Shown here in pieces: positions 1 through 64,000 of a stretch of 64,000 nt of DNA. A model generated the notes under the pieces. That model worked only from the letters and a program-made list of their open reading frames with translations, ran no database searches and was not told the DNA's origin. A program made the translations under genes and the position numbers. The DNA lies in the NCBI GenBank assembly GCA_032358165.1, contig JAALGY010000015.1, positions 2,976,001 to 3,040,000 on the forward strand. The letters run 5' to 3'. Numbering within the stretch: the first letter of the stretch is position 1; each line of letters starts with the position of its first letter. Origin of the DNA: Diplosphaera chodatii (Eukaryota > Chlorophyta > Trebouxiophyceae > Prasiolales > Stichococcaceae).

Positions 1-12
1 CCTTGTGTGCAG

Positions 13-3000
13 GCTTCCCGCGCATCGGGCCCAACCGTGAGATGAAGCGTGCCCTGGAAAGGTACGCGTTCCACACCTTTGATTGTCGAGTTGTGCAGTA
101 ACCGCCATTGCATTCCTGCAGTCTGCTTGTCCAAGGGCGGCAATTGGCTACTGCCCTGCCCTGCCCCTGCTTCTCCTTTGTTTTCCTCTCGCTCTCATCC
201 CCTACTCTGCCAGTTGAGTGTGCGTACAACTCGCGCACTCAGGGTCGCATCCTCCAGCCTCTCACAAAACACCCTGCTTGTGCACATCGTCACTGCTGCC
301 CCCGCACAGTAGACGGCCACCTCCATTGACACTGACACAAGGGACCTTAGCTCAGCTGGTAGAGCGGCTGGTCACATTTGCCAGCAGGCAGTGGTTCGAA
401 TCCACTAGTGCCCGATCGGAAGTGTCAATGGAGGCAGGCATCTGCATGTGCGGTTGCGCAACCTCCTTCCCAAGCACACCCATGCACGACATGCTGGACT
501 GTGCAATATTGGTCCATCGACATCCGAAAGTGCACAATGTACACGAAGTATGTGATAAGGCACGAAGCAGAAACCATCAGATGGTGTTGCCCAGTCAACA
601 TTGCAGTGCTGACATGCGTGCTACCAAAAGATGCATCAGCAGATGTGGAATGCTTCAGCACTCTGTCACGAATAAGAGGAGTGCAGACATGCGTGCTTTT
701 ATGTACTTACAGCCAGCAACAATTACAAACGAACTCCACCCAGCTTGACGCTTGTGCTACGCTGTCTATCTATTCCATGTGCGCAGCTTCTGGAAGAAGC
801 GCATCAGCCAGGAGGAGCTGCTGTCAACTGCGGCCAAGGTGCAGGCGGCTGACTGGGAGACACAGACCGACGCTGGCATCGACCTCATCGGCCTTGATGG
901 CACTCTGTACGACCAGGTAAGCAATAAACGAATACAAATTCCATTTGTTTGTACCTGGTAGGAAGTTGAACTTCGTTCACTCCTCTGGCCTATGACTCCT
1001 AGGATACATAGACTGTTCAGAGGGTGGTACCAGCGTGCCCGTTCACTTTCTGTTGGGCACGATTTTCACACAGCATGTATGCTTGGTGCTCATCAGGGTG
1101 CTGGCCATCAGGCCATGGCTGCTGGCTCTGCCACTGGCTATGTGAAGTGTCAACATTGATCGATACAAATTGTACTGCAGACGCTGGACTGGGTGTACTA
1201 CCTGGGGCTGGCGCCGCCGCGCTTTGCTGCGCTGTCGGGCCTGGAGCAGTACTTCGCCATGGCCCGCGGCACCGACGACATCCAGCTCGCCCTGGACATG
1301 TCCAAGTACTTCGACACCAACTACCGTGCGCCCTTTGTCGCATTTGACATGACGACACTGCCCGGTCTCAGATGTGGCTGCATGTATGATGTGAGGCATC
1401 CACAACCGAGCTGCTCTGCTCTGTGTGACATCAGCATATCAGCTGTGCTGCATCACACTCGTGATGCCATACGGCTCTAAATGTCCGATCACTTGCACCT
1501 GCATGCCGCAAATGTGAATGTACGATCGGCAGCAACTGGTACATCTGACGCTGAAGTGCTGCTGCAATTCTGCAGACTACCTGAAGCCGGAGCTGACGGC
1601 GGAGACGCAGCCCCAGCCGGACTTCAGCGACTTCCTGGACAAGGTGCGCCGCGGGCAGGCGGCCGTCGGGAAGGAGCACGCGGTGCCCATCGTGCTGGGT
1701 GAGCTGCCGTTCTCATCTTGATAGGGTGAAAGCTGTCTCATGACCAAAATGCAGGAGCGCACACAAAGCGCAGTTTGCAGGATGCGCCTCTGCTGGCTGG
1801 CGGCAGAGCAATGCGATATTGAGCATGCAGCACTGCAACGCCACCCCTGAGTGCTTACAGCCGGTGTTACCTGTACCGCCTGCTGCAGGCCCCAACACGC
1901 TGGTGGGCCTGGCCACCGTGGCGCCGGGCGTCAAGCGCTCCGAGCTGGTGGCGCGCCTCATCCCCGCCTACGTGGACCTGCTGCAGCAGCTCAAGGTGAT
2001 AATGTTCGCACTGCACTGAGACACTGTAGGGCGGGCACACGTTGTGCATGCTGCTCGGTGCTGCTGCTGGCTGGCTGTGATGCTGCAGGCAACAGCGCGC
2101 AACAGTCCGCGCTGTGCTGCAGCTTCTCCAGTCGGATGCGCAGCACTAGGGGCCAGAGCTGCCACTGGCATCTGACAAGTATGCTTCCGCAGCGGCCGGA
2201 GCCGCCAGCCCAGCCATACAACTGCGGATTGTCATGGGTGTGCTACAGGGGCTGGGCGTGCCGGAGGTGCAGATCCAGGAGCCGGTGCTGACGCTGTCGC
2301 ACGCCGCCGGCCTGGAGGCCGACTTCAGGAAGACCTTCGAGGCGCTCGCCGCTGCAGGGGTGCCGCTGCACCTGGTCACCATGTACGATGACATCGGCGA
2401 CGCGTACCCCTGGGCCGTGCAGCTGCCCGTGCAGGTGTGGCTGTGATCCTTTAAGCACTACGTATGCCTGCAAATGCTGCTGTATGTCCGACCTGCGGCG
2501 GCTGAATCGCCAGCTCAGCATCTCCTCCGCAGACTACCCTGCTGCATGCCGAAGACTCTGCAATGCTTTGCACACCTGTACCTGAATGTATCCACCGCAA
2601 ATGCCGCTTTCTGCTATTACCCCAGCAATTCTTTAACATGCAAGAGGCCTAGATCATGAGCGTTCAGCAAACTGATATCAGCGAAGCCTGTACCCCACAG
2701 GCCATCTCGCTGGACTTCCTGGGCGTGCCCGGCTCCGCGCTGGGCTGCGCCACGTCCGACCTGATCGCCAAGCACGGCTTCCCGGGCGACAAGCGGCTGG
2801 GGGCGGGCGTGGTGGACGGCCGCTCGGTGTGGGCCGACGGCGAGGCGCCCACCGCGCTGCTGGGCTCCCTGGTCAAGCAGGTGCTGATTTTATGGCCCCT
2901 CTGTACTTCAGCTCAGTCATATGGCGTATGTGCCCGGGAGAAGGCGAGGCGCCCGCCGTGAAGCAGGTGGTCACCAAGCTGACAGTCCCTAGGAATCCTG

Positions 3001-6000
3001 CATCTCAAAACGTACCGTGTCAAAGCAGTCACAAGCCAGTGGTTGTGCTGGGATGGGACCAGTGCGTCGTTTATTGTCATGACCAGTAAGTTCGAGCTGG
3101 TCAGGTGTCACTGCTGGTAGCACCATGCACAGTGCTACTCACAGGCTTTGTGCCGCAGCAGATGTGTCAGGCAGTCCTACGGGCGCCTGGCACAGTTGTC
3201 TGACTGATGCTAGACGTCTGCAACTGCTGCACCAACAGTGTGGGGTCAGCATCTCCACTGTTGGGCGTGGAAGTTGAGGTGTCCAGCATCAACACACGCA
3301 ACACAGACACGTCGCCAGATGGTGTCAGGGCTGCTGGGCTCATGGCAGACGCGAAAGTATGCTCAGGCCGAGACCCGTATGCTTGTGGCACCGCAGGGCG
3401 TCACCAAGATCAGCGTGCAGTCGAGCGTGTCGCTGCAGCACCTGCCGGTGGACAAGACCATCGAGAAGGGGCTGCCCAAGGAGCTGCTGTCCCGCCTGTC
3501 CTTCGCCACCCAGAAGCTGGACGAGGTCAGGCACATCGAACGCTCTATGTATCGCCAGCAATCAACCGTTTGCTGTGTCAGCAATTGGCATCTTGCTTGA
3601 GCATGCCCTGCGCTTCGATTCTCCAGGCATTCTGCGCCATCGTATCTGCAGTAGTTGCTTTGTAGCGGCATGATCCCAGCTGCCAGTTGGGCAGGGCCTG
3701 TAGCTACATGATTAATGGCTGCTGACGTAGTGCTTGATGCTGCAACAGATCGTGGCGGCTGCCAACAACATCAAGGGCCTGAGCACCGCCGACGCCGGCA
3801 AGCTACCCAGCGCCAAGGCCCCAAGTGCGAAGTGTTCTGTGCTTTCTGCTTAGATGTGCCTTGTGCCATGGCCGTGGTCAACTTGCGCATGTCGTTCCAA
3901 CGGCTGTCATGTATGAAGCAGGGTCATTATCAGTGCAGCACATATGTCGCATCAACAGAGCGCAGCTTGGTCTACTTTGCACACAGCCATGGTGACGGAA
4001 TGACGAATCCGGTGAACACGTTGATCACCAGGTCCGCTACCTCAATGTGCCATAATGTGCTGCCGTAGCCGATGATGCGATGGAGCTGGAGGAGGCGCTG
4101 TTCGAGCGCCCAGAGGACTACGAGACACGGCGTGGGAAGCAGATCGATATGCCCGCGTTCCCCACCACGACCATCGGCTCCTTCCCCCAGACCAACGGTG
4201 GGTTCAACTGCTGTGCCGACTGCTTATTTCCACAAGCGCTGAGCTTAACGCCCTACTACGAAGGTGACATAGTGAGCCCGCATCATAGGCTCGCCAGTGG
4301 TAGTGTTGGCAATCTTTTGCGGCGTTGGGCAGTGCACGAGGCATGAATTTCTGGGACACACTGCTGCACACCGCTGGCTGTCAGCTGATGCTGCAAATGT
4401 ACAAGGACCGTACTTCAGCTTTTCAAGCTGTCAAGCAGGAAGTCGGCATCTGAAAGCAGACATGCAGTTGATTGTATCGTTATCCTTCTGTGCCTGGCTG
4501 CAGACATCCGCGTCGCGCGGAAGGAGCTGCGGGAGGGCGCCATCGACCAGGGGGAGTACGAGAAGCGGGTGGAGGCGTACATGGGGTACGCGGTCGACGT
4601 GCAGGAGAAGGTCGGGCTGGACGTGCTGGTGCACGGCGAGCCGGAGCGCTCCGACATGTGAGGGAAAGCTAAACCCTGACTGCTTACAACCCTCCTTGAT
4701 TGGTCTGAGAAGTTACTTGCCAATCAGTCATAGCGTCGGCTGTCATACATTGGCATGGGCATGAGCGTAGCGTACCTGTGGCCTGCGGTAGTTTGATGTA
4801 TCGTACAAGTCTGGTCAGCTGCTGGTATCAACTTAGCAGTGTGGTCCGCCGCAGGGTGGAGTACTTTGGCCAGAAGCTGGAGGGCTTTGCCTTCACCGTG
4901 GGCGGCTGGGTGCAGAGCTACGGCAGCCGATACGGTGCGCTGCTCATCATTTGTGCATGGCTGCATGCAGCATGGCAGCAGCTCGTGCGTAGCTGTGCAT
5001 TGGTACACCTGAATTCTCTGCATTCTACCCCTGTGCCTGGGAGGCCCAGTGAAGAAGGCAGGCTACCCACGATCAGGCTACCCACGACCAGGAACCTAAT
5101 TGCATACTGTTTCCATCGAAACCCTACAACATCTTCTCTGTTTCCTGTGCAGTGCGGCCGCCGCTGATCCATGACGACGTGTCGCGCCCTCAGGCAATGA
5201 CCGTCAAGGAGTTCGCCTTCGCGCAGGGCCTCACCAAGAAGCCCGTCAAGGGCATGCTGACCGGTGAGCACTGTGTAGGGTCTGAACATATGCTGTGCTG
5301 ATGCATGTTGGCAGGAGAGACGGGCTGCGCGCCACTTCTCTGCATTTGCTGGCATCTCAAATACTCTGCAATCACAGCCGCTCCTGTCCCTCCACACCTG
5401 CCTTCCACAACCTGCTCCAGCTGATTGCACACATATACACTGCTGTGACTTCCGTAATGCCCATGCCCGTGCTGACTGCTGCCTGCTGACCGACGAGTGC
5501 TGCTGCCACCCCGCAGGCCCGGTGACCATCCTGAACTGGTCGTTCCCGCGGAAGGACGTGTCCCGCCGCACCCAGGCCTTCCAGCTGGCGCTGGCGCTGC
5601 GGCAGGAGGTGGCCGACCTGGAGGCCGCGGGCTGCAAGGTCATCCAGGTGCGACGCCTCCCCAGAAGGCGTGAGCACTTCGGATTGTTTGTTCAGTGGTG
5701 TGCACGGAACAGCTACATGCATCGGGAGGGCTGCAGGCGGGGTTGCTGCCAGACGGGAAAACGGCGGGTGCAAGCCCAGGTCCACATGTTGCACTGGCGG
5801 TAGCCAGACTGGGATGATGACGGTAGTCAGTAGCGATGCTGATGGTAGCCAGCAGCAACACTAGCAACATATGCCACAGGTGGACGAGCCGGCGCTGCGG
5901 GAGGGGCTGCCGCTGAAGCGGGAGCGCTGGGAGTCGTACCTGGACTGGGGCGTGCGCGCCTTCAGGTGCTCCTTCCTGCTTCCTGCCCCTTGCCACTTCA

Positions 6001-7341
6001 GCACGTAGTCCGCTCATCTTTAGTTGCGACCCACAGGATCTACTGGCGCTGCACTTGCGGCCTGACAAAGTGTGCGGCACCGCTGCGTCGGATGGTGATT
6101 TGCTCGTGCATGAAAGTCTCGATCTACTCATTAGCATTCACTACCTCGCTGAGGAAGCCACCGAGAAAGGTACAGGGTGTTTAAATGGTCTGTCATCCCC
6201 CTGCAGGCTGGCAACGAGCGTGGCCAAGCCGGAGACGCAGGTCGTGACGCACCTGTGCTACTCCGACTTCGAGGACATCCTGCCCGCCATCGACGGCCTG
6301 AAGGGTGCGCTGCTTTACACATGAAGACGTAGCAGTTGTGCATATGCCTCGGGCACTTCACTGTCCAAGTCTCTTTGTCAGTCTGTTGGGGTTGAACCAC
6401 GTGGCACTTGGCTTCGTGTGCTGAAGTTATGAGCATTTGGGTGCCTGCAGCGGATGTGCTGACGATCGAGAACTCGCGGTCGGGCGACGAGATGATCCGC
6501 GCCCTGGCGGAGTTTGGCTACTCCCGTGACCTGGGACCTGGTGTCTATGATGTGCACAGGTGAGGCACAAGTTGGGTCTAGGTGTCAGAAGTTTGGGTCC
6601 AGGTATTCAAGGGTTGGGGGTTGTGACATGGAACAACCCCAAGGCCACCTGCCAGCTGAGACCTGTGCAGTCCACGTGTCCCATGTGCAAGTATATCGCT
6701 GATGTGCGCTCTTGTTGATCAGCGGCGTAGCTCTGCCATGCTGTTGGCCGCTGCTTCTGGCCGCTGCCTGCGTACTCCTGGCGCCGGGACATGCTGAGCA
6801 CAATGTTCCGTCCTGATGCCTCTCCTTCCTACTTCCCACAGCCCGGCGGTGCCGCCCGTGGACGCGCTGCGCGCCAAGGTCAAGTCGTTCGTGGACACGG
6901 GCATCCTGTCAGGCCGCCCCGAGCGCCTGTGGGTCAACCCCGACTGCGGCCTGAAGACCCGCGACTGGCCCGAGGTGCGAGACAAAACCCTTCATGCCCG
7001 ACAGGGCAGCGTACGTTGTGCTTTGATAGGTTCTGGCATGCAAGTCATGCAGCTGCTTTGGAGTGCCTGCTGTTGGCTTCTTCTCACACCTTGGCATTGT
7101 GTTACTGGTGGGGCTGCCCATGCACCCATACCAGCTGTAAGCGCGGCGTCAGTGGCTTGGCATTCTGCAGGAAGGGCATACCCTGGTCCCAAATCAGGTC
7201 GTTTTGAGAACTGCTGCAGCGCCTGATGCAGTGGCTTCAATTGCCTTTCAGGTGGCGGCGGCGCTGAAGAACATGGTCAAGGCTGCCTCCGAGATGCGCA
7301 CGCTGCACAACATCGCAATGGCGCAGAAGGCGGCCGCCTGA
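13..7341 (+). CDS. METE: Cobalamin-independent methionine synthase (5' end outside window)
   Basis: Transfers the methyl group of 5-methyl-tetrahydrofolate polyglutamate to homocysteine, the last step of methionine synthesis, without vitamin B12. Exons: 13-61, 787-916, 1181-1325, 1576-1698, 1889-1995, 2249-2434, 2701-2880, 3397-3525, 3749-3824, 4069-4197, 4504-4657, 4855-4934, 5153-5263, 5517-5647, 5880-5965, 6207-6304, 6451-6559, 6842-6974, 7252-7341. All junctions are GT-AG and phases agree, giving about 748 residues against the usual 760-810, so only the first few residues and any transit peptide are missing. Visible landmarks: [16 protein letters not shown] at the start, [24 protein letters not shown], and the zinc site made of His and Cys in [10 protein letters not shown], Glu in [10 protein letters not shown] and Cys in NPDCGLKTR. 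The usual Cys of YGSRC reads Tyr (YGSRY); it is not a zinc ligand. Presence of METE implies B12-independent growth is possible. Confidence 0.95.
341..414 (+). tRNA. tRNA-like element in METE intron 1, probably not functional
   Basis: The block has a good A box (TAGCTCAGCTGG), a D arm GCTC/GAGC, a perfect T arm AGTGG-TTCGAAT-CCACT and a B box GGTTCGAATCC. The 5' half resembles plant tRNA-Tyr. The acceptor stem (GGGACCT with AGTGCCC) has two mismatches, and the anticodon arm GCTGG/CCAGC encloses nine bases instead of seven, so no anticodon can be read safely. It is flanked by a perfect 14-bp inverted repeat at 320-333 and 421-434. A decayed tRNA or a tRNA-derived SINE head is more likely than a working gene. 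It lies in an intron of about 725 bp, the longest of METE. Confidence 0.5.
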
Positions 7342-8211
7342 GCAATGGGATTTGCAGAACACAGTGTGGCGCTAGCGCCAGGATGTGCTGCAGCTGGTCG
7401 GGGGGCACAAGACTGGTGCACTTGTGGAGACCCACTTCCTAGATGCCAGCCAAGCCGCTGTGCCAATGGCCAGAACCTCCCCTTTCAGCTAAGGTGGATT
7501 TCGGCTAAGTTGGATTTGTCAGACTTCCTCGGAACCTGGAACCCGCGCCTGGGGCCGAGCCACGCTCGGATCACGCCTCAGGGCCTTTCAGCTTGTTCAC
7601 CATTCAGTTCAGGGTGTGCGGCAGCATGCCGCAGAAGCGACATTTCTGGACTGATCGAGTTGGGTGCGCATGCGTGTGCAGACCTTGTGCCATGATTGCT
7701 GCGTACCCCAGAGGGCAGTACTCTGTGTATAAAAGAGTGAGGGGCAAGAACGTCAGCTGCATCTGCAGCCATCAGTGTGAGCGGCCCTTCCAAGGGTTTC
7801 CAGCACAGCAGGGCAGGGTTACTCATGCACCCTCAGACGTCAGCGCTTCACCTTGCCTGTGTCGACATTCTGCTGTTTGCACTCTCAAGGTCTCAACACG
7901 CTGAATTCGAACGCAGCATTCGATCTACGGCACTGCCGCAGGTGTGGCCTGTTCCTGCTGCAGCGACTGGGCTTCGCTGGTCAAACCCTCTCGAGCCCTG
8001 CATGCTTCTGTACAGCCTCAACAGCACCGCCTGATCAATCCCAAGGGTCCTCAGACTGTTCTCAAACTTCAGTGGATCACGCACGTCACACAGCGACGGA
8101 CAGAAGCCGGCTGCCTCAGCAAGGTGCCGATCCCTCTGTGCATAGCAGCAGGTGCAGCAGGTGCAGCAGCGTGGCTGTACAAGTCTCACACGCTCAACAG
8201 CCTCAGAAGCT
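7342..8211. other. Intergenic region between METE and the thioredoxin gene
   Basis: Holds the METE 3' untranslated region and the presumed promoter and leader of the next gene. I see no TGTAA polyadenylation signal of the kind common in green algae close to the METE stop. Open frames here are short, overlap on both strands and show no recognisable domain. Confidence 0.5.
7728..7735 (+). promoter_or_regulatory. TATA-box candidate
   Basis: TATAAAAG is a clean TATA box in otherwise GC-rich sequence, about 480 bp upstream of the ATG chosen for the thioredoxin-fold gene. The distance would need a long leader or an untranslated first exon, so assignment is tentative. Confidence 0.35.
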
Positions 8212-9673
8212 ATGCAAAGGTCGTTTGTCCACGAGGGAACAGCCCACGGCGGCATACCTGCGGTCTCTGCAAGACACCGCCATGCTGCAACCTCGGATCT
8301 GCACACTGCCCAGCAGCTGAGGTCCCGCAGGCGGCATCGGCAACGCCTGCAGCCCGTGGCAGCCCTCCGTATCGACCGTGCAGCACACCTGGAGGCAGCC
8401 TGGCAGCGGCAGGTGGGGCCAGCCATCCACTGTGCAGCGCTGTGTTGCGGCCTCTCCACAGGACTCTGACACAGCAGAGCGGCTTGCCACTCCGTGGTTC
8501 ATTGCACCTCTGTTCGCCAATGGAAGGCGTGCCGCTGAGCTGCACAAAGATCGAGAGTGGCGCCAGTTGTGCAGGCGGACGCAGAGGCGGCGGCGGAGGC
8601 GGCCGGGCGGGACGGCGCTGCAGGGGGGGTGCGGGAGGTGCGCGACCTGGCGCAACTGGACCAGCTGGTGGATGCCGCGGGGCCCGCCGTGGTGGCTGTC
8701 GCCTTCTACAGCCGGGTGGGAACCCCCACATGTTTGCATGAGATATGCTGATGGCCATCGGCACCCTCTTTTCCACAGGTTCTGCCACGTCAGCTGCCAT
8801 GAACCGTTTGTTGAGGAGCTTCATGTGCGCAACGCACACGTTGACGAGTCCGGCCCGCTGCTGCGCAGTCGTGTGGCGCGTGCCGGCGCATGCTGGCGCG
8901 CTTCGAGACCATGTCCCGGGAGGTGAGGCACCTTGCACCTCGCCCTGCAGCGAACAGCTAGCTGGCAGCCGCAGCTACAAGCTGGTGTACCCGCCTGGCA
9001 TGGAGTGTCCCTGCTTCATTGCACTAGCTGACAACACACGTCCAGGCCAGCGCCAGATCGATCTGTCGCGTGCCGGCCAGGAGCTGCTGTCGCAGCAGCT
9101 ATGCTACCAGCTCCTTGACGCTGCGACGCCTGCTGCGCATGTGACGTGAGGCTGTTCCCACAGCAGCTCGCCCCTGCCCGCAGGCGGCGCAGCAGCGGGC
9201 GGGGGTGCGCTTCCTGCGCCACGACGTGCGCACGGAGCACGATGACGTGTCGGACCTGGCGCGCCTGTACCGCGTGCGGGCCGTCCCCTCTTTCGTGTTC
9301 CTGGTCGGCGGCGCCAAGGTGCCAGCCTGCTGAGATGGGCCGGGCCACTTTTGTGATAATAACGCACATGTTGTAGTGCACCTGCCTGGTCCTGTGACGC
9401 AATGCAGTTGGGTGCTAGCCTGCTCAGTCGCTGCTTCCTCAGACATCTTGTGCTTGGCTCTACTTTGCATACTGCTGGGTGCCAAGGATGCTGTGGCTGA
9501 CGGGGTGTGACCGCTCTGGCTCACAGGTGCTGGAGGTGCGGATGCCGGACACGCGCGCCATGGCCGGCGGCTCCGCCGCCATCCAGTCGCACCTGGCGGC
9601 CGCGGAGGCCCGGCTGGGCGCGGCGCTGCGGGGCGTGCTGTTTCGCTCCGCCCCCTCCGCCCGGCGCAGCTAG
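8212..9673 (+). CDS. Thioredoxin-fold protein with CGAC active site, possibly plastid-targeted
   Basis: Five exons, all joined in phase 0: 8212-8412, 8575-8715, 8869-8922, 9184-9318, 9527-9673, giving 225 residues. Exon 1 is Arg/His/Ala rich without acidic clusters at the start, compatible with an organelle transit peptide; its assignment is less certain than the rest. Exon 2 holds the first helix and strand of the fold (VVAVAFYSR), exon 3 opens with the redox motif SCGACRRM, and exon 4 carries the cis-proline loop RAVPSFVFLVGG. The tail is Ala/Arg rich and ends in RSAPSARRS. The non-canonical CGAC instead of CGPC recalls atypical thioredoxins such as the ACHT class of plant plastids, but I cannot fix the subfamily. 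Its final 50 bases are repeated several times just downstream. Confidence 0.8.
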
Positions 9674-9763
9674 CAGCGGATTGCGGCCGTCATTAGGAGC
9701 TGGCACACCATGGCGGCGTCCATTATGAGACGCTACAGCAGCAGCAGAGCTACACCCTACTGC

Positions 9764-10067
9764 AGCGGCGCTGCGGGGCGTGCTGTTCCGGGCGGCGCCC
9801 TCCGCCCGGCGCAGCTAGCAGCGCCAGCAGCGGCGGAGATCGGAAGCCACGGTAGTGGCTTAGCTAAACTCCAGAGCAGCGGCGCTGCGGGGCGTGCTAA
9901 TCCGCTCCGCGCCCTCCGCCCGGCGCAGCTGAACCCTGAAGCCGCGCTGGGTGTCACACCTTCACGCAGCTGGCGAGGTTGATATCGCATAACCAGCTGC
10001 AGCCGAGGACCGGCTGGGCGCGGCGCTGCGGGGCGTGCTGTTCCGGTCGGCGCCCTCAGCCGCGGAG
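9764..10067 (+). repeat. Three dispersed copies of the thioredoxin gene's 3' coding end
   Basis: Segments at 9764-9818, 9877-9930 and about 10003-10067 repeat the last coding bases of the preceding gene (original at about 9616-9673), sharing the core GGCGCTGCGGGGCGTGCT and then CCCTC(C/A)GCC. The last copy also keeps the CGGCTGGGCGCGG stretch lying before the core. A weaker fifth match is near 10180-10200. Spacing is 110-135 bp. They have no start codon or splice sites of their own and look like non-coding local duplications. Confidence 0.75.
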
Positions 10068-10870
10068 CTGACAGCTAGGTGAACCATTGGCGGCAGTGGC
10101 GGCTATGCAGCTGAGATCCCGCACCCCGGCACAGCTGCAAGCTAGGAGTGGTGCAGTCAGTTACGATCCTGCACGAAGCAGCAGCGCTGCAGGGTGTGCT
10201 GTTCTGCAAACCTGCAGCATACAGACAGTCAGGGCCACACGTAGTGGGGATGCTGACGCCGGTTCCCTTTGCATGCTCAGCACAGCTGAATGCAATGTTC
10301 AAGAGAAGTGGCTGGTAATTGGTCGCTAGTTACCTCGCTCAGCACATGAAAGCAAGCGGGATAAGCAGCGGTGGGTGGGCATTCACTCAAAGCCTGCCAC
10401 TCTGCATGGCTGCTCTGTCCTGCACATACCGCCTGCTTTCAACATGACCCACGAAGCTCGAACTGAATTTCCGTTGTGAAATCGTGCTAGCCTGGCCGTA
10501 AGGTGACAAACTACTAAGAAACTCGCATCAGGTGGCATTGGCTGCTGTCTGATCTGCATTGAAGCAGATGCCTTGCACATACACTAGTGCAAATCAGAGG
10601 GATGTGTATATGATAACCACAACGTGTTGTTGCCATGTCAACATCTATCAAAGCCAGATGGACATGGTCTTGCGCCAATCAAGTATGGTTTGCTACGTCA
10701 AGAATGCCCAGTACTCTGCTGCCGATACCAGGTTTTTGCATCCCACTTGTGTCTAGCACAGTCTTTGCAGTGGTGGCGCAGCCCATCTCTCGTATCACGG
10801 TCCGCAATGAACTCGTGTGGGTACTTGTACTGCATGCAACCACGAGGGCGTGTCGAGAGCACAATTTCGA
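10068..10870. other. No gene recognised
   Basis: Short overlapping open frames only. The sequence becomes less GC-rich around 10300-10700, and I see no splice-consistent coding signal, RNA gene or terminal repeat. Confidence 0.4.
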
Positions 10871-10874
10871 CAGG

Positions 10875-11669
10875 TCATTGCAACTTGAATCTGACGTTCA
10901 ACCGGCACTTGCTGCCACCACTGGCGCTGTCTGGCTGCCTGCTGCCCTGCGGTGCGGTGGCAGCCGGTACCGCTGCACATGACACGGCCGCTGCTGCATC
11001 CGCTGCTGCAGGGTCGCCACGACCTACTGGGTGTCCCTGCCAGATGACACATGCTGCAATTGCATGGCGTGTTTCAACAGCCCCTGGCCCATATGCATCC
11101 TGTGATCTGAAATAGCATCCGCCTTGCAGAGCTGATGCAAGCCCACCTTTGCGTGAGGGTCCACAGGTTCTGCTGTCTGCTGCAATGCTGCCTCGGGAGT
11201 TGTGGCCGCAAAACTGTTTGGCAGGCGCCCATTGCATCTGCTGCTGCCGCTGGTGTTGCCGTCGCCACCAGCACTGCCACGCATGCCACCAACAGCATGG
11301 TGCCGCACGTGCATGCGCAGGCCGGCCGTTGTCAAGCGGAGGCAGCAGCGCAGGTGAGAACCCTGCTGCTGCGACGCAGGAGTGGCATGGGGCGCATGTG
11401 CACTGCGGCAATCTGTGCGATGCATGACCAGCCGCACCGCAGCTGCTCCCGAACTTGAGCTGGTCAAGCGCAGTGCTGAAAAGACGATGCGCCACCCCGG
11501 TTCCGCCTGCACGTGTACTACGCTGCAAGCCTGAGAGCAAGCCGAGGACAATCAGCAGTGCCGCGATCAGCTGGCGCAGCAGTGAGCACATGGCATGCGA
11601 AATCAGCTGGGCCGCACATGCTCTCAGCAGTGAAACAAGCATGCTCATGAGGATTACACACCAATGCAC
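10875..11669 (-). pseudogene. Truncated copy of the four-ribbon gene (exon 1 and part of exon 2)
   Basis: Reading leftward, this stretch matches exon 1 of the array genes: the frame ending at 11024 contains SFAATTPEAAL, the same block as SLAATSPGAAV in array copies, followed by a GTGGGC donor. The next stretch resembles exon 2 up to SASGGSKC, where the first cysteine of ribbon 1 should begin, and then runs into a stop. A lone C-x2-C (CRNC) follows in another frame. No ribbon 2, 3 or 4 exon is seen further left. It is the end-most and most degraded copy of the family. Confidence 0.6.
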
Positions 11670-12191
11670 CTTGCAAACTGCACCCTCAGCTGTTGGAAGT
11701 GTCAGATGTAATCCCTCAGGGGTGGACCAGTCAGCGGTGCTCCCTGTTCTGAGCCCGACATCTCACATGTCAGTGATGGATTAACAAGTACCACTCCGTT
11801 TGCACCACCGAGCACATCGTGGCTGATGTTCCAACATGGAGCTAGGTCGTGAAACTGCTTGCATGCAAGATCGAGCTGATGGCCGCAACAGTGACAGTGC
11901 CGTCCAACGCTTCTCTCATACAACGCAGGGTACTTGCATGCGTAGCAGTTCCTGCAGTGTGTGTGTAGCTGTGCACCGTCTATCTATAGATGGCTCAATC
12001 AACCTGGCAGTTGCAACATGCACGTGCTGCTTCCAGCCCTGCTGCTTAGGTGCTTACGCTATATACCGACCCATGGGTATGCCATGACGCTGAGAACAAC
12101 TTGGCACTGCATAGACTGTGCTGAGAACGGCACACTGCCTGACAAACCGCCAGTTGCAGATGCACTGCTTCCGAGGTCATAGACCTTGCGC

Positions 12192-14152
12192 CTATTTGCT
12201 TTTGTTGCGTCGTTCCTCAGAGTATTTCTTGCGACACAGCTTGCAAACTGGTTGCAATCCATCATGCGCGATCCGGAGCGCATGGAACATCCGAGCGGTT
12301 TTTGCCTGCATGCACACCATGCGACGTGCTTGCTAGTAATCTGAGGCCAAATCAGTGGGCATGACCTCCTGTCATCCGGCAGCTGTCACCCGCAAGCCTT
12401 GCACACAGCTGCTCGCTCACCTCGCCACAGCTTGCACACCGCTTGATTGGTGGAACTTCTGACGGTGACGGTGCTTGCCTGCTGCGAACATATGTCAGCT
12501 GCTGGATTCGCTTACACTCAATGCAGTACGCCTCAAGCCCGTCCAAAGAGCAGCTGGTCCGGTGAAACTGCGACGCATCTTTTACCTGCAGCAACATGCT
12601 GCCTGTCATGCACAGGCCGGCTCAAAAGCCAGGCAGCCATGTGTCAGGCGGAGCGACATCCGGGACGAACTTTGCCAGTGACATCATCTCTTCTCGCAAC
12701 AGGCTTAGGCCTCTTCACGAGGTCGACGTGTGTGGACGTGCCGCTAGCACACCACCGCACCACCCGCACCTTGCCACACTCGAAGCACTCCTTTTCGCCG
12801 CCGGGTATGACCCTGCCGCGAGCCTGTACACGGGCGAGTTCCTCCTCGGCCAGACATGCCCTGCACACGCATGCCAGCGTCCCATCACACGGTGGCATGT
12901 CGCCAGCACATGGTGGCACACATGTGCGCCACACATCCAGGAGAATATTCGAACCGCCAGCAGGTGGACAAACGGAAGGAGGTTTGCCGGAGGCGACACG
13001 CACATTGCTCGAAAGTCCAGAGCCCAGAACTGCAGGTTCTGGACACGTAGCACGAGCGGTGGTGGCAGGCGAGCATGGGCATCTGGGTCCCGACCTGCAG
13101 CGAGCTCGTCGGCCGGAGCGATTCTGGCAGTTGATCGCGAAGAAGCCAGCGCGCAGCTCCAAGCCGCACCGCCGGCACACCTGGTCCTCCCCGGTGGGCG
13201 GGTACTCCACCCGGCCACACTTCCTGGACAGGCGAGGCAGGACCAGGACGTGAGCAGGCATCTGCCACCCTGTTCCGCGCTCTCAGCTGCACATGGTGTG
13301 CCCACCCCTAGCCCTAACGTACATGCAGGTGACATGTCCTGGGTACAGTTGCAAGCAATATACCTTAGGGCAGCATGACAGTCTCCTGACAATACCTGGG
13401 CCTGGGTTTGCGGGGCCACCGCTTGGCGTACGCCTCCGAGCTGCAGGCAAAGCACAGCGGCTTCCGCCCGTCCAGCGCCGTCTTCCTGCGCGGGAACAGC
13501 CGCAGAGGGTGCGTCTCGTTGCACTGCTGGCAGCGCTTGGTGCCGCCGCTGTCGCCGCCGTCAGGCTGCTGCGAGCCGGCCTGCTGTGCAGTGGCAACTG
13601 GCGGCGCCGCCGCCGCAGCTGCTGCTGCTCCTGGAGACGCTGGTGGCGTCGCAGCCGTCATCGATGCTGCCGTAACATCTGCTGCGGGCATGCCGCAAGT
13701 CGCCTGTCGGCCCTGCAATTGCACCACCCGGACCGCATGTGACGATCGCAGCCAGGCCCAAAAGAGTGACGCTGCTTGGCATCATGACCTGTGGCACTGC
13801 GACACACTATGTATGGCTGCACTCTCACCCGTGTGGAAGTCTGCAAGGCATCGTCTGCACCCTGCACTGCTGCCTCTGAAGTTGTGGCAGCAAAGCTTTG
13901 GATTTGGCGCCCACAGCTGCTGCTGCTGCTGCTGCCGCCCGCACTGCCGCGGAAGCTGCTGGCAGCATGGTGCTGCATGCCAGCATGCACGCGGCCCGCC
14001 GCCGCTGCACGATGGGTGCGCTGCAGGCGCAGCAACTGCTGCTGCGGGGCATGCGCTTGAGGGCGGAGCCGGCAGGGACGGTGCCGCACATTGCTGGGAA
14101 TGCTGCAGGACCAGTCGGCCCTCAGCTGAGGAGGGACTGAGACAGCTACCAT
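12192..14152 (-). CDS. Gene L: four-zinc-ribbon protein, left arm copy
   Basis: Six exons read leftward: 14152-13829, 13712-13396, 13223-13095, 12860-12770, 12585-12421, 12305-12192 (TAG stop), 379 residues. Exon 1 is low-complexity (Ser, Ala, Gln, His). Ribbon 1 lies in exon 2 (CQQCNETHPLRLF then CFAC); ribbon 2 spans exons 3 and 4 (CRRCGLELRAGFFAI then CRAC); ribbon 3 spans exons 4 and 5 (CFECGK, VKDASQF, DGLEAYCIEC); ribbon 4 spans exons 5 and 6 (CASCGE, AKTARMF, DGLQPVCKLC). The gap between cysteine pairs is 22 residues in all four. The protein ends basic, KKYSEERRNKSK. The start ATG is conserved in gene R. Zinc binding is inferred from the spacing; the function is unknown. Confidence 0.75.
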
Positions 14153-15041
14153 TTGCTGTGCCTAAGCACGTGCGTACGCCTGCACGCAGTACATCATGCT
14201 GTTGGCCCACGCTGTAGTCACACCGCGGCATGTCAGCAGCGGATACATGTCAGTCCAAATACTGGCCCGCACAAGGTCTGCTGCGTGCCGCAACGCTGCA
14301 TATGTGATGCAATGGACATCTGGCCGTCGCAAATACGGCAAGTCGAGCTCCAACGAGATGGGAGGTCTCGCACCAAATCTCCTGCCTCAGTGATGAGTTG
14401 CCCTACTATAGGCTCATCTCTCTCCACACGGCTTGCAGATCAGCTGTCAGAGGTGTATGAACGACTCAATGACAGCAAGATGCATTGCTAGTACGCCCTG
14501 TTGCTGCCTTCTGCCGAAAGTCTACTTTCAACCTCGCCACCTACCACGCCATAACAGGTGGCAGCGCTGCCGAAGGGTCATATCAATCAGCGTGCAGCTT
14601 GCCAAGCGCATGTGTGTGACGCAGCACACGTTGCGGATGTTCCTCCCTCGAACGTATGTTGCACATGCACACCAATTTCAATCCAGGATTACCCGACACT
14701 GCCGCATGCATGTGCTGCTTCCAGGTAGACATCAGCAACTTCTTGAATGTGACATAATGACAGTCGACTAAGAACGCGGGAGTACAGGAATCGGATCACG
14801 ACGCATCCCTCTGCTTTCCCAGTTGATCTGCTACCACCCCGCCTGCCATCGGCTATCACAGCAGCAGCGGCGTCCCCAAACGAGCCATGCCGCGGGAGCC
14901 CTGTTCCACAGACAGCACCCATCTTGCCCATCTTGGCGAACTGGCAGCCGTCACTTCATGCCTGCCATCGCGACCACATACGCTCGTAAGCAGTGTGCCA
15001 AGTGCATTGTTGCAGATACAATGTGACAGCCACCTCTGCAA

Positions 15042-15503
15042 TCACTTGTTGTGCCTGCTGTGCCCTTTCTGCAGCTGGTCGAACTTTTGCCAGCCGCAGC
15101 AGCAAGAGCATGGTGTGCTCATGGTCAAGCCCGCAGACAGGGTGTCGCTCACCAGGCAGCTGAAGGCGCTACCGCAGTAGCCGCACTGCCGCTGCCTGGC
15201 AAGCGACGACGGCTGTCCATCAGGCAGCTGCGCGTTGCCGCCGCTTGCTAGCATGGCAACCAGACACCGGCCAGCTGCCGTTGCTGTGGCGCCGGCGCCC
15301 GCCCCGGCGGCTGCAGGGCTGCCATCGGCACGGCTAGCGCCAGCAGCGCAGGTGGTGCGGCGGCCTGCCACGGCTGCTGCAGGGCTGCCATCGGCATGGC
15401 AAGCGCCAGCAGCGCAGGTGGTGCGGCTGCCTGCCACGGCTGCTGCAGGGCTGCCATCGGCACGGCTAGCGCCAGCAGCGCAGGTGGTGCGGCGGCCTGC
15501 CAC
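15042..15503 (-). CDS. Ala/Gly-rich open frame ending in a paired-cysteine module
   Basis: An open frame of 153 codons whose N-terminal part is translated minisatellite (repeats of about 22 residues containing TTCAAGA and DGSPAAA). The C-terminal part reads RQCGYCGSAFSCLVSDTL, then PCSCC and a basic tail ending GHSRHNK, a C-x2-C-x21-C-x2-C arrangement close to the ribbons of the neighbouring genes. No ATG is conserved and an alternative splice donor (GTGAGC) lies directly after SCL, so the last part may be intronic. The right-arm counterpart is broken. It could be an independent gene, an upstream exon of gene L, or chance. Confidence 0.3.
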   Translation of the reverse strand: MAGRRTTCAAGASRADGSPAAAVAGSRTTCAAGACHADGSPAAAVAGRRTTCAAGASRADGSPAAAGAGAGATATAAGRCLVAMLASGGNAQLPDGQPSSLARQRQCGYCGSAFSCLVSDTLSAGLTMSTPCSCCCGWQKFDQLQKGHSRHNK

Positions 15504-15775
15504 GGCTGCTGCAGGGCTGCCATCGGCATGGCAAGCGCCAGCAGCGCAGGTGGTGCGGCGCCCGCCCCGGCTGCTGCAGGGCTGCCATCGGCACGGCTAG
15601 CGCCAGCAGCGCAGGTGGTGCAGCGGCCTGCCACGGCTGCTGCAGGGCTGCCATCGGCATGGCAAGCGCCAGCAGCGCAGGTGGTGCGGCGCCCGCCCCG
15701 GCTGCTGCAGGGCTGCCATCGGCACGGCTAGCGCCAGCAGCGCAGGTGGTGCGGCTGCCTGCCACGGCTCGCTGG
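15318..15775. repeat. Minisatellite, about seven units of 65-66 bp
   Basis: Units start GCTGCCATCGGCA and end GGCTGCTGCAGG; starts are near 15318, 15384, 15450, 15516, 15582, 15647 and 15713. Most are 66 bp (22 codons), and those with CGCCCGCCCCGG are 65 bp, which shifts the frame. Two versions alternate (CACGGCTAGC and CATGGCAAGC), suggesting growth by doublets. The matching place in the right arm has a single unit. Confidence 0.9.
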
Positions 15776-16622
15776 GGCAGGGGGGCGGTTCCAAGATTCC
15801 AATAATCCAAGATTCCAGGGGCCGTCCGGCAACAAGTTGATCGTCTGCACCGCTGAGCAAAGGCTCCTTCGCTCTGGCTGTGTGACCACCGCTGCCGGTG
15901 CTGCCCCTTCTGTTGCAACGTTCTGCTGCAGGGTACGCAGGAGGGTGCTGTCGCCGATGTGCACTGACTGTGGCTCAACGCCTCTGGCAAGCACGCTGCT
16001 ACTGCTGCTGCTGCTGCTGGTGCTGCTGTTGGTGGCGGCAATGGCGGTCTCTTGGGTTGAAATGTGCACTGCAGGGCTGGCCCCGGCGCGACAGTGCTAA
16101 GAAGCACTTTATGCACTGATTACCAGGGTACTGCCCCTGACGCCGGAAGGCATCAGGCAACAGCGGCTGTGCCGCTCAGCAGGCGCTGCTGAGCCTTGAC
16201 ACGACCGCCGCAGCTGCTGCTGCCGCGACCACCGCCGCCACCATCGCAACCTCTGGACGCCTGGCAGTACAGCCTTACACATTCGTAGCCAAAGAGGATG
16301 AACAGCTGTGCATTCGCCACGAAGTCGCAGCATGGGACGATGCTGTCTGATGTGCAGTGTGGCCTGCACAATGCAGCACTGCACATGGGTCTGCTTAGGA
16401 CGCCTGCAGCGCTAGTCAGATGTCTGGCTGTGGAAACCTGCATCACATTGTTTCCATCGTTGTTTCGTGGCCAAGATGGAGCATGAATCACAACTTTGGG
16501 TGACCCACAAGATGCCTGTACACAGGATAACGCAGCAAGCTCATTGCATGTCCCACCAATCAGGGTAAGCATGTGCCTCTGTATAGTTTCTGCAGTTGCT
16601 GCATCACATCAGTATATGAATG

Positions 16623-18645
16623 TCATTCTTCCTTTTCCCCGCCACTGCGCCATCGTTGTTGTGCTGCTAATGTACAGAGCTTGCACTGATGGCTCAACCC
16701 GTCCGATGTCCCGCGGACCGAATAATAATCCGACCGAGACTTCTCCTATGTGCAGAGATAATAAGTGGTTTGCTGCTCAGCCATACTTCCATAGCCTTCG
16801 CATGAAAGCGATGTTCCAATCTCGCAGCAGGCAGCCATTGTAAAAAGTGCGCCACTGCCGGCTCACCTTGCCGCAAGCTCCACACCGTTTCAGCAAAGGA
16901 GCCGCTGACTCTGGAGGGCCAAGCCTCCCTCGTACAAATTCCCTAGAGACACTCTTCTTACAATCGGAGCAATAGCTCTGCAGTCCATCAAGGTTTGAGC
17001 TGCGACCAAATGCCGAGGCGTCTTTGACCTTGCACGAAGAATGTCGCATTATCAGCAGGGACTGATCCCTGCTTGATTGCATCTGCTAAGTCGTTGACAG
17101 CCGTCCAAAGGTGAGAGAACTAATCGTACCATAGATTCTTCTTGGTTTAATCAATGTAATTATGTTAATTTGCTTATGAAAGATTTAAAAATACAATGGT
17201 GTCACGCATTTGGTGAGTGCTCCGTGCACAAGCAGGGTGTGCATGGAGCAACCTGCACAGCATAATGCAAAGCACTGGGCATCAGGCGCACCTGGCCACA
17301 TCTCCTGCACTCCTTCTCGGCTGGCAGGGCAACTGGCCTGTTGCGCATGGCTAATCGGCGTCTGAGAGCATCCTCAGATTGGCATGGCCTACGTACAAGT
17401 TGCCGGTATTGCTTTTAGCAGATGCCAGCACACGGGTGTACACTCATGCTTTGCAGCGGTACAAGGTGCCAGGTGCTGTCAAGCCTGAAATTGCAAGCAG
17501 CAAGACTTATGCGGAGCAGCATATGACACTCCATTACCCACACTTGCCAACCTGCAACGCGAGTGACGGCCGCAGCACAAGGTACCATCCATGGCAAAGA
17601 AGCTGGCTGGCAGTTCCAGCCCGCACTTTATGCATTGCTGTGGCTCCTGAGTGGGCGGATGGGCACGAGGCAACAGCCTGGACCTGTGAGGAACCAACAT
17701 GTCATGATTCCATCAGCCAGTGACACCCTCGCGGCACACCACCAGCACAACCAGTTGCAGCATGACGCCAGCTTGTCTACAGAGGGGCAGCTTGGCACTT
17801 GCAGGCGATGTGTGAATGTCCGGCATAAAGGCTTGTCTTGGACCTTGTGTGGATGAGCCTATCGCCTGGGTAGAGCCGGTCCCTACCTGGGTTTCCGGGG
17901 CCGCCGCTCTTCATTCACCTCCGCACGACATCCGAAGCACAGCGGCCGGCGGCCGTCTGGCGATGCCTTCATGCGCGGGAACAGTCGCAGCGGGTACGTC
18001 TTGCTGCAACGCTGGCAGCACTTCACATCGCCGCTGCCGCCGTTCTTGGGCTGTGCAGTGTTTTGCTGTGCAACGGCACATGGCTGCACGGGCTCTGCGG
18101 AATTCGATGCTGCTGCTGCTGCTGCTGCTGCGGCGGCGGCGGTGCGCTGCGCAGCAGAGCCGCCACCCAGTGTCAGCCTGTCCTACAGGTGGTGGATGCG
18201 CAATGCATGTCATGCTTGACAAAGCACCTGACTCTTGACAGGCACCCGACTCTTGACAAGCACCCGGCACAGATGTATGCTGTACTGACATCATGCCTGT
18301 CTTCCGTAGCTGCTGGAAGCTCACCCTCACGCAGACGCCGGAAGTGTCAGCTGCCTGACGCACTGCCGCCCCAGGAGATGTGGCCGCAAGACTGCCTGGC
18401 CAAAGCCCATGGCATCTGCTGCTGCCGCAGGTGTTGCCGCCCGCCCCGGCGATGCCATGCATGCTGCCAGCTGCACTGCGCTGCACACTCACATGCCATC
18501 GGTCCGCCCGATGCCAGCGGCGCAGGTGGCAAGGCTGCCGCTGCGGTGCGGCGCCGGCTGGAGGCGCAAGTACATGGCGGCGCTCCGTGTGATGCATGAC
18601 CAGCCGCCCGGAAGCTGCTGCCGAAGCCGTTGTGCCGGGAGACAT
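16623..18645 (-). CDS. T1: four-zinc-ribbon protein, subtype I
   Basis: Exons read leftward: 18645-18325, 18182-17887, 17683-17552, 17388-17292, 17028-16867, 16745-16623, giving 376 residues with phases as in gene L. Ribbon starts are CQRCSKTYPLRLF, CIKCGLELPASFF, CRRCGQ plus VKDASAF, and CGACGK plus EKSRSDY. Ribbon 3 has 21 instead of 22 residues between its cysteine pairs. The start is the ATG of MSPGTTASAAASG, conserved in position in all array copies. The acceptor of exon 4 is GTAG rather than GCAG. The fourth intron carries an AT-rich insertion (17110-17196). All exons are open, so the gene may be active. Confidence 0.7.
17110..17196. repeat. AT-rich insertion in an intron of T1
   Basis: Between CAAAGGTG and GTGTCACGCATTTGG, T1 has about 87 bp of AT-rich sequence containing ATGTAATTATGTTAATTTGC. 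The same intron of T7 and T8 reads straight from AAAGGTG or ACAGGTG into GTGTCACACA, so the stretch was added in T1. Confidence 0.65.
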
Positions 18646-20873
18646 GTTGCCAGGCGGAGCTGCACCACCAGTTGCAGGAGCGCCTGCATGTGCGGCATGT
18701 GCTGCCGTGTGAGCATGCTGAGGATGGTGAGCGGTGCCGTGACAGCTGGCACAACATTGAGCACATGGCACGCGGGTCCGACTGGCTCGCACATGCTCCT
18801 GCATCATGTCAAGGCATGCTCATGTAGATCACACACCGGTGCTCGTTGCAGGTTAGCACCCTCAGCTCACCCTCAGCTGTTGGGAGAAGAGCGGTCACCT
18901 CTAATCCCTGTTCAGTGGCTGATTGCTCAGTGGTCAGTGCTGCGCCCGCAGTCCAGTCCCAACCGTTTGCATCATTGAGTGCACCGTGACTGGTGTTGCA
19001 ACTTGAACTTCGTTAGATTGCCTGCAATGCAAAATCTGATCTTTGAACGCAACCGTGACAGCGCTGTCCAGTGCTGTATGTACCACTTGTCAGCGTGTAA
19101 CTGTGTCGCGTGCAGTGATGTTTCAGGTAATGTGCACTGTGAATCTGGGATGATGGTTCAGGTGCCAGCTGGCATGCTGCGCATGCCTATGCTGCTTCCA
19201 GGCACCCTGCTGTTAGTTTGACCCCCCCCCAGGGGGGTCAAACTTGTACGGTCGAGTTGCTCAACGCGATACTCCTTTCCAAATGCTATGAAATTGGCGG
19301 GCTGCTGGCCGCGGACCGTCCATTCAGGCTGCTGGCAGCGATATGTGCACTCGTAGTGATTGTATGATGCTGTTGCGACGCGGTGGGACGATGCGATACA
19401 GGCATTGAGGCGTTTTTCGAGGCAGATTCTGGCGTAAAGTCACCCTTCTGTTGGAGATGGGGAGTACAGGCACAATTTACACCGGGTAGAGGATTACTGC
19501 ACCAGCTTGCCTTTCCGCTGGCCGCCCTCCAAAAGGGGTCAAACTCGCGCTCGCTTTGCGAACGCCAATTGTTTGGCCTGCTGTTGGTGTTGTGCCATGT
19601 GACGATGAGATTGGTGGTGCATTGATGGTTGATGATCGTGCTGAGGACAATCTTGAATGCTGTGTGTGCTTGATCCTACGACTGTGCTGCCGCTGCTGCT
19701 GCGTTCTGTGCAGCACTATGGTTGTGCTGCTGGCTGGGCTGTGTGCTCTGTGCTGTCAGTGTCCTGGCGACATCGAAGCATTCACAACGTAGGTGCAGAG
19801 TACCGGTAAAAGGATGGCGCATGATGAGCAGTGCAGCTATGTAGGCAGTCCTGCCTGATGAGCTGCTCGCCGTGCTGCCACCGTTGGCATTTCAGACACT
19901 GCACTGCAGCATCGCCGTCTCAACTGCAGCCAGCTGCTGGGATACACCTCCTGCTTCATAACCTGCACACGCCAGGTGAGATGTCACACACAGCCATGGC
20001 GAGCTGGCCGGATGGGAAGTGCAATGTCACAAGCATTCATCGTTTCCACTGGGCACGGCAGCAGCAGGTAGACACGATGCAGGCTATTGTTTACAGCCTC
20101 CTGCATGCGGCGCGGCACAGTCCGATCATTCAACATTGCACGCTTTCTACAGCACAAAGCCGGGTCGAAGCCGAGCAGAGGATCGTTCGTGAATGACGAC
20201 ATCTTGGATATCTCACCTAGGCAGGCAGCCTGTTCGGTGACTGCACCCTTGCCACCGAGCTGCAGGATGCTGCCATGTACCACATCTCCTGCATCGCAAC
20301 GACCGCAGGCCAGCCCGCCGCCGCCGCTGCTGCTGTGGCGTCGGCGGCGGCAGTGGCGGCTGCTGTCAGCCCAGCAGCCGATGTGTGCCCGGACACTGCA
20401 GGGCTGGCCCCCAGCGGGACAGTGCTGACAAGTAGGTCGCCCGTCATGCGCTGATTAGCAGGGCGCCGCCTCTGACGCCGGCAGGTGTAAGGCAAAAGCC
20501 GCTGCGCCGCTCAGCGGGGGCTCCTGAGAGATGACACCACTACCGCAGCTGCTGCTGCCACCCACTGCTGCCGCCACCGTTGCAATCACTCGACGCCCGG
20601 CAGTGAAGCCGTATGCTTTCGCAGCTCACATGGGGTGCACAGCTGAGAGTTCGCCACCAGGTCGTAGGATGGCATGATGCTGCCCTGATGTGCAATGGGG
20701 ACTTGGCAGCATGGCGCTCACGTTGGATTGTTCAGGACGCCTGTGGCGCTAACCATCTGTCTCGTCGGGCGACCCTGCATGATGGATGTACACATCATGC
20801 AATCGGTCAGCATATGATGTGCAGCCCATGTGGGCGACAGCCACATCCCTAGCTAATTGCATCTGGAACTTGC
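18646..20873. other. Spacer T1/T2
   Basis: Repeated spacer type with triplet tracts near 20310-20360. It differs from the other spacers by the 350-bp insertion at 19215-19567. A - strand frame (19984-20283, about 99 codons, with RKRAMLNDRTVPRRMQEAV) recurs in other spacers. No confident gene. Confidence 0.5.
19215..19567. mobile_element. Non-autonomous element with inverted ends (MITE-like)
   Basis: Other spacers read CACCCTGCTGTTTGG without interruption; here about 350 bp separate the halves. The left end begins AGTTTGACCCC and folds directly on itself (19215-19244), and GGGGTCAAACT at 19535-19545 is the inverted match near the right end, followed by about 20 bp before the host sequence resumes. 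TGTT occurs at both junctions and may be the target duplication. No coding region is apparent. Confidence 0.6.
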
Positions 20874-22905
20874 CTAACGAGGTCGTCGGGGCAACATGGG
20901 CTGCACCTGCATGGCATGTGTACGTATCATACACCAACATGTGTACCAACCTTGAGACTTCCGGCCATTGCGCCGTCTTTGTTGTGCTGCTGAGGAACAG
21001 ACCCTGCACTCGGTATGCAGCCCATCCGCTGCCGAACGCATTGTATAGAAGTCGTGGCGATACTTCTCCTGTGTGCAGACACGAAGTGGTATTTGCTCAA
21101 CACCTGCCCTTAGAAGATCTTGCAAGTGCACTTGCAGAGTTGATCATCGTATGCAATTTCACCTCACGGCAGGCAGCACTGCAGGTTTTCATTTGGGGGC
21201 CAGCTCACCTTGCCACAGCTTGCACAACGTTTCACCTCTAGGAATGCTGATTCCGGAGGGGCGAGCCTCCCTCTTTGAGTGCTGTTTGTGTGTGTCTTCT
21301 TACAGTCGCAGCAGTAGCTGTGTAGTCCGTCAACGTTCCGCGCATAAAAACTGAATTGCGCGGCGTCCTTGACCTGCAGTACTACAAGATGTCATCTTGT
21401 AACAGCACTGTGACTAGAGGCCACTTGATGTCTGCTGCTGGCACTGATGTACCATAGCGGGACGATCACCCAAGGGCTCCATGTTGGACATCGCAAAGCG
21501 CTTGGCAGCAGGCACACCTCGCCACAATTCCTGCACTGCTTTTCAGTCGGCAGGGCTGCCGGCCTGGCTTGCGTAGTTTTCCAGCTGTTTCTGCACTTCT
21601 CAGACTGACATGCCCTGCACATATTTGCCCGACGTTGCGCATGATACATGGCAGCACAGAGGGTGAATAGTTGTGCTTTGCAGCAGAGGAAGGTGCTGGC
21701 CTGCTGCACTGGTTCACTTGGAGGCATGCAGACTGAATTGTTCTGGGTGCAGCAGCACGCAGTGTGACATTCAAGCACGTCTGTCACTGTCACCTGCAGT
21801 GGCTGTGACGGCCGCAGCTCCTTCTGCCATCAATGGCAAAGAAGCTGGCGGGCAGCTCCAGCCCGCACTTCCGGCACTCCTGCGGCTCCTGGGTGGGTGG
21901 ATGGGCACGGGGCTTTAGCCTGAACCTGCAGGACACCAAAAGGTGCAGCAAGGCTGGACACACTGGTACTGCCCGACTGCGTCACATCTGGCATCACAGG
22001 TCGTGACCATCAGCGGTACAGCACTCTGCTTATCTGGCAATGGGACCAGCTTTGAGCACACTGAGCCAGAACCTATATGTTTGTGGATGGTGCTTGATCT
22101 ACAACACTGTGTTTGCAATGGCATTACCGCATGGGGAAATGCAGCTGACCTGGGTTTGCGGGGCCGCCGCTCTTCATTCACCTCCGCACGACATCCGAAG
22201 CACAGCGGCAGGCGGCCGTCTGGCGATGCCTTCATGCGCGGGAACAGTCGCAGCGGGTACGTCTTGCTGCAACGCTGGCAGCACTTCACATCGCTGCTGC
22301 CGCCGTTCTTGGGCTGTGCAGTGTCCTGCTGTGCAACGGCACGTGGCTGCACGGGCTCTGCGGAATTCGATGCTGCTGCTGCGGCGGCGGTGCGCTGCGC
22401 AGCAGAGCCGCCACCCAGTGTCAGCCGGTCCTACAGGTGGAGGATGCGGAATGCATGTCATGCTTGACAAATCACCTGACTCTTGACAAGCACCCGACTC
22501 TTGACAAGCACCCGGCACAGATGTATGCTGTCCTGACATCATGCCTGTCTTCCGCAGCTGCTGGAAGCTCACCCTCACGCAGACGCCCAAAGTGGCAGCT
22601 GCCTGATGCACTGCCGCCCCAAGGGGTGTGGCGGCCGCAAGACTGCCTGGCCAAAGCCCATGGCATCTGCTGCTGCCGCAGGTGTTGCCGCCCGCCCCGG
22701 CGATGCCATGCATGCTGCCAGCTGCACTGCGCTGCACACTCACATGCAATCGGTCCGCCCTTGCTGAGCGATGCCAGCGACGCAGGTGGCAAGGCTGCCG
22801 CTGCGGTGCGGCGCCGGCTGGAGGCGCACGTGCACGGCGGCGCTCCGCGTGATGTGTGACCAGCCGCCCTGAAGCTGCTGCCGAAGCCAATGTACCGACC
22901 GGCAT
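20874..22905 (-). CDS. T2: four-zinc-ribbon protein, subtype II
   Basis: Exons read leftward: 22905-22573, 22430-22150, 21925-21794, 21614-21518, 21373-21209, 21068-20874, 400 residues. Ribbon 2 reads CRKCGLELPASFFAIDG and ends CRAC across the exon 3/4 junction; ribbon 3 joins CRNCGE to VKDAAQF and DGLHSYCCDC; ribbon 4 joins CASCGK to EKYRHDF and DGLHTECRVC. The tail after ribbon 4 is longer than in subtype I (QRRRNGRKSQGW to MLPRRPR). Exon 1 and about 300 bp upstream are nearly identical to T3 even though the 3' half belongs to the other subtype. Confidence 0.7.
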
Positions 22906-24903
22906 GGTTCCAGGCGGAGCTGCACCACCGGTCGCGCCTGCATGTGCAGCATGCTGCGGCGTGAGCACGCTGAGGATGGTGGGCGGTGCCGCGATCAGCG
23001 CACATCAGTGAGAACATGGCATGCGGGTCCGACTGGCTCGCACATGCTCCTGCAACATGTCAAGGCATGCTCATGAAGATCACACACCGGTGCTCGTTGC
23101 AGGCTAGCACCCTCAGCTCACCCTCAGCTGTGGGAGAAGAGTGGTCACATCTAATCCCTCACTGGTGGACCAGTCAGCGGTGGTCCCTGACCCCCTGTTC
23201 AGTGGCTGATTGCTCAGTGGTCAGTGCTGCGCTCACAGTCCAGTCCCAGTCGTTTGCATCATTGAGTACACCGTGACTGGTGTTGCATTATGGACTTACT
23301 TCGTTAGTTTGCCTGCAATGCAAAATCTGATATTTGAACGCGACGGTGACAGCGCTGTCCAGTGCTGTACCACTTATCAGCATGTAACTGTGTCGCGTGC
23401 AGTGATGTGTGAAGTATTGTACACTGTCAGTCTGGGATGATGATCAGGGCTGCCAGCTGGCATGCTGCACATGCGTATGCTGCTTCCAGGCACCCTGCTG
23501 TTTGGGCTGCTGTTGGTGTTGTGCCATGTGACGATGAGATTGGTACTGCATTGATGGTTGATCGTGCTGAGGACAATTTTGGATGCTGTGTGTGGTTGAT
23601 CCTACGACTGTGCTGCCGCTGCTGCTGCGTTCTGTGCAGCACCAGGGTTGTGCCGCTGGATGGGCTGTGTGCTCTGTGCTGTCAGTGTCCTGGCAATATC
23701 GAAGCATTCACAACGTACTTGCAGAGTACCGGTAGAACGATGTCGCATGATGATCAGCGCAGCTATGTAGGCAGTCCTGCATGATGGGCTGCTCGCCGTG
23801 CTGCCACCGTTGGCATTTCAGACACTGCACTGCAGCATCGCCGTCTCAACTGTCTCAACAGCCAGCTGCTGGGATACACCTCCTGCTGCATAGCCTGCAC
23901 ACACCAGGTGAGATGTCACACACAGCCACGGCGAGCTGGCCGGATGGGAAGTGCAATGTCACAAACATTCATCGTTTCCACTGGCACTGCAACAGCAGGT
24001 AGACACGATGCAGGCTACTGTGTACAGCCTCCTGCATGCGGCGCGGCACAGTCCGATCATTCAACATTGCACGCTTCCTCTACAGCACAAAGCCGCGTTG
24101 AAGCCGAGCAGAGGGTCGTTGTGGATGACGACACCTTGGACGTGTCACCTGGGCAGGCAGCCTGCTGGGTCACTGCACGTGCACCCTTGCCACCGAGCTG
24201 CAGGATGCTGCGATCTACCACATCTCCTGCATCGCAACGACCACAGGCTAGCCTACCGCCGCCGCCGCTGCTGCTGCTGCTGTTGCGTTAGCGGCGGCCA
24301 TGGCGGCTGCTGGGCTGACGTGTGCCCGGACACTGCAGGGCTGGCCCCCAGCGGGACAGTGCTGACAAGTAGGTCGCCCGCCATGCGATGATGAGCAGGG
24401 CGCCGCCTCTGACGCGGGCAGGGGTAAGGCGAAAGCCGCTGCGCCGCTCAGCGAGGGCTCCTGAGAATTGACATCACCACCGCAGCTGCTGCTGCCACCC
24501 ACTGCTGCCGCCACCGTTGCAATCACTCGACGCCCGGCAGTGAAGCCGTATGCTTTCGCAGCTCACATGGGGTGCACAGCTGTGAGTTCGCCACGAAGCC
24601 GCAGGAGGGCATGATGCTGTCCTGATGTCCTGATGTGTGTGGCCTGCACGATGTGGCTCGGGTCTGCTTAGCACGCCTGCGGCGCTAGTCAGGTGTCTGG
24701 CTGTGCCAACCTGCATCCCACAGATTCCAGCACCGTTTCAGAGGCCGGAATGTTGACTGAATTACAAGTTTAGGTGCCCCGCAACATGCATGTCCACATA
24801 GTAAGGCAGCAAGCTCGTTGCATGTTCCAACGTCCCTGGGTAAGCACGTGCCTCTGTATGGGTTCTGCATTTGCTGCATCATATCAGTACATGGATGTCA
24901 CTT
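22906..24903. other. Spacer T2/T3
   Basis: Standard spacer: a block nearly identical to the T3/T4 spacer at 22861-23250, the TCAACATTGCACGCTT block near 24060, a CTG tract at 24256-24290, and a block shared with the inverted-repeat arms at 24.5-24.7 kb. No confident gene. Confidence 0.5.
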
Positions 24904-26831
24904 TTACTTTTCCCGGCCATTGCGCGATCGTTGTGCTGCTGCCACGGAACAAAGCTTGCAAATGGAGTGCAACCCGTCTGATGTCTTACGGGCCGAATGG
25001 AATTCCTGACGAGACTTCTCCTATGTGCAGAGATAAGTAGTGTTTGCTGCTCAGTCATACTTCCAGAATCTTTACATAAGGGTGATGTTCCAATCCGGAG
25101 GCAGGCAGCCACTGAAGAAATTGCATCACTGCCAGCTCACCTTGCCGCAAGTTGCACACCGTTTCAGCAAAGGAGCTGCGGACTCAGGAGGCCCAAGCCT
25201 CCCTCGTAGAAACTCGCCATGGTTACTTTTGTGACAATCGGAGCAATAGCTGTGCAGTCCATCAAGGTGGGTCGAGTTGCGATCAAATTCTGAGGCGTCT
25301 TTGACCTTGCACGAAGAATGTCGCATTATCAGCAGCGACTGATCCCTGCTTGACAGCATCTGCTGAGTCGTCGACAGCCGTCCCTAAGATATCGCACATT
25401 TGGTGAGTGCTCGGTGCACGAGCAGGGTGTGCGTGGAGCAGTCTGCACAGCATAATGCAAAGCGCTGGGCATCAGGCGCACCTGGCCACATCTCCTGCAC
25501 TCCTTCTCGGCTGGCAAGGCAGCTGTCCTGTTGCGCATGGCCTTGCGGCGTCTTGCATCATACTCAGATTGACATGGCCTGCAGTACAAGTTGCCGATAT
25601 TGCTCATAGCAGATATTTCATGCCAGCATATGGGTGTACACTCATGCTGTGCAGCGGTGAAAGGTGCTGGCATGCCACATGTCAAATCTGAAAGATGCAA
25701 GCGCCAAGGTTCAAGCGGAGCAGCATATGACACTCCATCGAGCACACTTGCCAACCTGCAATACGAGCGACGGCCGCAGCACAAGCTAGCATCAATGGCG
25801 AAGAAGCTGGCCGGCATGTCCAGCCCGCATATCCGGCACCGCTGTGGCTCCTGAGTGGGCGGATGGGCACGAGGCGACAGCCTGGACCTGTGAGGAACCA
25901 GCATGCCATAAGTCCATCAGCCAATGACACCCTCACGGCACACCACCAGCATGACCACCTGCAGCATAGCGCCAGTTTGTCTACAAAGGGGCAGCTCCGC
26001 ACTTGCAGGCGATATTTGATTGCCCGGCATGAAGGCTTGACCTTGAACGGTGTGTGGATGAGTCTATCGCCTGGGAAACAACGGTCCCTACCTTGGTTTG
26101 CGGGGCCAGCGCTCTTCATTCACCTCCGCACGACATCCGAAGCACAGCGGCCGGCGGCCATCCAACGACGCTTTCATTCGCGGGAACAGTCGCAGCGGGT
26201 ACGTCTTGCCGCACCGCTGGCAGCACTTCACGTCGCTGCTGCCGCCATTCTTGGGCTGCGAATTATCCTGCTGTGCAACGGCACTTGGCTGCACGGGCTC
26301 TGCGGATTTCGCTGCTGCTGCTGCTGCTGAGGCGGCGCGCTTCGCAGCAGAGCCGCCACTCAGTGTCAGCTGGTCCTGCAGGTGGAGGATGCAGAATGCA
26401 TGCCATGCTTGACAAAGCACCTGACCGTTGAGAAGCACCTGACTCATGTGAATGCTGTCCTGACATCATGCCTGTCTTCCGCAGCTACTGAAGCTCACCT
26501 TCGCACGTATGTCCGAAGTGTCAGCTGCCTGGTGCACTGCTGCCCCAGGAGATGTGGCGGCCGCAAGACTGCCTGGCGGGCGCACACAGCATCTGCTGCT
26601 GCTGCAGGTGTTGCCGCCCGCCCCGGCGGTGCCATGCATGCTGCCGGCTGCACGGTGCTGCACACTCACATGCAGTTGGTCCGCCCGTGCTGAGCGATGC
26701 CAGCAGCGCAGGTGGCAAGGCTGCCGCAGCGGTGCAGCGCCGGCTGCGGGCGCATGTGCATGGCGGCGCTCCGCGTGATGTGTGACCAGCCGCCCTGAAG
26801 CTGCTGCCGAAGCCAATGTACCGACCGGCAT
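24904..26831 (-). CDS. T3: four-zinc-ribbon protein, subtype I
   Basis: Exons read leftward: 26831-26499, 26375-26092, 25887-25756, 25578-25482, 25305-25141, 25020-24904 (TAA stop), 375 residues. Ribbon 2 is CRICGLDMPASFFAIDA to CRPC; ribbon 3 CRRCGQ plus VKDASEFDRNSTHLDGLHSY; ribbon 4 CATCGK plus EKSRQEFHSARKTSDGLHSI, each with 22 residues between pairs. The C-terminus is short and basic (QRSRNGREK). Exons 2-6 are close to T10, while exon 1 is close to T2. All junctions are intact. Confidence 0.7.
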
Positions 26832-28482
26832 GGTTCCAGGCGGAGCTGCACCACCGGTCGCGCCTGCATGTGCAGCATGCTGCGGCGTGAGCACGCTGAG
26901 GATGGTGGGCGGTGCCGCGATCAGCGCACATCAGTGAGAACATGGCATGCGGGTCCGACTGGCTCGCACATGCTCCTGCAACATGTCAAGGCATGCTCAT
27001 GAAGATCACACACCGGTGCTCGTTGCAGGCTAGCACCCTCAGCTCACCCTCAGCTGTGGGAGAAGAGTGGTCACATCTAATCCCTCACTGGTGGACCAGT
27101 CAGCGCTGGTCCCTGACTCCCTGTCCAGTGGCTGATTGCTCAGTGGTCAGTGCTGCGCTCACAGTCCAGTCCCAGTCGTTTGCATCATTGAGTACATCGT
27201 GGCTGGTGTTGCATTATGGACTTACTTCGTCAGATTGCCTGCAATGCAAAATCTGATCTTTGAACGCAACGGTGACAGCGCTGTCCAGTGCTGTACCACT
27301 CATCAGCATGTAACTGTGTCGCATGCAGTGATGTTTGAAGTAATAAACACAGTCTGGGGTGATGATCAAGCTGCCAGCTGGCATGCTGCACATGCGTATG
27401 CTGCTTCCAGCAGGCACCCTGCTGTTTGGCCTGCTGTTGGTGTTGTGCCATGTGACGATGAGATTGGTACTGCATTAATGGTTGATCGTGCTGAGGACAG
27501 TTTTGTGTGCTGTGTGTGGTTGATCCTACGACTGTGCTGCCGCTGCTGCTGCGTTCTGTGCAGCACCAGGGTAGTGGTTGTGCTGCTGGATGGGCTGTCC
27601 GGCTGTGTGCTCTGTGCTGTCAGTGTCCTGGCGACATCGAAGCATTCACAACGTACGTAGGTGCAGAGTACCGGTAGAACGATGGCACATGATGAGCAGC
27701 GCAGCTATGTAGGCAGTCCTGCCTGATGAGCTGCTTGCCGTGCTGCCACCATAGGCATTTCAGACACTGCACTGCAGCACCGGCTATCTCAACTGCTGCC
27801 ACGCTGCTGGGATACACGTCTCCTGCTGCATAGCCTGCACACACCAGGTGAGATGTCACACACAGCCGCGGCGAGCTGGCCGGATGGGAAGTGCAATGTC
27901 ACAAGCATTCATCGTTTCCACTGGGCACGGCAGGAGCAGGTAGACGCGATGCAGGCTATTGTTTACAGTGTCCTGCATGCGGCGCGGCACAGTCCGATCA
28001 TTCTACATTGCACACTTTCTACAGCACAAAGCCGGGTTGAAGCCGAGCAGAGGATCGTTCGTGAATGACAACATGTTTGGATATCTCACCTAGGCAGGCA
28101 GCCTGTTCGCTGACTGCACCCTTGCCCCCAAGATGCAGGGTGCTGCCATCCACCACATCTCCTGCATCGCAACGACCGCAGGCCAGCCTGCCGCCGCCGC
28201 TGCTGCTGTGGCGTCGGCGGCGGCAATAGCGGCTGCTGTCAGCCCAGCAGCCGATGTGTGCCCGGACACTGCAGGCCTGGCCCCAGCGGGACAGTGCTGA
28301 CAAGTAGGTCGCCCGTCATGCGCTGATTAGCAGGGCGCCGCCTCTGACGCCGGCAGGGGTAAGGCGAAAGCCGCTGCGCCGCTCAGCGGGGGCTCCTGAG
28401 CCTTTGACACCACTACTGCAGCTGCTGCCGCCACCGTTGCAATCACTCGACGCTCGGCAGTGAAGCCGTATGCTTTCGCAGC
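26832..28482. other. Spacer T3/T4
   Basis: Starts with a block nearly identical to the one upstream of T2 (26787-27170), then the usual triplet-rich segments. I find no complete gene; a - strand frame of about 94 codons (28019-28303) carries ACGRCDAGDVVDGSTLHLGG, which recurs in other spacers. Confidence 0.5.
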
Positions 28483-30767
28483 TCACATGGGGTGCACAGC
28501 TGTGAGTTCGCCACGAAGCCGCAGGAGGGCATGGTGCTGTCCTGATGTGCAATGTGCACTTGGCAGCGTGGCGCTGCACGTTGGAGTGTTCAGGATGCCT
28601 GTGGCGCTAACCATCTGTTTGGTCAGGCGACCCTGCATGATGGATGTACACATCATGCAATCGGTCAGCATATGGTGTACAGCCCAGGTGGGCGACAGCC
28701 ACATCCCTAGCTCACTGCATCTGGAACCTGCCCAACGAGGTCGTCGGGGCAACATGGGCTGCACCTGCATGATGTGTGCACGCATCATACACAAACATGT
28801 GTACCAACCTTGAGTCTTCCGGCCATTGCGCCGTCGTTGTTGTGCTGCTGAGGAACAGACCCTGCACTCGGTATGCAGCCCATCCGCTGCCGAACGCATT
28901 GTATAGAAGTCGTGGCGATACTTCTCCTGTGTGCAGACACGAAGTATTATCTGCTCAACACCTGCCCTTAGAAGATCTTGCATGTGCACTTGCAGAGTTG
29001 ATCATCGTATGCAATATCACCTCACGGCAGGCAGCACTGCAGGTTTTCATTTGGGTGCCAGCTCACCTTGCCACAGCTTGCACATTGTTTCAGCTTTAGG
29101 AATGCTGATTCCGGAGGGGCGAGCCTCCCTCTTTGAGTGCTGTTTGTGTGTGTCTTCTTACAGTCGCAGCAGTAGCTGTGTAGTCCGTCAATGTTCCGCA
29201 CATAACAACTGAATTGCGCGGCGCTCTTGACCTGCAGTACTACATGATGTCATATTGTAACAGCACTGTGACTAGAGGCCACTTGATGACTGCTGCTGGC
29301 AGTGATGTAATATAGCGGGACGATCACTCAAGGGCTCCATGTTGGACATCGCAGAGCGTTTGGCAGCAGGCACACCTCGCCACAATTCCTGCACTGCTTT
29401 TCGGTCGGCAGGGCTGCTGGCCTGGCTTGCGTAGTTTTCCAGCTGTTTCTGATGTTCTCAGACTGACATGCCCTGCACAGATTTGCCCGACGTTGCGCAT
29501 GATACATGGCAGCACAGAGGGTGAATAGTTGTGCTTTGCAGCAGAGGAAGGTGCTGGCCTGCTGCACTGACTCACTTGGAGGCATGCAGACTGAATTGTT
29601 CTGGGTGCAGCAGCACGCAGTGTGACATTCAAGCACGTCTGTCACTGTCACCTGCAATGGCTGCGACGGCCGCAGCTCCTACTGCCATCTATGGCAAAGA
29701 AGCTGGCGGGCAGCTCCAGCCCGCACTTCTGGCACTCCTGTGGCTCCTGGGTGGGTGGATGGGCACGAGGCTTTAGCCTGGACCTGCAGGACACCAAGGT
29801 GCAGCAGGGCTGGACACACTGGTACTGCCCGACTGCGTCACATCTGGCATCACAGGTCGTGACCATCAGCGGTACAGCACTCTGCTCATCTGGCAAAGGC
29901 ACCAGCTTTGAGCACACTGCGCCAGAACCTATATGTTTGTGGATGGTGCTTGATCTACAACACTGTGTTTGCAATGAAACTACCGCATGGAGAAACGCAG
30001 CTGACCTGGGTTTGCAGGGCCGCCGTTCTTCATTCACCTCCGCACGACATGCGAAGCACAGCGGCAGGCGGCCATCCGGCGATGACTTCATGCGCGGGAA
30101 CAGTCGCAGCGGGTACGTCTTGCTGCACCGCTGGCAGCACTTCACATCGCTGCTGCCGCAGTTCATGAGCTGCGTAGCATCCTGCTGTGCAATGGCACTT
30201 GGCTGCATGGGCTCTGCGGACTTCGCTGCTGCTGCTGCTGCTGCTGCGGCGGAGCGCTGCGCAGCAAAACCGCCACCCAGTGTCGGCTGACCCTGCATGT
30301 GGACGATGCGGAATGCATGCCATGCTTGACAAAGACACCTGACTCTTGACAGGCACCCGACTCTTGACAAGCACCCGACACAGAGGCATGCTGTCCTGAC
30401 ATCATGCCTGTCTTCCGCAGCTGCTGGAAGCTCACCTTTGAACAGATGTCAGAAGGGTCAGCCGCCTGATGCCCTGCCGCCCCAAGGGGTGTGGCGGCGC
30501 AAGACTGCCTGGCAGGCGCCCATGGCATCTGCTGCTGCTGCAGGTGTTGCCGCCCGCCCCGGCGGTGCCATGCATGCTGCCGGCTGCGCGGCGCGGCACA
30601 CTCACATGCAATCGGTCCGCCCTTGCTGAGCGCTGCCAGCGGGCCAGGTGGCAAGGCTGCCGCTGCGGTGCGGCGCCGGCTGGAGGCGCATGTGCATGGC
30701 GGCGCTCCGCGTGCTGTATGACCAGCCGCCCTGAAGCTGCTGTCGAAGCCGTTGCACCGGCCGGCAT
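28483..30767 (-). pseudogene. T4: four-ribbon gene, subtype II, frameshifted in exon 1
   Basis: Exons by homology, read leftward: 30767-30436, 30292-30006, 29783-29652, 29472-29376, 29231-29067, 28926-28483. Exon 1 is 332 bp where sisters have 330 or 333. A single base is missing near 30497 (GGCGGCGCAAG, against GGCGGCCGCAAG in T9), so the frame leaves the conserved block and ends early. The usual stop after the RNGRK tail is also lost, extending exon 6 to 148 codons. Exons 2-6 are intact, with ribbons CQRCSKTYPL, CQKCGLEL, CRNCGE and CASCGK. From 29.3 to 30.3 kb it is almost identical to T9. Confidence 0.65.
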
Positions 30768-32472
30768 GTTGCCAGGCGAATCTGCACCGCCAGATGCGCC
30801 TGCATGTGCAGCATGTGCTGCTGTCTGAGCATGCTGAGGATGGTGAGCGGTGCCGTGACAGCTGGCACAACATTGAGCACATAGCACGCGGGTGCGACTG
30901 GCTCGCACACGCTCCAGCAAGCGGTCAAGCATGCTCATGGGGATCACTCACCGGTGCTCGATGCAGATTAGCACCCTCAGCTCACCCTCAGCTGTTGGGG
31001 GAAGAGTGGTCACATTCAACCTCTCACTGGTGGAGCAGTCAGTGGTGGTCCCTGTCAGTGGCTGACTGCTCAGTGGTCAGTGCTGCGCTCACAGGCCAGT
31101 TCCTGCCGTTTGCATCATTGACTACACCGTGACTGGTGTTGCATCATGGAGTTACTTCGTTAGATTGCTTGCATGCAAAACCTGATCAGAAGGTGTATAA
31201 ACGCAACAGTGCTGTTCCGTGCTCTACCACTAATCAGCATGTAGCTGTGAGGCGTGCAGTGATTTCAGATAATGTGTACTGAGTTTATTTGGGATGACGG
31301 TTGAGCTGCTAGCTGGCATGCTGCACATGCTGCTTCCAGGCACCCTGCTGCTGCTGCCATGTAACGATCAGCAGGTTGGTATTGCATTATTACTGTGCTA
31401 CAAGACAGCAGTGTGCTCTGTGCTGTCAGTATCCTGGCGACATCGGAACATTCACGACGCAATTGCAGAAGGTACCGGTAGTACGACGCCGCATGATGAC
31501 CAGCGCAGCTATGTAGGCAGTCCTGCGTGATGAGCTGCTCGCCGTGCTGCCGCCATTGGCATTTCAGACGCTGCACTGCAGCAACGCCGTCTCAACTGCA
31601 GCCAGCTGCTGGGATGCACCTCCTGCTTCATAGCCTGCACACACCAGGTGAGATGTTACACACAGCCATGGCGAGCTGGCCGGATGGGAAGTGCAATGTC
31701 ACGAACATTCATCGTTTCCACTGGGCACAGCAGGTAGACACGATGCAGGCTGCCGTGTATAGCCTCCTGCATGCGGCGCGGCACAGTCCGATCATTCAAC
31801 ATTGCACGCTTCCTCTACAGCACAAAGCCGGGTCGAAGCCGAGCAGAGGGTTGTTCGTGGATGACGACATCTTGGATATCTCACCTAGGCAGGCAGCCTG
31901 TTCGGTGACTGCACCCTTGCCACCGAGATGCAGGGGGCTGCCATCTACCACATCTCCTGCATCGCAACGACCGCAGGCCAGCCCGCCGCCGCCGCTGCTG
32001 CTGCTGCTGCTCCTGCTGCTGCTGCTGCGGCAGCGGCAGTGGCGGCTGCTGGGCTGACATGTTCCCAGACACTGCACAAGGGGAAAGCCGCTGCGCCGCT
32101 CAGCGGGGGCTCCTGAGCCTTGACACCACTGCCGCAGCTGCTGCTGCCACCCACTGCTGCCGCCACCGTTGCAATCACTCGATGCCCGGCAGTGAAGCCG
32201 TATGCTTTCGCAGCTCACATGGGGTGCACAGCCGTGAGTTCGCCATGAAGCCGCAGGAGGGCATGGTGCTGTCCTGAGGTGCAATGTGCACTTGGCAGCG
32301 TGGCGCTGCACGTTGGATTGTTCAGGACGCCTGTGGCGCTAACCATCTGTCTGGTTGGGCGACCCTGCATGATGGATGTATACATCATGCAATCGGTCAG
32401 CATATGGTGTACAGCCCGTGTGGGCGACAGCCACATCCCTAGCTCATTGCATCTGGAACCCGCCCAACGAGG
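30768..32472. other. Spacer T4/T5
   Basis: Standard spacer with CTG/CCG tracts at 31980-32040. It contains one of the longer spacer frames (31796-32311, listed separately). Confidence 0.5.
31796..32311 (-). CDS. Spacer open frame with LACGRC block, uncertain
   Basis: 171 codons, Cys/Ser/Arg rich, with SCESIRLHCRASSDCNGGG, a poly-Ser run and LACGRCDAGDVVDGS. The same frame stays open for about 170 codons at 46837-47346 and for 197 codons at 39521-40114, which is more than expected if it were neutral. Against coding: it depends on triplet tracts that are open in several frames, and an alternative frame through the same block (CRRCGRWQHPASRWQG, followed by a GTGAGA donor) is also kept. It could be an exon of a second gene or an upstream exon of the next ribbon gene. 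Confidence 0.25.
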   Translation of the reverse strand: MQRHAAKCTLHLRTAPCPPAASWRTHGCAPHVSCESIRLHCRASSDCNGGGSSGWQQQLRQWCQGSGAPAERRSGFPLVQCLGTCQPSSRHCRCRSSSSRSSSSSSGGGGLACGRCDAGDVVDGSPLHLGGKGAVTEQAACLGEISKMSSSTNNPLLGFDPALCCRGSVQC

Positions 32473-34481
32473 TCATCGGGGCAACATGGGCTGCACCTGC
32501 ATGACATGTGTACGTATCATACACAAACATGTGTACCAACCTTGAGTCTTCTGGCCATTGCGCCGTCGTTGTTGTGCTGCTGAGGAACACACAATGCACT
32601 CGGTATGCAGCCCATCCACTGCCGAACGCTTTGGATAAAAGTCGTGGCGATACTTCTCCTGTGTGCAGACACGAAGTGTTATCTGCTCAACACCTGCCCT
32701 TAGAAGATCCTGCAAGTGCACCTGCACAGTTGATCATCGTACGCAACTTAACCTAACAAAGGGTTTTCATTTGGGTGCCAGCTCACCTTGCCACAGCTTG
32801 CACAACGTTTCAGCTCTAGGAATGCTGATTCCGGAGGGGCGAGCCTCCCTCTTTGAGCGCTGTTTTTGTGTGTGTTCTTACAGTCGCAGCAGTAGCTGTG
32901 TAGTCCGTCAATGTTCCGCGCATGACAACTGAATTGCGCGGCGTCCTTGACCTGCAGTACTACATGATGTCATGTTGTAACAGCACTGTGACTCGAGGCC
33001 ACTTGATGTCTGCTGCTGGCACTGATGTACCATAGCGGGACGATCACCCAAGGGCTCCATGTTGGACATTGCAGAGCTAGAGCGCTTGGCAGCAGGCACA
33101 CCTTGCCACAACTCCTGCACTGCTTTTCGGTCGGCAGGGCTGCCGGCCTGGCTTGCATAGTTTTCCAGCTGTTTCTGAACTTCTCAGACAGACATGCCCT
33201 GCACAGATTTGCCCGACGTTGCGCATGATACATGGCAGCACAGAGGGTGAACAATTGTGCTTTGCAGCAGAGGGAGGTGCTGGCCTGCTGCACTGGTTCA
33301 CTTGGAGGCATGCAGACTGAATTTGTTCTGGGTGCAGCAGCACGCAGTGTGACATTCAAGCACGTCTGTCACTGTCACCTGCAGTGGCTGCCACGGCCGC
33401 AGCTCCTTTTGCCATCAATGGCAAAGAAGCTGGCGGGCAGCTCCAGCCCGCACTTCTGGCACTCCTGTGGCTCCTGGGTGGGTGGATGGGCACGGGGCTT
33501 TAGCCTGGACCTGCAGGACACCAAAAGGTGCAGCAAGGCTGGACACACTGGTACTGCCCGACTGCGTCACATCTGGCATCACAGGTCGTGACCATCAGCG
33601 GTATAGCACTCTGCTTATCTGGCAATGGCACCAGCTTTGAGCACACTGAACCAGAACCTATATGTTTGTAGATGGTGCTTGATCTGCAACACTGTGTTTG
33701 CAATGAAACTACCGCATGGTGACACGCAGCTGACCTGGGTTTGCGGGGCCAGCGCTCTTCATTCACCTCCGCACGACATCCGAAGCACAGCGGCAGGCGG
33801 CCGTCCGGCGATGACTTCATGCGCGGGAACAGGCGCAGCGGGTACGTCTTGCTGCAACGCTGGCAGCTTTTCACATCGCTGCTGCCGCCGTTCTTGGGCT
33901 GTGCAGTGTCCTGCTGTGCAACGGCACGTGGCTGCACGGGCTCTGCAGAATTCGATGCTGCTGCTGCTGCTGCGGTGCGCTGCGCAGCAGAACCGCCACC
34001 CAATATCGGCTGACCCTGCAGGTGGAGGATGCGGAATGCATGCCATGCTTGATAAAGACACCTGACAGGCACCCGACTCTTGACAAGCACCCGACACAGA
34101 GGCATGCTGTCCTGACATCATGCCTGTCTGCCGCAGCTGCTGGAAGCTCACCCTCACGCAGACGCCCGAATTGGCAGCTGCCTGACGCACTGCCGCCCCA
34201 GGAGATGTGGCCGCAAGACTGCCTGGCAGGCGCCCACGGCATCTGCTGCTGCTGCAGGTGTTGCCGCCCGCCCCGGCGATGCCTCGCATGCTGCCAGCTG
34301 CACTGCGCTGCACATTCACATGCAATCGGTCCGCCTTTGCTGAGCGCTGCCAGCGGGCCAGGTGGCAAGGCTGCCGCTGCGGTGCGGCGCCGGCTGGCAG
34401 CGCATGCGCACGGCGGTGCTCTGCGTAATGCATCACCAGCCGCCCGGAAGCTGCTGTCGAAGCCGTTGCACCGGCCGGCAT
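32473..34481 (-). CDS. T5: four-zinc-ribbon protein, subtype II
   Basis: Exons read leftward: 34481-34152, 34015-33735, 33510-33379, 33198-33102, 32951-32787, 32658-32473, 396 residues. Ribbons: CQRCSKTYPLRLF, CQKCGLELPASFF, CRSCGK plus VKDAAQF, CASCGK plus EKYRHDFYPKRSAVDGLHTE. All exons are open and all splice sites have GT-AG. An AT-rich insertion (34850-35040) lies about 370 bp upstream of the start codon, where the promoter would be expected, so expression may differ from that of its sisters. Confidence 0.7.
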
Positions 34482-36331
34482 GTTGCCAGGCGATTCTGCA
34501 CCGCCAGATGCGCCTGCATTGCAGCATGTGCTGCCGCCTGAGCATGCTGAGGATGGTGAGCGGTGCCGCAACAGCTGGCACGACATTGAGCACATAGTAC
34601 GCGGGTGCGACTGGCTCGCACACGCTCCAGCAAGAGGTCAAGCATGCTCATTGGGGATCACTCACCGGTGCTCGATGCAGATTAGCACCCTCAGCTCACC
34701 CTCAGCTGTTAGGGGAAGAGTGGTCACATTCAAGCTCTCACTGGTGGAGCAGTCAGTGGTGGTCCCTGTTCAGTGGCTGACTGCTCAGTGGTCAGTGCTG
34801 CGCTCACAGGCCGGTTCCTGCCGTTTGCATCATGGAGTTACCTCGTTAGTAGCTGCGAGTTGAATTAACAACCAAATACGTTTTGCTAACAAAGTAACCT
34901 GTAGACTTACTTTATTACAAAATTTTTTTTGTTTATTAGATAACCTACCGTTTGTAAAAATAAAATATTATATTAAATAATTTAAAGTTTATTTAAACGT
35001 TTTAGTTAAATATTCAAATTTATTTAAAGGTAGAATTTTCTTGCTTGCATGCATAACCCGATCAGAAGGTGTATAAACGCAACAGTGACAGTGGTGTTCA
35101 GTGCTCTATCACTCTTCAACATGTAGCTCTGTCGCGTGAAGTAATATCTCAGACAACGCGTACTGTTTAGCTGGGATGACGGTTGAGCTGCTAGATGGCA
35201 TTGCTGCACATGCTGCTTCCAGGCACCCCTGCTGCAGATGGTGTGCCTTGTGACGATGAGCAGGTTGGTACTGCACTGTTGTTGTGCTACTGGATGGCAG
35301 TGTGCTCTGTGCTGTCAGTATCCTGGCGATATCGAACCATTCACGATGCATTGGCCGACAGCACCGGTATCGTATGATGTCGCATGATGATGACCAGCGC
35401 AGCTATGTAGGCAGTCCTGCCTGATGAGCTGCTTGCCGTGCTGCCACCATAGGCATTTCAGACACTGCACTGCAGCACCGGCTGCCACGCTGCTGGGACA
35501 CACGTCTCCTGCCTCGTAGCCTGCACACACCAGGTGAGGTGTCACAGCCACGGCAAGCTGGCCGGATCGGAAGTGGGATGTCACAAACGTTCATCGTTAC
35601 TGGGCACTGCAACAGCAGACAGGATGCAAGCTACTGTGTACAGACTCCTGCATGCAGCGCGGCACAGTCTGATCATTCAATATGCATGCTTCCTCTACAG
35701 CACAAAGCCGCGTCGAAGCCGAGCAGAGGGTCGTTCGTGGATGACGACATCTTGGACATCTCACCTGGGCAGGCAGCCTGCTGGGTGACTGCACCCTTGC
35801 CACCGAGCTGCAGGGTGCTGCCATCTACCACATCTCCTGCATCATAACGACCACAGGCCAGCCCTGCTGCTGCTGCTGCTGCTGCTGCGGCAGCGGCAGT
35901 GGCGGCTGCTGGGCTGATATGTGCCCAGACACTGCACACGGCGAAAGCCGCTGCAGCGCTCAGCGGGGGCTCCTGAGAATTGACATCACCACCGCAGCTG
36001 CTGCTGCCACCCACTGCTGCCGCCACCGCTGCAATCACTCAACATCCGGCAGTGAAGCCGTATGTTTTCGCAGCTCACATGGGGTGCACAGATGTGAGTT
36101 CGCCACCAGGTCGCAGGAGGGCATGGTGCTGTCCTGAGGTGCAATGTGCACTTGGCAGCGTGGCGCTCACGTTGGATTGTTCAGGACGCCTGTGGCGCTA
36201 ACCATCTGTCTGGTCGGGTGACCCTGCATGATGGATGTACACATCATGCAATCGGTCAGCATATGGTGTACAGCCCATGTGGGCGACAGCCACATCCCTA
36301 GCTCACTGCATCTGGAACTTGCCTAACGAGG
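34482..36331. other. Spacer T5/T6
   Basis: Standard spacer interrupted by the AT-rich patch at 34850-35040. The 35.5-36.2 kb part has the usual triplet tract (35863-35890). No confident gene. Confidence 0.5.
34850..35040. repeat. AT-rich insertion upstream of T5
   Basis: About 190 bp, nearly all A and T, with AAATTTTTTTTGTTTATTAG and long TTTAAA-type strings. In the other spacers ACTTCGTTAG runs into TTGCTTGCATGC within a few bases; here the two halves are separated. No terminal repeats are evident. The composition suggests organellar DNA or another foreign AT-rich source. Confidence 0.75.
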
Positions 36332-38339
36332 TCATCGGGGCAACATGGGCTGCACCTGCAAGATATGTGCACGTACCATACACAAACATGTGTACCAACC
36401 TTGAGTCTTCCGGCCATTGCGCCGTCGTTGTTGTGCTGCTGAGGAACACACAATACACTCAGGACGCAGCCCATCCGCTGCCGAACGCATTGCATAGAAG
36501 TCGTAGCGATACTTCTCCTGTGTGCAGACACGAAGTGGTATCTGCTCAACACCTGCCCTTAGAAGATCTTGCACGTGCACTTGCAGAGTTGATCATCGTA
36601 TGCAATTTCACCTCACAGCAGGCAGCACTGCAGGGTTGTCATTTGGGTGTGCCAGCTCACCTTGCCACAGCTTGCACAACGTTTCACCTCTAGGAATGCT
36701 GATTCCGGAGGGGCGAGCCTCCCTCTTTGAGTGCTGTGTCTGTGTGTCTTCTTACAGTCGCAGCAGTAGCTGTGTAGTCCGTCAATGTTCCGCACATAAC
36801 AACTGAAATGCGCGGCGTCCTTGACCTGCAGTACTACATGATGTCATATTGTAGCAGCACTGTGACTAGAGGCCACTTGATGACTGCTGTTGTCACTGAT
36901 GTATCACAGCGGGACGATCACCCAAGGGCTCCATGTTGGACATCGCAAAGCGCTTGGCAGCAGGCACACCTCGCCACAATTTCTACACTGCTTTTCAGTC
37001 GGCAGGCCTGCCGGCCTGGCTTGCGTAGTTTTCCAGCTGTTTCTGAATCTCTCAGACTGACATGCCCTGCACAGATTTGCCCAACGTTGCGCATGATACA
37101 TGGCAGCACAGAGGGTCACCAGTTGTGCTTTGCAGCAGAGGAAGGTGCTGGCCTGCTGCACTGATTCACTTGGAGGCATGCAGACTGAATTTGTTCTGGG
37201 TGCAGCAGCACGCAGTGTGACAACGAAGCACGTCCGTCCCTGTCACCTGCAATGGCTGTGTCGGCCGCAGCTTCTTTTGCCATCAATGGCAAAGAAGCTG
37301 GCGGGCAGCTCCAGCCCGCACTTCTGGCACTCCTGTGGCTCCTGGGTGGGTGGATGGGCACGGGGCTTTAGCCTGGACCTGCAGGACACCAAGGTGCAGC
37401 AGGGCTGGACACACTGGTACTGCCCGACTGCGTCACATCCAGTCGGCGGTACAGCACTCTGCTTATCTTGCAATGGCACCAGCTTTGAGCACACTGAACC
37501 AGAACCTATATGTTTGTGGATGGTGCTTGATCTGCAACACTGTGTTTGCAATGGCATTACCGCATGGGGAAATGCAGCTGACCTGGGTTTGCGGGGCCGC
37601 CGCTCTTCATTCACCTCCGCACGACATCCGAAGCACAGCGGCAGGCGGCCGTCTGGCGATGCCTTCATGCGCGGGAACAGTCGCAGCGGGTACGTCTTGC
37701 TGCAACGCTGGCAGCACTTCACATCGCTGCTGCCGCCGTTCTTGGGCTGTGCAGTGTCCTGCTGTGCAACGGCACGTGGCTGCACGGGCTCTGCGGAATT
37801 CGATGCTGCTGCTGCAGCGGCGGTGCGCTGCGCAGCAGAGCCGCCACTCAGTGTCGGCCGGTCCGGCAGGTGAAGGATGCGGAATGCATGCCATGCTTGA
37901 CCAGAACACCTGACTCTTGACAAGCACCCGACTCTTGACAAGCACCCGGCACAGATGTATGCTGTCCTGACATCATGCCTGTCTTCCGCAGCTGCTGGAA
38001 GCTCACCCTCACGCAGACGCCCAAAGTGGCAGCTGCCTGATGCACTGCCGCCCCAAGGGGTGTGGCGTCCGCAAGACTGCCTGGCAGGAGCCCACGGCAT
38101 CTGCTGCTGCTGCAGGTGTTGCCGCCCGCCCCGGCGATGCCATGCATGCTGCCGGCTGCGCGGCGCTGCAGACTCACATGCAATCGGTCCGCCCTTGCTG
38201 AGCGATGCCAGCGGGCCAGGTGGCAAGGCTGCCGCTGCGGTGCGGCGCCGGCTGGAGGCGCAAGTACATGGCGGCGCTCCGCGTGATGCATGACCAGCCG
38301 CCCTGAAGCTGCTGCCGAAGCCGTTGCACCGGCCGGCAT
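36332..38339 (-). CDS. T6: four-zinc-ribbon protein, subtype II, exon 2 acceptor changed
   Basis: Exons read leftward: 38339-38007, 37863-37583, 37378-37247, 37066-36970, 36825-36661, 36517-36332, 397 residues if spliced as in its sisters. The exon 2 acceptor, CTGCAG or CTGTAG elsewhere, is CTGCCG here, so the AG is gone. The nearest AG downstream (ACTGAG) is out of phase. Either another acceptor is used or the gene is damaged. Ribbons are intact: CQRCSKTYPL, CQKCGLEL, CRNCGE plus VKDAAHF, CASCGK plus EKYRYDF. Confidence 0.55.
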
Positions 38340-38929
38340 GGTGTCAGGCGGAGCTGCACCACCAGTTGCGCCTGCATGTGCAGCATGCTGCCGCATCAGC
38401 ACGCTGAGGATGGTGGGCGGTGCCGCGATCAGCGCACATCAGTGACCAAATTGCATGCAGGTCTGGCTGGCTCGCACATGCTCCTGCATCATGTCAAGGC
38501 ATGCTCATGAAGATTATACACCGGTGCTCGTTGCAGGCTAGCACCCTCAGCTCACCCTCAGCTGTGGGAGAAGAGCGGTCACATCTGATGCCTCACCTGG
38601 TGGACCAGTCAGCGGTGGTCCCTGACTCCCTGTCCAGTGGCTGATTGCTCAGTGGTCAGTGCTGCGCCCACAGTCCAGTCCCAGTCGTTTGCATCATTGA
38701 GTACAGACTCGTGACTGGTGTTGCATTATGTACTTACTTCGTTGGATTGCCTGCAATGCATAATCTGACTTTTGAACGCAACGGTGACAGCGCTGTCCAG
38801 TGCTGTACCACTTATCAGCATGTAATTGTGTCGCGTGCAGTGATGTGTGAAGGAATGAACACAATTTGGGGTGATGATCAAGCTGCCAGCTGGCATGCTG
38901 CACATGCGTATGCTGCTTCCAGCAGGCAC

Positions 38930-38962
38930 CAGGGGATACTAAGTTCAACTTAGTATCCCCTG
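38930..38962. mobile_element. 33-bp palindromic insertion with 8-bp target duplication (hAT-like)
   Basis: CAGGGGATACTAAGTT and its exact reverse complement AACTTAGTATCCCCTG meet around a single C. The unit is flanked by GCAGGCAC at 38922-38929 and GCAGGCAC at 38963-38970; other spacers have this 8-mer once. An 8-bp duplication and CAGGG termini are typical of hAT transposons. It has no interior, so it can only have been moved by another element's transposase. Confidence 0.8.
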
Positions 38963-39520
38963 GCAGGCACCCTGCTGTTTGGCCTGCTGATGGTGTTGTG
39001 CCATGTGACAATGATGTTGGTGGTGCATTGATGGTTGATCGTGCTGAGGACAATTTTGAATGCTGTGTGTGCTTGATCCTACGACTGTGCTGCCGCTGCT
39101 GCTGCGTTCTGTGCAGCACCAGGGTAGTGGTTGCTGGATGGGCTGTGTGCTCTGTGCTGTCAGTGTCCTGGCGACATCGAAGCATTCACAACGTACTTAG
39201 GTGCAGAGTACCGGTAGAACGATGGCGCATGATGACCAGCGCAGCTATGTAGGCAGTCCTGCCTGATGAGCTCCACCGTTGGCATTTCAGACACTGCACT
39301 GCAGCACCGGCTGTCTCGATTGCTGCCACGCTGCTGGGACACCTCCTGCTTCATAACCTGCACACACCAGGTGAGATGTCACACACAGCCACGTCAAGCT
39401 GGCCGGATGGGAAGTGGAATGTGACAAACATGCATCGTTTCCACTGGGCACGGCAGCAGCAGGTAGACACGATGCAGGCTATTGTCTACAGCCTCCCGCA
39501 TGCGGCGCGGCACAGTCCGG

Positions 39521-40114
39521 TCATTCAAATTGCACGCTTTTTACAGCACAAAGCCGGGTTGAAGCCGAGCAGAGATTGTTTGTGAATGACGACTTGGACA
39601 TCTTGGACATCTTGGACATCTCACCTAGGCAGGCAGCCTGTCCGGTGACTGCACCCTTGCCACCGAGATGCAGGATGCTGCCATCTACCACATCTCCTGC
39701 ATCGCAACGACCACACGCCAGCCTGCCGCCGACGACGCTGCTGCTGCTGCTGCATTGGCGGCGGCCATGGCAGCTGCTGGGCTGACGTGTGCCCGGACAC
39801 TGCAGGGCTGGCCCCAGCGGGACAGTGCTGACAAGGAGGTCGCCAACCGTGCGCCATTCGTGAGAACTCTGCCTCTGACGCCGGAACGTATCAGGTGACG
39901 GCGGCCGCGCTGCTGCAGGGTGCCTGCGCCATATGACAGCTGCCGCAGACGCTGCTGCAGCCGCTGCGGCCGCCACTGTGGCAAGCTCCCAACGCTGGTG
40001 CAAACACCCGATGCTCTCACAGCCAAGTCGGATGACCAGCTGTGGAGCTGCCGTGAAGCCGCAGCATGGCATGATGCTGCCCTGAAGTGCAGTGTGCCCT
40101 GCACGATGCGGCAC
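39521..40114 (-). CDS. Spacer open frame, longest of its kind, uncertain
   Basis: 197 codons covering an Ala-rich run, LACGRCDAGDVVDGSILHLG and a short MSK repeat created by the TTGGACATC tandem. It corresponds to the frames at 31796-32311 and 46837-47346, though its N-terminal part is of a different type. There is no recognised domain beyond one C-x2-C, and the same doubts apply as for the other spacer frames. Confidence 0.2.
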   Translation of the reverse strand: MPHRAGHTALQGSIMPCCGFTAAPQLVIRLGCESIGCLHQRWELATVAAAAAAAASAAAVIWRRHPAAARPPSPDTFRRQRQSSHEWRTVGDLLVSTVPLGPALQCPGTRQPSSCHGRRQCSSSSSVVGGRLACGRCDAGDVVDGSILHLGGKGAVTGQAACLGEMSKMSKMSKSSFTNNLCSASTRLCAVKSVQFE

Positions 40115-40325
40115 TGCACATGGGTCTGCTCAGGACGCCTGCGGCGCTAGTCAGGTTCTTGGCTGCGCACACCTGCATCACATGGTTTCAAGCACCGTTT
40201 CATGGCCGGGTGGCCGCCAACATGCCTGTCCACAAAATAATGCAGCAAGTTCGTTGCATGTTCCTGGGTAAGCACGTGCCTCTGCAGGGGTTCTGCGGTT
40301 GCTGCATCATATCAGTACATGGACG

Positions 40326-42298
40326 TCAGTCTTTCTTCTCCCGGCCACTGCGCCATTGTTGTTGTGCTGCTATTGAACAGAGCTTGCACTTGTGGCTCAA
40401 CCCGTCCGATGTCCTACGGCGCGAATAGTAATCCGAACGAGACTTCTCCTATGTGCAGAGATGACTAGTGTTTGCTACTCAGCCATACTTACAGAGCCTT
40501 TTCAAGAAAGTGATGTTTCGAATTTGGCGGCAGGCAGCCACTGAAGAAATTGCGCCACTGCCGGCTCACCTTGCCGCAAGCTCCACACCGTTTCAGCAAA
40601 GGAGCTGCGGACTCAGGAGGGCCAAGCCTCCCTCGTTGAAATTCGCCAGCGAGACTTTTGTGACAATCGGAGCAATAGCTGTGCAGTCCATCAAGGTTGG
40701 TCGAGCTGCGACCAAATTCTGAGGCGTCTTTGACCTTGCACAAAGAATGTCGCATGATTCAGCAGCGACTGATCCCTGCTTGATAGCAGCTGCTGAGTCA
40801 TCAACAAGCGTGCAAAGGTGTCACACACTTGGTGAGTGCTCGATGCACAAGCAGGGTGTACATGAAGCACTCTGCATAGCATAATGCGAAGCGCGGGGCA
40901 TCAGGCACCTCGCCACATATCCTGCACTCCTTCTCGGCTGGCAGGGCAGCTGGCCTGTTGCGCATGGCTAATCGGCGTCTGACACCATCCTCAGAATGGC
41001 ATGGCCTGCAGTACAAGTTGCCAGTATTACTTTTAGCAGATGTTTCATGCCAGCACACGGGTGCACACTTATGCTTTGCAGCGGAACAAGGTGCTGGCAT
41101 GCTACATGTAAAGTCTGATGTTGCGAGCGCCAAGGTTTAGGCGGAGCAGCATATGTATGACACTCTATCCAGCGCACTTGCGAACCTGCAATATGAGTGA
41201 CGGCCGCAGCACATGGTAGCATCAATGGCAAAGAAGCTGGCTGGCAATTCCAGCCCGCACTTTATGCATTGCTGTGGCTCCTGAGTGGGCGGATGGGCAC
41301 GACGCGACAGCCTAGACCTGTGAGAAACCAACATGTCACGAGGTTCCATCAGCCAGTCACGCCCTCACGGCATGCCAACAGCATAACCAGTTGCAGCACA
41401 GCGCCAGTTTGTCTACAGAGGGGCAGCTCGGCACTTGCAGGCGATGTGTGAATGTCCGGCATAAAGGCTTGATCTTGGACCTTGTGTGGATGAGCCTATT
41501 GCATAAGAAACAACAGTCCCTACCTGGGTTTGCGGGGCCAGCGCTCTTCATTCACCTCCGCACGACATCCGAAGCACAGCGGCCAACGGCCGTCTGGCGA
41601 CGCCTTCATGCGCGGGAACAGTCGCAGCGGGTATGTCTTGCCGCACAGTTGGCAGCACTTTACATCGCTGCTGCCGCCATTCTTGGGCTGGGTACCAACC
41701 TGCTGCGCAACAGCATTTGGCTGCATGGGCTCTTCGAAAGTCGATGCTGCAGCTGCCGCTGCTGCTGCTGCTGCTGCTGTTGCAGTGCGCTGCACAACAG
41801 GACCGCCACCCAGTGTCAGCTGGTCCTGCAGGTGAAAGACGCGGAATGCATGCCATGCTTGACAAAAACACCTGACTCTTGACATGCGCCCAACTCTTGA
41901 CAAGCACCCGACACAGAGGCATGCTGTCCTGACATCATGCCTGTCTTCCGCAGCTGCTGGAAGCTCACCCTCGCACGTATGTCCGAAGTGTCAGCTGCCT
42001 GATGCACTGCCGCACCAGGAGATGTGGCCGCAAGACTGCCTGGCAGGCGCCCACGGCATCTGCTCCTGCTGCAGGTGTTGCCGCCCGCCCCGGCGAGGCC
42101 ATGCATGCTGCCAGCTGCACTGCGCTGCACACTCACATGCAGTCGGTCCGCCCTTGCTGAGCGATGCCAGCGGCGCAGGTGGCAAGCCTGCCGCTGCAGT
42201 GCAGCACCGGCTGGAGGCGCATGTGCATGGCGGCGCTCCGCGTGCTGTGTGACCAGCCGCCCTGAAGCTGCTGTCCAAGCCGTTGCACCGGCCGGCAT
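40326..42298 (-). CDS. T7: four-zinc-ribbon protein, subtype I
   Basis: Exons read leftward: 42298-41969, 41825-41524, 41317-41186, 41005-40909, 40734-40570, 40448-40326, 382 residues. Exon 2 has a longer Ala run and the variant ribbon start CQLCGKTYPLRLF. Ribbon 3 joins CRICGE to VKDASEFGRSSTNLDGLHSY; ribbon 4 joins CGACGK to EKSRSDYYSRRRTSDGLSHK. The exon 3 donor is GTTCGC where sisters have GTTGGC, still a legal GT. All exons are open. T8 is its closest relative. Confidence 0.7.
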
Positions 42299-43757
42299 GG
42301 TGTCAGGCGGAGCTGCACCGCCAGATGCGCCTGCATGTGCAGCATGTGCTGCCGCCTGAGCATGCTGAGGATGGTGAGCGGTGCCGCAACAGCTGGCACA
42401 ACATTTAGCACATAGTACGCGGGTGCGACTGGCTCGCACACGCTCCAGCAAGAGATCAAGCATGCTCATGGGGATCACTCACCGGTGCTCGATGCAGGTT
42501 AGCACCCTCAGCTCACCCTCAGCTGTTAGGGGAAGAGTGGTCACATTCAATCTCTCATTGTTTTGGAGCAGTCAGTGGTGGTCCCTGTTCAGTGGCTGAC
42601 TGCTCAGTGGTCAGTGCTGCGCTCACAGGCCAGTTCCTGCCGTTCGCATCATTCACTACACCGTGACTGGTGTTGCATCATGGAGTTACTTCGTTAGATT
42701 GCTTGCATGCAAAACCTGATCAGAAGGTGTATGAACGCAACAGTGCTGTTCAGTGCTCTACCATTTATCAGCATGTAGCTGTGTGGCGTGCAGTGATGTT
42801 TCAGATGAAGTGTACTGAGTTTATTTGGGATGACGGTTGAGCTGCTAGCTGGCATGCTGCACATGCTGCTTCCAGGCACCCTGCTGCTGCTGCCATGTAA
42901 CGATGAGCAGGTTGGTATTGCATTATTACTGTGCTACAAGATGGCAGTGTGCTCTGTGCTGTCAGTGTCCTGGCGACATCGAAGCATTCACAACGTATTT
43001 AGGTGCAGAGTACTGGTAGAACGACGCTGCATGATGACCAGCGCAGCTATGTAGGCTGTCCTGCCTGACGAGCTGCTCGCCGTGGTGCCACCGTTGGCTC
43101 TTCAGACCTTGCACTGCAGCATCGCCGTCTCAACTGCAGCCAGCTGCTGGGATACACCTCCTGCTTCATAGCCTGCACACACCAGGTGAGATGTCACAGC
43201 CACGGCGAGCTGGCCGGATGGGAAGTGCGATGTCACGAACATCATCGTTTCCACTGGGCACGGCAGCAGCAGGTAGACACGATGCAGGCTGTTGTGTACA
43301 GCCTCCTGCATGCGGCGCGGCTCAGTCCGATCATTCAACATTGCACGCTTTCTCTACAGCACACAGCCGGGTTGAAGCCGAGCAGAGGATCGTTCGTGAA
43401 TGACGACATGCTGGACATCTCACCTGGGCAGGCAGCCTGTTCGGTGACTGCACCCTTGCCACCGAGATGCAGGGTGCTGCCATCTACCACATCTCCTGCA
43501 TCGCAACGACCGCAGGCCAGCCCGCCGCCGCCGCTGCTGCTGCTGCTGCGGCGTCGGCGGCGGCCATGGCGGCTGCTGGGCTGATATGTGCCCGGACACT
43601 GCAGGGCTGGCCCCAGCGGGACAGTGCTGACAAAGGAGGTCGCCAACCATGCGCCGTTCCTGAGGATGCTGCCTCTGACGCCGGAACGTATCAGGTGACG
43701 GCGGCCGCGCTGCTGCAGGGTGCCTGCGCCATATGACAGCTGCCGCAGATGCTGCTG
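42299..43757. other. Spacer T7/T8, shortened
   Basis: About 500 bp shorter than neighbouring spacers. The block from GACAGCTGCCGCAGA goes directly into TGCTGTCAACC and the end of T8, whereas the T6/T7 spacer has some 385 bp in between (39.95-40.33 kb). A CTG/CGG tract is at 43525-43560. Confidence 0.5.
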
Positions 43758-45718
43758 TCAACCTTTTTTTTGCCGGCCACTGCGCCATCGTTGTTGTGCT
43801 GCTAATGAACAGAGCTTGCACTTGTGGCTCAACCCGTCCGATGTTCTACGGCGCGAATAGTAATCCGAACGAGACTTCTCCTATGTGCAGAGATGACTAG
43901 TGTTTGCTACTCAGCCATACTTCCAGAGCCTTTTCAAGAAAGTGATGTTTCGAATTTGGCGGCAGGCAGCCACCGAAGAAATTGCATCACTGCCAGCTCA
44001 CCTTGCCGCAAGTTCCACACCGTTTTAGCAAAGGAACTGCTGACTCAGGAGGGCCAAGCCTCCCTCGTAGAAACTCGCCACTGACACTTTTGTGACAATC
44101 GGAGCAATAGCTGTGCAGTCCATCAAGGTTCGTGCTGCGATGAAATTCTGAGGCGTCTTTGACCTTGCACCAAGAACGTCGCATGATTCAGCAGTGACTG
44201 ATCCCTACTTGATAGCAGCTGCTGTGTCATCAACAACCGTGCACAGGTGTCACACACTTGGTGAGTGCTCGGTGCACAAGCAGGGTTTACATGAAGCACT
44301 CTGCAGAGCATAATGCGAAGCGCGGGGCATCAGGCGCACCTTGCCACATATCCTGCACTCCTTCTTGGCTGGCAAGGCAGCTGGCCTGTTGCGCAAAGCT
44401 CTCCGGCGTTTGACACCATCCTCAGATTGGCATGGCCTGCAATACAAGTTGCCAGTATTACTTTTAGCAGATGTTTCATGCCAGCACACGGTTTACACTC
44501 ATGCTTTGCAGCGGAACAAGGTGCTGGCATGCTACATGTCAAGCCTGAAGTTGCAAGCACCAAGACTTAGGCGAAGCAGCATTTGACATGCCATCCAGCA
44601 CACTTGCCAACCTGCAATCCGAGCGACGGCCGCAGCACATGCTAGGATCAGTGGCAAAGAAGCTGGCTGGCAGTTCCAGCCCGCACTTTATGCATTGCTG
44701 TGGCTCCTGAGTGGGCGGATGGGCACTACGCGACAGCCTAGACCTGTGAGAAATCAACATGTCACGAGGTTCCATCAGCCAGTCACGCCCTTACGGCATG
44801 CCGCCAGCATGACCAGTTGCAGCACAGCGCCAGCTTGTCTACAGAGGGGCAGCTCGGCACTTGCAGGCGATGTTTGATTGCCCGGCCTGAAGGCCTGACC
44901 TTGGACGTTGTGTGGATGAGCCTATTGCATAAGTAACAACAGTCCCTACCTGGCTTTGCGGGGCCAACGCTCTTCATTCACCTCCGCACGACATCCGAAG
45001 CACAGCGGCCGGCGGCCGTCTGGCGATGCCTTCATGCGCGGGAACAGTTGCAGCGGGTACGTCTTGCCGCACCGTTGGCAGCACTTCACATCGCTGCTGC
45101 CGCCATTCTTGGGCTGGGTACCAACCTGCTGCGCAACAGCATTTGGCTGCATGGGCTCTTCGAAAGTCGATGCTGCAGCTGCCGCTGCTGCTGCTGCTGC
45201 TGCTGTTGCAGTGCGCTGCACAACAGGACCGCCACCCAGTGTCAGCTGGTCCGGCAGGTGAAGGATGCGGAATGCATGCCATGCTTGAACACCTGACTCT
45301 TGACAAGCACCCGACTCTTGACAAGCACCCGACACAGATGTATGCTGTCCTGACATCATGTCTGTCTTCTGCAGCTGCTGGAGCTCACCCTCGCACGTAT
45401 GTCCAAAGTGGCATCTGCCTTACGCACTGCCGCCCCAGGAGATGTGGCCGCAAGACTGCCTGGCCGCTGCCCAGGGCATCTGCTGCTGCCGCAGGTGATG
45501 CCGCCCGCCCCGGCGGTGCCATGCATGCTGCCAGCTGCACTGCGCTGCACACTCACATGCAGTCGGTCCGCCCTTGCTGAGCGATGCCAGCGGGCCAGGT
45601 GGCAAGGCTGCCGCTGCGGTGCAGCGCCGGCTGGAGGCGCATGTGCATGGCGGCGCTCTGCGTGATGTGTAACCAGCCGCCCTGAAGCTGCTGCCGAAGC
45701 CGTTGCACCGGCCGGCAT
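43758..45718 (-). CDS. T8: four-zinc-ribbon protein, subtype I, exon 2 acceptor changed
   Basis: Exons read leftward: 45718-45389, 45251-44950, 44743-44612, 44436-44340, 44163-44002, 43880-43758, 381 residues if exon 2 is joined as in its sisters. As in T6, the exon 2 acceptor reads CTGCCG instead of CTGCAG. Ribbon 3 has 21 residues between cysteine pairs (VKDASEFHRSTNLDGLHSY). The last codons run through an A8 tract (QKKG, then TGA) that abuts the deletion in the spacer, so the original C-terminus may have been replaced. Confidence 0.55.
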
Positions 45719-47507
45719 GGTGTCAGGCGGAGCTGCACCACCAGTTGTAGGAGCGCCTGCATGTGCAGCATGCTGCCGTGTGAGCGCGCTGAGGACGGTG
45801 GGCGGTGCCGCGATAGCGAACATCAGTGAGCGCATGGCATGCGGGCCCGACTGGCACGCACACGCTCCAGCAGTGCTTCAATCACGACCATGAGGAACAC
45901 ACACCGGTGCGTGTTGCAGGTTGGCACCCTCAGCCGTTGGGAGATGAGCGGTCACATCTATCCCTCACCAGTGGACCAGTCAGCGGTGGTCCCTGTTCCA
46001 GCGGCTCACAGCTCGTGGTCCGTGCTGGGCTGACAGGCTAGTCCCAGCTCGTTTGGACCCATTGTGGCTGAGATGTTGCACCGTGGCTTTGGACTGAGAA
46101 TGCTTTGCATGCACAGCCTGAGCACAAGCTGTTCGAATGCAACAGTAAACGTGTTCAGCGCTCTACTACTGATCAGCATGTAGCTGTGTCGCTTGCGGTG
46201 GAAACTTAATGCATTGTCTACCTGGAGCTGCTAGATGGCATGCATGCTGCACGTGCACATGTTGCTTCCAGGCACCCTGCAGCTGATGCTGTGCCATGAC
46301 GATGAGACCAGTTGGCAATTGCATTCGCCGATGAGTGATCTCTGAAAACTTCTTCAATGCTGTGTGTGCTTGATCCTACGACTGTGCTGCCGCTGCTGCT
46401 GCATTCTGTGGGGCACCAGGGTAGTAGTTGTGCTGCTGGATGGGCAGTGTGCTCTGTGCTGTCAGTATCCTGGCGACAACGAACCGTTCACGACGCAATT
46501 GCAGAGGGTACCGGTAGTACGACGCCGCATGATGACCAGCGCAGCTATGTAGGCAGTCCTGCCTGATGAGCTGCTCGCCGTGCTGCCACCGTTGGCATTT
46601 CAGACACTGCAATGCAGCATCGCCGTCTCAACTGCAGCCAGCTGCTGGGATACACCTCCTGCTTCACAACCTGCACACGCCAGGTGAGATGTCACACACA
46701 GCCACGGCGAGCTGGCCGGATGGGAAGTGCGATGTCACGAACATCATCGTTTCCACTGGGCACGGCAGCAGCAGATAGACACGATGCAGGCTATTGTGTA
46801 CAGCCTCCTGCATGCAGCGCGGCACAGTCCGATCATTCAACATTGCACGCCTCCTCTACAGCACAAAGCCGGGTTGAAGCCGAGCAGAGGATCGTTTGTG
46901 AATGACGACATCCTGGACATCTCACCTAGGCAGGCAGCCTGTTTGGTGACTGTACCCTTGCCACCGAGATGCAGGGTGCTGGCATCTACCACATCTCCTG
47001 CATCGCAACGACCGCAGGCCAGCCCGCCGCCGCCGCCGCTGCTGCTCCTGCTGCTGCTGCTGCGGCAGCGGCAGTGGCGGCTGCTGGGCTGATATGTGCC
47101 CGGACACTGCACAAGGCGAAAGCCGCTGCGCCGCTCAACGGCGGCTCCTGAGCCTTTGACACCACTGCCGCAGCTGCTGCTGCCACCACTGCTGCCGCCA
47201 CCGTTGCAATCACTCGACGCCCGGCGGTGAAGCCGTATGCTTTCGCAGCTCACATGGGGTGCACAGCTGTGAGTTCGCCACGAAGTCGCAGGAGGGCATG
47301 GTGCTGTCCTGAGGTGCAATGTGCACTTGGCAGCGTGGCGCTGCACGTTGGATGGTTCAGGACGCCTGTGGCGCTAACCATCTGTCTGGTCGGGTGACCC
47401 TGCATGATGGATGTACACGTCATGCAATCGGTCAGCATATGGTGTGCAGCCCATGTGGGCGACAGCCACATCCCTAGCTCACTGCATCTGGAACCTGCGC
47501 AACGAGG
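45719..47507. other. Spacer T8/T9
   Basis: The part at 45.8-46.4 kb is the most diverged from other spacers. The rest is standard, with triplet tracts at 47025-47075. Confidence 0.5.
46837..47346 (-). CDS. Spacer open frame, counterpart of 31796-32311
   Basis: 169 codons, nearly collinear with the T4/T5 spacer frame: the same beginning (MQRHAAKCTLHLRTAPCPPA), a Ser-rich middle and the LACGRC block. Insertions and deletions between the two copies are multiples of three where the frame is kept, which mildly favours coding, but triplet slippage would give the same pattern. Confidence 0.25.
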   Translation of the reverse strand: MQRHAAKCTLHLRTAPCPPATSWRTHSCAPHVSCESIRLHRRASSDCNGGGSSGGSSSCGSGVKGSGAAVERRSGFRLVQCPGTYQPSSRHCRCRSSSSRSSSGGGGGLACGRCDAGDVVDASTLHLGGKGTVTKQAACLGEMSRMSSFTNDPLLGFNPALCCRGGVQC

Positions 47508-49544
47508 TCATCGGGGCAACATGGGCTGCACCTGCATGATATGTGTACGTATCATACACCAATATGTGTACCAACCTTGAGACTTCCGGCCATTGCGCCG
47601 TCGTTGTTGTGCTGCTGCTGAGGAACAGACCCTGCACTCGGTATGCAGCCCATCCGCTGCCGCACGCACTGCATAGAAGTCGTGGCGATACTTCTCCTGT
47701 GTGCAGACACGAAGTGGTATCTGCTCAACACCTGCCCTTAGAAGATCTTGCATGTGCACTTGCAGAATTGATCATCGTATGCAATTCCACCTCACGGCAG
47801 GCAGCACTGCAGGTATTCATTTGGGTGCCAGCTCACCTTGCCACAGCTTGCACAACGTTTCAGCTCTAGGAATGCTGATTCCGGAGGGGCGAGCCTCCCT
47901 CTTTGAGTGCTGTTTGTGTGTGTCTTCTTACATACAGTCGCAGCAGTAGCTGTGTAGTCCGTCAATGTTCCGCACATAACAACTGAATTGCGCGGCGCTC
48001 TTGACCTGCAGTACTACATGATGTCATATTGTAACAGCACTGTGACTCGAGGCCACTTGATGACTGCTGCTGGCACTGATGTAATATAGCGGGACGATCA
48101 CTCAAGGGCTCCATGTTGGACATCGCAGAGCGTTTGGCAGCAGGCACACCTCGCCACAATTCCTGCACTGCTTTTCGGTCGGCAGGGCTGCTGGCCTGGC
48201 TTGCGTAGTTTTCCAGCTGTTTCTGATGTTCTCAGACTGACATGCCCTGCACAGATTTGCCCGACGTTGCGCATGATACATGGCAGCACAGAGGGTGAAT
48301 AGTTGTGCTTTGCAGCAGAGGAAGGTGCTGGCCTGCTGCACTGACTCACTTGGAGGCATGCAGACTGAATTGTTCTGGGTGCAGCAGCACGCAGTGTGAC
48401 ATTCAAGCACGTCTGTCACTGTCACCTGCAATGGCTGCGACGGCCGCAGCTCCTACTGCCATCAATGGCAAAGAAGCTGGCGGGCAGCTCCAGCCCGCAC
48501 TTCCGGCACTCCTGTGGCTCCTGGGTGGGTGGATGGGCACGGGGCTTTAGCCTGGACCTGCAGGACACCAAGGTGCAGCAAGGCTGGACACACTGGTACT
48601 GCCCGACTGCATCACATCTGGCATCACAGGTCGTGACCATCAGCGGTACAGCACTCTGCTTATCTGGCAATGGCACCAGCTTTGAGCACACTGCGCCAGA
48701 ACCTATATGTTTGTGGATGGTGCTTGATCTACAACACTGTGTTTGCAATGAAACTACCGCATGGAGAACGCAGCTGACCTGGGTTTGCAGGGCCGCCGCT
48801 CTTCATTCACCTCCGCACGACATGCGAAGCACAGCGGCAGGCGGCCATCCGGCGATGACTTCATGCGCGGGAACAGTCGCAGCGGGTACGTCTTGCTGCA
48901 CCGCTGGCAGCACTTCACATCGCTGCTGCCGCAGTTCATGAGCTGCGTAGCATCCTGCTGTGCAATGGCACTTGGCTGCATGGGCTCTGCGGACTTCGCT
49001 GCTGCTGCTGCTGCTGCTGCTGCGGCGGTGCGCTGCGCAGCAAAACCGCCACCCAGTGTCGGCTGACCCTGCATGTGGACGATGCGGAATGCATGCCATG
49101 CTTGATAAAGACACCTGACTCTTGACAGGCACCCGACTCTTGACAAGCACCCGACACAGAGGCATGCTGTCCTGACATCATGCCTGTCTTCCGCAGCTGC
49201 TGGAAGCTCACCTTTGAACAGATGTCAGAAGTGTCAGCTGCCTGATGCACTGCCGCCCCAAGGGGTGTGGCGGCCGCAAGACTGCCTGGCAGGCGCCCAC
49301 AGCATCTGCTGCTGCTGCAGGTGTTGCCGCCCGCCCCGGCGGTGCTATGCATGCTGCCAGCTGCACTGCGATGCACACTCACATGTTGTTGGTCCGCCCT
49401 TGCTGAGCGATGCCAGCGGGCCAGGTGGCAAGGCTGCCGCTGCGGTGCGGCGCCGGCTGGAGGCGCATGTGCACGGCGGCACTCCGCGTGATGTGTGACC
49501 AGCCGCCCTGAAGCTGCTGCCGAAGCCATTGCACCGACCGGCAT
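47508..49544 (-). pseudogene. T9: four-ribbon gene, subtype II, frameshifted in exon 5
   Basis: Exons by homology, read leftward: 49544-49212, 49068-48779, 48557-48426, 48246-48150, 48005-47837, 47696-47508. Exon 5 is 169 bp where subtype II sisters have 165. The extra four bases come from a short duplication at about 47930 (TTACATACAGTC, against TTACAGTC), inside ribbon 3. The frame is lost before the second cysteine pair, so the protein would end with two complete ribbons. The other exons are open and the C-terminal exon has one extra Ala. The 48.1-49.1 kb region nearly equals T4. Confidence 0.65.
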
Positions 49545-51557
49545 GTTGCCAGGCGGAGCTGCACCACCAGTTGCAGGAGCGCCTGCATGTGCAGCATGTG
49601 CTGCCGCCTGAGCATGCTGAGGATGGTGAGCGGTGCCGCGACAGCTGGCACAACATTTAGCACATGGCACGCGGGTCCGACTCGCTCGCACACGCTCCTG
49701 CATCATGTCAAGGCATGCTCATGTAGATCACACACCGGTGCTCGTTGCAGGTTAGCACCCTCAGCTCACCCTCAGCTGTGGGACAAGAGTGGTCACATCT
49801 GATCCCTCACTGGTGGACCAGTCAGCGGTGGTTCCTGACTCCCTGTCCAGTGGCTGATTGCTCAGTGGTCAGTGCTGCGCCCACAGTCCAGTCCCAGCCC
49901 TTTGCATCATTGAGTACATCGTGACTGGTGTTGCATTATGGACTTGCTTCTTTAGATGCCTGCACCTGCACATCTGATCTTTGAACGCAACGGTGACAGC
50001 GCTGTTCAGTGCTGTACCACTTGTCAGCATGTGACTGTGTCGCGTGCAGTGATGTTTCAAGTAACGTGCACTGTCAATCTGGGATGATGATCAAGGCTGC
50101 TAGCTGGCATGCTGCACATGCGTCTATATGCTGCATTGCTGCTTCCAGGCACCCTGCTGTTTGGCCTGCTGTTGGTGTTGTGCTATGTGACGATGAGATT
50201 GTTACTGCATTGATGGTTGATCGTGCTGAGGACAATGTTGAATGCTGTGTGTGCTTGATCTCACGACTGTGCTGCCGCTGCTGCTGCATTCTGTGGGGCA
50301 CCAGGGTAGTGGTTGTGCTGCTGGATGGGCTGTGTGCTCTGTGCTGTCAGTGTCCTGGCGACATCGAAGCACTCACAACGTAGGTGCAGAGTACCAGTAA
50401 AACGATGGCGCTTGATGAGCAGTGCAGCTATGTAGGCAGTCCTGCCTGATGAGCTGCTCGCCGTGCTGCCACCGTTGGCATTTCAGACACTGCACTGCAG
50501 CATCGCCGTCTCAACTGCTGCCAGCTGCTGGGATACACGTCTCCTGCCTCATAGCCTGCACACACCAGGTGAGATGTCACAGCCACGGCAAGCTGGCCGG
50601 ATGGGAAGTGGACTGTCACGAACATGAATTGTTTCCACTGGGCACTGCAGCAGCAGGTAGACACGATGCAGGCTGTTGTGTACAGCCTCCTGCATGCGGC
50701 GCGGCACAGTCCGATTATTCAACATTGCACACTTTCTACAGCACACAGCCGGGTTGAAGCCGAGCAGAGGGTCGTTCGTGAATGACGACATCTTGGATAT
50801 CTCACCTAGGCAGGCAGCCTGCTGGGTGACTGCACCCTTGCGACTGCACCCTTGCCACCGAGATGCAGGATGCTGTCATCTACCACATCTCCTGCATCGC
50901 AACGACCACAGGCCAGCCTGCCGCCGCCGCTGCTGCTGTGGCGTCGGCGGCGGCAGTGGCGGCTGCTGTCAGCCCAGCAGCCGATGTGTGCCCGGACACT
51001 GCAGGCCTGGCCCCAGCGGGACAGTGCTGACAAATAGGTCGCCCGTCATGCGCTGATTAGTAGGGCGCCGCCTCTGACGGCGGCAGGGGTAAGGCGAAAG
51101 CCGCTGCGCCGCTCAGCGGGGGGCTCCTGAGAATTGACACCACTACCGCAGCTGCTGCTGCCACCACTGCTGCCACCACTGTTGCAATCACTCGACGCCC
51201 GGCAGTGAAGCCGTATGCTTTCGCAGCTCACATGGGGTGCACAGCTGTGAGTTCGCCACGAAGCCGCAGGAGGGCATGGTGCTGTCCTGATGTGCAGTCT
51301 GGCCTGCACGATGTGAATCGGGTCTACTTAGGACGCCTGCGGCGCTAGTCAGGTGTCTGGCTGTGCCAACCTGCATCCCACAGATTCCAGCACCGTTTCA
51401 GAGGCCGGAATGTTGATTGAGTCACAACTTCAGGTGCCCCGCAGCATGCATGTCCACATAATAAGGCAGCAAGCTTGTTGCATGTTCCACCGTTTTTGGG
51501 TAAGCACGTGCCTCTGCATGGGTTCTGCATTTGCTGCATCATATCAGTACATGGATG
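49545..51557. other. Spacer T9/T10
   Basis: Standard spacer. A local duplication of GACTGCACCCTTGC is seen at 50828-50854, with triplet tracts at 50925-50960. No confident gene. Confidence 0.5.
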
Positions 51558-53216
51558 TCACTCTTCCTTTTTCCGGCCATTGCGCTGTCGTTGTCGTGCT
51601 GCCAACGAACAAAGCTTGCAAATGGAGTGCAACCCGTCCAATGTCCTACGGACTGCATGGAATTCCTGACGAGACTTCTCCTATGTGCAGAGATAAGTAG
51701 TCGATTGATGCTCAGCCATAAGAGCCTGTGCATGAAAGCGATGTTCCGATCTGGCAGCGGGCAGCCATTGGAAACATTGCGCCACTGCCGGCTCACCTTG
51801 CTGCAAGTTGCACACCGTTTCAGCAAAGGAGCTGCGGACTCAGGAGGGCCAAGCCTCCCTCGTAGAAATTCGCCATGGTTACTTTTCTTACAATCGGAGC
51901 AATAGCTGTGCAGTCCATCAAGGTTGGTCGAGTTGCGATCAAACTCTGAGGCGTCTTTGACCTTGCACGAAGAACATCGCATTATCAGCAGCGACTGATC
52001 CCTGCTTGACAGCGTCTGCTGTGTCGTCGACAGCCGTCCTCAGATATCGCACATTTGGTGAGTGCTCGGTGCACGAGCAGGGTGTGCGTGGAGCAGTCTG
52101 CACAGCATAATGCAAAGCGCTGGGCATCAGGCGCACCTGGCCACATCTCCTGCACTCCTTCTCGGCTGGCAAGGCTGCTTTCCTGTTGCGCATGGCCTTC
52201 CGGCGTCTTGCATCATACTCAGATTGACATGGCCTGCAGTACAAGTTGCCGATATTGTTCTTAGCAGATATTTCATGCCAGCATATGGGTGTCACTCATG
52301 CTGTGCAGCGGTGAAAGGTGCTGGCATGCCACATGTCAAATCTGAAAGATGCAAGCGCCAAGGTTCAAGCGGAGCATATGACACTCCATCCAGCACACTT
52401 GCCAACCTGCAATACGAGCGACGGCCGCAGCACAAGCTAGCATCAATGGTAAAGAAGCTGGCCGGCATGTCCAGCCTGCATATCCGGCACCACTGTGGCT
52501 CCTGAGTGGGCGGATGGGCACGAGGCGACAGCCTGGACCTGTGAGGAACCATGTCACAAGGTTCCATCAGCCAATGATGCCCTCACGGCATGCCACCAGC
52601 TTAAACAGTTGCAGCGTGACGCTAGCTTGCCTATAGAGGACCAGCTCAGCACTTGCAGGCGATTGAGCAATTTCCTGGCATGAAGGCTTGATGTTGGAGC
52701 TTGTGTGGATGAGCCTATTGCCTGGGTGAACTCGCTCCCTAGCTCCCTACCTTGGTTTGCGGGGCCAGCGCTCTTCATTCACCTCCGCACGACATCCGAA
52801 GCACAGGGGGTGCCGGCCATCCGGCGATGCCTTCATGCGCGGAAACAGTCGCAGCGGGTACGGCTTGCCACACCGCTGGCAGCACTTCCTGCCGCCATTG
52901 CGCGTGTCCAACTGTGTGCTACCCGGCTGCATAGCGGCAGCCCGCATGTCGGCTGCTGGCTCTGATGCGTCCGGTGCTGTTGCCGCTGCGCTGATCTCTG
53001 CAGGACCGCCACCAGCCACCAGCCGGCCCTGCAGTCCATCAGGAATGCGGACAAGCTCAGCAAGCATCTGTGCAAGATAAAGACTGACAATATGCAGGAC
53101 ACATTTGAGGCTTGCTGGCGGTCCCCGAGCCCACCTCCGCACAGGTCTCCCTGCTGTCATCTGCAAAGCGCACGGCTGCCTTGGGGGTTTTGGCGGCAAA
53201 AGAGGTAGTCAGGCGC

Positions 53217-53263
<47 letters not shown>

Positions 53264-53464
53264 GTCAGCGCTGTCGTGGATGCAGCCGGCTGCACGATGC
53301 CTCAACTGCCCGTGCAGCCCTCCCGCGTTTGCTGAGCAGCGGTGGCGACGCAAGTGAAGGCACCACTGCCGCTGTGGCAACAACCTCGCTCCATTCGATG
53401 GCGCGCAGCACTCCGTGCGATGCGAGCTCAGCCGCCCTGACACTGTTGCCACGGCGAGCGACAT
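51558..53464 (-). CDS. T10: four-zinc-ribbon protein, subtype I, diverged 5' half
   Basis: Exons read leftward: 53464-53135, 53028-52751, 52538-52407, 52233-52137, 51961-51797, 51680-51558, 374 residues. Exons 3-6 are close to T3, but exons 1 and 2 are unlike the other copies: exon 1 has a run of 13 Ser encoded by the triplet tract at 53222-53261, and exon 2 has its own linker before CQRCGKPYPLRLF. Ribbon 2 has Arg in place of the Gly after the first pair (CRICRLDMPASFF). The start ATG (MSLAVATVSGRL) lines up with that of the sisters, supporting it. Confidence 0.7.
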
Positions 53465-54754
53465 GACATCAGCAGGTACAGCGCGATGCTCCACCTGCAG
53501 GTGTCAATGGAGCATGTTGTAGCATCAGCACCAAGCAGCCGAGTGACTTAACAGGAAGTGGTGCAAGCACAACCCACGTAGACTATGCATGCTGGAGCGT
53601 CGCTGTGAGGGGCGTGCGCACCGGTTTCAGTGCACATGAGCCCGCACGGGCTCACGGGAGGCGAGCAGTTACACTCAATGCGTCGCTGGCAACGACCACT
53701 AAGTGACGACCGTCATGAGCAGCTGGGAACCTGGCGGACTGCTGGCATCAGCAGGGCTGCGATGGCCCTTAGTTTGCATGGCTCACACTACCTGATGCAT
53801 GGGTTGCTTGACAGGCCAAAGTCGAGTCGTGACAAGTTCAGGCTGAGACGACTTTGCGTCGCTCATACAGTCAACAGCGTACTGGTCAAGTAGCAGGAAT
53901 GGTCGGATCATGTGGCAGCTGTCGAGTGCAGATGCACCAGTGCATGATCGCAGCCTTGCAAGAGGTTGATGTGGTACAGCAGTACGGGCAGTGGAGTTGA
54001 TCGACTGGGAGGGTCTATTGCTGCTGGTTTGTACTGCGTCTAGACGTGCTGCACCGATTTGCAAGGGGTTCTGTTCCACGTGCCAACGCACTCTTTGGCG
54101 CATCCAGCATCAGCAAACCACTGCTGGGCGCCACTTTGTGAAGGAGCTCCTGCCGCCTCAGACTTGTCAACTCAAAGGAGGCTTCCTAGCATAGGCTCCT
54201 GGGTCCGTGCTACCTAGGCTGTCAGCAGTCAGATGTCACCACTGCGCGACCCTGCCATGCATTCTGTGTAACCCAAACAACAATGGTGCGGCTTTGCTAT
54301 ACCTAGTGCCATTGGTGCACAGGACCACGACAGCTGGGGCTGTCTCTTGCTATGACTAAGACTGCAGCAAGCCCTTGCCCAGCAGGCAACATCCTCCAGT
54401 CCGTGGCCACTGCCATGCTAGCCAGCCTGCACCGATGCAGGCCACAGACGGTATGCATCACGTGGAGCACTGACGTCTGAGCAGAAACACATGTTTAATT
54501 TGCGCCATGCTCTGAGATTGATACGTCCAGTCCTGCCTGGCCTGATCATCCGGCAATCGCCAACAGTGGCACCATCCCCACCAGTAAGTGCAGGGCAGCA
54601 CTGCTACCCCTTGTGCCTGACAAGCTTGCCTTAAGGACAGAGCGATGTTACCTGCGAAAGCTGTGCCCCTGCTGCCTGGTGGACGGTTGGCCCTGCCCAT
54701 GGGCCGGTTGCGCTACAGCGCTGGTGCCGCATCGTGCAACCCACCACTGCCCTG

Positions 54755-54842
<88 letters not shown>

Positions 54843-55294
54843 GGCATGAGCGCCCCAGGGGGCTGCTTGGTTGCCATCGTGGGGCCCACTCAGGACGCTT
54901 GCCACGATGCCTGCATCTGCTGCATCTGCTGTCATCAGGGAAGCCAGACCATACAGGCTGTTCTGGCACCTCGAGGGCTCCCTGACTCCGGTGCCGCCAC
55001 TGGGTGCCACTGCAGTCTGCGATCCCTGCTGCCGTGGGTCTGCCTGGCAGCTGCGCGGCCAGGCAATGCATCTGCTGCCGATTGGCCCTGCAGCAGCCGG
55101 CCCCCGCCGAGTTCGGCAGCATGTCTGTCAAGGCTAGGGCGGCACGGGGCATCATGCTGCCGGGCTGCCGTGCTGTCTGGCCTCAGGCAGAGGTGCCGCT
55201 GGGGTTGTGGCTTTTGTTGTCTGCTGCAATGCTGTTTTGGCTCGAGCCTTGCCGCCAGCACCTGCATCATCGTACATACGATCGCAAGCACACT
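53465..55294. other. Spacer T10/T11, largely unique
   Basis: Unlike the other spacers. The part at 53.5-54.6 kb shows no similarity to the array that I can see and no convincing gene. The part at 54.65-55.29 kb looks like a decayed 5' end of a ribbon gene on the - strand (MMQVLAARLEPKQHCSR, similar to the frame at 63442-63957), including the long CTG tract. Confidence 0.45.
54761..54841. repeat. (CTG)27 microsatellite
   Basis: 27 uninterrupted CTG triplets on the + strand (CAG on the strand of the array genes), preceded by CTGCTGTTG. It is the longest pure triplet run in the window. Confidence 0.95.
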
Positions 55295-57441
55295 TCAGTC
55301 CAGCAACAATCTGCGATTTGCACACCAGGCGCATCCCGGCCACATGGCCATTGGCAACTGTATGCAGCCTGGTGTACCGGACCGGCTGCTATTCGGCCCA
55401 CAAAAACTGACTTCCTGCTGCACAGACGGAAGCAGGTGTGGCGGCGCACCTGGTGTTCCCTGCTTTGGGCGTCGCCCATGGCCAGCATCTGAGCGGCAAG
55501 CCTTGCACTGGTGCATCATGCCGTCCAGCGTCCTGCGCTGCTTGTGGAACTCCCCAGGGGTCTTGTACTGCACGCACCACACCGGCTCCGATACGGCGCC
55601 CTCAGGGGTGCAGTGAAGTTTGCAGGGTTTGAACATGGGCGTTGGCTTACCTTGCCACAAGCTGCGCACTTCTTCAGCGGAGGAGCTGCAGACTGCGGGG
55701 GTGCTCGCCGCCCAGTTTGATACGCATATTGGCAAGTCCTTTGGCAATCCTTGCAGTATGGTAGCAGTCCATCACGGCGTCGTGCATCGCGGTTGAATTC
55801 TGAGGCAGCCTTGGTCTGCAGCAACACAGTGGTCGGCATGGCTGCAGGTGAAGCGACCAGTCGATGCCCTCACTTTCAGTTTCGGCTGCGGCAGCAGTGC
55901 TTGCCATTCAACGACGTTGGTGTGGCTGTGGCACGTGAGCTGCATGCAAGACCTGGGTGTGAAGCAGCGCAGCGCACTGTGTGCTCACACCGTATTTGAC
56001 TTGTGCAACAGGCGCACCTTGCTACACATGGTGCATGTTTTCTCATCCGGCACTGTTTTGGTTGTGTCAAGCTCGTGTCTCTTCCTGATCGCCGCACCCT
56101 GCGCAGCCGCACAGGCTCTGCAAAACCGCAAGCACGACAAATCAGACGCCAGCATGCATCAGCAGATGCTGTGCATGTATGCTTTGCTGACAGGTGAGAT
56201 GTATTGCCCAGCTGCAAGCAGGTGTGCCAAGCTCCAAGACAGGCAGCTGCATGGAGAGCCATGGGTCGTGTATGCGTGAGATATCGTGACACGCCTTCAT
56301 CGGCACATCTCAGCCCTAGCCAGCATGTCCAGGCCCGACCTGCAATTGTAGAGACGACCAGAAACGTTGCAGGGCTGGGGTGTGAACCACCGGGCTGCCA
56401 GCTCCAGCCCGCACACCCTGCACACTTGCGGCTCCGCAGTCGGTGGATGGTCGCCGCCAGGGCTCTTGTTCGGCCTGCAAGGGCGCAGATGGCGGGCACA
56501 CTTCACCAGGCAGCCCGACGGCATCTCCAGCCAAGCGCAGTGCAGCCTCTGGCCATCAGCAATGCATGCAACCACTGCGCCCCATGTGACCACACTTCTG
56601 CTGCCAGCAATGGTGCCTCAACTGAGCTGTTCGTCTCATGATGCAGAAGCTGCAAGTTGACGCTTGCCATTGGGTCAACTGCCAGCCGGTGTGCGTGTGC
56701 TGCCGGGATGGATGCACAGCATGAGCTCGCAGGTCAGATCACCGGGGTGTGCGGGGCCACCGTTTCTCATACACCTCCGCACGGCATGCGAAGCACAGCG
56801 GCAGGCGGCCGTCCGGCGTAGAGAAGCTGCGCGGGAACAGCCGCAGCGGGTACGCCTCGTCGCACTCCTGGCAGCGCTTCCTGCCAGGGTCTGCCTGCGT
56901 GCTGGTCTCATGTTCAGCGACCGCCGCACGCTGCTGTGTCGCCGGCGCTGCGGTGGCGAGTAATGCTGCTGCCGTGGGCGCTGTTGTTGGCCCCACGACC
57001 GGTCCATTGGGTACAAGACCTTCGCTGTCAGTGCGCAACTGTCCCTGCACTGAAACGATTGTACACTGCTCACCACACCTGAAGTGCCCAGACCAAGCAT
57101 TGAGCTGATCTCAGGCGGAGCTGCTGCCGGGAGCCCACCTCTTGAAAGGTCTGCGTACTATCGTCGTCATAGGGCAATGCCGCATCAGGAGCCAGGATGC
57201 CGTGACAGCGGGGCAGGCGCCTGCAGCATCCACTGCTGCTGCTGCTGCGCTGCGGATGCCTGCTGCTGATGCTGCTGGTGCTGCGGCCACGCATGGCGCC
57301 GCTGCGCGTGCTGCCAGCTGCACGGTGCTGCGCGCCATAGTGCTGACCCGCAGCTACTGAGTAGTGACAGCACTGCAGGTGACGTCGCTGCTGCAACAGG
57401 CCGCCACAGGATGGCGCAGCACAGCGCTGTGTGCAACACAT
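55295..57441 (-). CDS. T11: four-zinc-ribbon protein, most diverged array copy
   Basis: Exons read leftward: 57441-57139, 57044-56743, 56474-56340, 56117-56018, 55815-55651, 55567-55295, 425 residues. Ribbons: CQECDEAYPLRLF to CFAC; CRVCGLELAARWF to CRAC; CTMCSK plus TKAASEFNRDARRRDGLLPY to CKDC; CAACGK plus YKTPGEFHKQRRTLDGMMHQ to CKAC; all four have 22 residues between pairs. Much has changed around them, so the spacing has been kept by selection. Exon 6 adds about 55 residues beyond the usual end, with four more cysteines including CAWC. The start at 57441 matches the sisters' exon length; upstream ATGs at 57585 and 57612 in the same frame are possible. Confidence 0.75.
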
Positions 57442-58534
57442 GCCGCGGCGACCCGCAGCCGCCGAATCTGCGGGCTGTTTCGGGAAGCTGCAGACCAGGA
57501 TGCGCCTTGACCTACGGTTGCACAGTGCTGCCGCTCCAGCGCACTGCAGCGGTTGAAATGCATGCAGATGGATGTGGTGAATCATGATTGAGTGGCCAAA
57601 GGTGTGCATCATGTGTTCGAAGGTCGCTGCTATGCTTGCAGAAAGGTGCTCATGACAGTGCACCAGCTGTGGCTCGTGGAAGATGGGCGGTTGCACTTGT
57701 GATGCTCCAGAAACAGTTCATTCAGCGGCGGCCCTGCAAGCGGCTGGGAGTCTGGCCGTCAGAGCTACAACATCATTGTTCCACGTCGAGAACATACTGA
57801 AACTCCGACGCTGCGCATGCCGTGCTGCAACGCTGCATCACCAGATCTTGTGTCGTCACAGATGAGGTGTCTGTTCTCGTGTCGTCACATGGGATGTCTG
57901 TAAGGTCCACCTGGTGCTCCACCAGTGCGGTCTAATGTCCTAATGGTTAGGCAGTCAAGCACGATGCTGTACCTTTGTGCACATGCTGTATCCTGGGCTG
58001 GCACCCCGCTGCCGTTGCCGTTGCCGCTGCCGCTGCCGCTGCCGCTGCTGCCGCTTCGACATGCTATGCCTCGACTGGAAGCAGTTGATCAAAGATCCAA
58101 TTGCCTTTAGCACAGCCCTGCTGCTTAGGCTGTTCTACTAGCGTTTTCCCTGGCCGTGTTGAGACATTCGGCAAACGTGACTGCTTAAAGCATGGTGTGC
58201 CGCCTGAATGTCTGCAGCAGCATGCACACACGCTACAGAGCACACAGATGCCCTCACTGTCTGCCTGCTGCTAGCTGGCTGCATCATCATCCACTGGTAC
58301 ACACCAATAACTACATGACAAGCGGCAGAAGAAGTGCACTCTCAACAGCCTGCCATCCTGAAACAAAGTCACTCCTGGCTGCGCGCTGACATACGCTGAC
58401 ATACCAAGCTGAGACGGGCCGCCGCTGCTGCCTGATGCGTGTGATGGGCAACCATCACCACGCGCTATCCCCTTGAGCGATGCTGCCGGGACGACCTTGA
58501 GAGGTGTGCCACCGGCTGGCTGCTGCGTTGCGGC
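57442..58534. other. Junction between array and right arm
   Basis: Unique sequence. It holds a (TGCCGY)n tract at about 58008-58054 and a short imperfect direct repeat around 57845-57900 (TGTCGTCACA). No gene is recognised. Confidence 0.45.
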
Positions 58535-59279
58535 ACAAGCTTGCTGCGTTCTGTGGACAGGCATGTTGTGGGTCACCCAAAGTTGTGATTCATGCTCCAT
58601 CTTGGCCACGAAACAATGCTGGAAACAATGTGATGCAGGTTTCCACAGCCAGTCACCTGACTAGCGCTGCAGGCGTCCTAAGCAGACCCATGTGCAGTGC
58701 TGCATCGTGCAGGCCACACTGCACATCAGGGCAGCATCGTCCCATGCTGCGACTTCGTGGCGAATGCACAGCTGCTCATCCCCTTTGGCTACGAACGTGT
58801 AAGGCTGTACTGTCAAGCGTCCAGAGGTTGCAATGGTGGCGGCAGTGGTCGCGGCAGCAGCAGCTGCGGCGGTCGTGTCAAGGCTCAGCATCGCCTGCTG
58901 AGCGGCACAGCCGCTGTCGCCTGATGCCTTCCCGCGTCAGGGGCAGCACCCTGGTGATCAGTGCATAAAGCGCTTCTCAGCACTGTCGTGCGGGGGGCCA
59001 GCTCTGCAGTGTTTGTGCACATATCAGCCCAAGAGCCGCCATTGCCGCCACCAACACAGCGGCAGCAGCAGCGTGCTTGCCAGAGGCATTGAGCCAAAAT
59101 CAGTGCACATCAGCGACAGCACCCTCCTGCGTACACTGCAGCAGAACAATGCAACGGAAGGGGCAGCACCGGCAGTGGTGGCCATACAGCCAGAGCTAAG
59201 CAGCCTTTGCTCAGCGGTGCAGACGATCAACTTGTTGCTGGCCGGCCCCTTGGAACCGCCCCCCCTGCCCCAGCGAGCC

Positions 59280-59610
59280 GTGACAGGCAGCCGCACCACC
59301 TACGCTGCTGGCGCTAGCCGTGCCGACGGCAGCACTGCAGCGGCCGGGGCGGGCGCCGGCGCCACAGCAACGGCAGCTGGCCGGTGTCTGGTTGCCATGC
59401 TAGCAAGCGGCAGCAACGCGTAGCTGCCTGATGGCACAGCCATCGGCGCTTGCCAGGCAGCGGCAGTGCGGCTACTGCGGTAGCCCTTTCAGCTGCCTGG
59501 TGAGCGACACCCTGTCTGCGGGCTTGACCACGAGGACACCATGCTCTTGCTGCTGCGGCTGGCAAAAGTTTGACCAGCTGCAGAAAGGGCACAGCAGGCA
59601 CAACAAGTGA
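59280..59610 (+). pseudogene. Broken counterpart of the left-arm Ala/Gly-rich frame
   Basis: The same sequence as the left-arm frame at 15042-15503, including RQCGYCGSPFSCL and the GHSRHNK ending. Here a CAG codon has become TAG (about 59421) and an extra base nearby (GATGGCACAGCC, against GATGGACAGCC) shifts the frame. If the left-arm frame is coding, this copy is disabled. Confidence 0.4.
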
Positions 59611-60239
59611 TTGCAGAGGTGGCCGTCACATTGTATCTGCAACAATGCACGCTGCACACCGCTTACCAGCGTGTATGGTCGCGATGGCAGGCATGAAGTG
59701 ACGGCTGCCAGTTCGCCAAGATGGGCAAGATGGGTGCTGTCTGTGGAACAGGGCTCCCGCGGCATGGCTCGTTTGGGGACGCCGCTGCTGCTGTGATAGC
59801 CGATGGCAGGCGGGGTGGTACCACATCAACTGGGAAAGCAGAGAGGATGTGTCGTGATCCGATTCCTGTACTCCCGCGTTCTTAGTCGACTGTCACATGT
59901 GTCACATTCAAGAAGTTGCTGTTGTCTACCTGGAAGCAGCACATGCATGCGGCAGTGTCGGGCAATCCTGGACTGGAATTGGTGTGCATGTGCAATATAC
60001 GCAGGAGGAACAACCGCAACGTGTGCTGCGTCACACATATGCTGAGCATATGTGCTGAGCAAGCTGCACGCTGATTGATATGAACCTTCGGCACGCGCCG
60101 CTGCCACCTGTTACGGCGTGGTCGGTTCCGAGGTTGAAAGCAGAACTTCATCAGCAGAAAGTCAGCAACAGGGCGTACTAGCAATGGATCTTGCTGTCAT
60201 TGAGTCGTCCATACACTTCTGACAGCTGATCTGTCAGCC

Positions 60240-60494
60240 GTGTGGAGAGAGGAGCCTATAGTAGGGCAACCCATCACTGAGGCAGGAGATTTGGTGCCAC
60301 CTCCCATCTCCATGGATCCGTATTTGCGACGGCCAGATGTCCACTGCATTACATATGCAGCGTTGCGGCACGCACCAGACCTTGTGCGGGCCAGTATTCG
60401 AAATGACATGTATCCGCTGCTGCCATGCCGCGGTGTGACTACAGCATGGTTCGATAGCATCATGTACTGCATGCAGGCATACGCACGTGCTTAG
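60240..60494 (+). CDS. Open frame of unknown nature, right arm
   Basis: 84 codons without low-complexity bias (PISMDPYLRRPDVHCITYAA and DMYPLLPCRGVTTAW), ending ten bases before the ATG of gene R. The left arm keeps both halves but in different frames, because ATCTCCATGGATCCG is replaced there by a longer, different segment. There is no known domain. It may be an upstream exon, leader sequence or chance. Confidence 0.2.
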   Translation: MWREEPIVGQPITEAGDLVPPPISMDPYLRRPDVHCITYAALRHAPDLVRASIRNDMYPLLPCRGVTTAWFDSIMYCMQAYARA

Positions 60495-60503
60495 GCACAG
60501 CAT

Positions 60504-61084
60504 ATGGTAGCTGTCTCACTCCATCCTCAGCTGAGGGCCGACTGGTCCTGCGGCACTCTCAGCAATGTGCGGCACCGTCCCTGCCGGCACCACCCTGGAG
60601 CACATGCCCCGCAGCAGCAGCGGTTGCACCTGCACCGCATCCAGCGTGCGGCGGCGGCGGACCGCGTGCATGCTGGCATGCAGCACCATGCTGCCAGCAG
60701 CTTCCACGGCGGTGCGGGCAGCAGCAGCAACTGTGGGCGCGGCATCCGATGCCCCACTGCCACAACCTCAGAGGCAGCAGTGCAGGGGGCAGACGATGCC
60801 TTGCACGCTCCCACACGGGTGAGCGTGTAGCCACAAATGGTATGTCGCAGTGCCACAGGTCATGACGCCAAGCAGCGTCACGCATTGGGCCTGGCTGCGA
60901 TCGTGACATGCGGTCCGGGTGGTGCAATTGCAGGGCCGACTAGCGACTTGTGGCGTTCCCGCAGCAGATGTTACGGCAGCATCGATGTCGGCTGCGAAGC
61001 CACCAGCATCTCCAGGAGCAACAGCAGCTGCGGCGGCGGCGCCGCCAGCTGCCCCTGCACAGCAGGCCAGTGCGCAGCAGCCTG

Positions 61085-61116
<32 letters not shown>

Positions 61117-62518
61117 AGCGGCGGCACAAAGCGCTGCCAGCAGTGCAATGAGACGCACCCTCTGCGGCTGTTCCCGCGCAGGAAGACGGCGCTGGACGGG
61201 CGGAAGCAGCTGTGCTTTGCCTGCAGCTCGGAGGCATACGCCAAGCGGTGGCCCCGCAAACCCAGGCCCAGGTATTGTCAGCAGACTGTCATGCTGCCCT
61301 AAGGTATACTGTTTGTAACTGTACCCAGGACATGTCACCTGCATGTACGTTATGGTGAGGGTTGGGCACACCATGTGCAGCTGAGAGCGCGTAACAGGGT
61401 GTCAGATGCCTGCTCACGTCCTGGTCCTGCCTCGCCTGTCCAGGAAGTCCAGCAGCGGCTGCCCGCCCACCGGGGAGGACCAGGTGTGCCGGCGGTGCGG
61501 CTCGAAGCTGCGCGCCGGCTTCTTCGCGATCGACCGCCGGAGGCGCTCCGGCCGACGAGCTCGCTGCAGGTCGGGACCCAGATGCCCATGCTCGCCTGCC
61601 ACTACCGCTCGTGCTACGTGTCCAGGACACCGCAGCTCTGGGTTTGCGAGCAGCGTGTGTGTCGTTCCCAGCAGCCCTCCTTTCGTGCATCCACCTGCTG
61701 GCAGTTCGACATCCCTCCCGGATGTGTGGCGCACACGTGTGCTACCGTGTGCTGGCGACATGTCAACGTGTGATGGGACGCTGGCATGCGTGTGCAGGGC
61801 ATGTCTAGCCGAGGAGGACATCGCCCGTGCACAGGCTCGCGACACGGTCATAACAGGCGAAAAGCAGTGCTTCGAGTGTGGCAAGGTGCGGGTGGTGCGG
61901 TGGTGTGCTGGTGGCACGTCCACATTTGCACACCTCGTGGAAAGAGGCCCGAGCCTCTTGCGACACAGATGTTGTCATGGCTGTATTTGCCCCAAAGTAT
62001 TGCTCTGTCCGACACATGGCTGCCTCCCCTCGAGCTGGCCCGTGCACCTGCAAACATGACGGGCAGCATGTTGCTGCAGGTGAAAGCCGCCTCGCAGTTC
62101 TACCGATGCAGCGGTTCTTCGGACGGTCTGAAGGCGTACTGCATTCAGTGTGAACGTGTGCGGCATCATACATATATCCGCAGAAGGGAAGCACCCTCAC
62201 CGTCAGAAGTTCCACCAATCAAGCGGTGTGCAAGCTGTGGCGAGGTGAGCGAGCACCTGTGTGCAAGGCTTGCGGGTGACAGCTGCCGGATGGCAGGAGG
62301 TCATGCCCACTGATTTGGCATGAGAATACTAGCAATCAAATCGCATGGTGTGCATGCAGGCGAAACCCGCTCGGATGTTCTATGCGTGCCAGAGCGCGCA
62401 GGATGGATTGCAGCGATGTTGCATGCTGTGCCAAATGGACTCTAGGAACGCCGCAAGAGCAGACAGGCGCAAGGTTCATGACCTCGGAAGCAGTGCATCT
62501 GCACCTGGCGGTTTGTGA
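60504..62518 (+). CDS. Gene R: four-zinc-ribbon protein, reference copy on + strand
   Basis: Exons 60504-60818, 60934-61271, 61444-61569, 61798-61885, 62080-62244, 62360-62518, 396 residues. Exon 1 is low-complexity, ending SEAAVQGADDALHAPTR. Exon 2 has Ala runs, ten Gly in a row and ribbon 1 (CQQCNETHPLRLF to CFAC, residues about 184-213). Ribbon 2 (CRRCGSKLRAGFFAI to CRAC) is cut by the intron between the last two cysteines. Ribbons 3 (CFECGK, VKAASQF, DGLKAYCIQC) and 4 (CASCGE, AKPARMF, DGLQRCCMLC) are both cut right after the CxxCG pair. Each ribbon has 22 residues between pairs. The tail after ribbon 4 is longer than in gene L. A zinc-dependent nucleic-acid or protein binding role is plausible but unproven. 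Confidence 0.8.
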
Positions 62519-64000
62519 GGCAGTGTGCTATGAACGTGGTGGCAGTGAACGTGGTGTCAGTGTGGTGGCAAAACAACATGCACACGTTATGTCACTTTGG
62601 TACACAACGATATTGAGGGCGGAGCATCAGAGCTACGGACTATTGCGTCCACAACTGTGCCGATGGACCAGGCTGATTCGAAGAGCACTGATTGCGCTCA
62701 CAACACCATCCAATACAAGCTAGCCTTTCGGCAACACTACCCAATGCCTGCCATGTTGTCAAGTATGTGTCGAAGAGTCCAGACACCGTGTGGCAGGTGT
62801 GAACCAGTCCACCCCCAACTCGCAACACGATTGTACCATTCAACCCGCCGTGCTACCGTCTCAGCAACAGCCGCCGCTGCTAAACCAGGCTTTATGCTTG
62901 ACATGCATAGTGCGTTGAGCGACTTGCCACGAGCACACGCCGCTGGAACTGCATTCAAGGTTCTGATTCGCCTGTATCAGGCGCTAGCATGCTGCGCGGC
63001 GAAAAAACAACAGGCACCCGCCATCGCTGACAACGCACTGCCACCCAAATGCATCAGGCCGACTGCAACCGCACAGCCCGTAGCGCTGATCGACGGTTCC
63101 AGGCCCTTCGCTGGCTGGCCGTCGAGCTGTGCTGGGCCGAGGGCGCAGACTGAGGTGGCGGGTCCTAGTGGCATATATCGCCACTGCTTGAGCGGCCAGC
63201 TCCGTCAGGGTGCTTAGCGAGACGACAGGGCCATGCAACGCTGCTGCTGCAGGGTTTTTCTGCTGCAGCTTCTGGGGTGTTTGCTCCGCCGCTAGCTCCG
63301 TGGGCTGAGGGCGCGGAGCCGAGCAGACCAGGCCCACAGCTGCAGTAGGGCTGAGCCCTGTCATTCCTGTAGCCCCGCATCTCTGCCGCCGCTGCCGCTG
63401 CTGAATGACAGCAGCCCCGCCCATGGACCGCTGCAGGGCTGCTAGTGACGGGGCCGGTGCCGCTGACGGTGGCGGCGCCGTAGTCTAGGGTCTGCCGAGC
63501 CCGAGGGCTGCCTGGGGGCTGCCACCAGGACGGACGACCAGGCCGGCAGCGCCGATGCTCGGGGCCTCCCTCGCCCTGGCGCTGCCCCTGGCGCCGCTGC
63601 AGTCACCGAAGCCCGCCGCCGTGGGTCTGCCTGCGGGCCATCCAGGCTATGCATGCGTCTGTGCTCATCTTGCGCAATAGGTGTCGCCGCCGTCAGGCAA
63701 GGCAGCCGTTCCCTGGCGCCCCGCAGCCGCGTCGCTGCCAGCGTGTGCTGTGTTGGCTGTGCTGGCTCAGGAACAAGGTGCTGCTGGGTCGGCGCCATGG
63801 GCCGGCTGCGGCGCTGCCCTGGCTGCAGCCTTGCCGCCAGAACCTGCACCGGAGTAATACCGTTGCCACGGCTTTTTGAACCTGCGACAGCTGCTGCGTG
63901 CGCAGCAGGTGGAGCACAGCCACACGCACAAGAGAGAGCAGCAATATCTTTACTCATTTATTTTTGTCCACCAAGCTTGCTGTCATCCCAGGATGCTCGA
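62519..64000. other. Right flank, no confident gene
   Basis: A + strand frame of 206 codons (62597-63217) starts at GTG and has no domain, and a - strand frame of 146 codons (62984-63424) overlaps it. Both are Ala/Arg rich. Matches to the inverted repeat end at about 62527. Confidence 0.4.
63442..63957 (-). CDS. Open frame resembling a decayed or partial ribbon-gene 5' end
   Basis: 171 codons from a true ATG (MSKDIAALSCACGCAPPAAH), Ala/Pro/Arg rich. The stretch GITPVQVLAARLQPGQRRSR resembles MMQVLAARLEPKQHCSR at about 55.25 kb, just beyond T11. No cysteine ribbon follows, and gene R occupies the sequence where further exons would lie. It could be the first exon of another family member or chance. 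Confidence 0.25.
   Translation of the reverse strand: MSKDIAALSCACGCAPPAAHAAAVAGSKSRGNGITPVQVLAARLQPGQRRSRPMAPTQQHLVPEPAQPTQHTLAATRLRGARERLPCLTAATPIAQDEHRRMHSLDGPQADPRRRASVTAAAPGAAPGRGRPRASALPAWSSVLVAAPRQPSGSADPRLRRRHRQRHRPRH

Follow-up and report, generated by a model that had tools for sequence, protein, structure and literature searches.

A family of four-zinc-ribbon genes related to nuclease-associated ribbons and amplified as a mosaic array in the green alga Diplosphaera chodatii

Endonuclease VII and HNH nucleases, represented by the phage profiles phrog_1035 and phrog_2633 (endonuclease VII) and phrog_2255 (HNH) and by the database proteins P0017, P0022, P0025 and probably P0019, carry zinc ribbons of the same type and spacing as those encoded by the genes described here, up to four in a row; our genes differ in being intron-split and amplified and in that no nuclease domain was found in them. 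The Lar-like restriction alleviation family (phrog_5558) is a 130-position phage profile in which Lar-like is an annotation name, and apart from this label no task is assigned to the ribbons themselves in the matched families. The non-catalytic zinc module of Hpy99I (residues ~59–106), which belongs to a restriction enzyme dimer, resembles in predicted fold one ribbon in each of two structure models, at a sequence identity of about 20%. Stc1 links small RNAs to silencing and does so with tandem zinc fingers; the corresponding domain (PF12898, structure 2luy) shows weak profile and fold likeness to our proteins, the alignment giving its first finger a wider cysteine spacing than is found in the window genes. 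The OPR-NCL proteins of Chlamydomonas are nuclear-encoded, amplified and imported into organelles. They are described (PMC8635915) as a paralogous subfamily, likewise in a green alga, and as built of octotricopeptide repeats and a RAP domain where the window genes encode zinc ribbons. Judged by titles and abstract openings, none of the literature listed was recognised as a description of the ribbon-gene family.

The window, a stretch of 64,000 nucleotides (G000:C13:2976001-3040000; assembly of 85.6 Mb in 55 contigs), contains between 10875 and 62527 thirteen gene copies and one remnant (Table 1). As the first-pass annotation had it, 11 of the 13 copies stand head to tail and the other two lie one in each arm of an inverted repeat, an arrangement borne out by self-comparison, ribbon-1 motifs and spliced alignment. 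Self-comparison places the tandem units at about 16–57 kb on the minus strand, most of them flanked by the inverted pair, whose arms match in two pieces at 88% identity. A ribbon-1 motif scan returns 12 minus-strand copies and one on the plus strand, spaced by 3.4–4.3 kb within B–L. The remnant is similar to the 5′ part of the units, and the protein search places none of its listed ribbon matches at window positions under 12409, where the remnant lies. The right edge of the cluster is an effect of the window, as a fourteenth copy, N, continues just beyond it (window-equivalent 66154–64042). The cluster is thus present as proposed, yet it accounts for a minor share of a family that numbers at least about 66 loci in the genome, by our own count of R1-type or R2–R4-type matches, intact or not. 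Contig C33 carries a second cluster of 32 loci between 163 and 283 kb; C13 has the 13 loci of the window, copy N and 8 others; and the rest fall on C30 (1), C22 (2), C29 (1), C49 (2), C10 (3) and C50 (3). In-frame stops interrupt two of the genes modelled elsewhere in the genome, C33f and C50a.

Table 1. Features of the ribbon-gene cluster (window positions)
Feature	Position	Strand	Description
Copy A	12195..13712	-	left inverted-repeat arm; five ribbon-bearing exons; exon 0 uncertain
Copy A, extended model	up to 14868	-	needs extra introns
Copy B	16626..18645	-	six exons, cassette type 1
Copy B exons	18645-18325, 18182-17887, 17683-17552, 17388-17292, 17028-16867, 16745-16626	-	
Copy C	20952..22905	-	six exons, cassette type 2
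Copy D	24907..26831	-	six exons, cassette type 1
Copy E	28810..30767	-	cassette type 2; ribbon exons intact; tentative exon 0 frameshifted
Copy F	32542..34481	-	six exons, cassette type 2
Copy G	36401..38339	-	cassette type 2; ambiguous junction between exons 0 and 1
Copy H	40329..42298	-	six exons, cassette type 1
Copy I	43764..45718	-	six exons, cassette type 1
Copy J	47577..49544	-	cassette type 2; exon 4 (47837-48005) frameshifted
Copy K	51558..53464	-	six exons; cassette type 1, differing 5′ module
Copy K exons	53464-53135, 53028-52751, 52538-52407, 52233-52137, 51961-51797, 51680-51558	-	
Copy L	55454..57498	-	divergent; six-exon model without frameshift
Copy M	60518..62473	+	right inverted-repeat arm; ribbon exons intact; tentative exon 0 frameshifted
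Remnant	10875..11762	-	like 5′ part of units, without ribbons
Inverted-repeat left arm	12130..16541	.	self-comparison
Inverted-repeat right arm	58538..62528	.	self-comparison
Variable cassette, example in copy D	24600..26091	-	exon 1/intron 1 junction to ~300 bp beyond stop; 3′ edge approximate

The encoded protein consists of four Cys4 ribbons of about 36 residues each, with a spacing close to C-x2-C-x19-22-C-x2-C. All 16 cysteines are invariant in the 11 aligned members (set A1, drawn from 22 models), which come from five contigs, and chance does not account for four times four cysteines whose spacing is almost fixed in each of these members; outside this set, C33i and the relative P0009 are each short of one cysteine. 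The window genes end shortly after ribbon 4, the in-frame run beyond the model end being 0 to 108 residues in these genes and N, and at most 52 in 13 of the 14. Neither copy K nor any of the 11 aligned members matches a Pfam nuclease domain, the 11 share no invariant His or Asn, and by these two tests and the in-frame 3′ extension we find no beta-beta-alpha-Me catalytic domain in the window genes. The earlier description of four ribbons with no visible catalytic domain is thereby upheld. Copy K has no significant Pfam match at all, and the sole NCBIfam match is a weak one to Elf1 (14.9 bits vs 109 required).

Against the PHROG profiles the picture is sharper. All 11 members match phrog_5558, phrog_1035 and phrog_2633, and 10 of the 11 match phrog_2255; the phrog_5558 matches run over the ribbons and reach an E value of 2.1e-32 at best, and in copy K the matched stretches are the ribbons. 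Protein searches with E-value thresholds set to 0.001, 0.001 and 0.01 returned 1, 8 and 16 relatives in overlapping sets, seven of which (P0007–P0011, P0015 and P0016; sources ena or jgi) apparently belong to the same family. Other architectures are P0017, in which four ribbons are combined with endonuclease VII (PF02945), P0025 with three ribbons and endonuclease VII, P0022 with two ribbons and HNH_3, P0019 and P0020 with four and three ribbons, respectively, and a phage endonuclease VII profile match reaching the C-terminal part, and P0021 with three ribbons alone. Ribbon relatives occur in giant viruses and phages; two short peptide patterns, an insensitive probe, confirmed none in viral contigs and prokaryotic genomes. 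Matches of relatives to Cytochrome_C7, one of them above cut-off, we attribute to the CxxC motifs. The likeness to ribbons beside HNH and endonuclease VII nucleases, which the first-pass annotation had noted from family knowledge, is confirmed by PHROG profiles and by P0017, P0022 and P0025. Its statement that the cluster has no recognised function is made more precise by the phage endonuclease VII matches of every member.

Gene models were obtained with a spliced aligner that imposes GT-AG introns, using copy K as the query. The same five ribbon-bearing exons and four introns are recovered in all 13 copies, an agreement of exon borders that is partly built in, given the GT-AG rule and the choice of K as query. 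The open frame is not so built in: the ribbon-bearing exons are free of frameshifts in 12 of the 13 copies, J being the exception. Many copies also accommodate an additional exon upstream, exon 0, whose donor is in phase 0; with this tentative exon included, clean six-exon models result for eight of the 13 (B, C, D, F, H, I, K and L), frameshifts falling in exon 0 of E and M and in exon 4 of J, and A and G requiring extra small introns. The nine intact copies counted earlier are therefore close to the number of clean six-exon models but too low for the ribbon part. A first model of K, with the start Met inside the presumed first intron, was superseded by the six-exon model. In an alignment of the units, exon windows in the gene frame give synonymous fractions of 0.45 to 0.70, and some opposite-strand windows reach 0.43 to 0.60. 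A second gene per unit, suggested by opposite-strand synonymous bias in one spacer window, was rejected because the spacer ORFs are not kept open between nine units.

Units B–K are mosaics, in which a similar 5′ part and ribbon 1 are joined to one of two ribbon 2–4 cassettes, distributed five to five. The cassette border coincides with the exon 1/intron 1 junction in 25 of 25 between-type pairs, the alignment changing directly after a shared AG/GT. Sliding identity over nine pairs, six of them between types, is with K set aside mostly 75–100% upstream and through ribbon 1 and mostly 45–70% past this junction, and is back to about 90% some 300 bp beyond the stop in four of the six between-type pairs and later in the two with H. 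Between types, ribbon-1 identity is 0.878–0.985 and intron identity 0.466–0.548 (25/25 pairs), the latter close to the value of 0.42 for shuffled sequence; introns of the same type share an identity of 0.82–0.98. The 900 bp upstream of ribbon 1 are 0.835–0.928 identical between types (20 pairs, K excluded). Copy K has the ribbon 1 of the other units and a type-1 cassette behind a 5′ module of its own, which is 0.53–0.58 identical to those of the other nine. The two cassette types are ancient. Gene conversion that homogenises the flanks and halts at the heterologous cassette is the likeliest cause of the mosaic, and active cassette exchange would give the same pattern. The array also lends itself to studying how two cassette types are retained in tandem genes whose units are otherwise similar.

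A dN/dS near 1 across all copies, named in the first-pass annotation as one outcome that would refute it, is not what we see. By NG86 on 13 sequences (A–I, K, L, M and N; J left out), all 78 pairs give a dN/dS below 1, with a median of 0.47; the value is 0.50 among nine tandem copies (36 pairs), and A–M (0.89) and C–F (1.00) are near-neutral pairs. The array genes are under purifying selection. Pooled pN/pS in the nine tandem copies is 0.25 for ribbon 1 vs 0.60 for the rest, with intervals that slightly overlap (codon bootstrap P 0.014). The 10 modelled C33 genes form 45 pairs, and in 43 of them ribbon 1 is better conserved than any other of the four segments compared; of the remaining two, one is a tie and in the other the intron is more conserved than ribbon 1.

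A similar front half followed by one of two back halves suggests possible DNA-recognition proteins under diversification. We give about even chances to the reading that these genes encode DNA-binding ribbon arrays that have no catalytic activity and are akin to the recognition modules of nucleases, with a constant ribbon 1 and diversified ribbons 2–4. Each gene would then yield a free-standing array of four Cys4 zinc ribbons with a treble-clef-like fold, comparable to arrays that precede endonuclease VII or HNH domains in database, phage and giant-virus proteins, the nuclease part being absent from the window genes. The array was probably captured from such a nuclease, or shares an ancestor with one, and was then probably amplified by tandem duplication. 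We infer that the proteins bind DNA, or a structured nucleic acid, without cutting it; that ribbon 1, being more constrained, may perform a common job such as partner binding or anchoring; that the two diverged cassettes of ribbons 2–4 may set target preference; and that the role may be to regulate or silence DNA that is foreign, repetitive or organellar. As a family the finding is larger than first stated; its parts are more ordinary, ribbon arrays beside nucleases being already known, and what is unexpected is a big nuclease-free family with a constant front and a variable back. With about 66 loci, nuclease-free where modelled and under selection where tested, it offers a route to learning what such arrays bind.

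A different account, which we consider unlikely, is that the genes encode organelle-targeted gene-expression factors, nuclear-encoded ribbon proteins that were amplified and are imported into plastid or mitochondrion, in the manner of OPR-NCL. The tentative exon 0 is Arg/Ala-rich and acid-poor: eight hand-picked lineage representatives contain on average 1.5 D+E and 9.25 K+R per 66 residues, compared with 3.15 and 7.1 in a background of 301 window ATG peptides, at P values of 0.007 (D+E) and 0.002 (net charge) that assume independent lineages, which they are not. This grouped comparison is no more than suggestive, and a gene-by-gene comparison with the background peptides does not discriminate. 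The motif V-R-C-[AEV]-A, which we take to resemble a plastid cleavage site, stands just ahead of the mature part in seven of the 10 modelled C33 genes, in one of two on C50 and in one of the three database relatives showing this region (P0013), but is absent from the window models. Exon 0 has a pN/pS of 0.85, compared with 1.00 and 0.83 in shifted frames; as it is not below the lower of these, even its coding status is unproven. Moreover, Pfam finds no tandem helical repeats of the OPR/PPR type in K or the 11 members, the mature part consisting of ribbons.

Equally doubtful is an antiviral or anti-mobile-element recognition repertoire, in which ribbons of invader nucleases would have become a clustered, diversifying defence family. 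The clustered amplification to about 66 loci, the faster change of ribbons 2–4, the two cassette types kept within a more uniform frame and the relatives in giant viruses and phages are all consistent with it, whereas PADLOC defence models match none of the 11 members, an effector domain was not found and all pairwise dN/dS values are below 1. Of the 106 flanking and internal ORFs listed, 20 were compared with Pfam and none has a match. A more specific proposal, a constant-plus-variable repertoire with shared leader and ribbon 1 and with ribbon 2–4 cassettes exchanged by conversion at a first-intron border, diversifying sequence readers against viruses or mobile DNA, strikes us as quite unlikely.

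That the copies are decaying remnants of a homing-type or other mobile nuclease, passively amplified by unequal crossing-over, is improbable. The near-neutral A–M and C–F pairs, the remnant, the frameshifts and the presence of such ribbons in phage nucleases fit decay; the ribbon frame retained in 12 of 13 copies, the cysteines invariant across members from five contigs and the dN/dS values argue against it, as does the search for a nuclease partner. In this intron-blind genome search PF01844 (HNH) gives four matches, on C15, C47, C10 and C37, none near a ribbon cluster identified here (the listed ribbon matches on C47 and C10 are >200 kb away); PF13392 gives none, its positive control being detected; PF02945 gives none, but neither does its control; and PF05551 gives one weak match below cut-off. 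Chromatin adaptors of the Stc1 type are very improbable, for although four of the 11 members match in Pfam at E up to 1 (best 5.3e-5), relatives P0012 and P0018 exceed the Pfam cut-off and 2luy ranks third among the Foldseek rows of each of the two predicted models, copy K scores 8.9 bits vs a cut-off of 24.8, a whole-genome search is empty at E 0.01 (with an uninformative control) and the nuclease-linked ribbon families match far better.

Two further observations concern ribbon genes more widely. In copy K, introns 3 and 4 occupy the equivalent position within ribbons 3 and 4 and intron 2 sits within the last CxxC of ribbon 2; in the C33 genes, R2–R4 lie within one exon in 10 of 10 modelled. 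More distant ribbon proteins are present on further contigs.

The same assembly (G000) carries another cluster of the family, bigger than the one in the window, on contig C33 (163000-283500), where by our own count 32 related four-ribbon loci lie on mixed strands. In all ten of the C33 genes that were modelled, ribbons 2 to 4 are held by one exon. Elsewhere in the genome, locus L034 (contig C27, 1371001-1375500) comprises multiple open frames, each encoding a single ribbon or a pair; these frames perhaps belong to a single multi-exon, multi-ribbon gene. An HNH domain is found at locus L026 (contig C15, 1480001-1485000) in a 359-aa open frame that lacks a ribbon array, and this frame is one of only four matches to the HNH profile PF01844 genome-wide.

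Ribbon proteins with no listed nuclease domain occur in the databases too, namely P0021, which has three ribbons alone, and Gordonia phage Jumbo gp2 (L029), a hypothetical protein matching the ribbons, whose gene adjoins a helicase gene.

Additional features in and beside the window
Feature	Position (window)	Strand	Remark
tRNA gene	341-414	plus	Rfam RF00005
Tandem minisatellite, 66-base (131-base)	15293-15774		inside left inverted-repeat arm
(CTG)30 repeat	54752-54842
Copy N, 14th copy	64042-66154 (window-equivalent, G000 C13)		directly right of window; six-exon model, frameshift-free

The poly-Ser encoded by the tentative upstream exon (exon 0) of copy K derives from a separate triplet run, distinct from (CTG)30.
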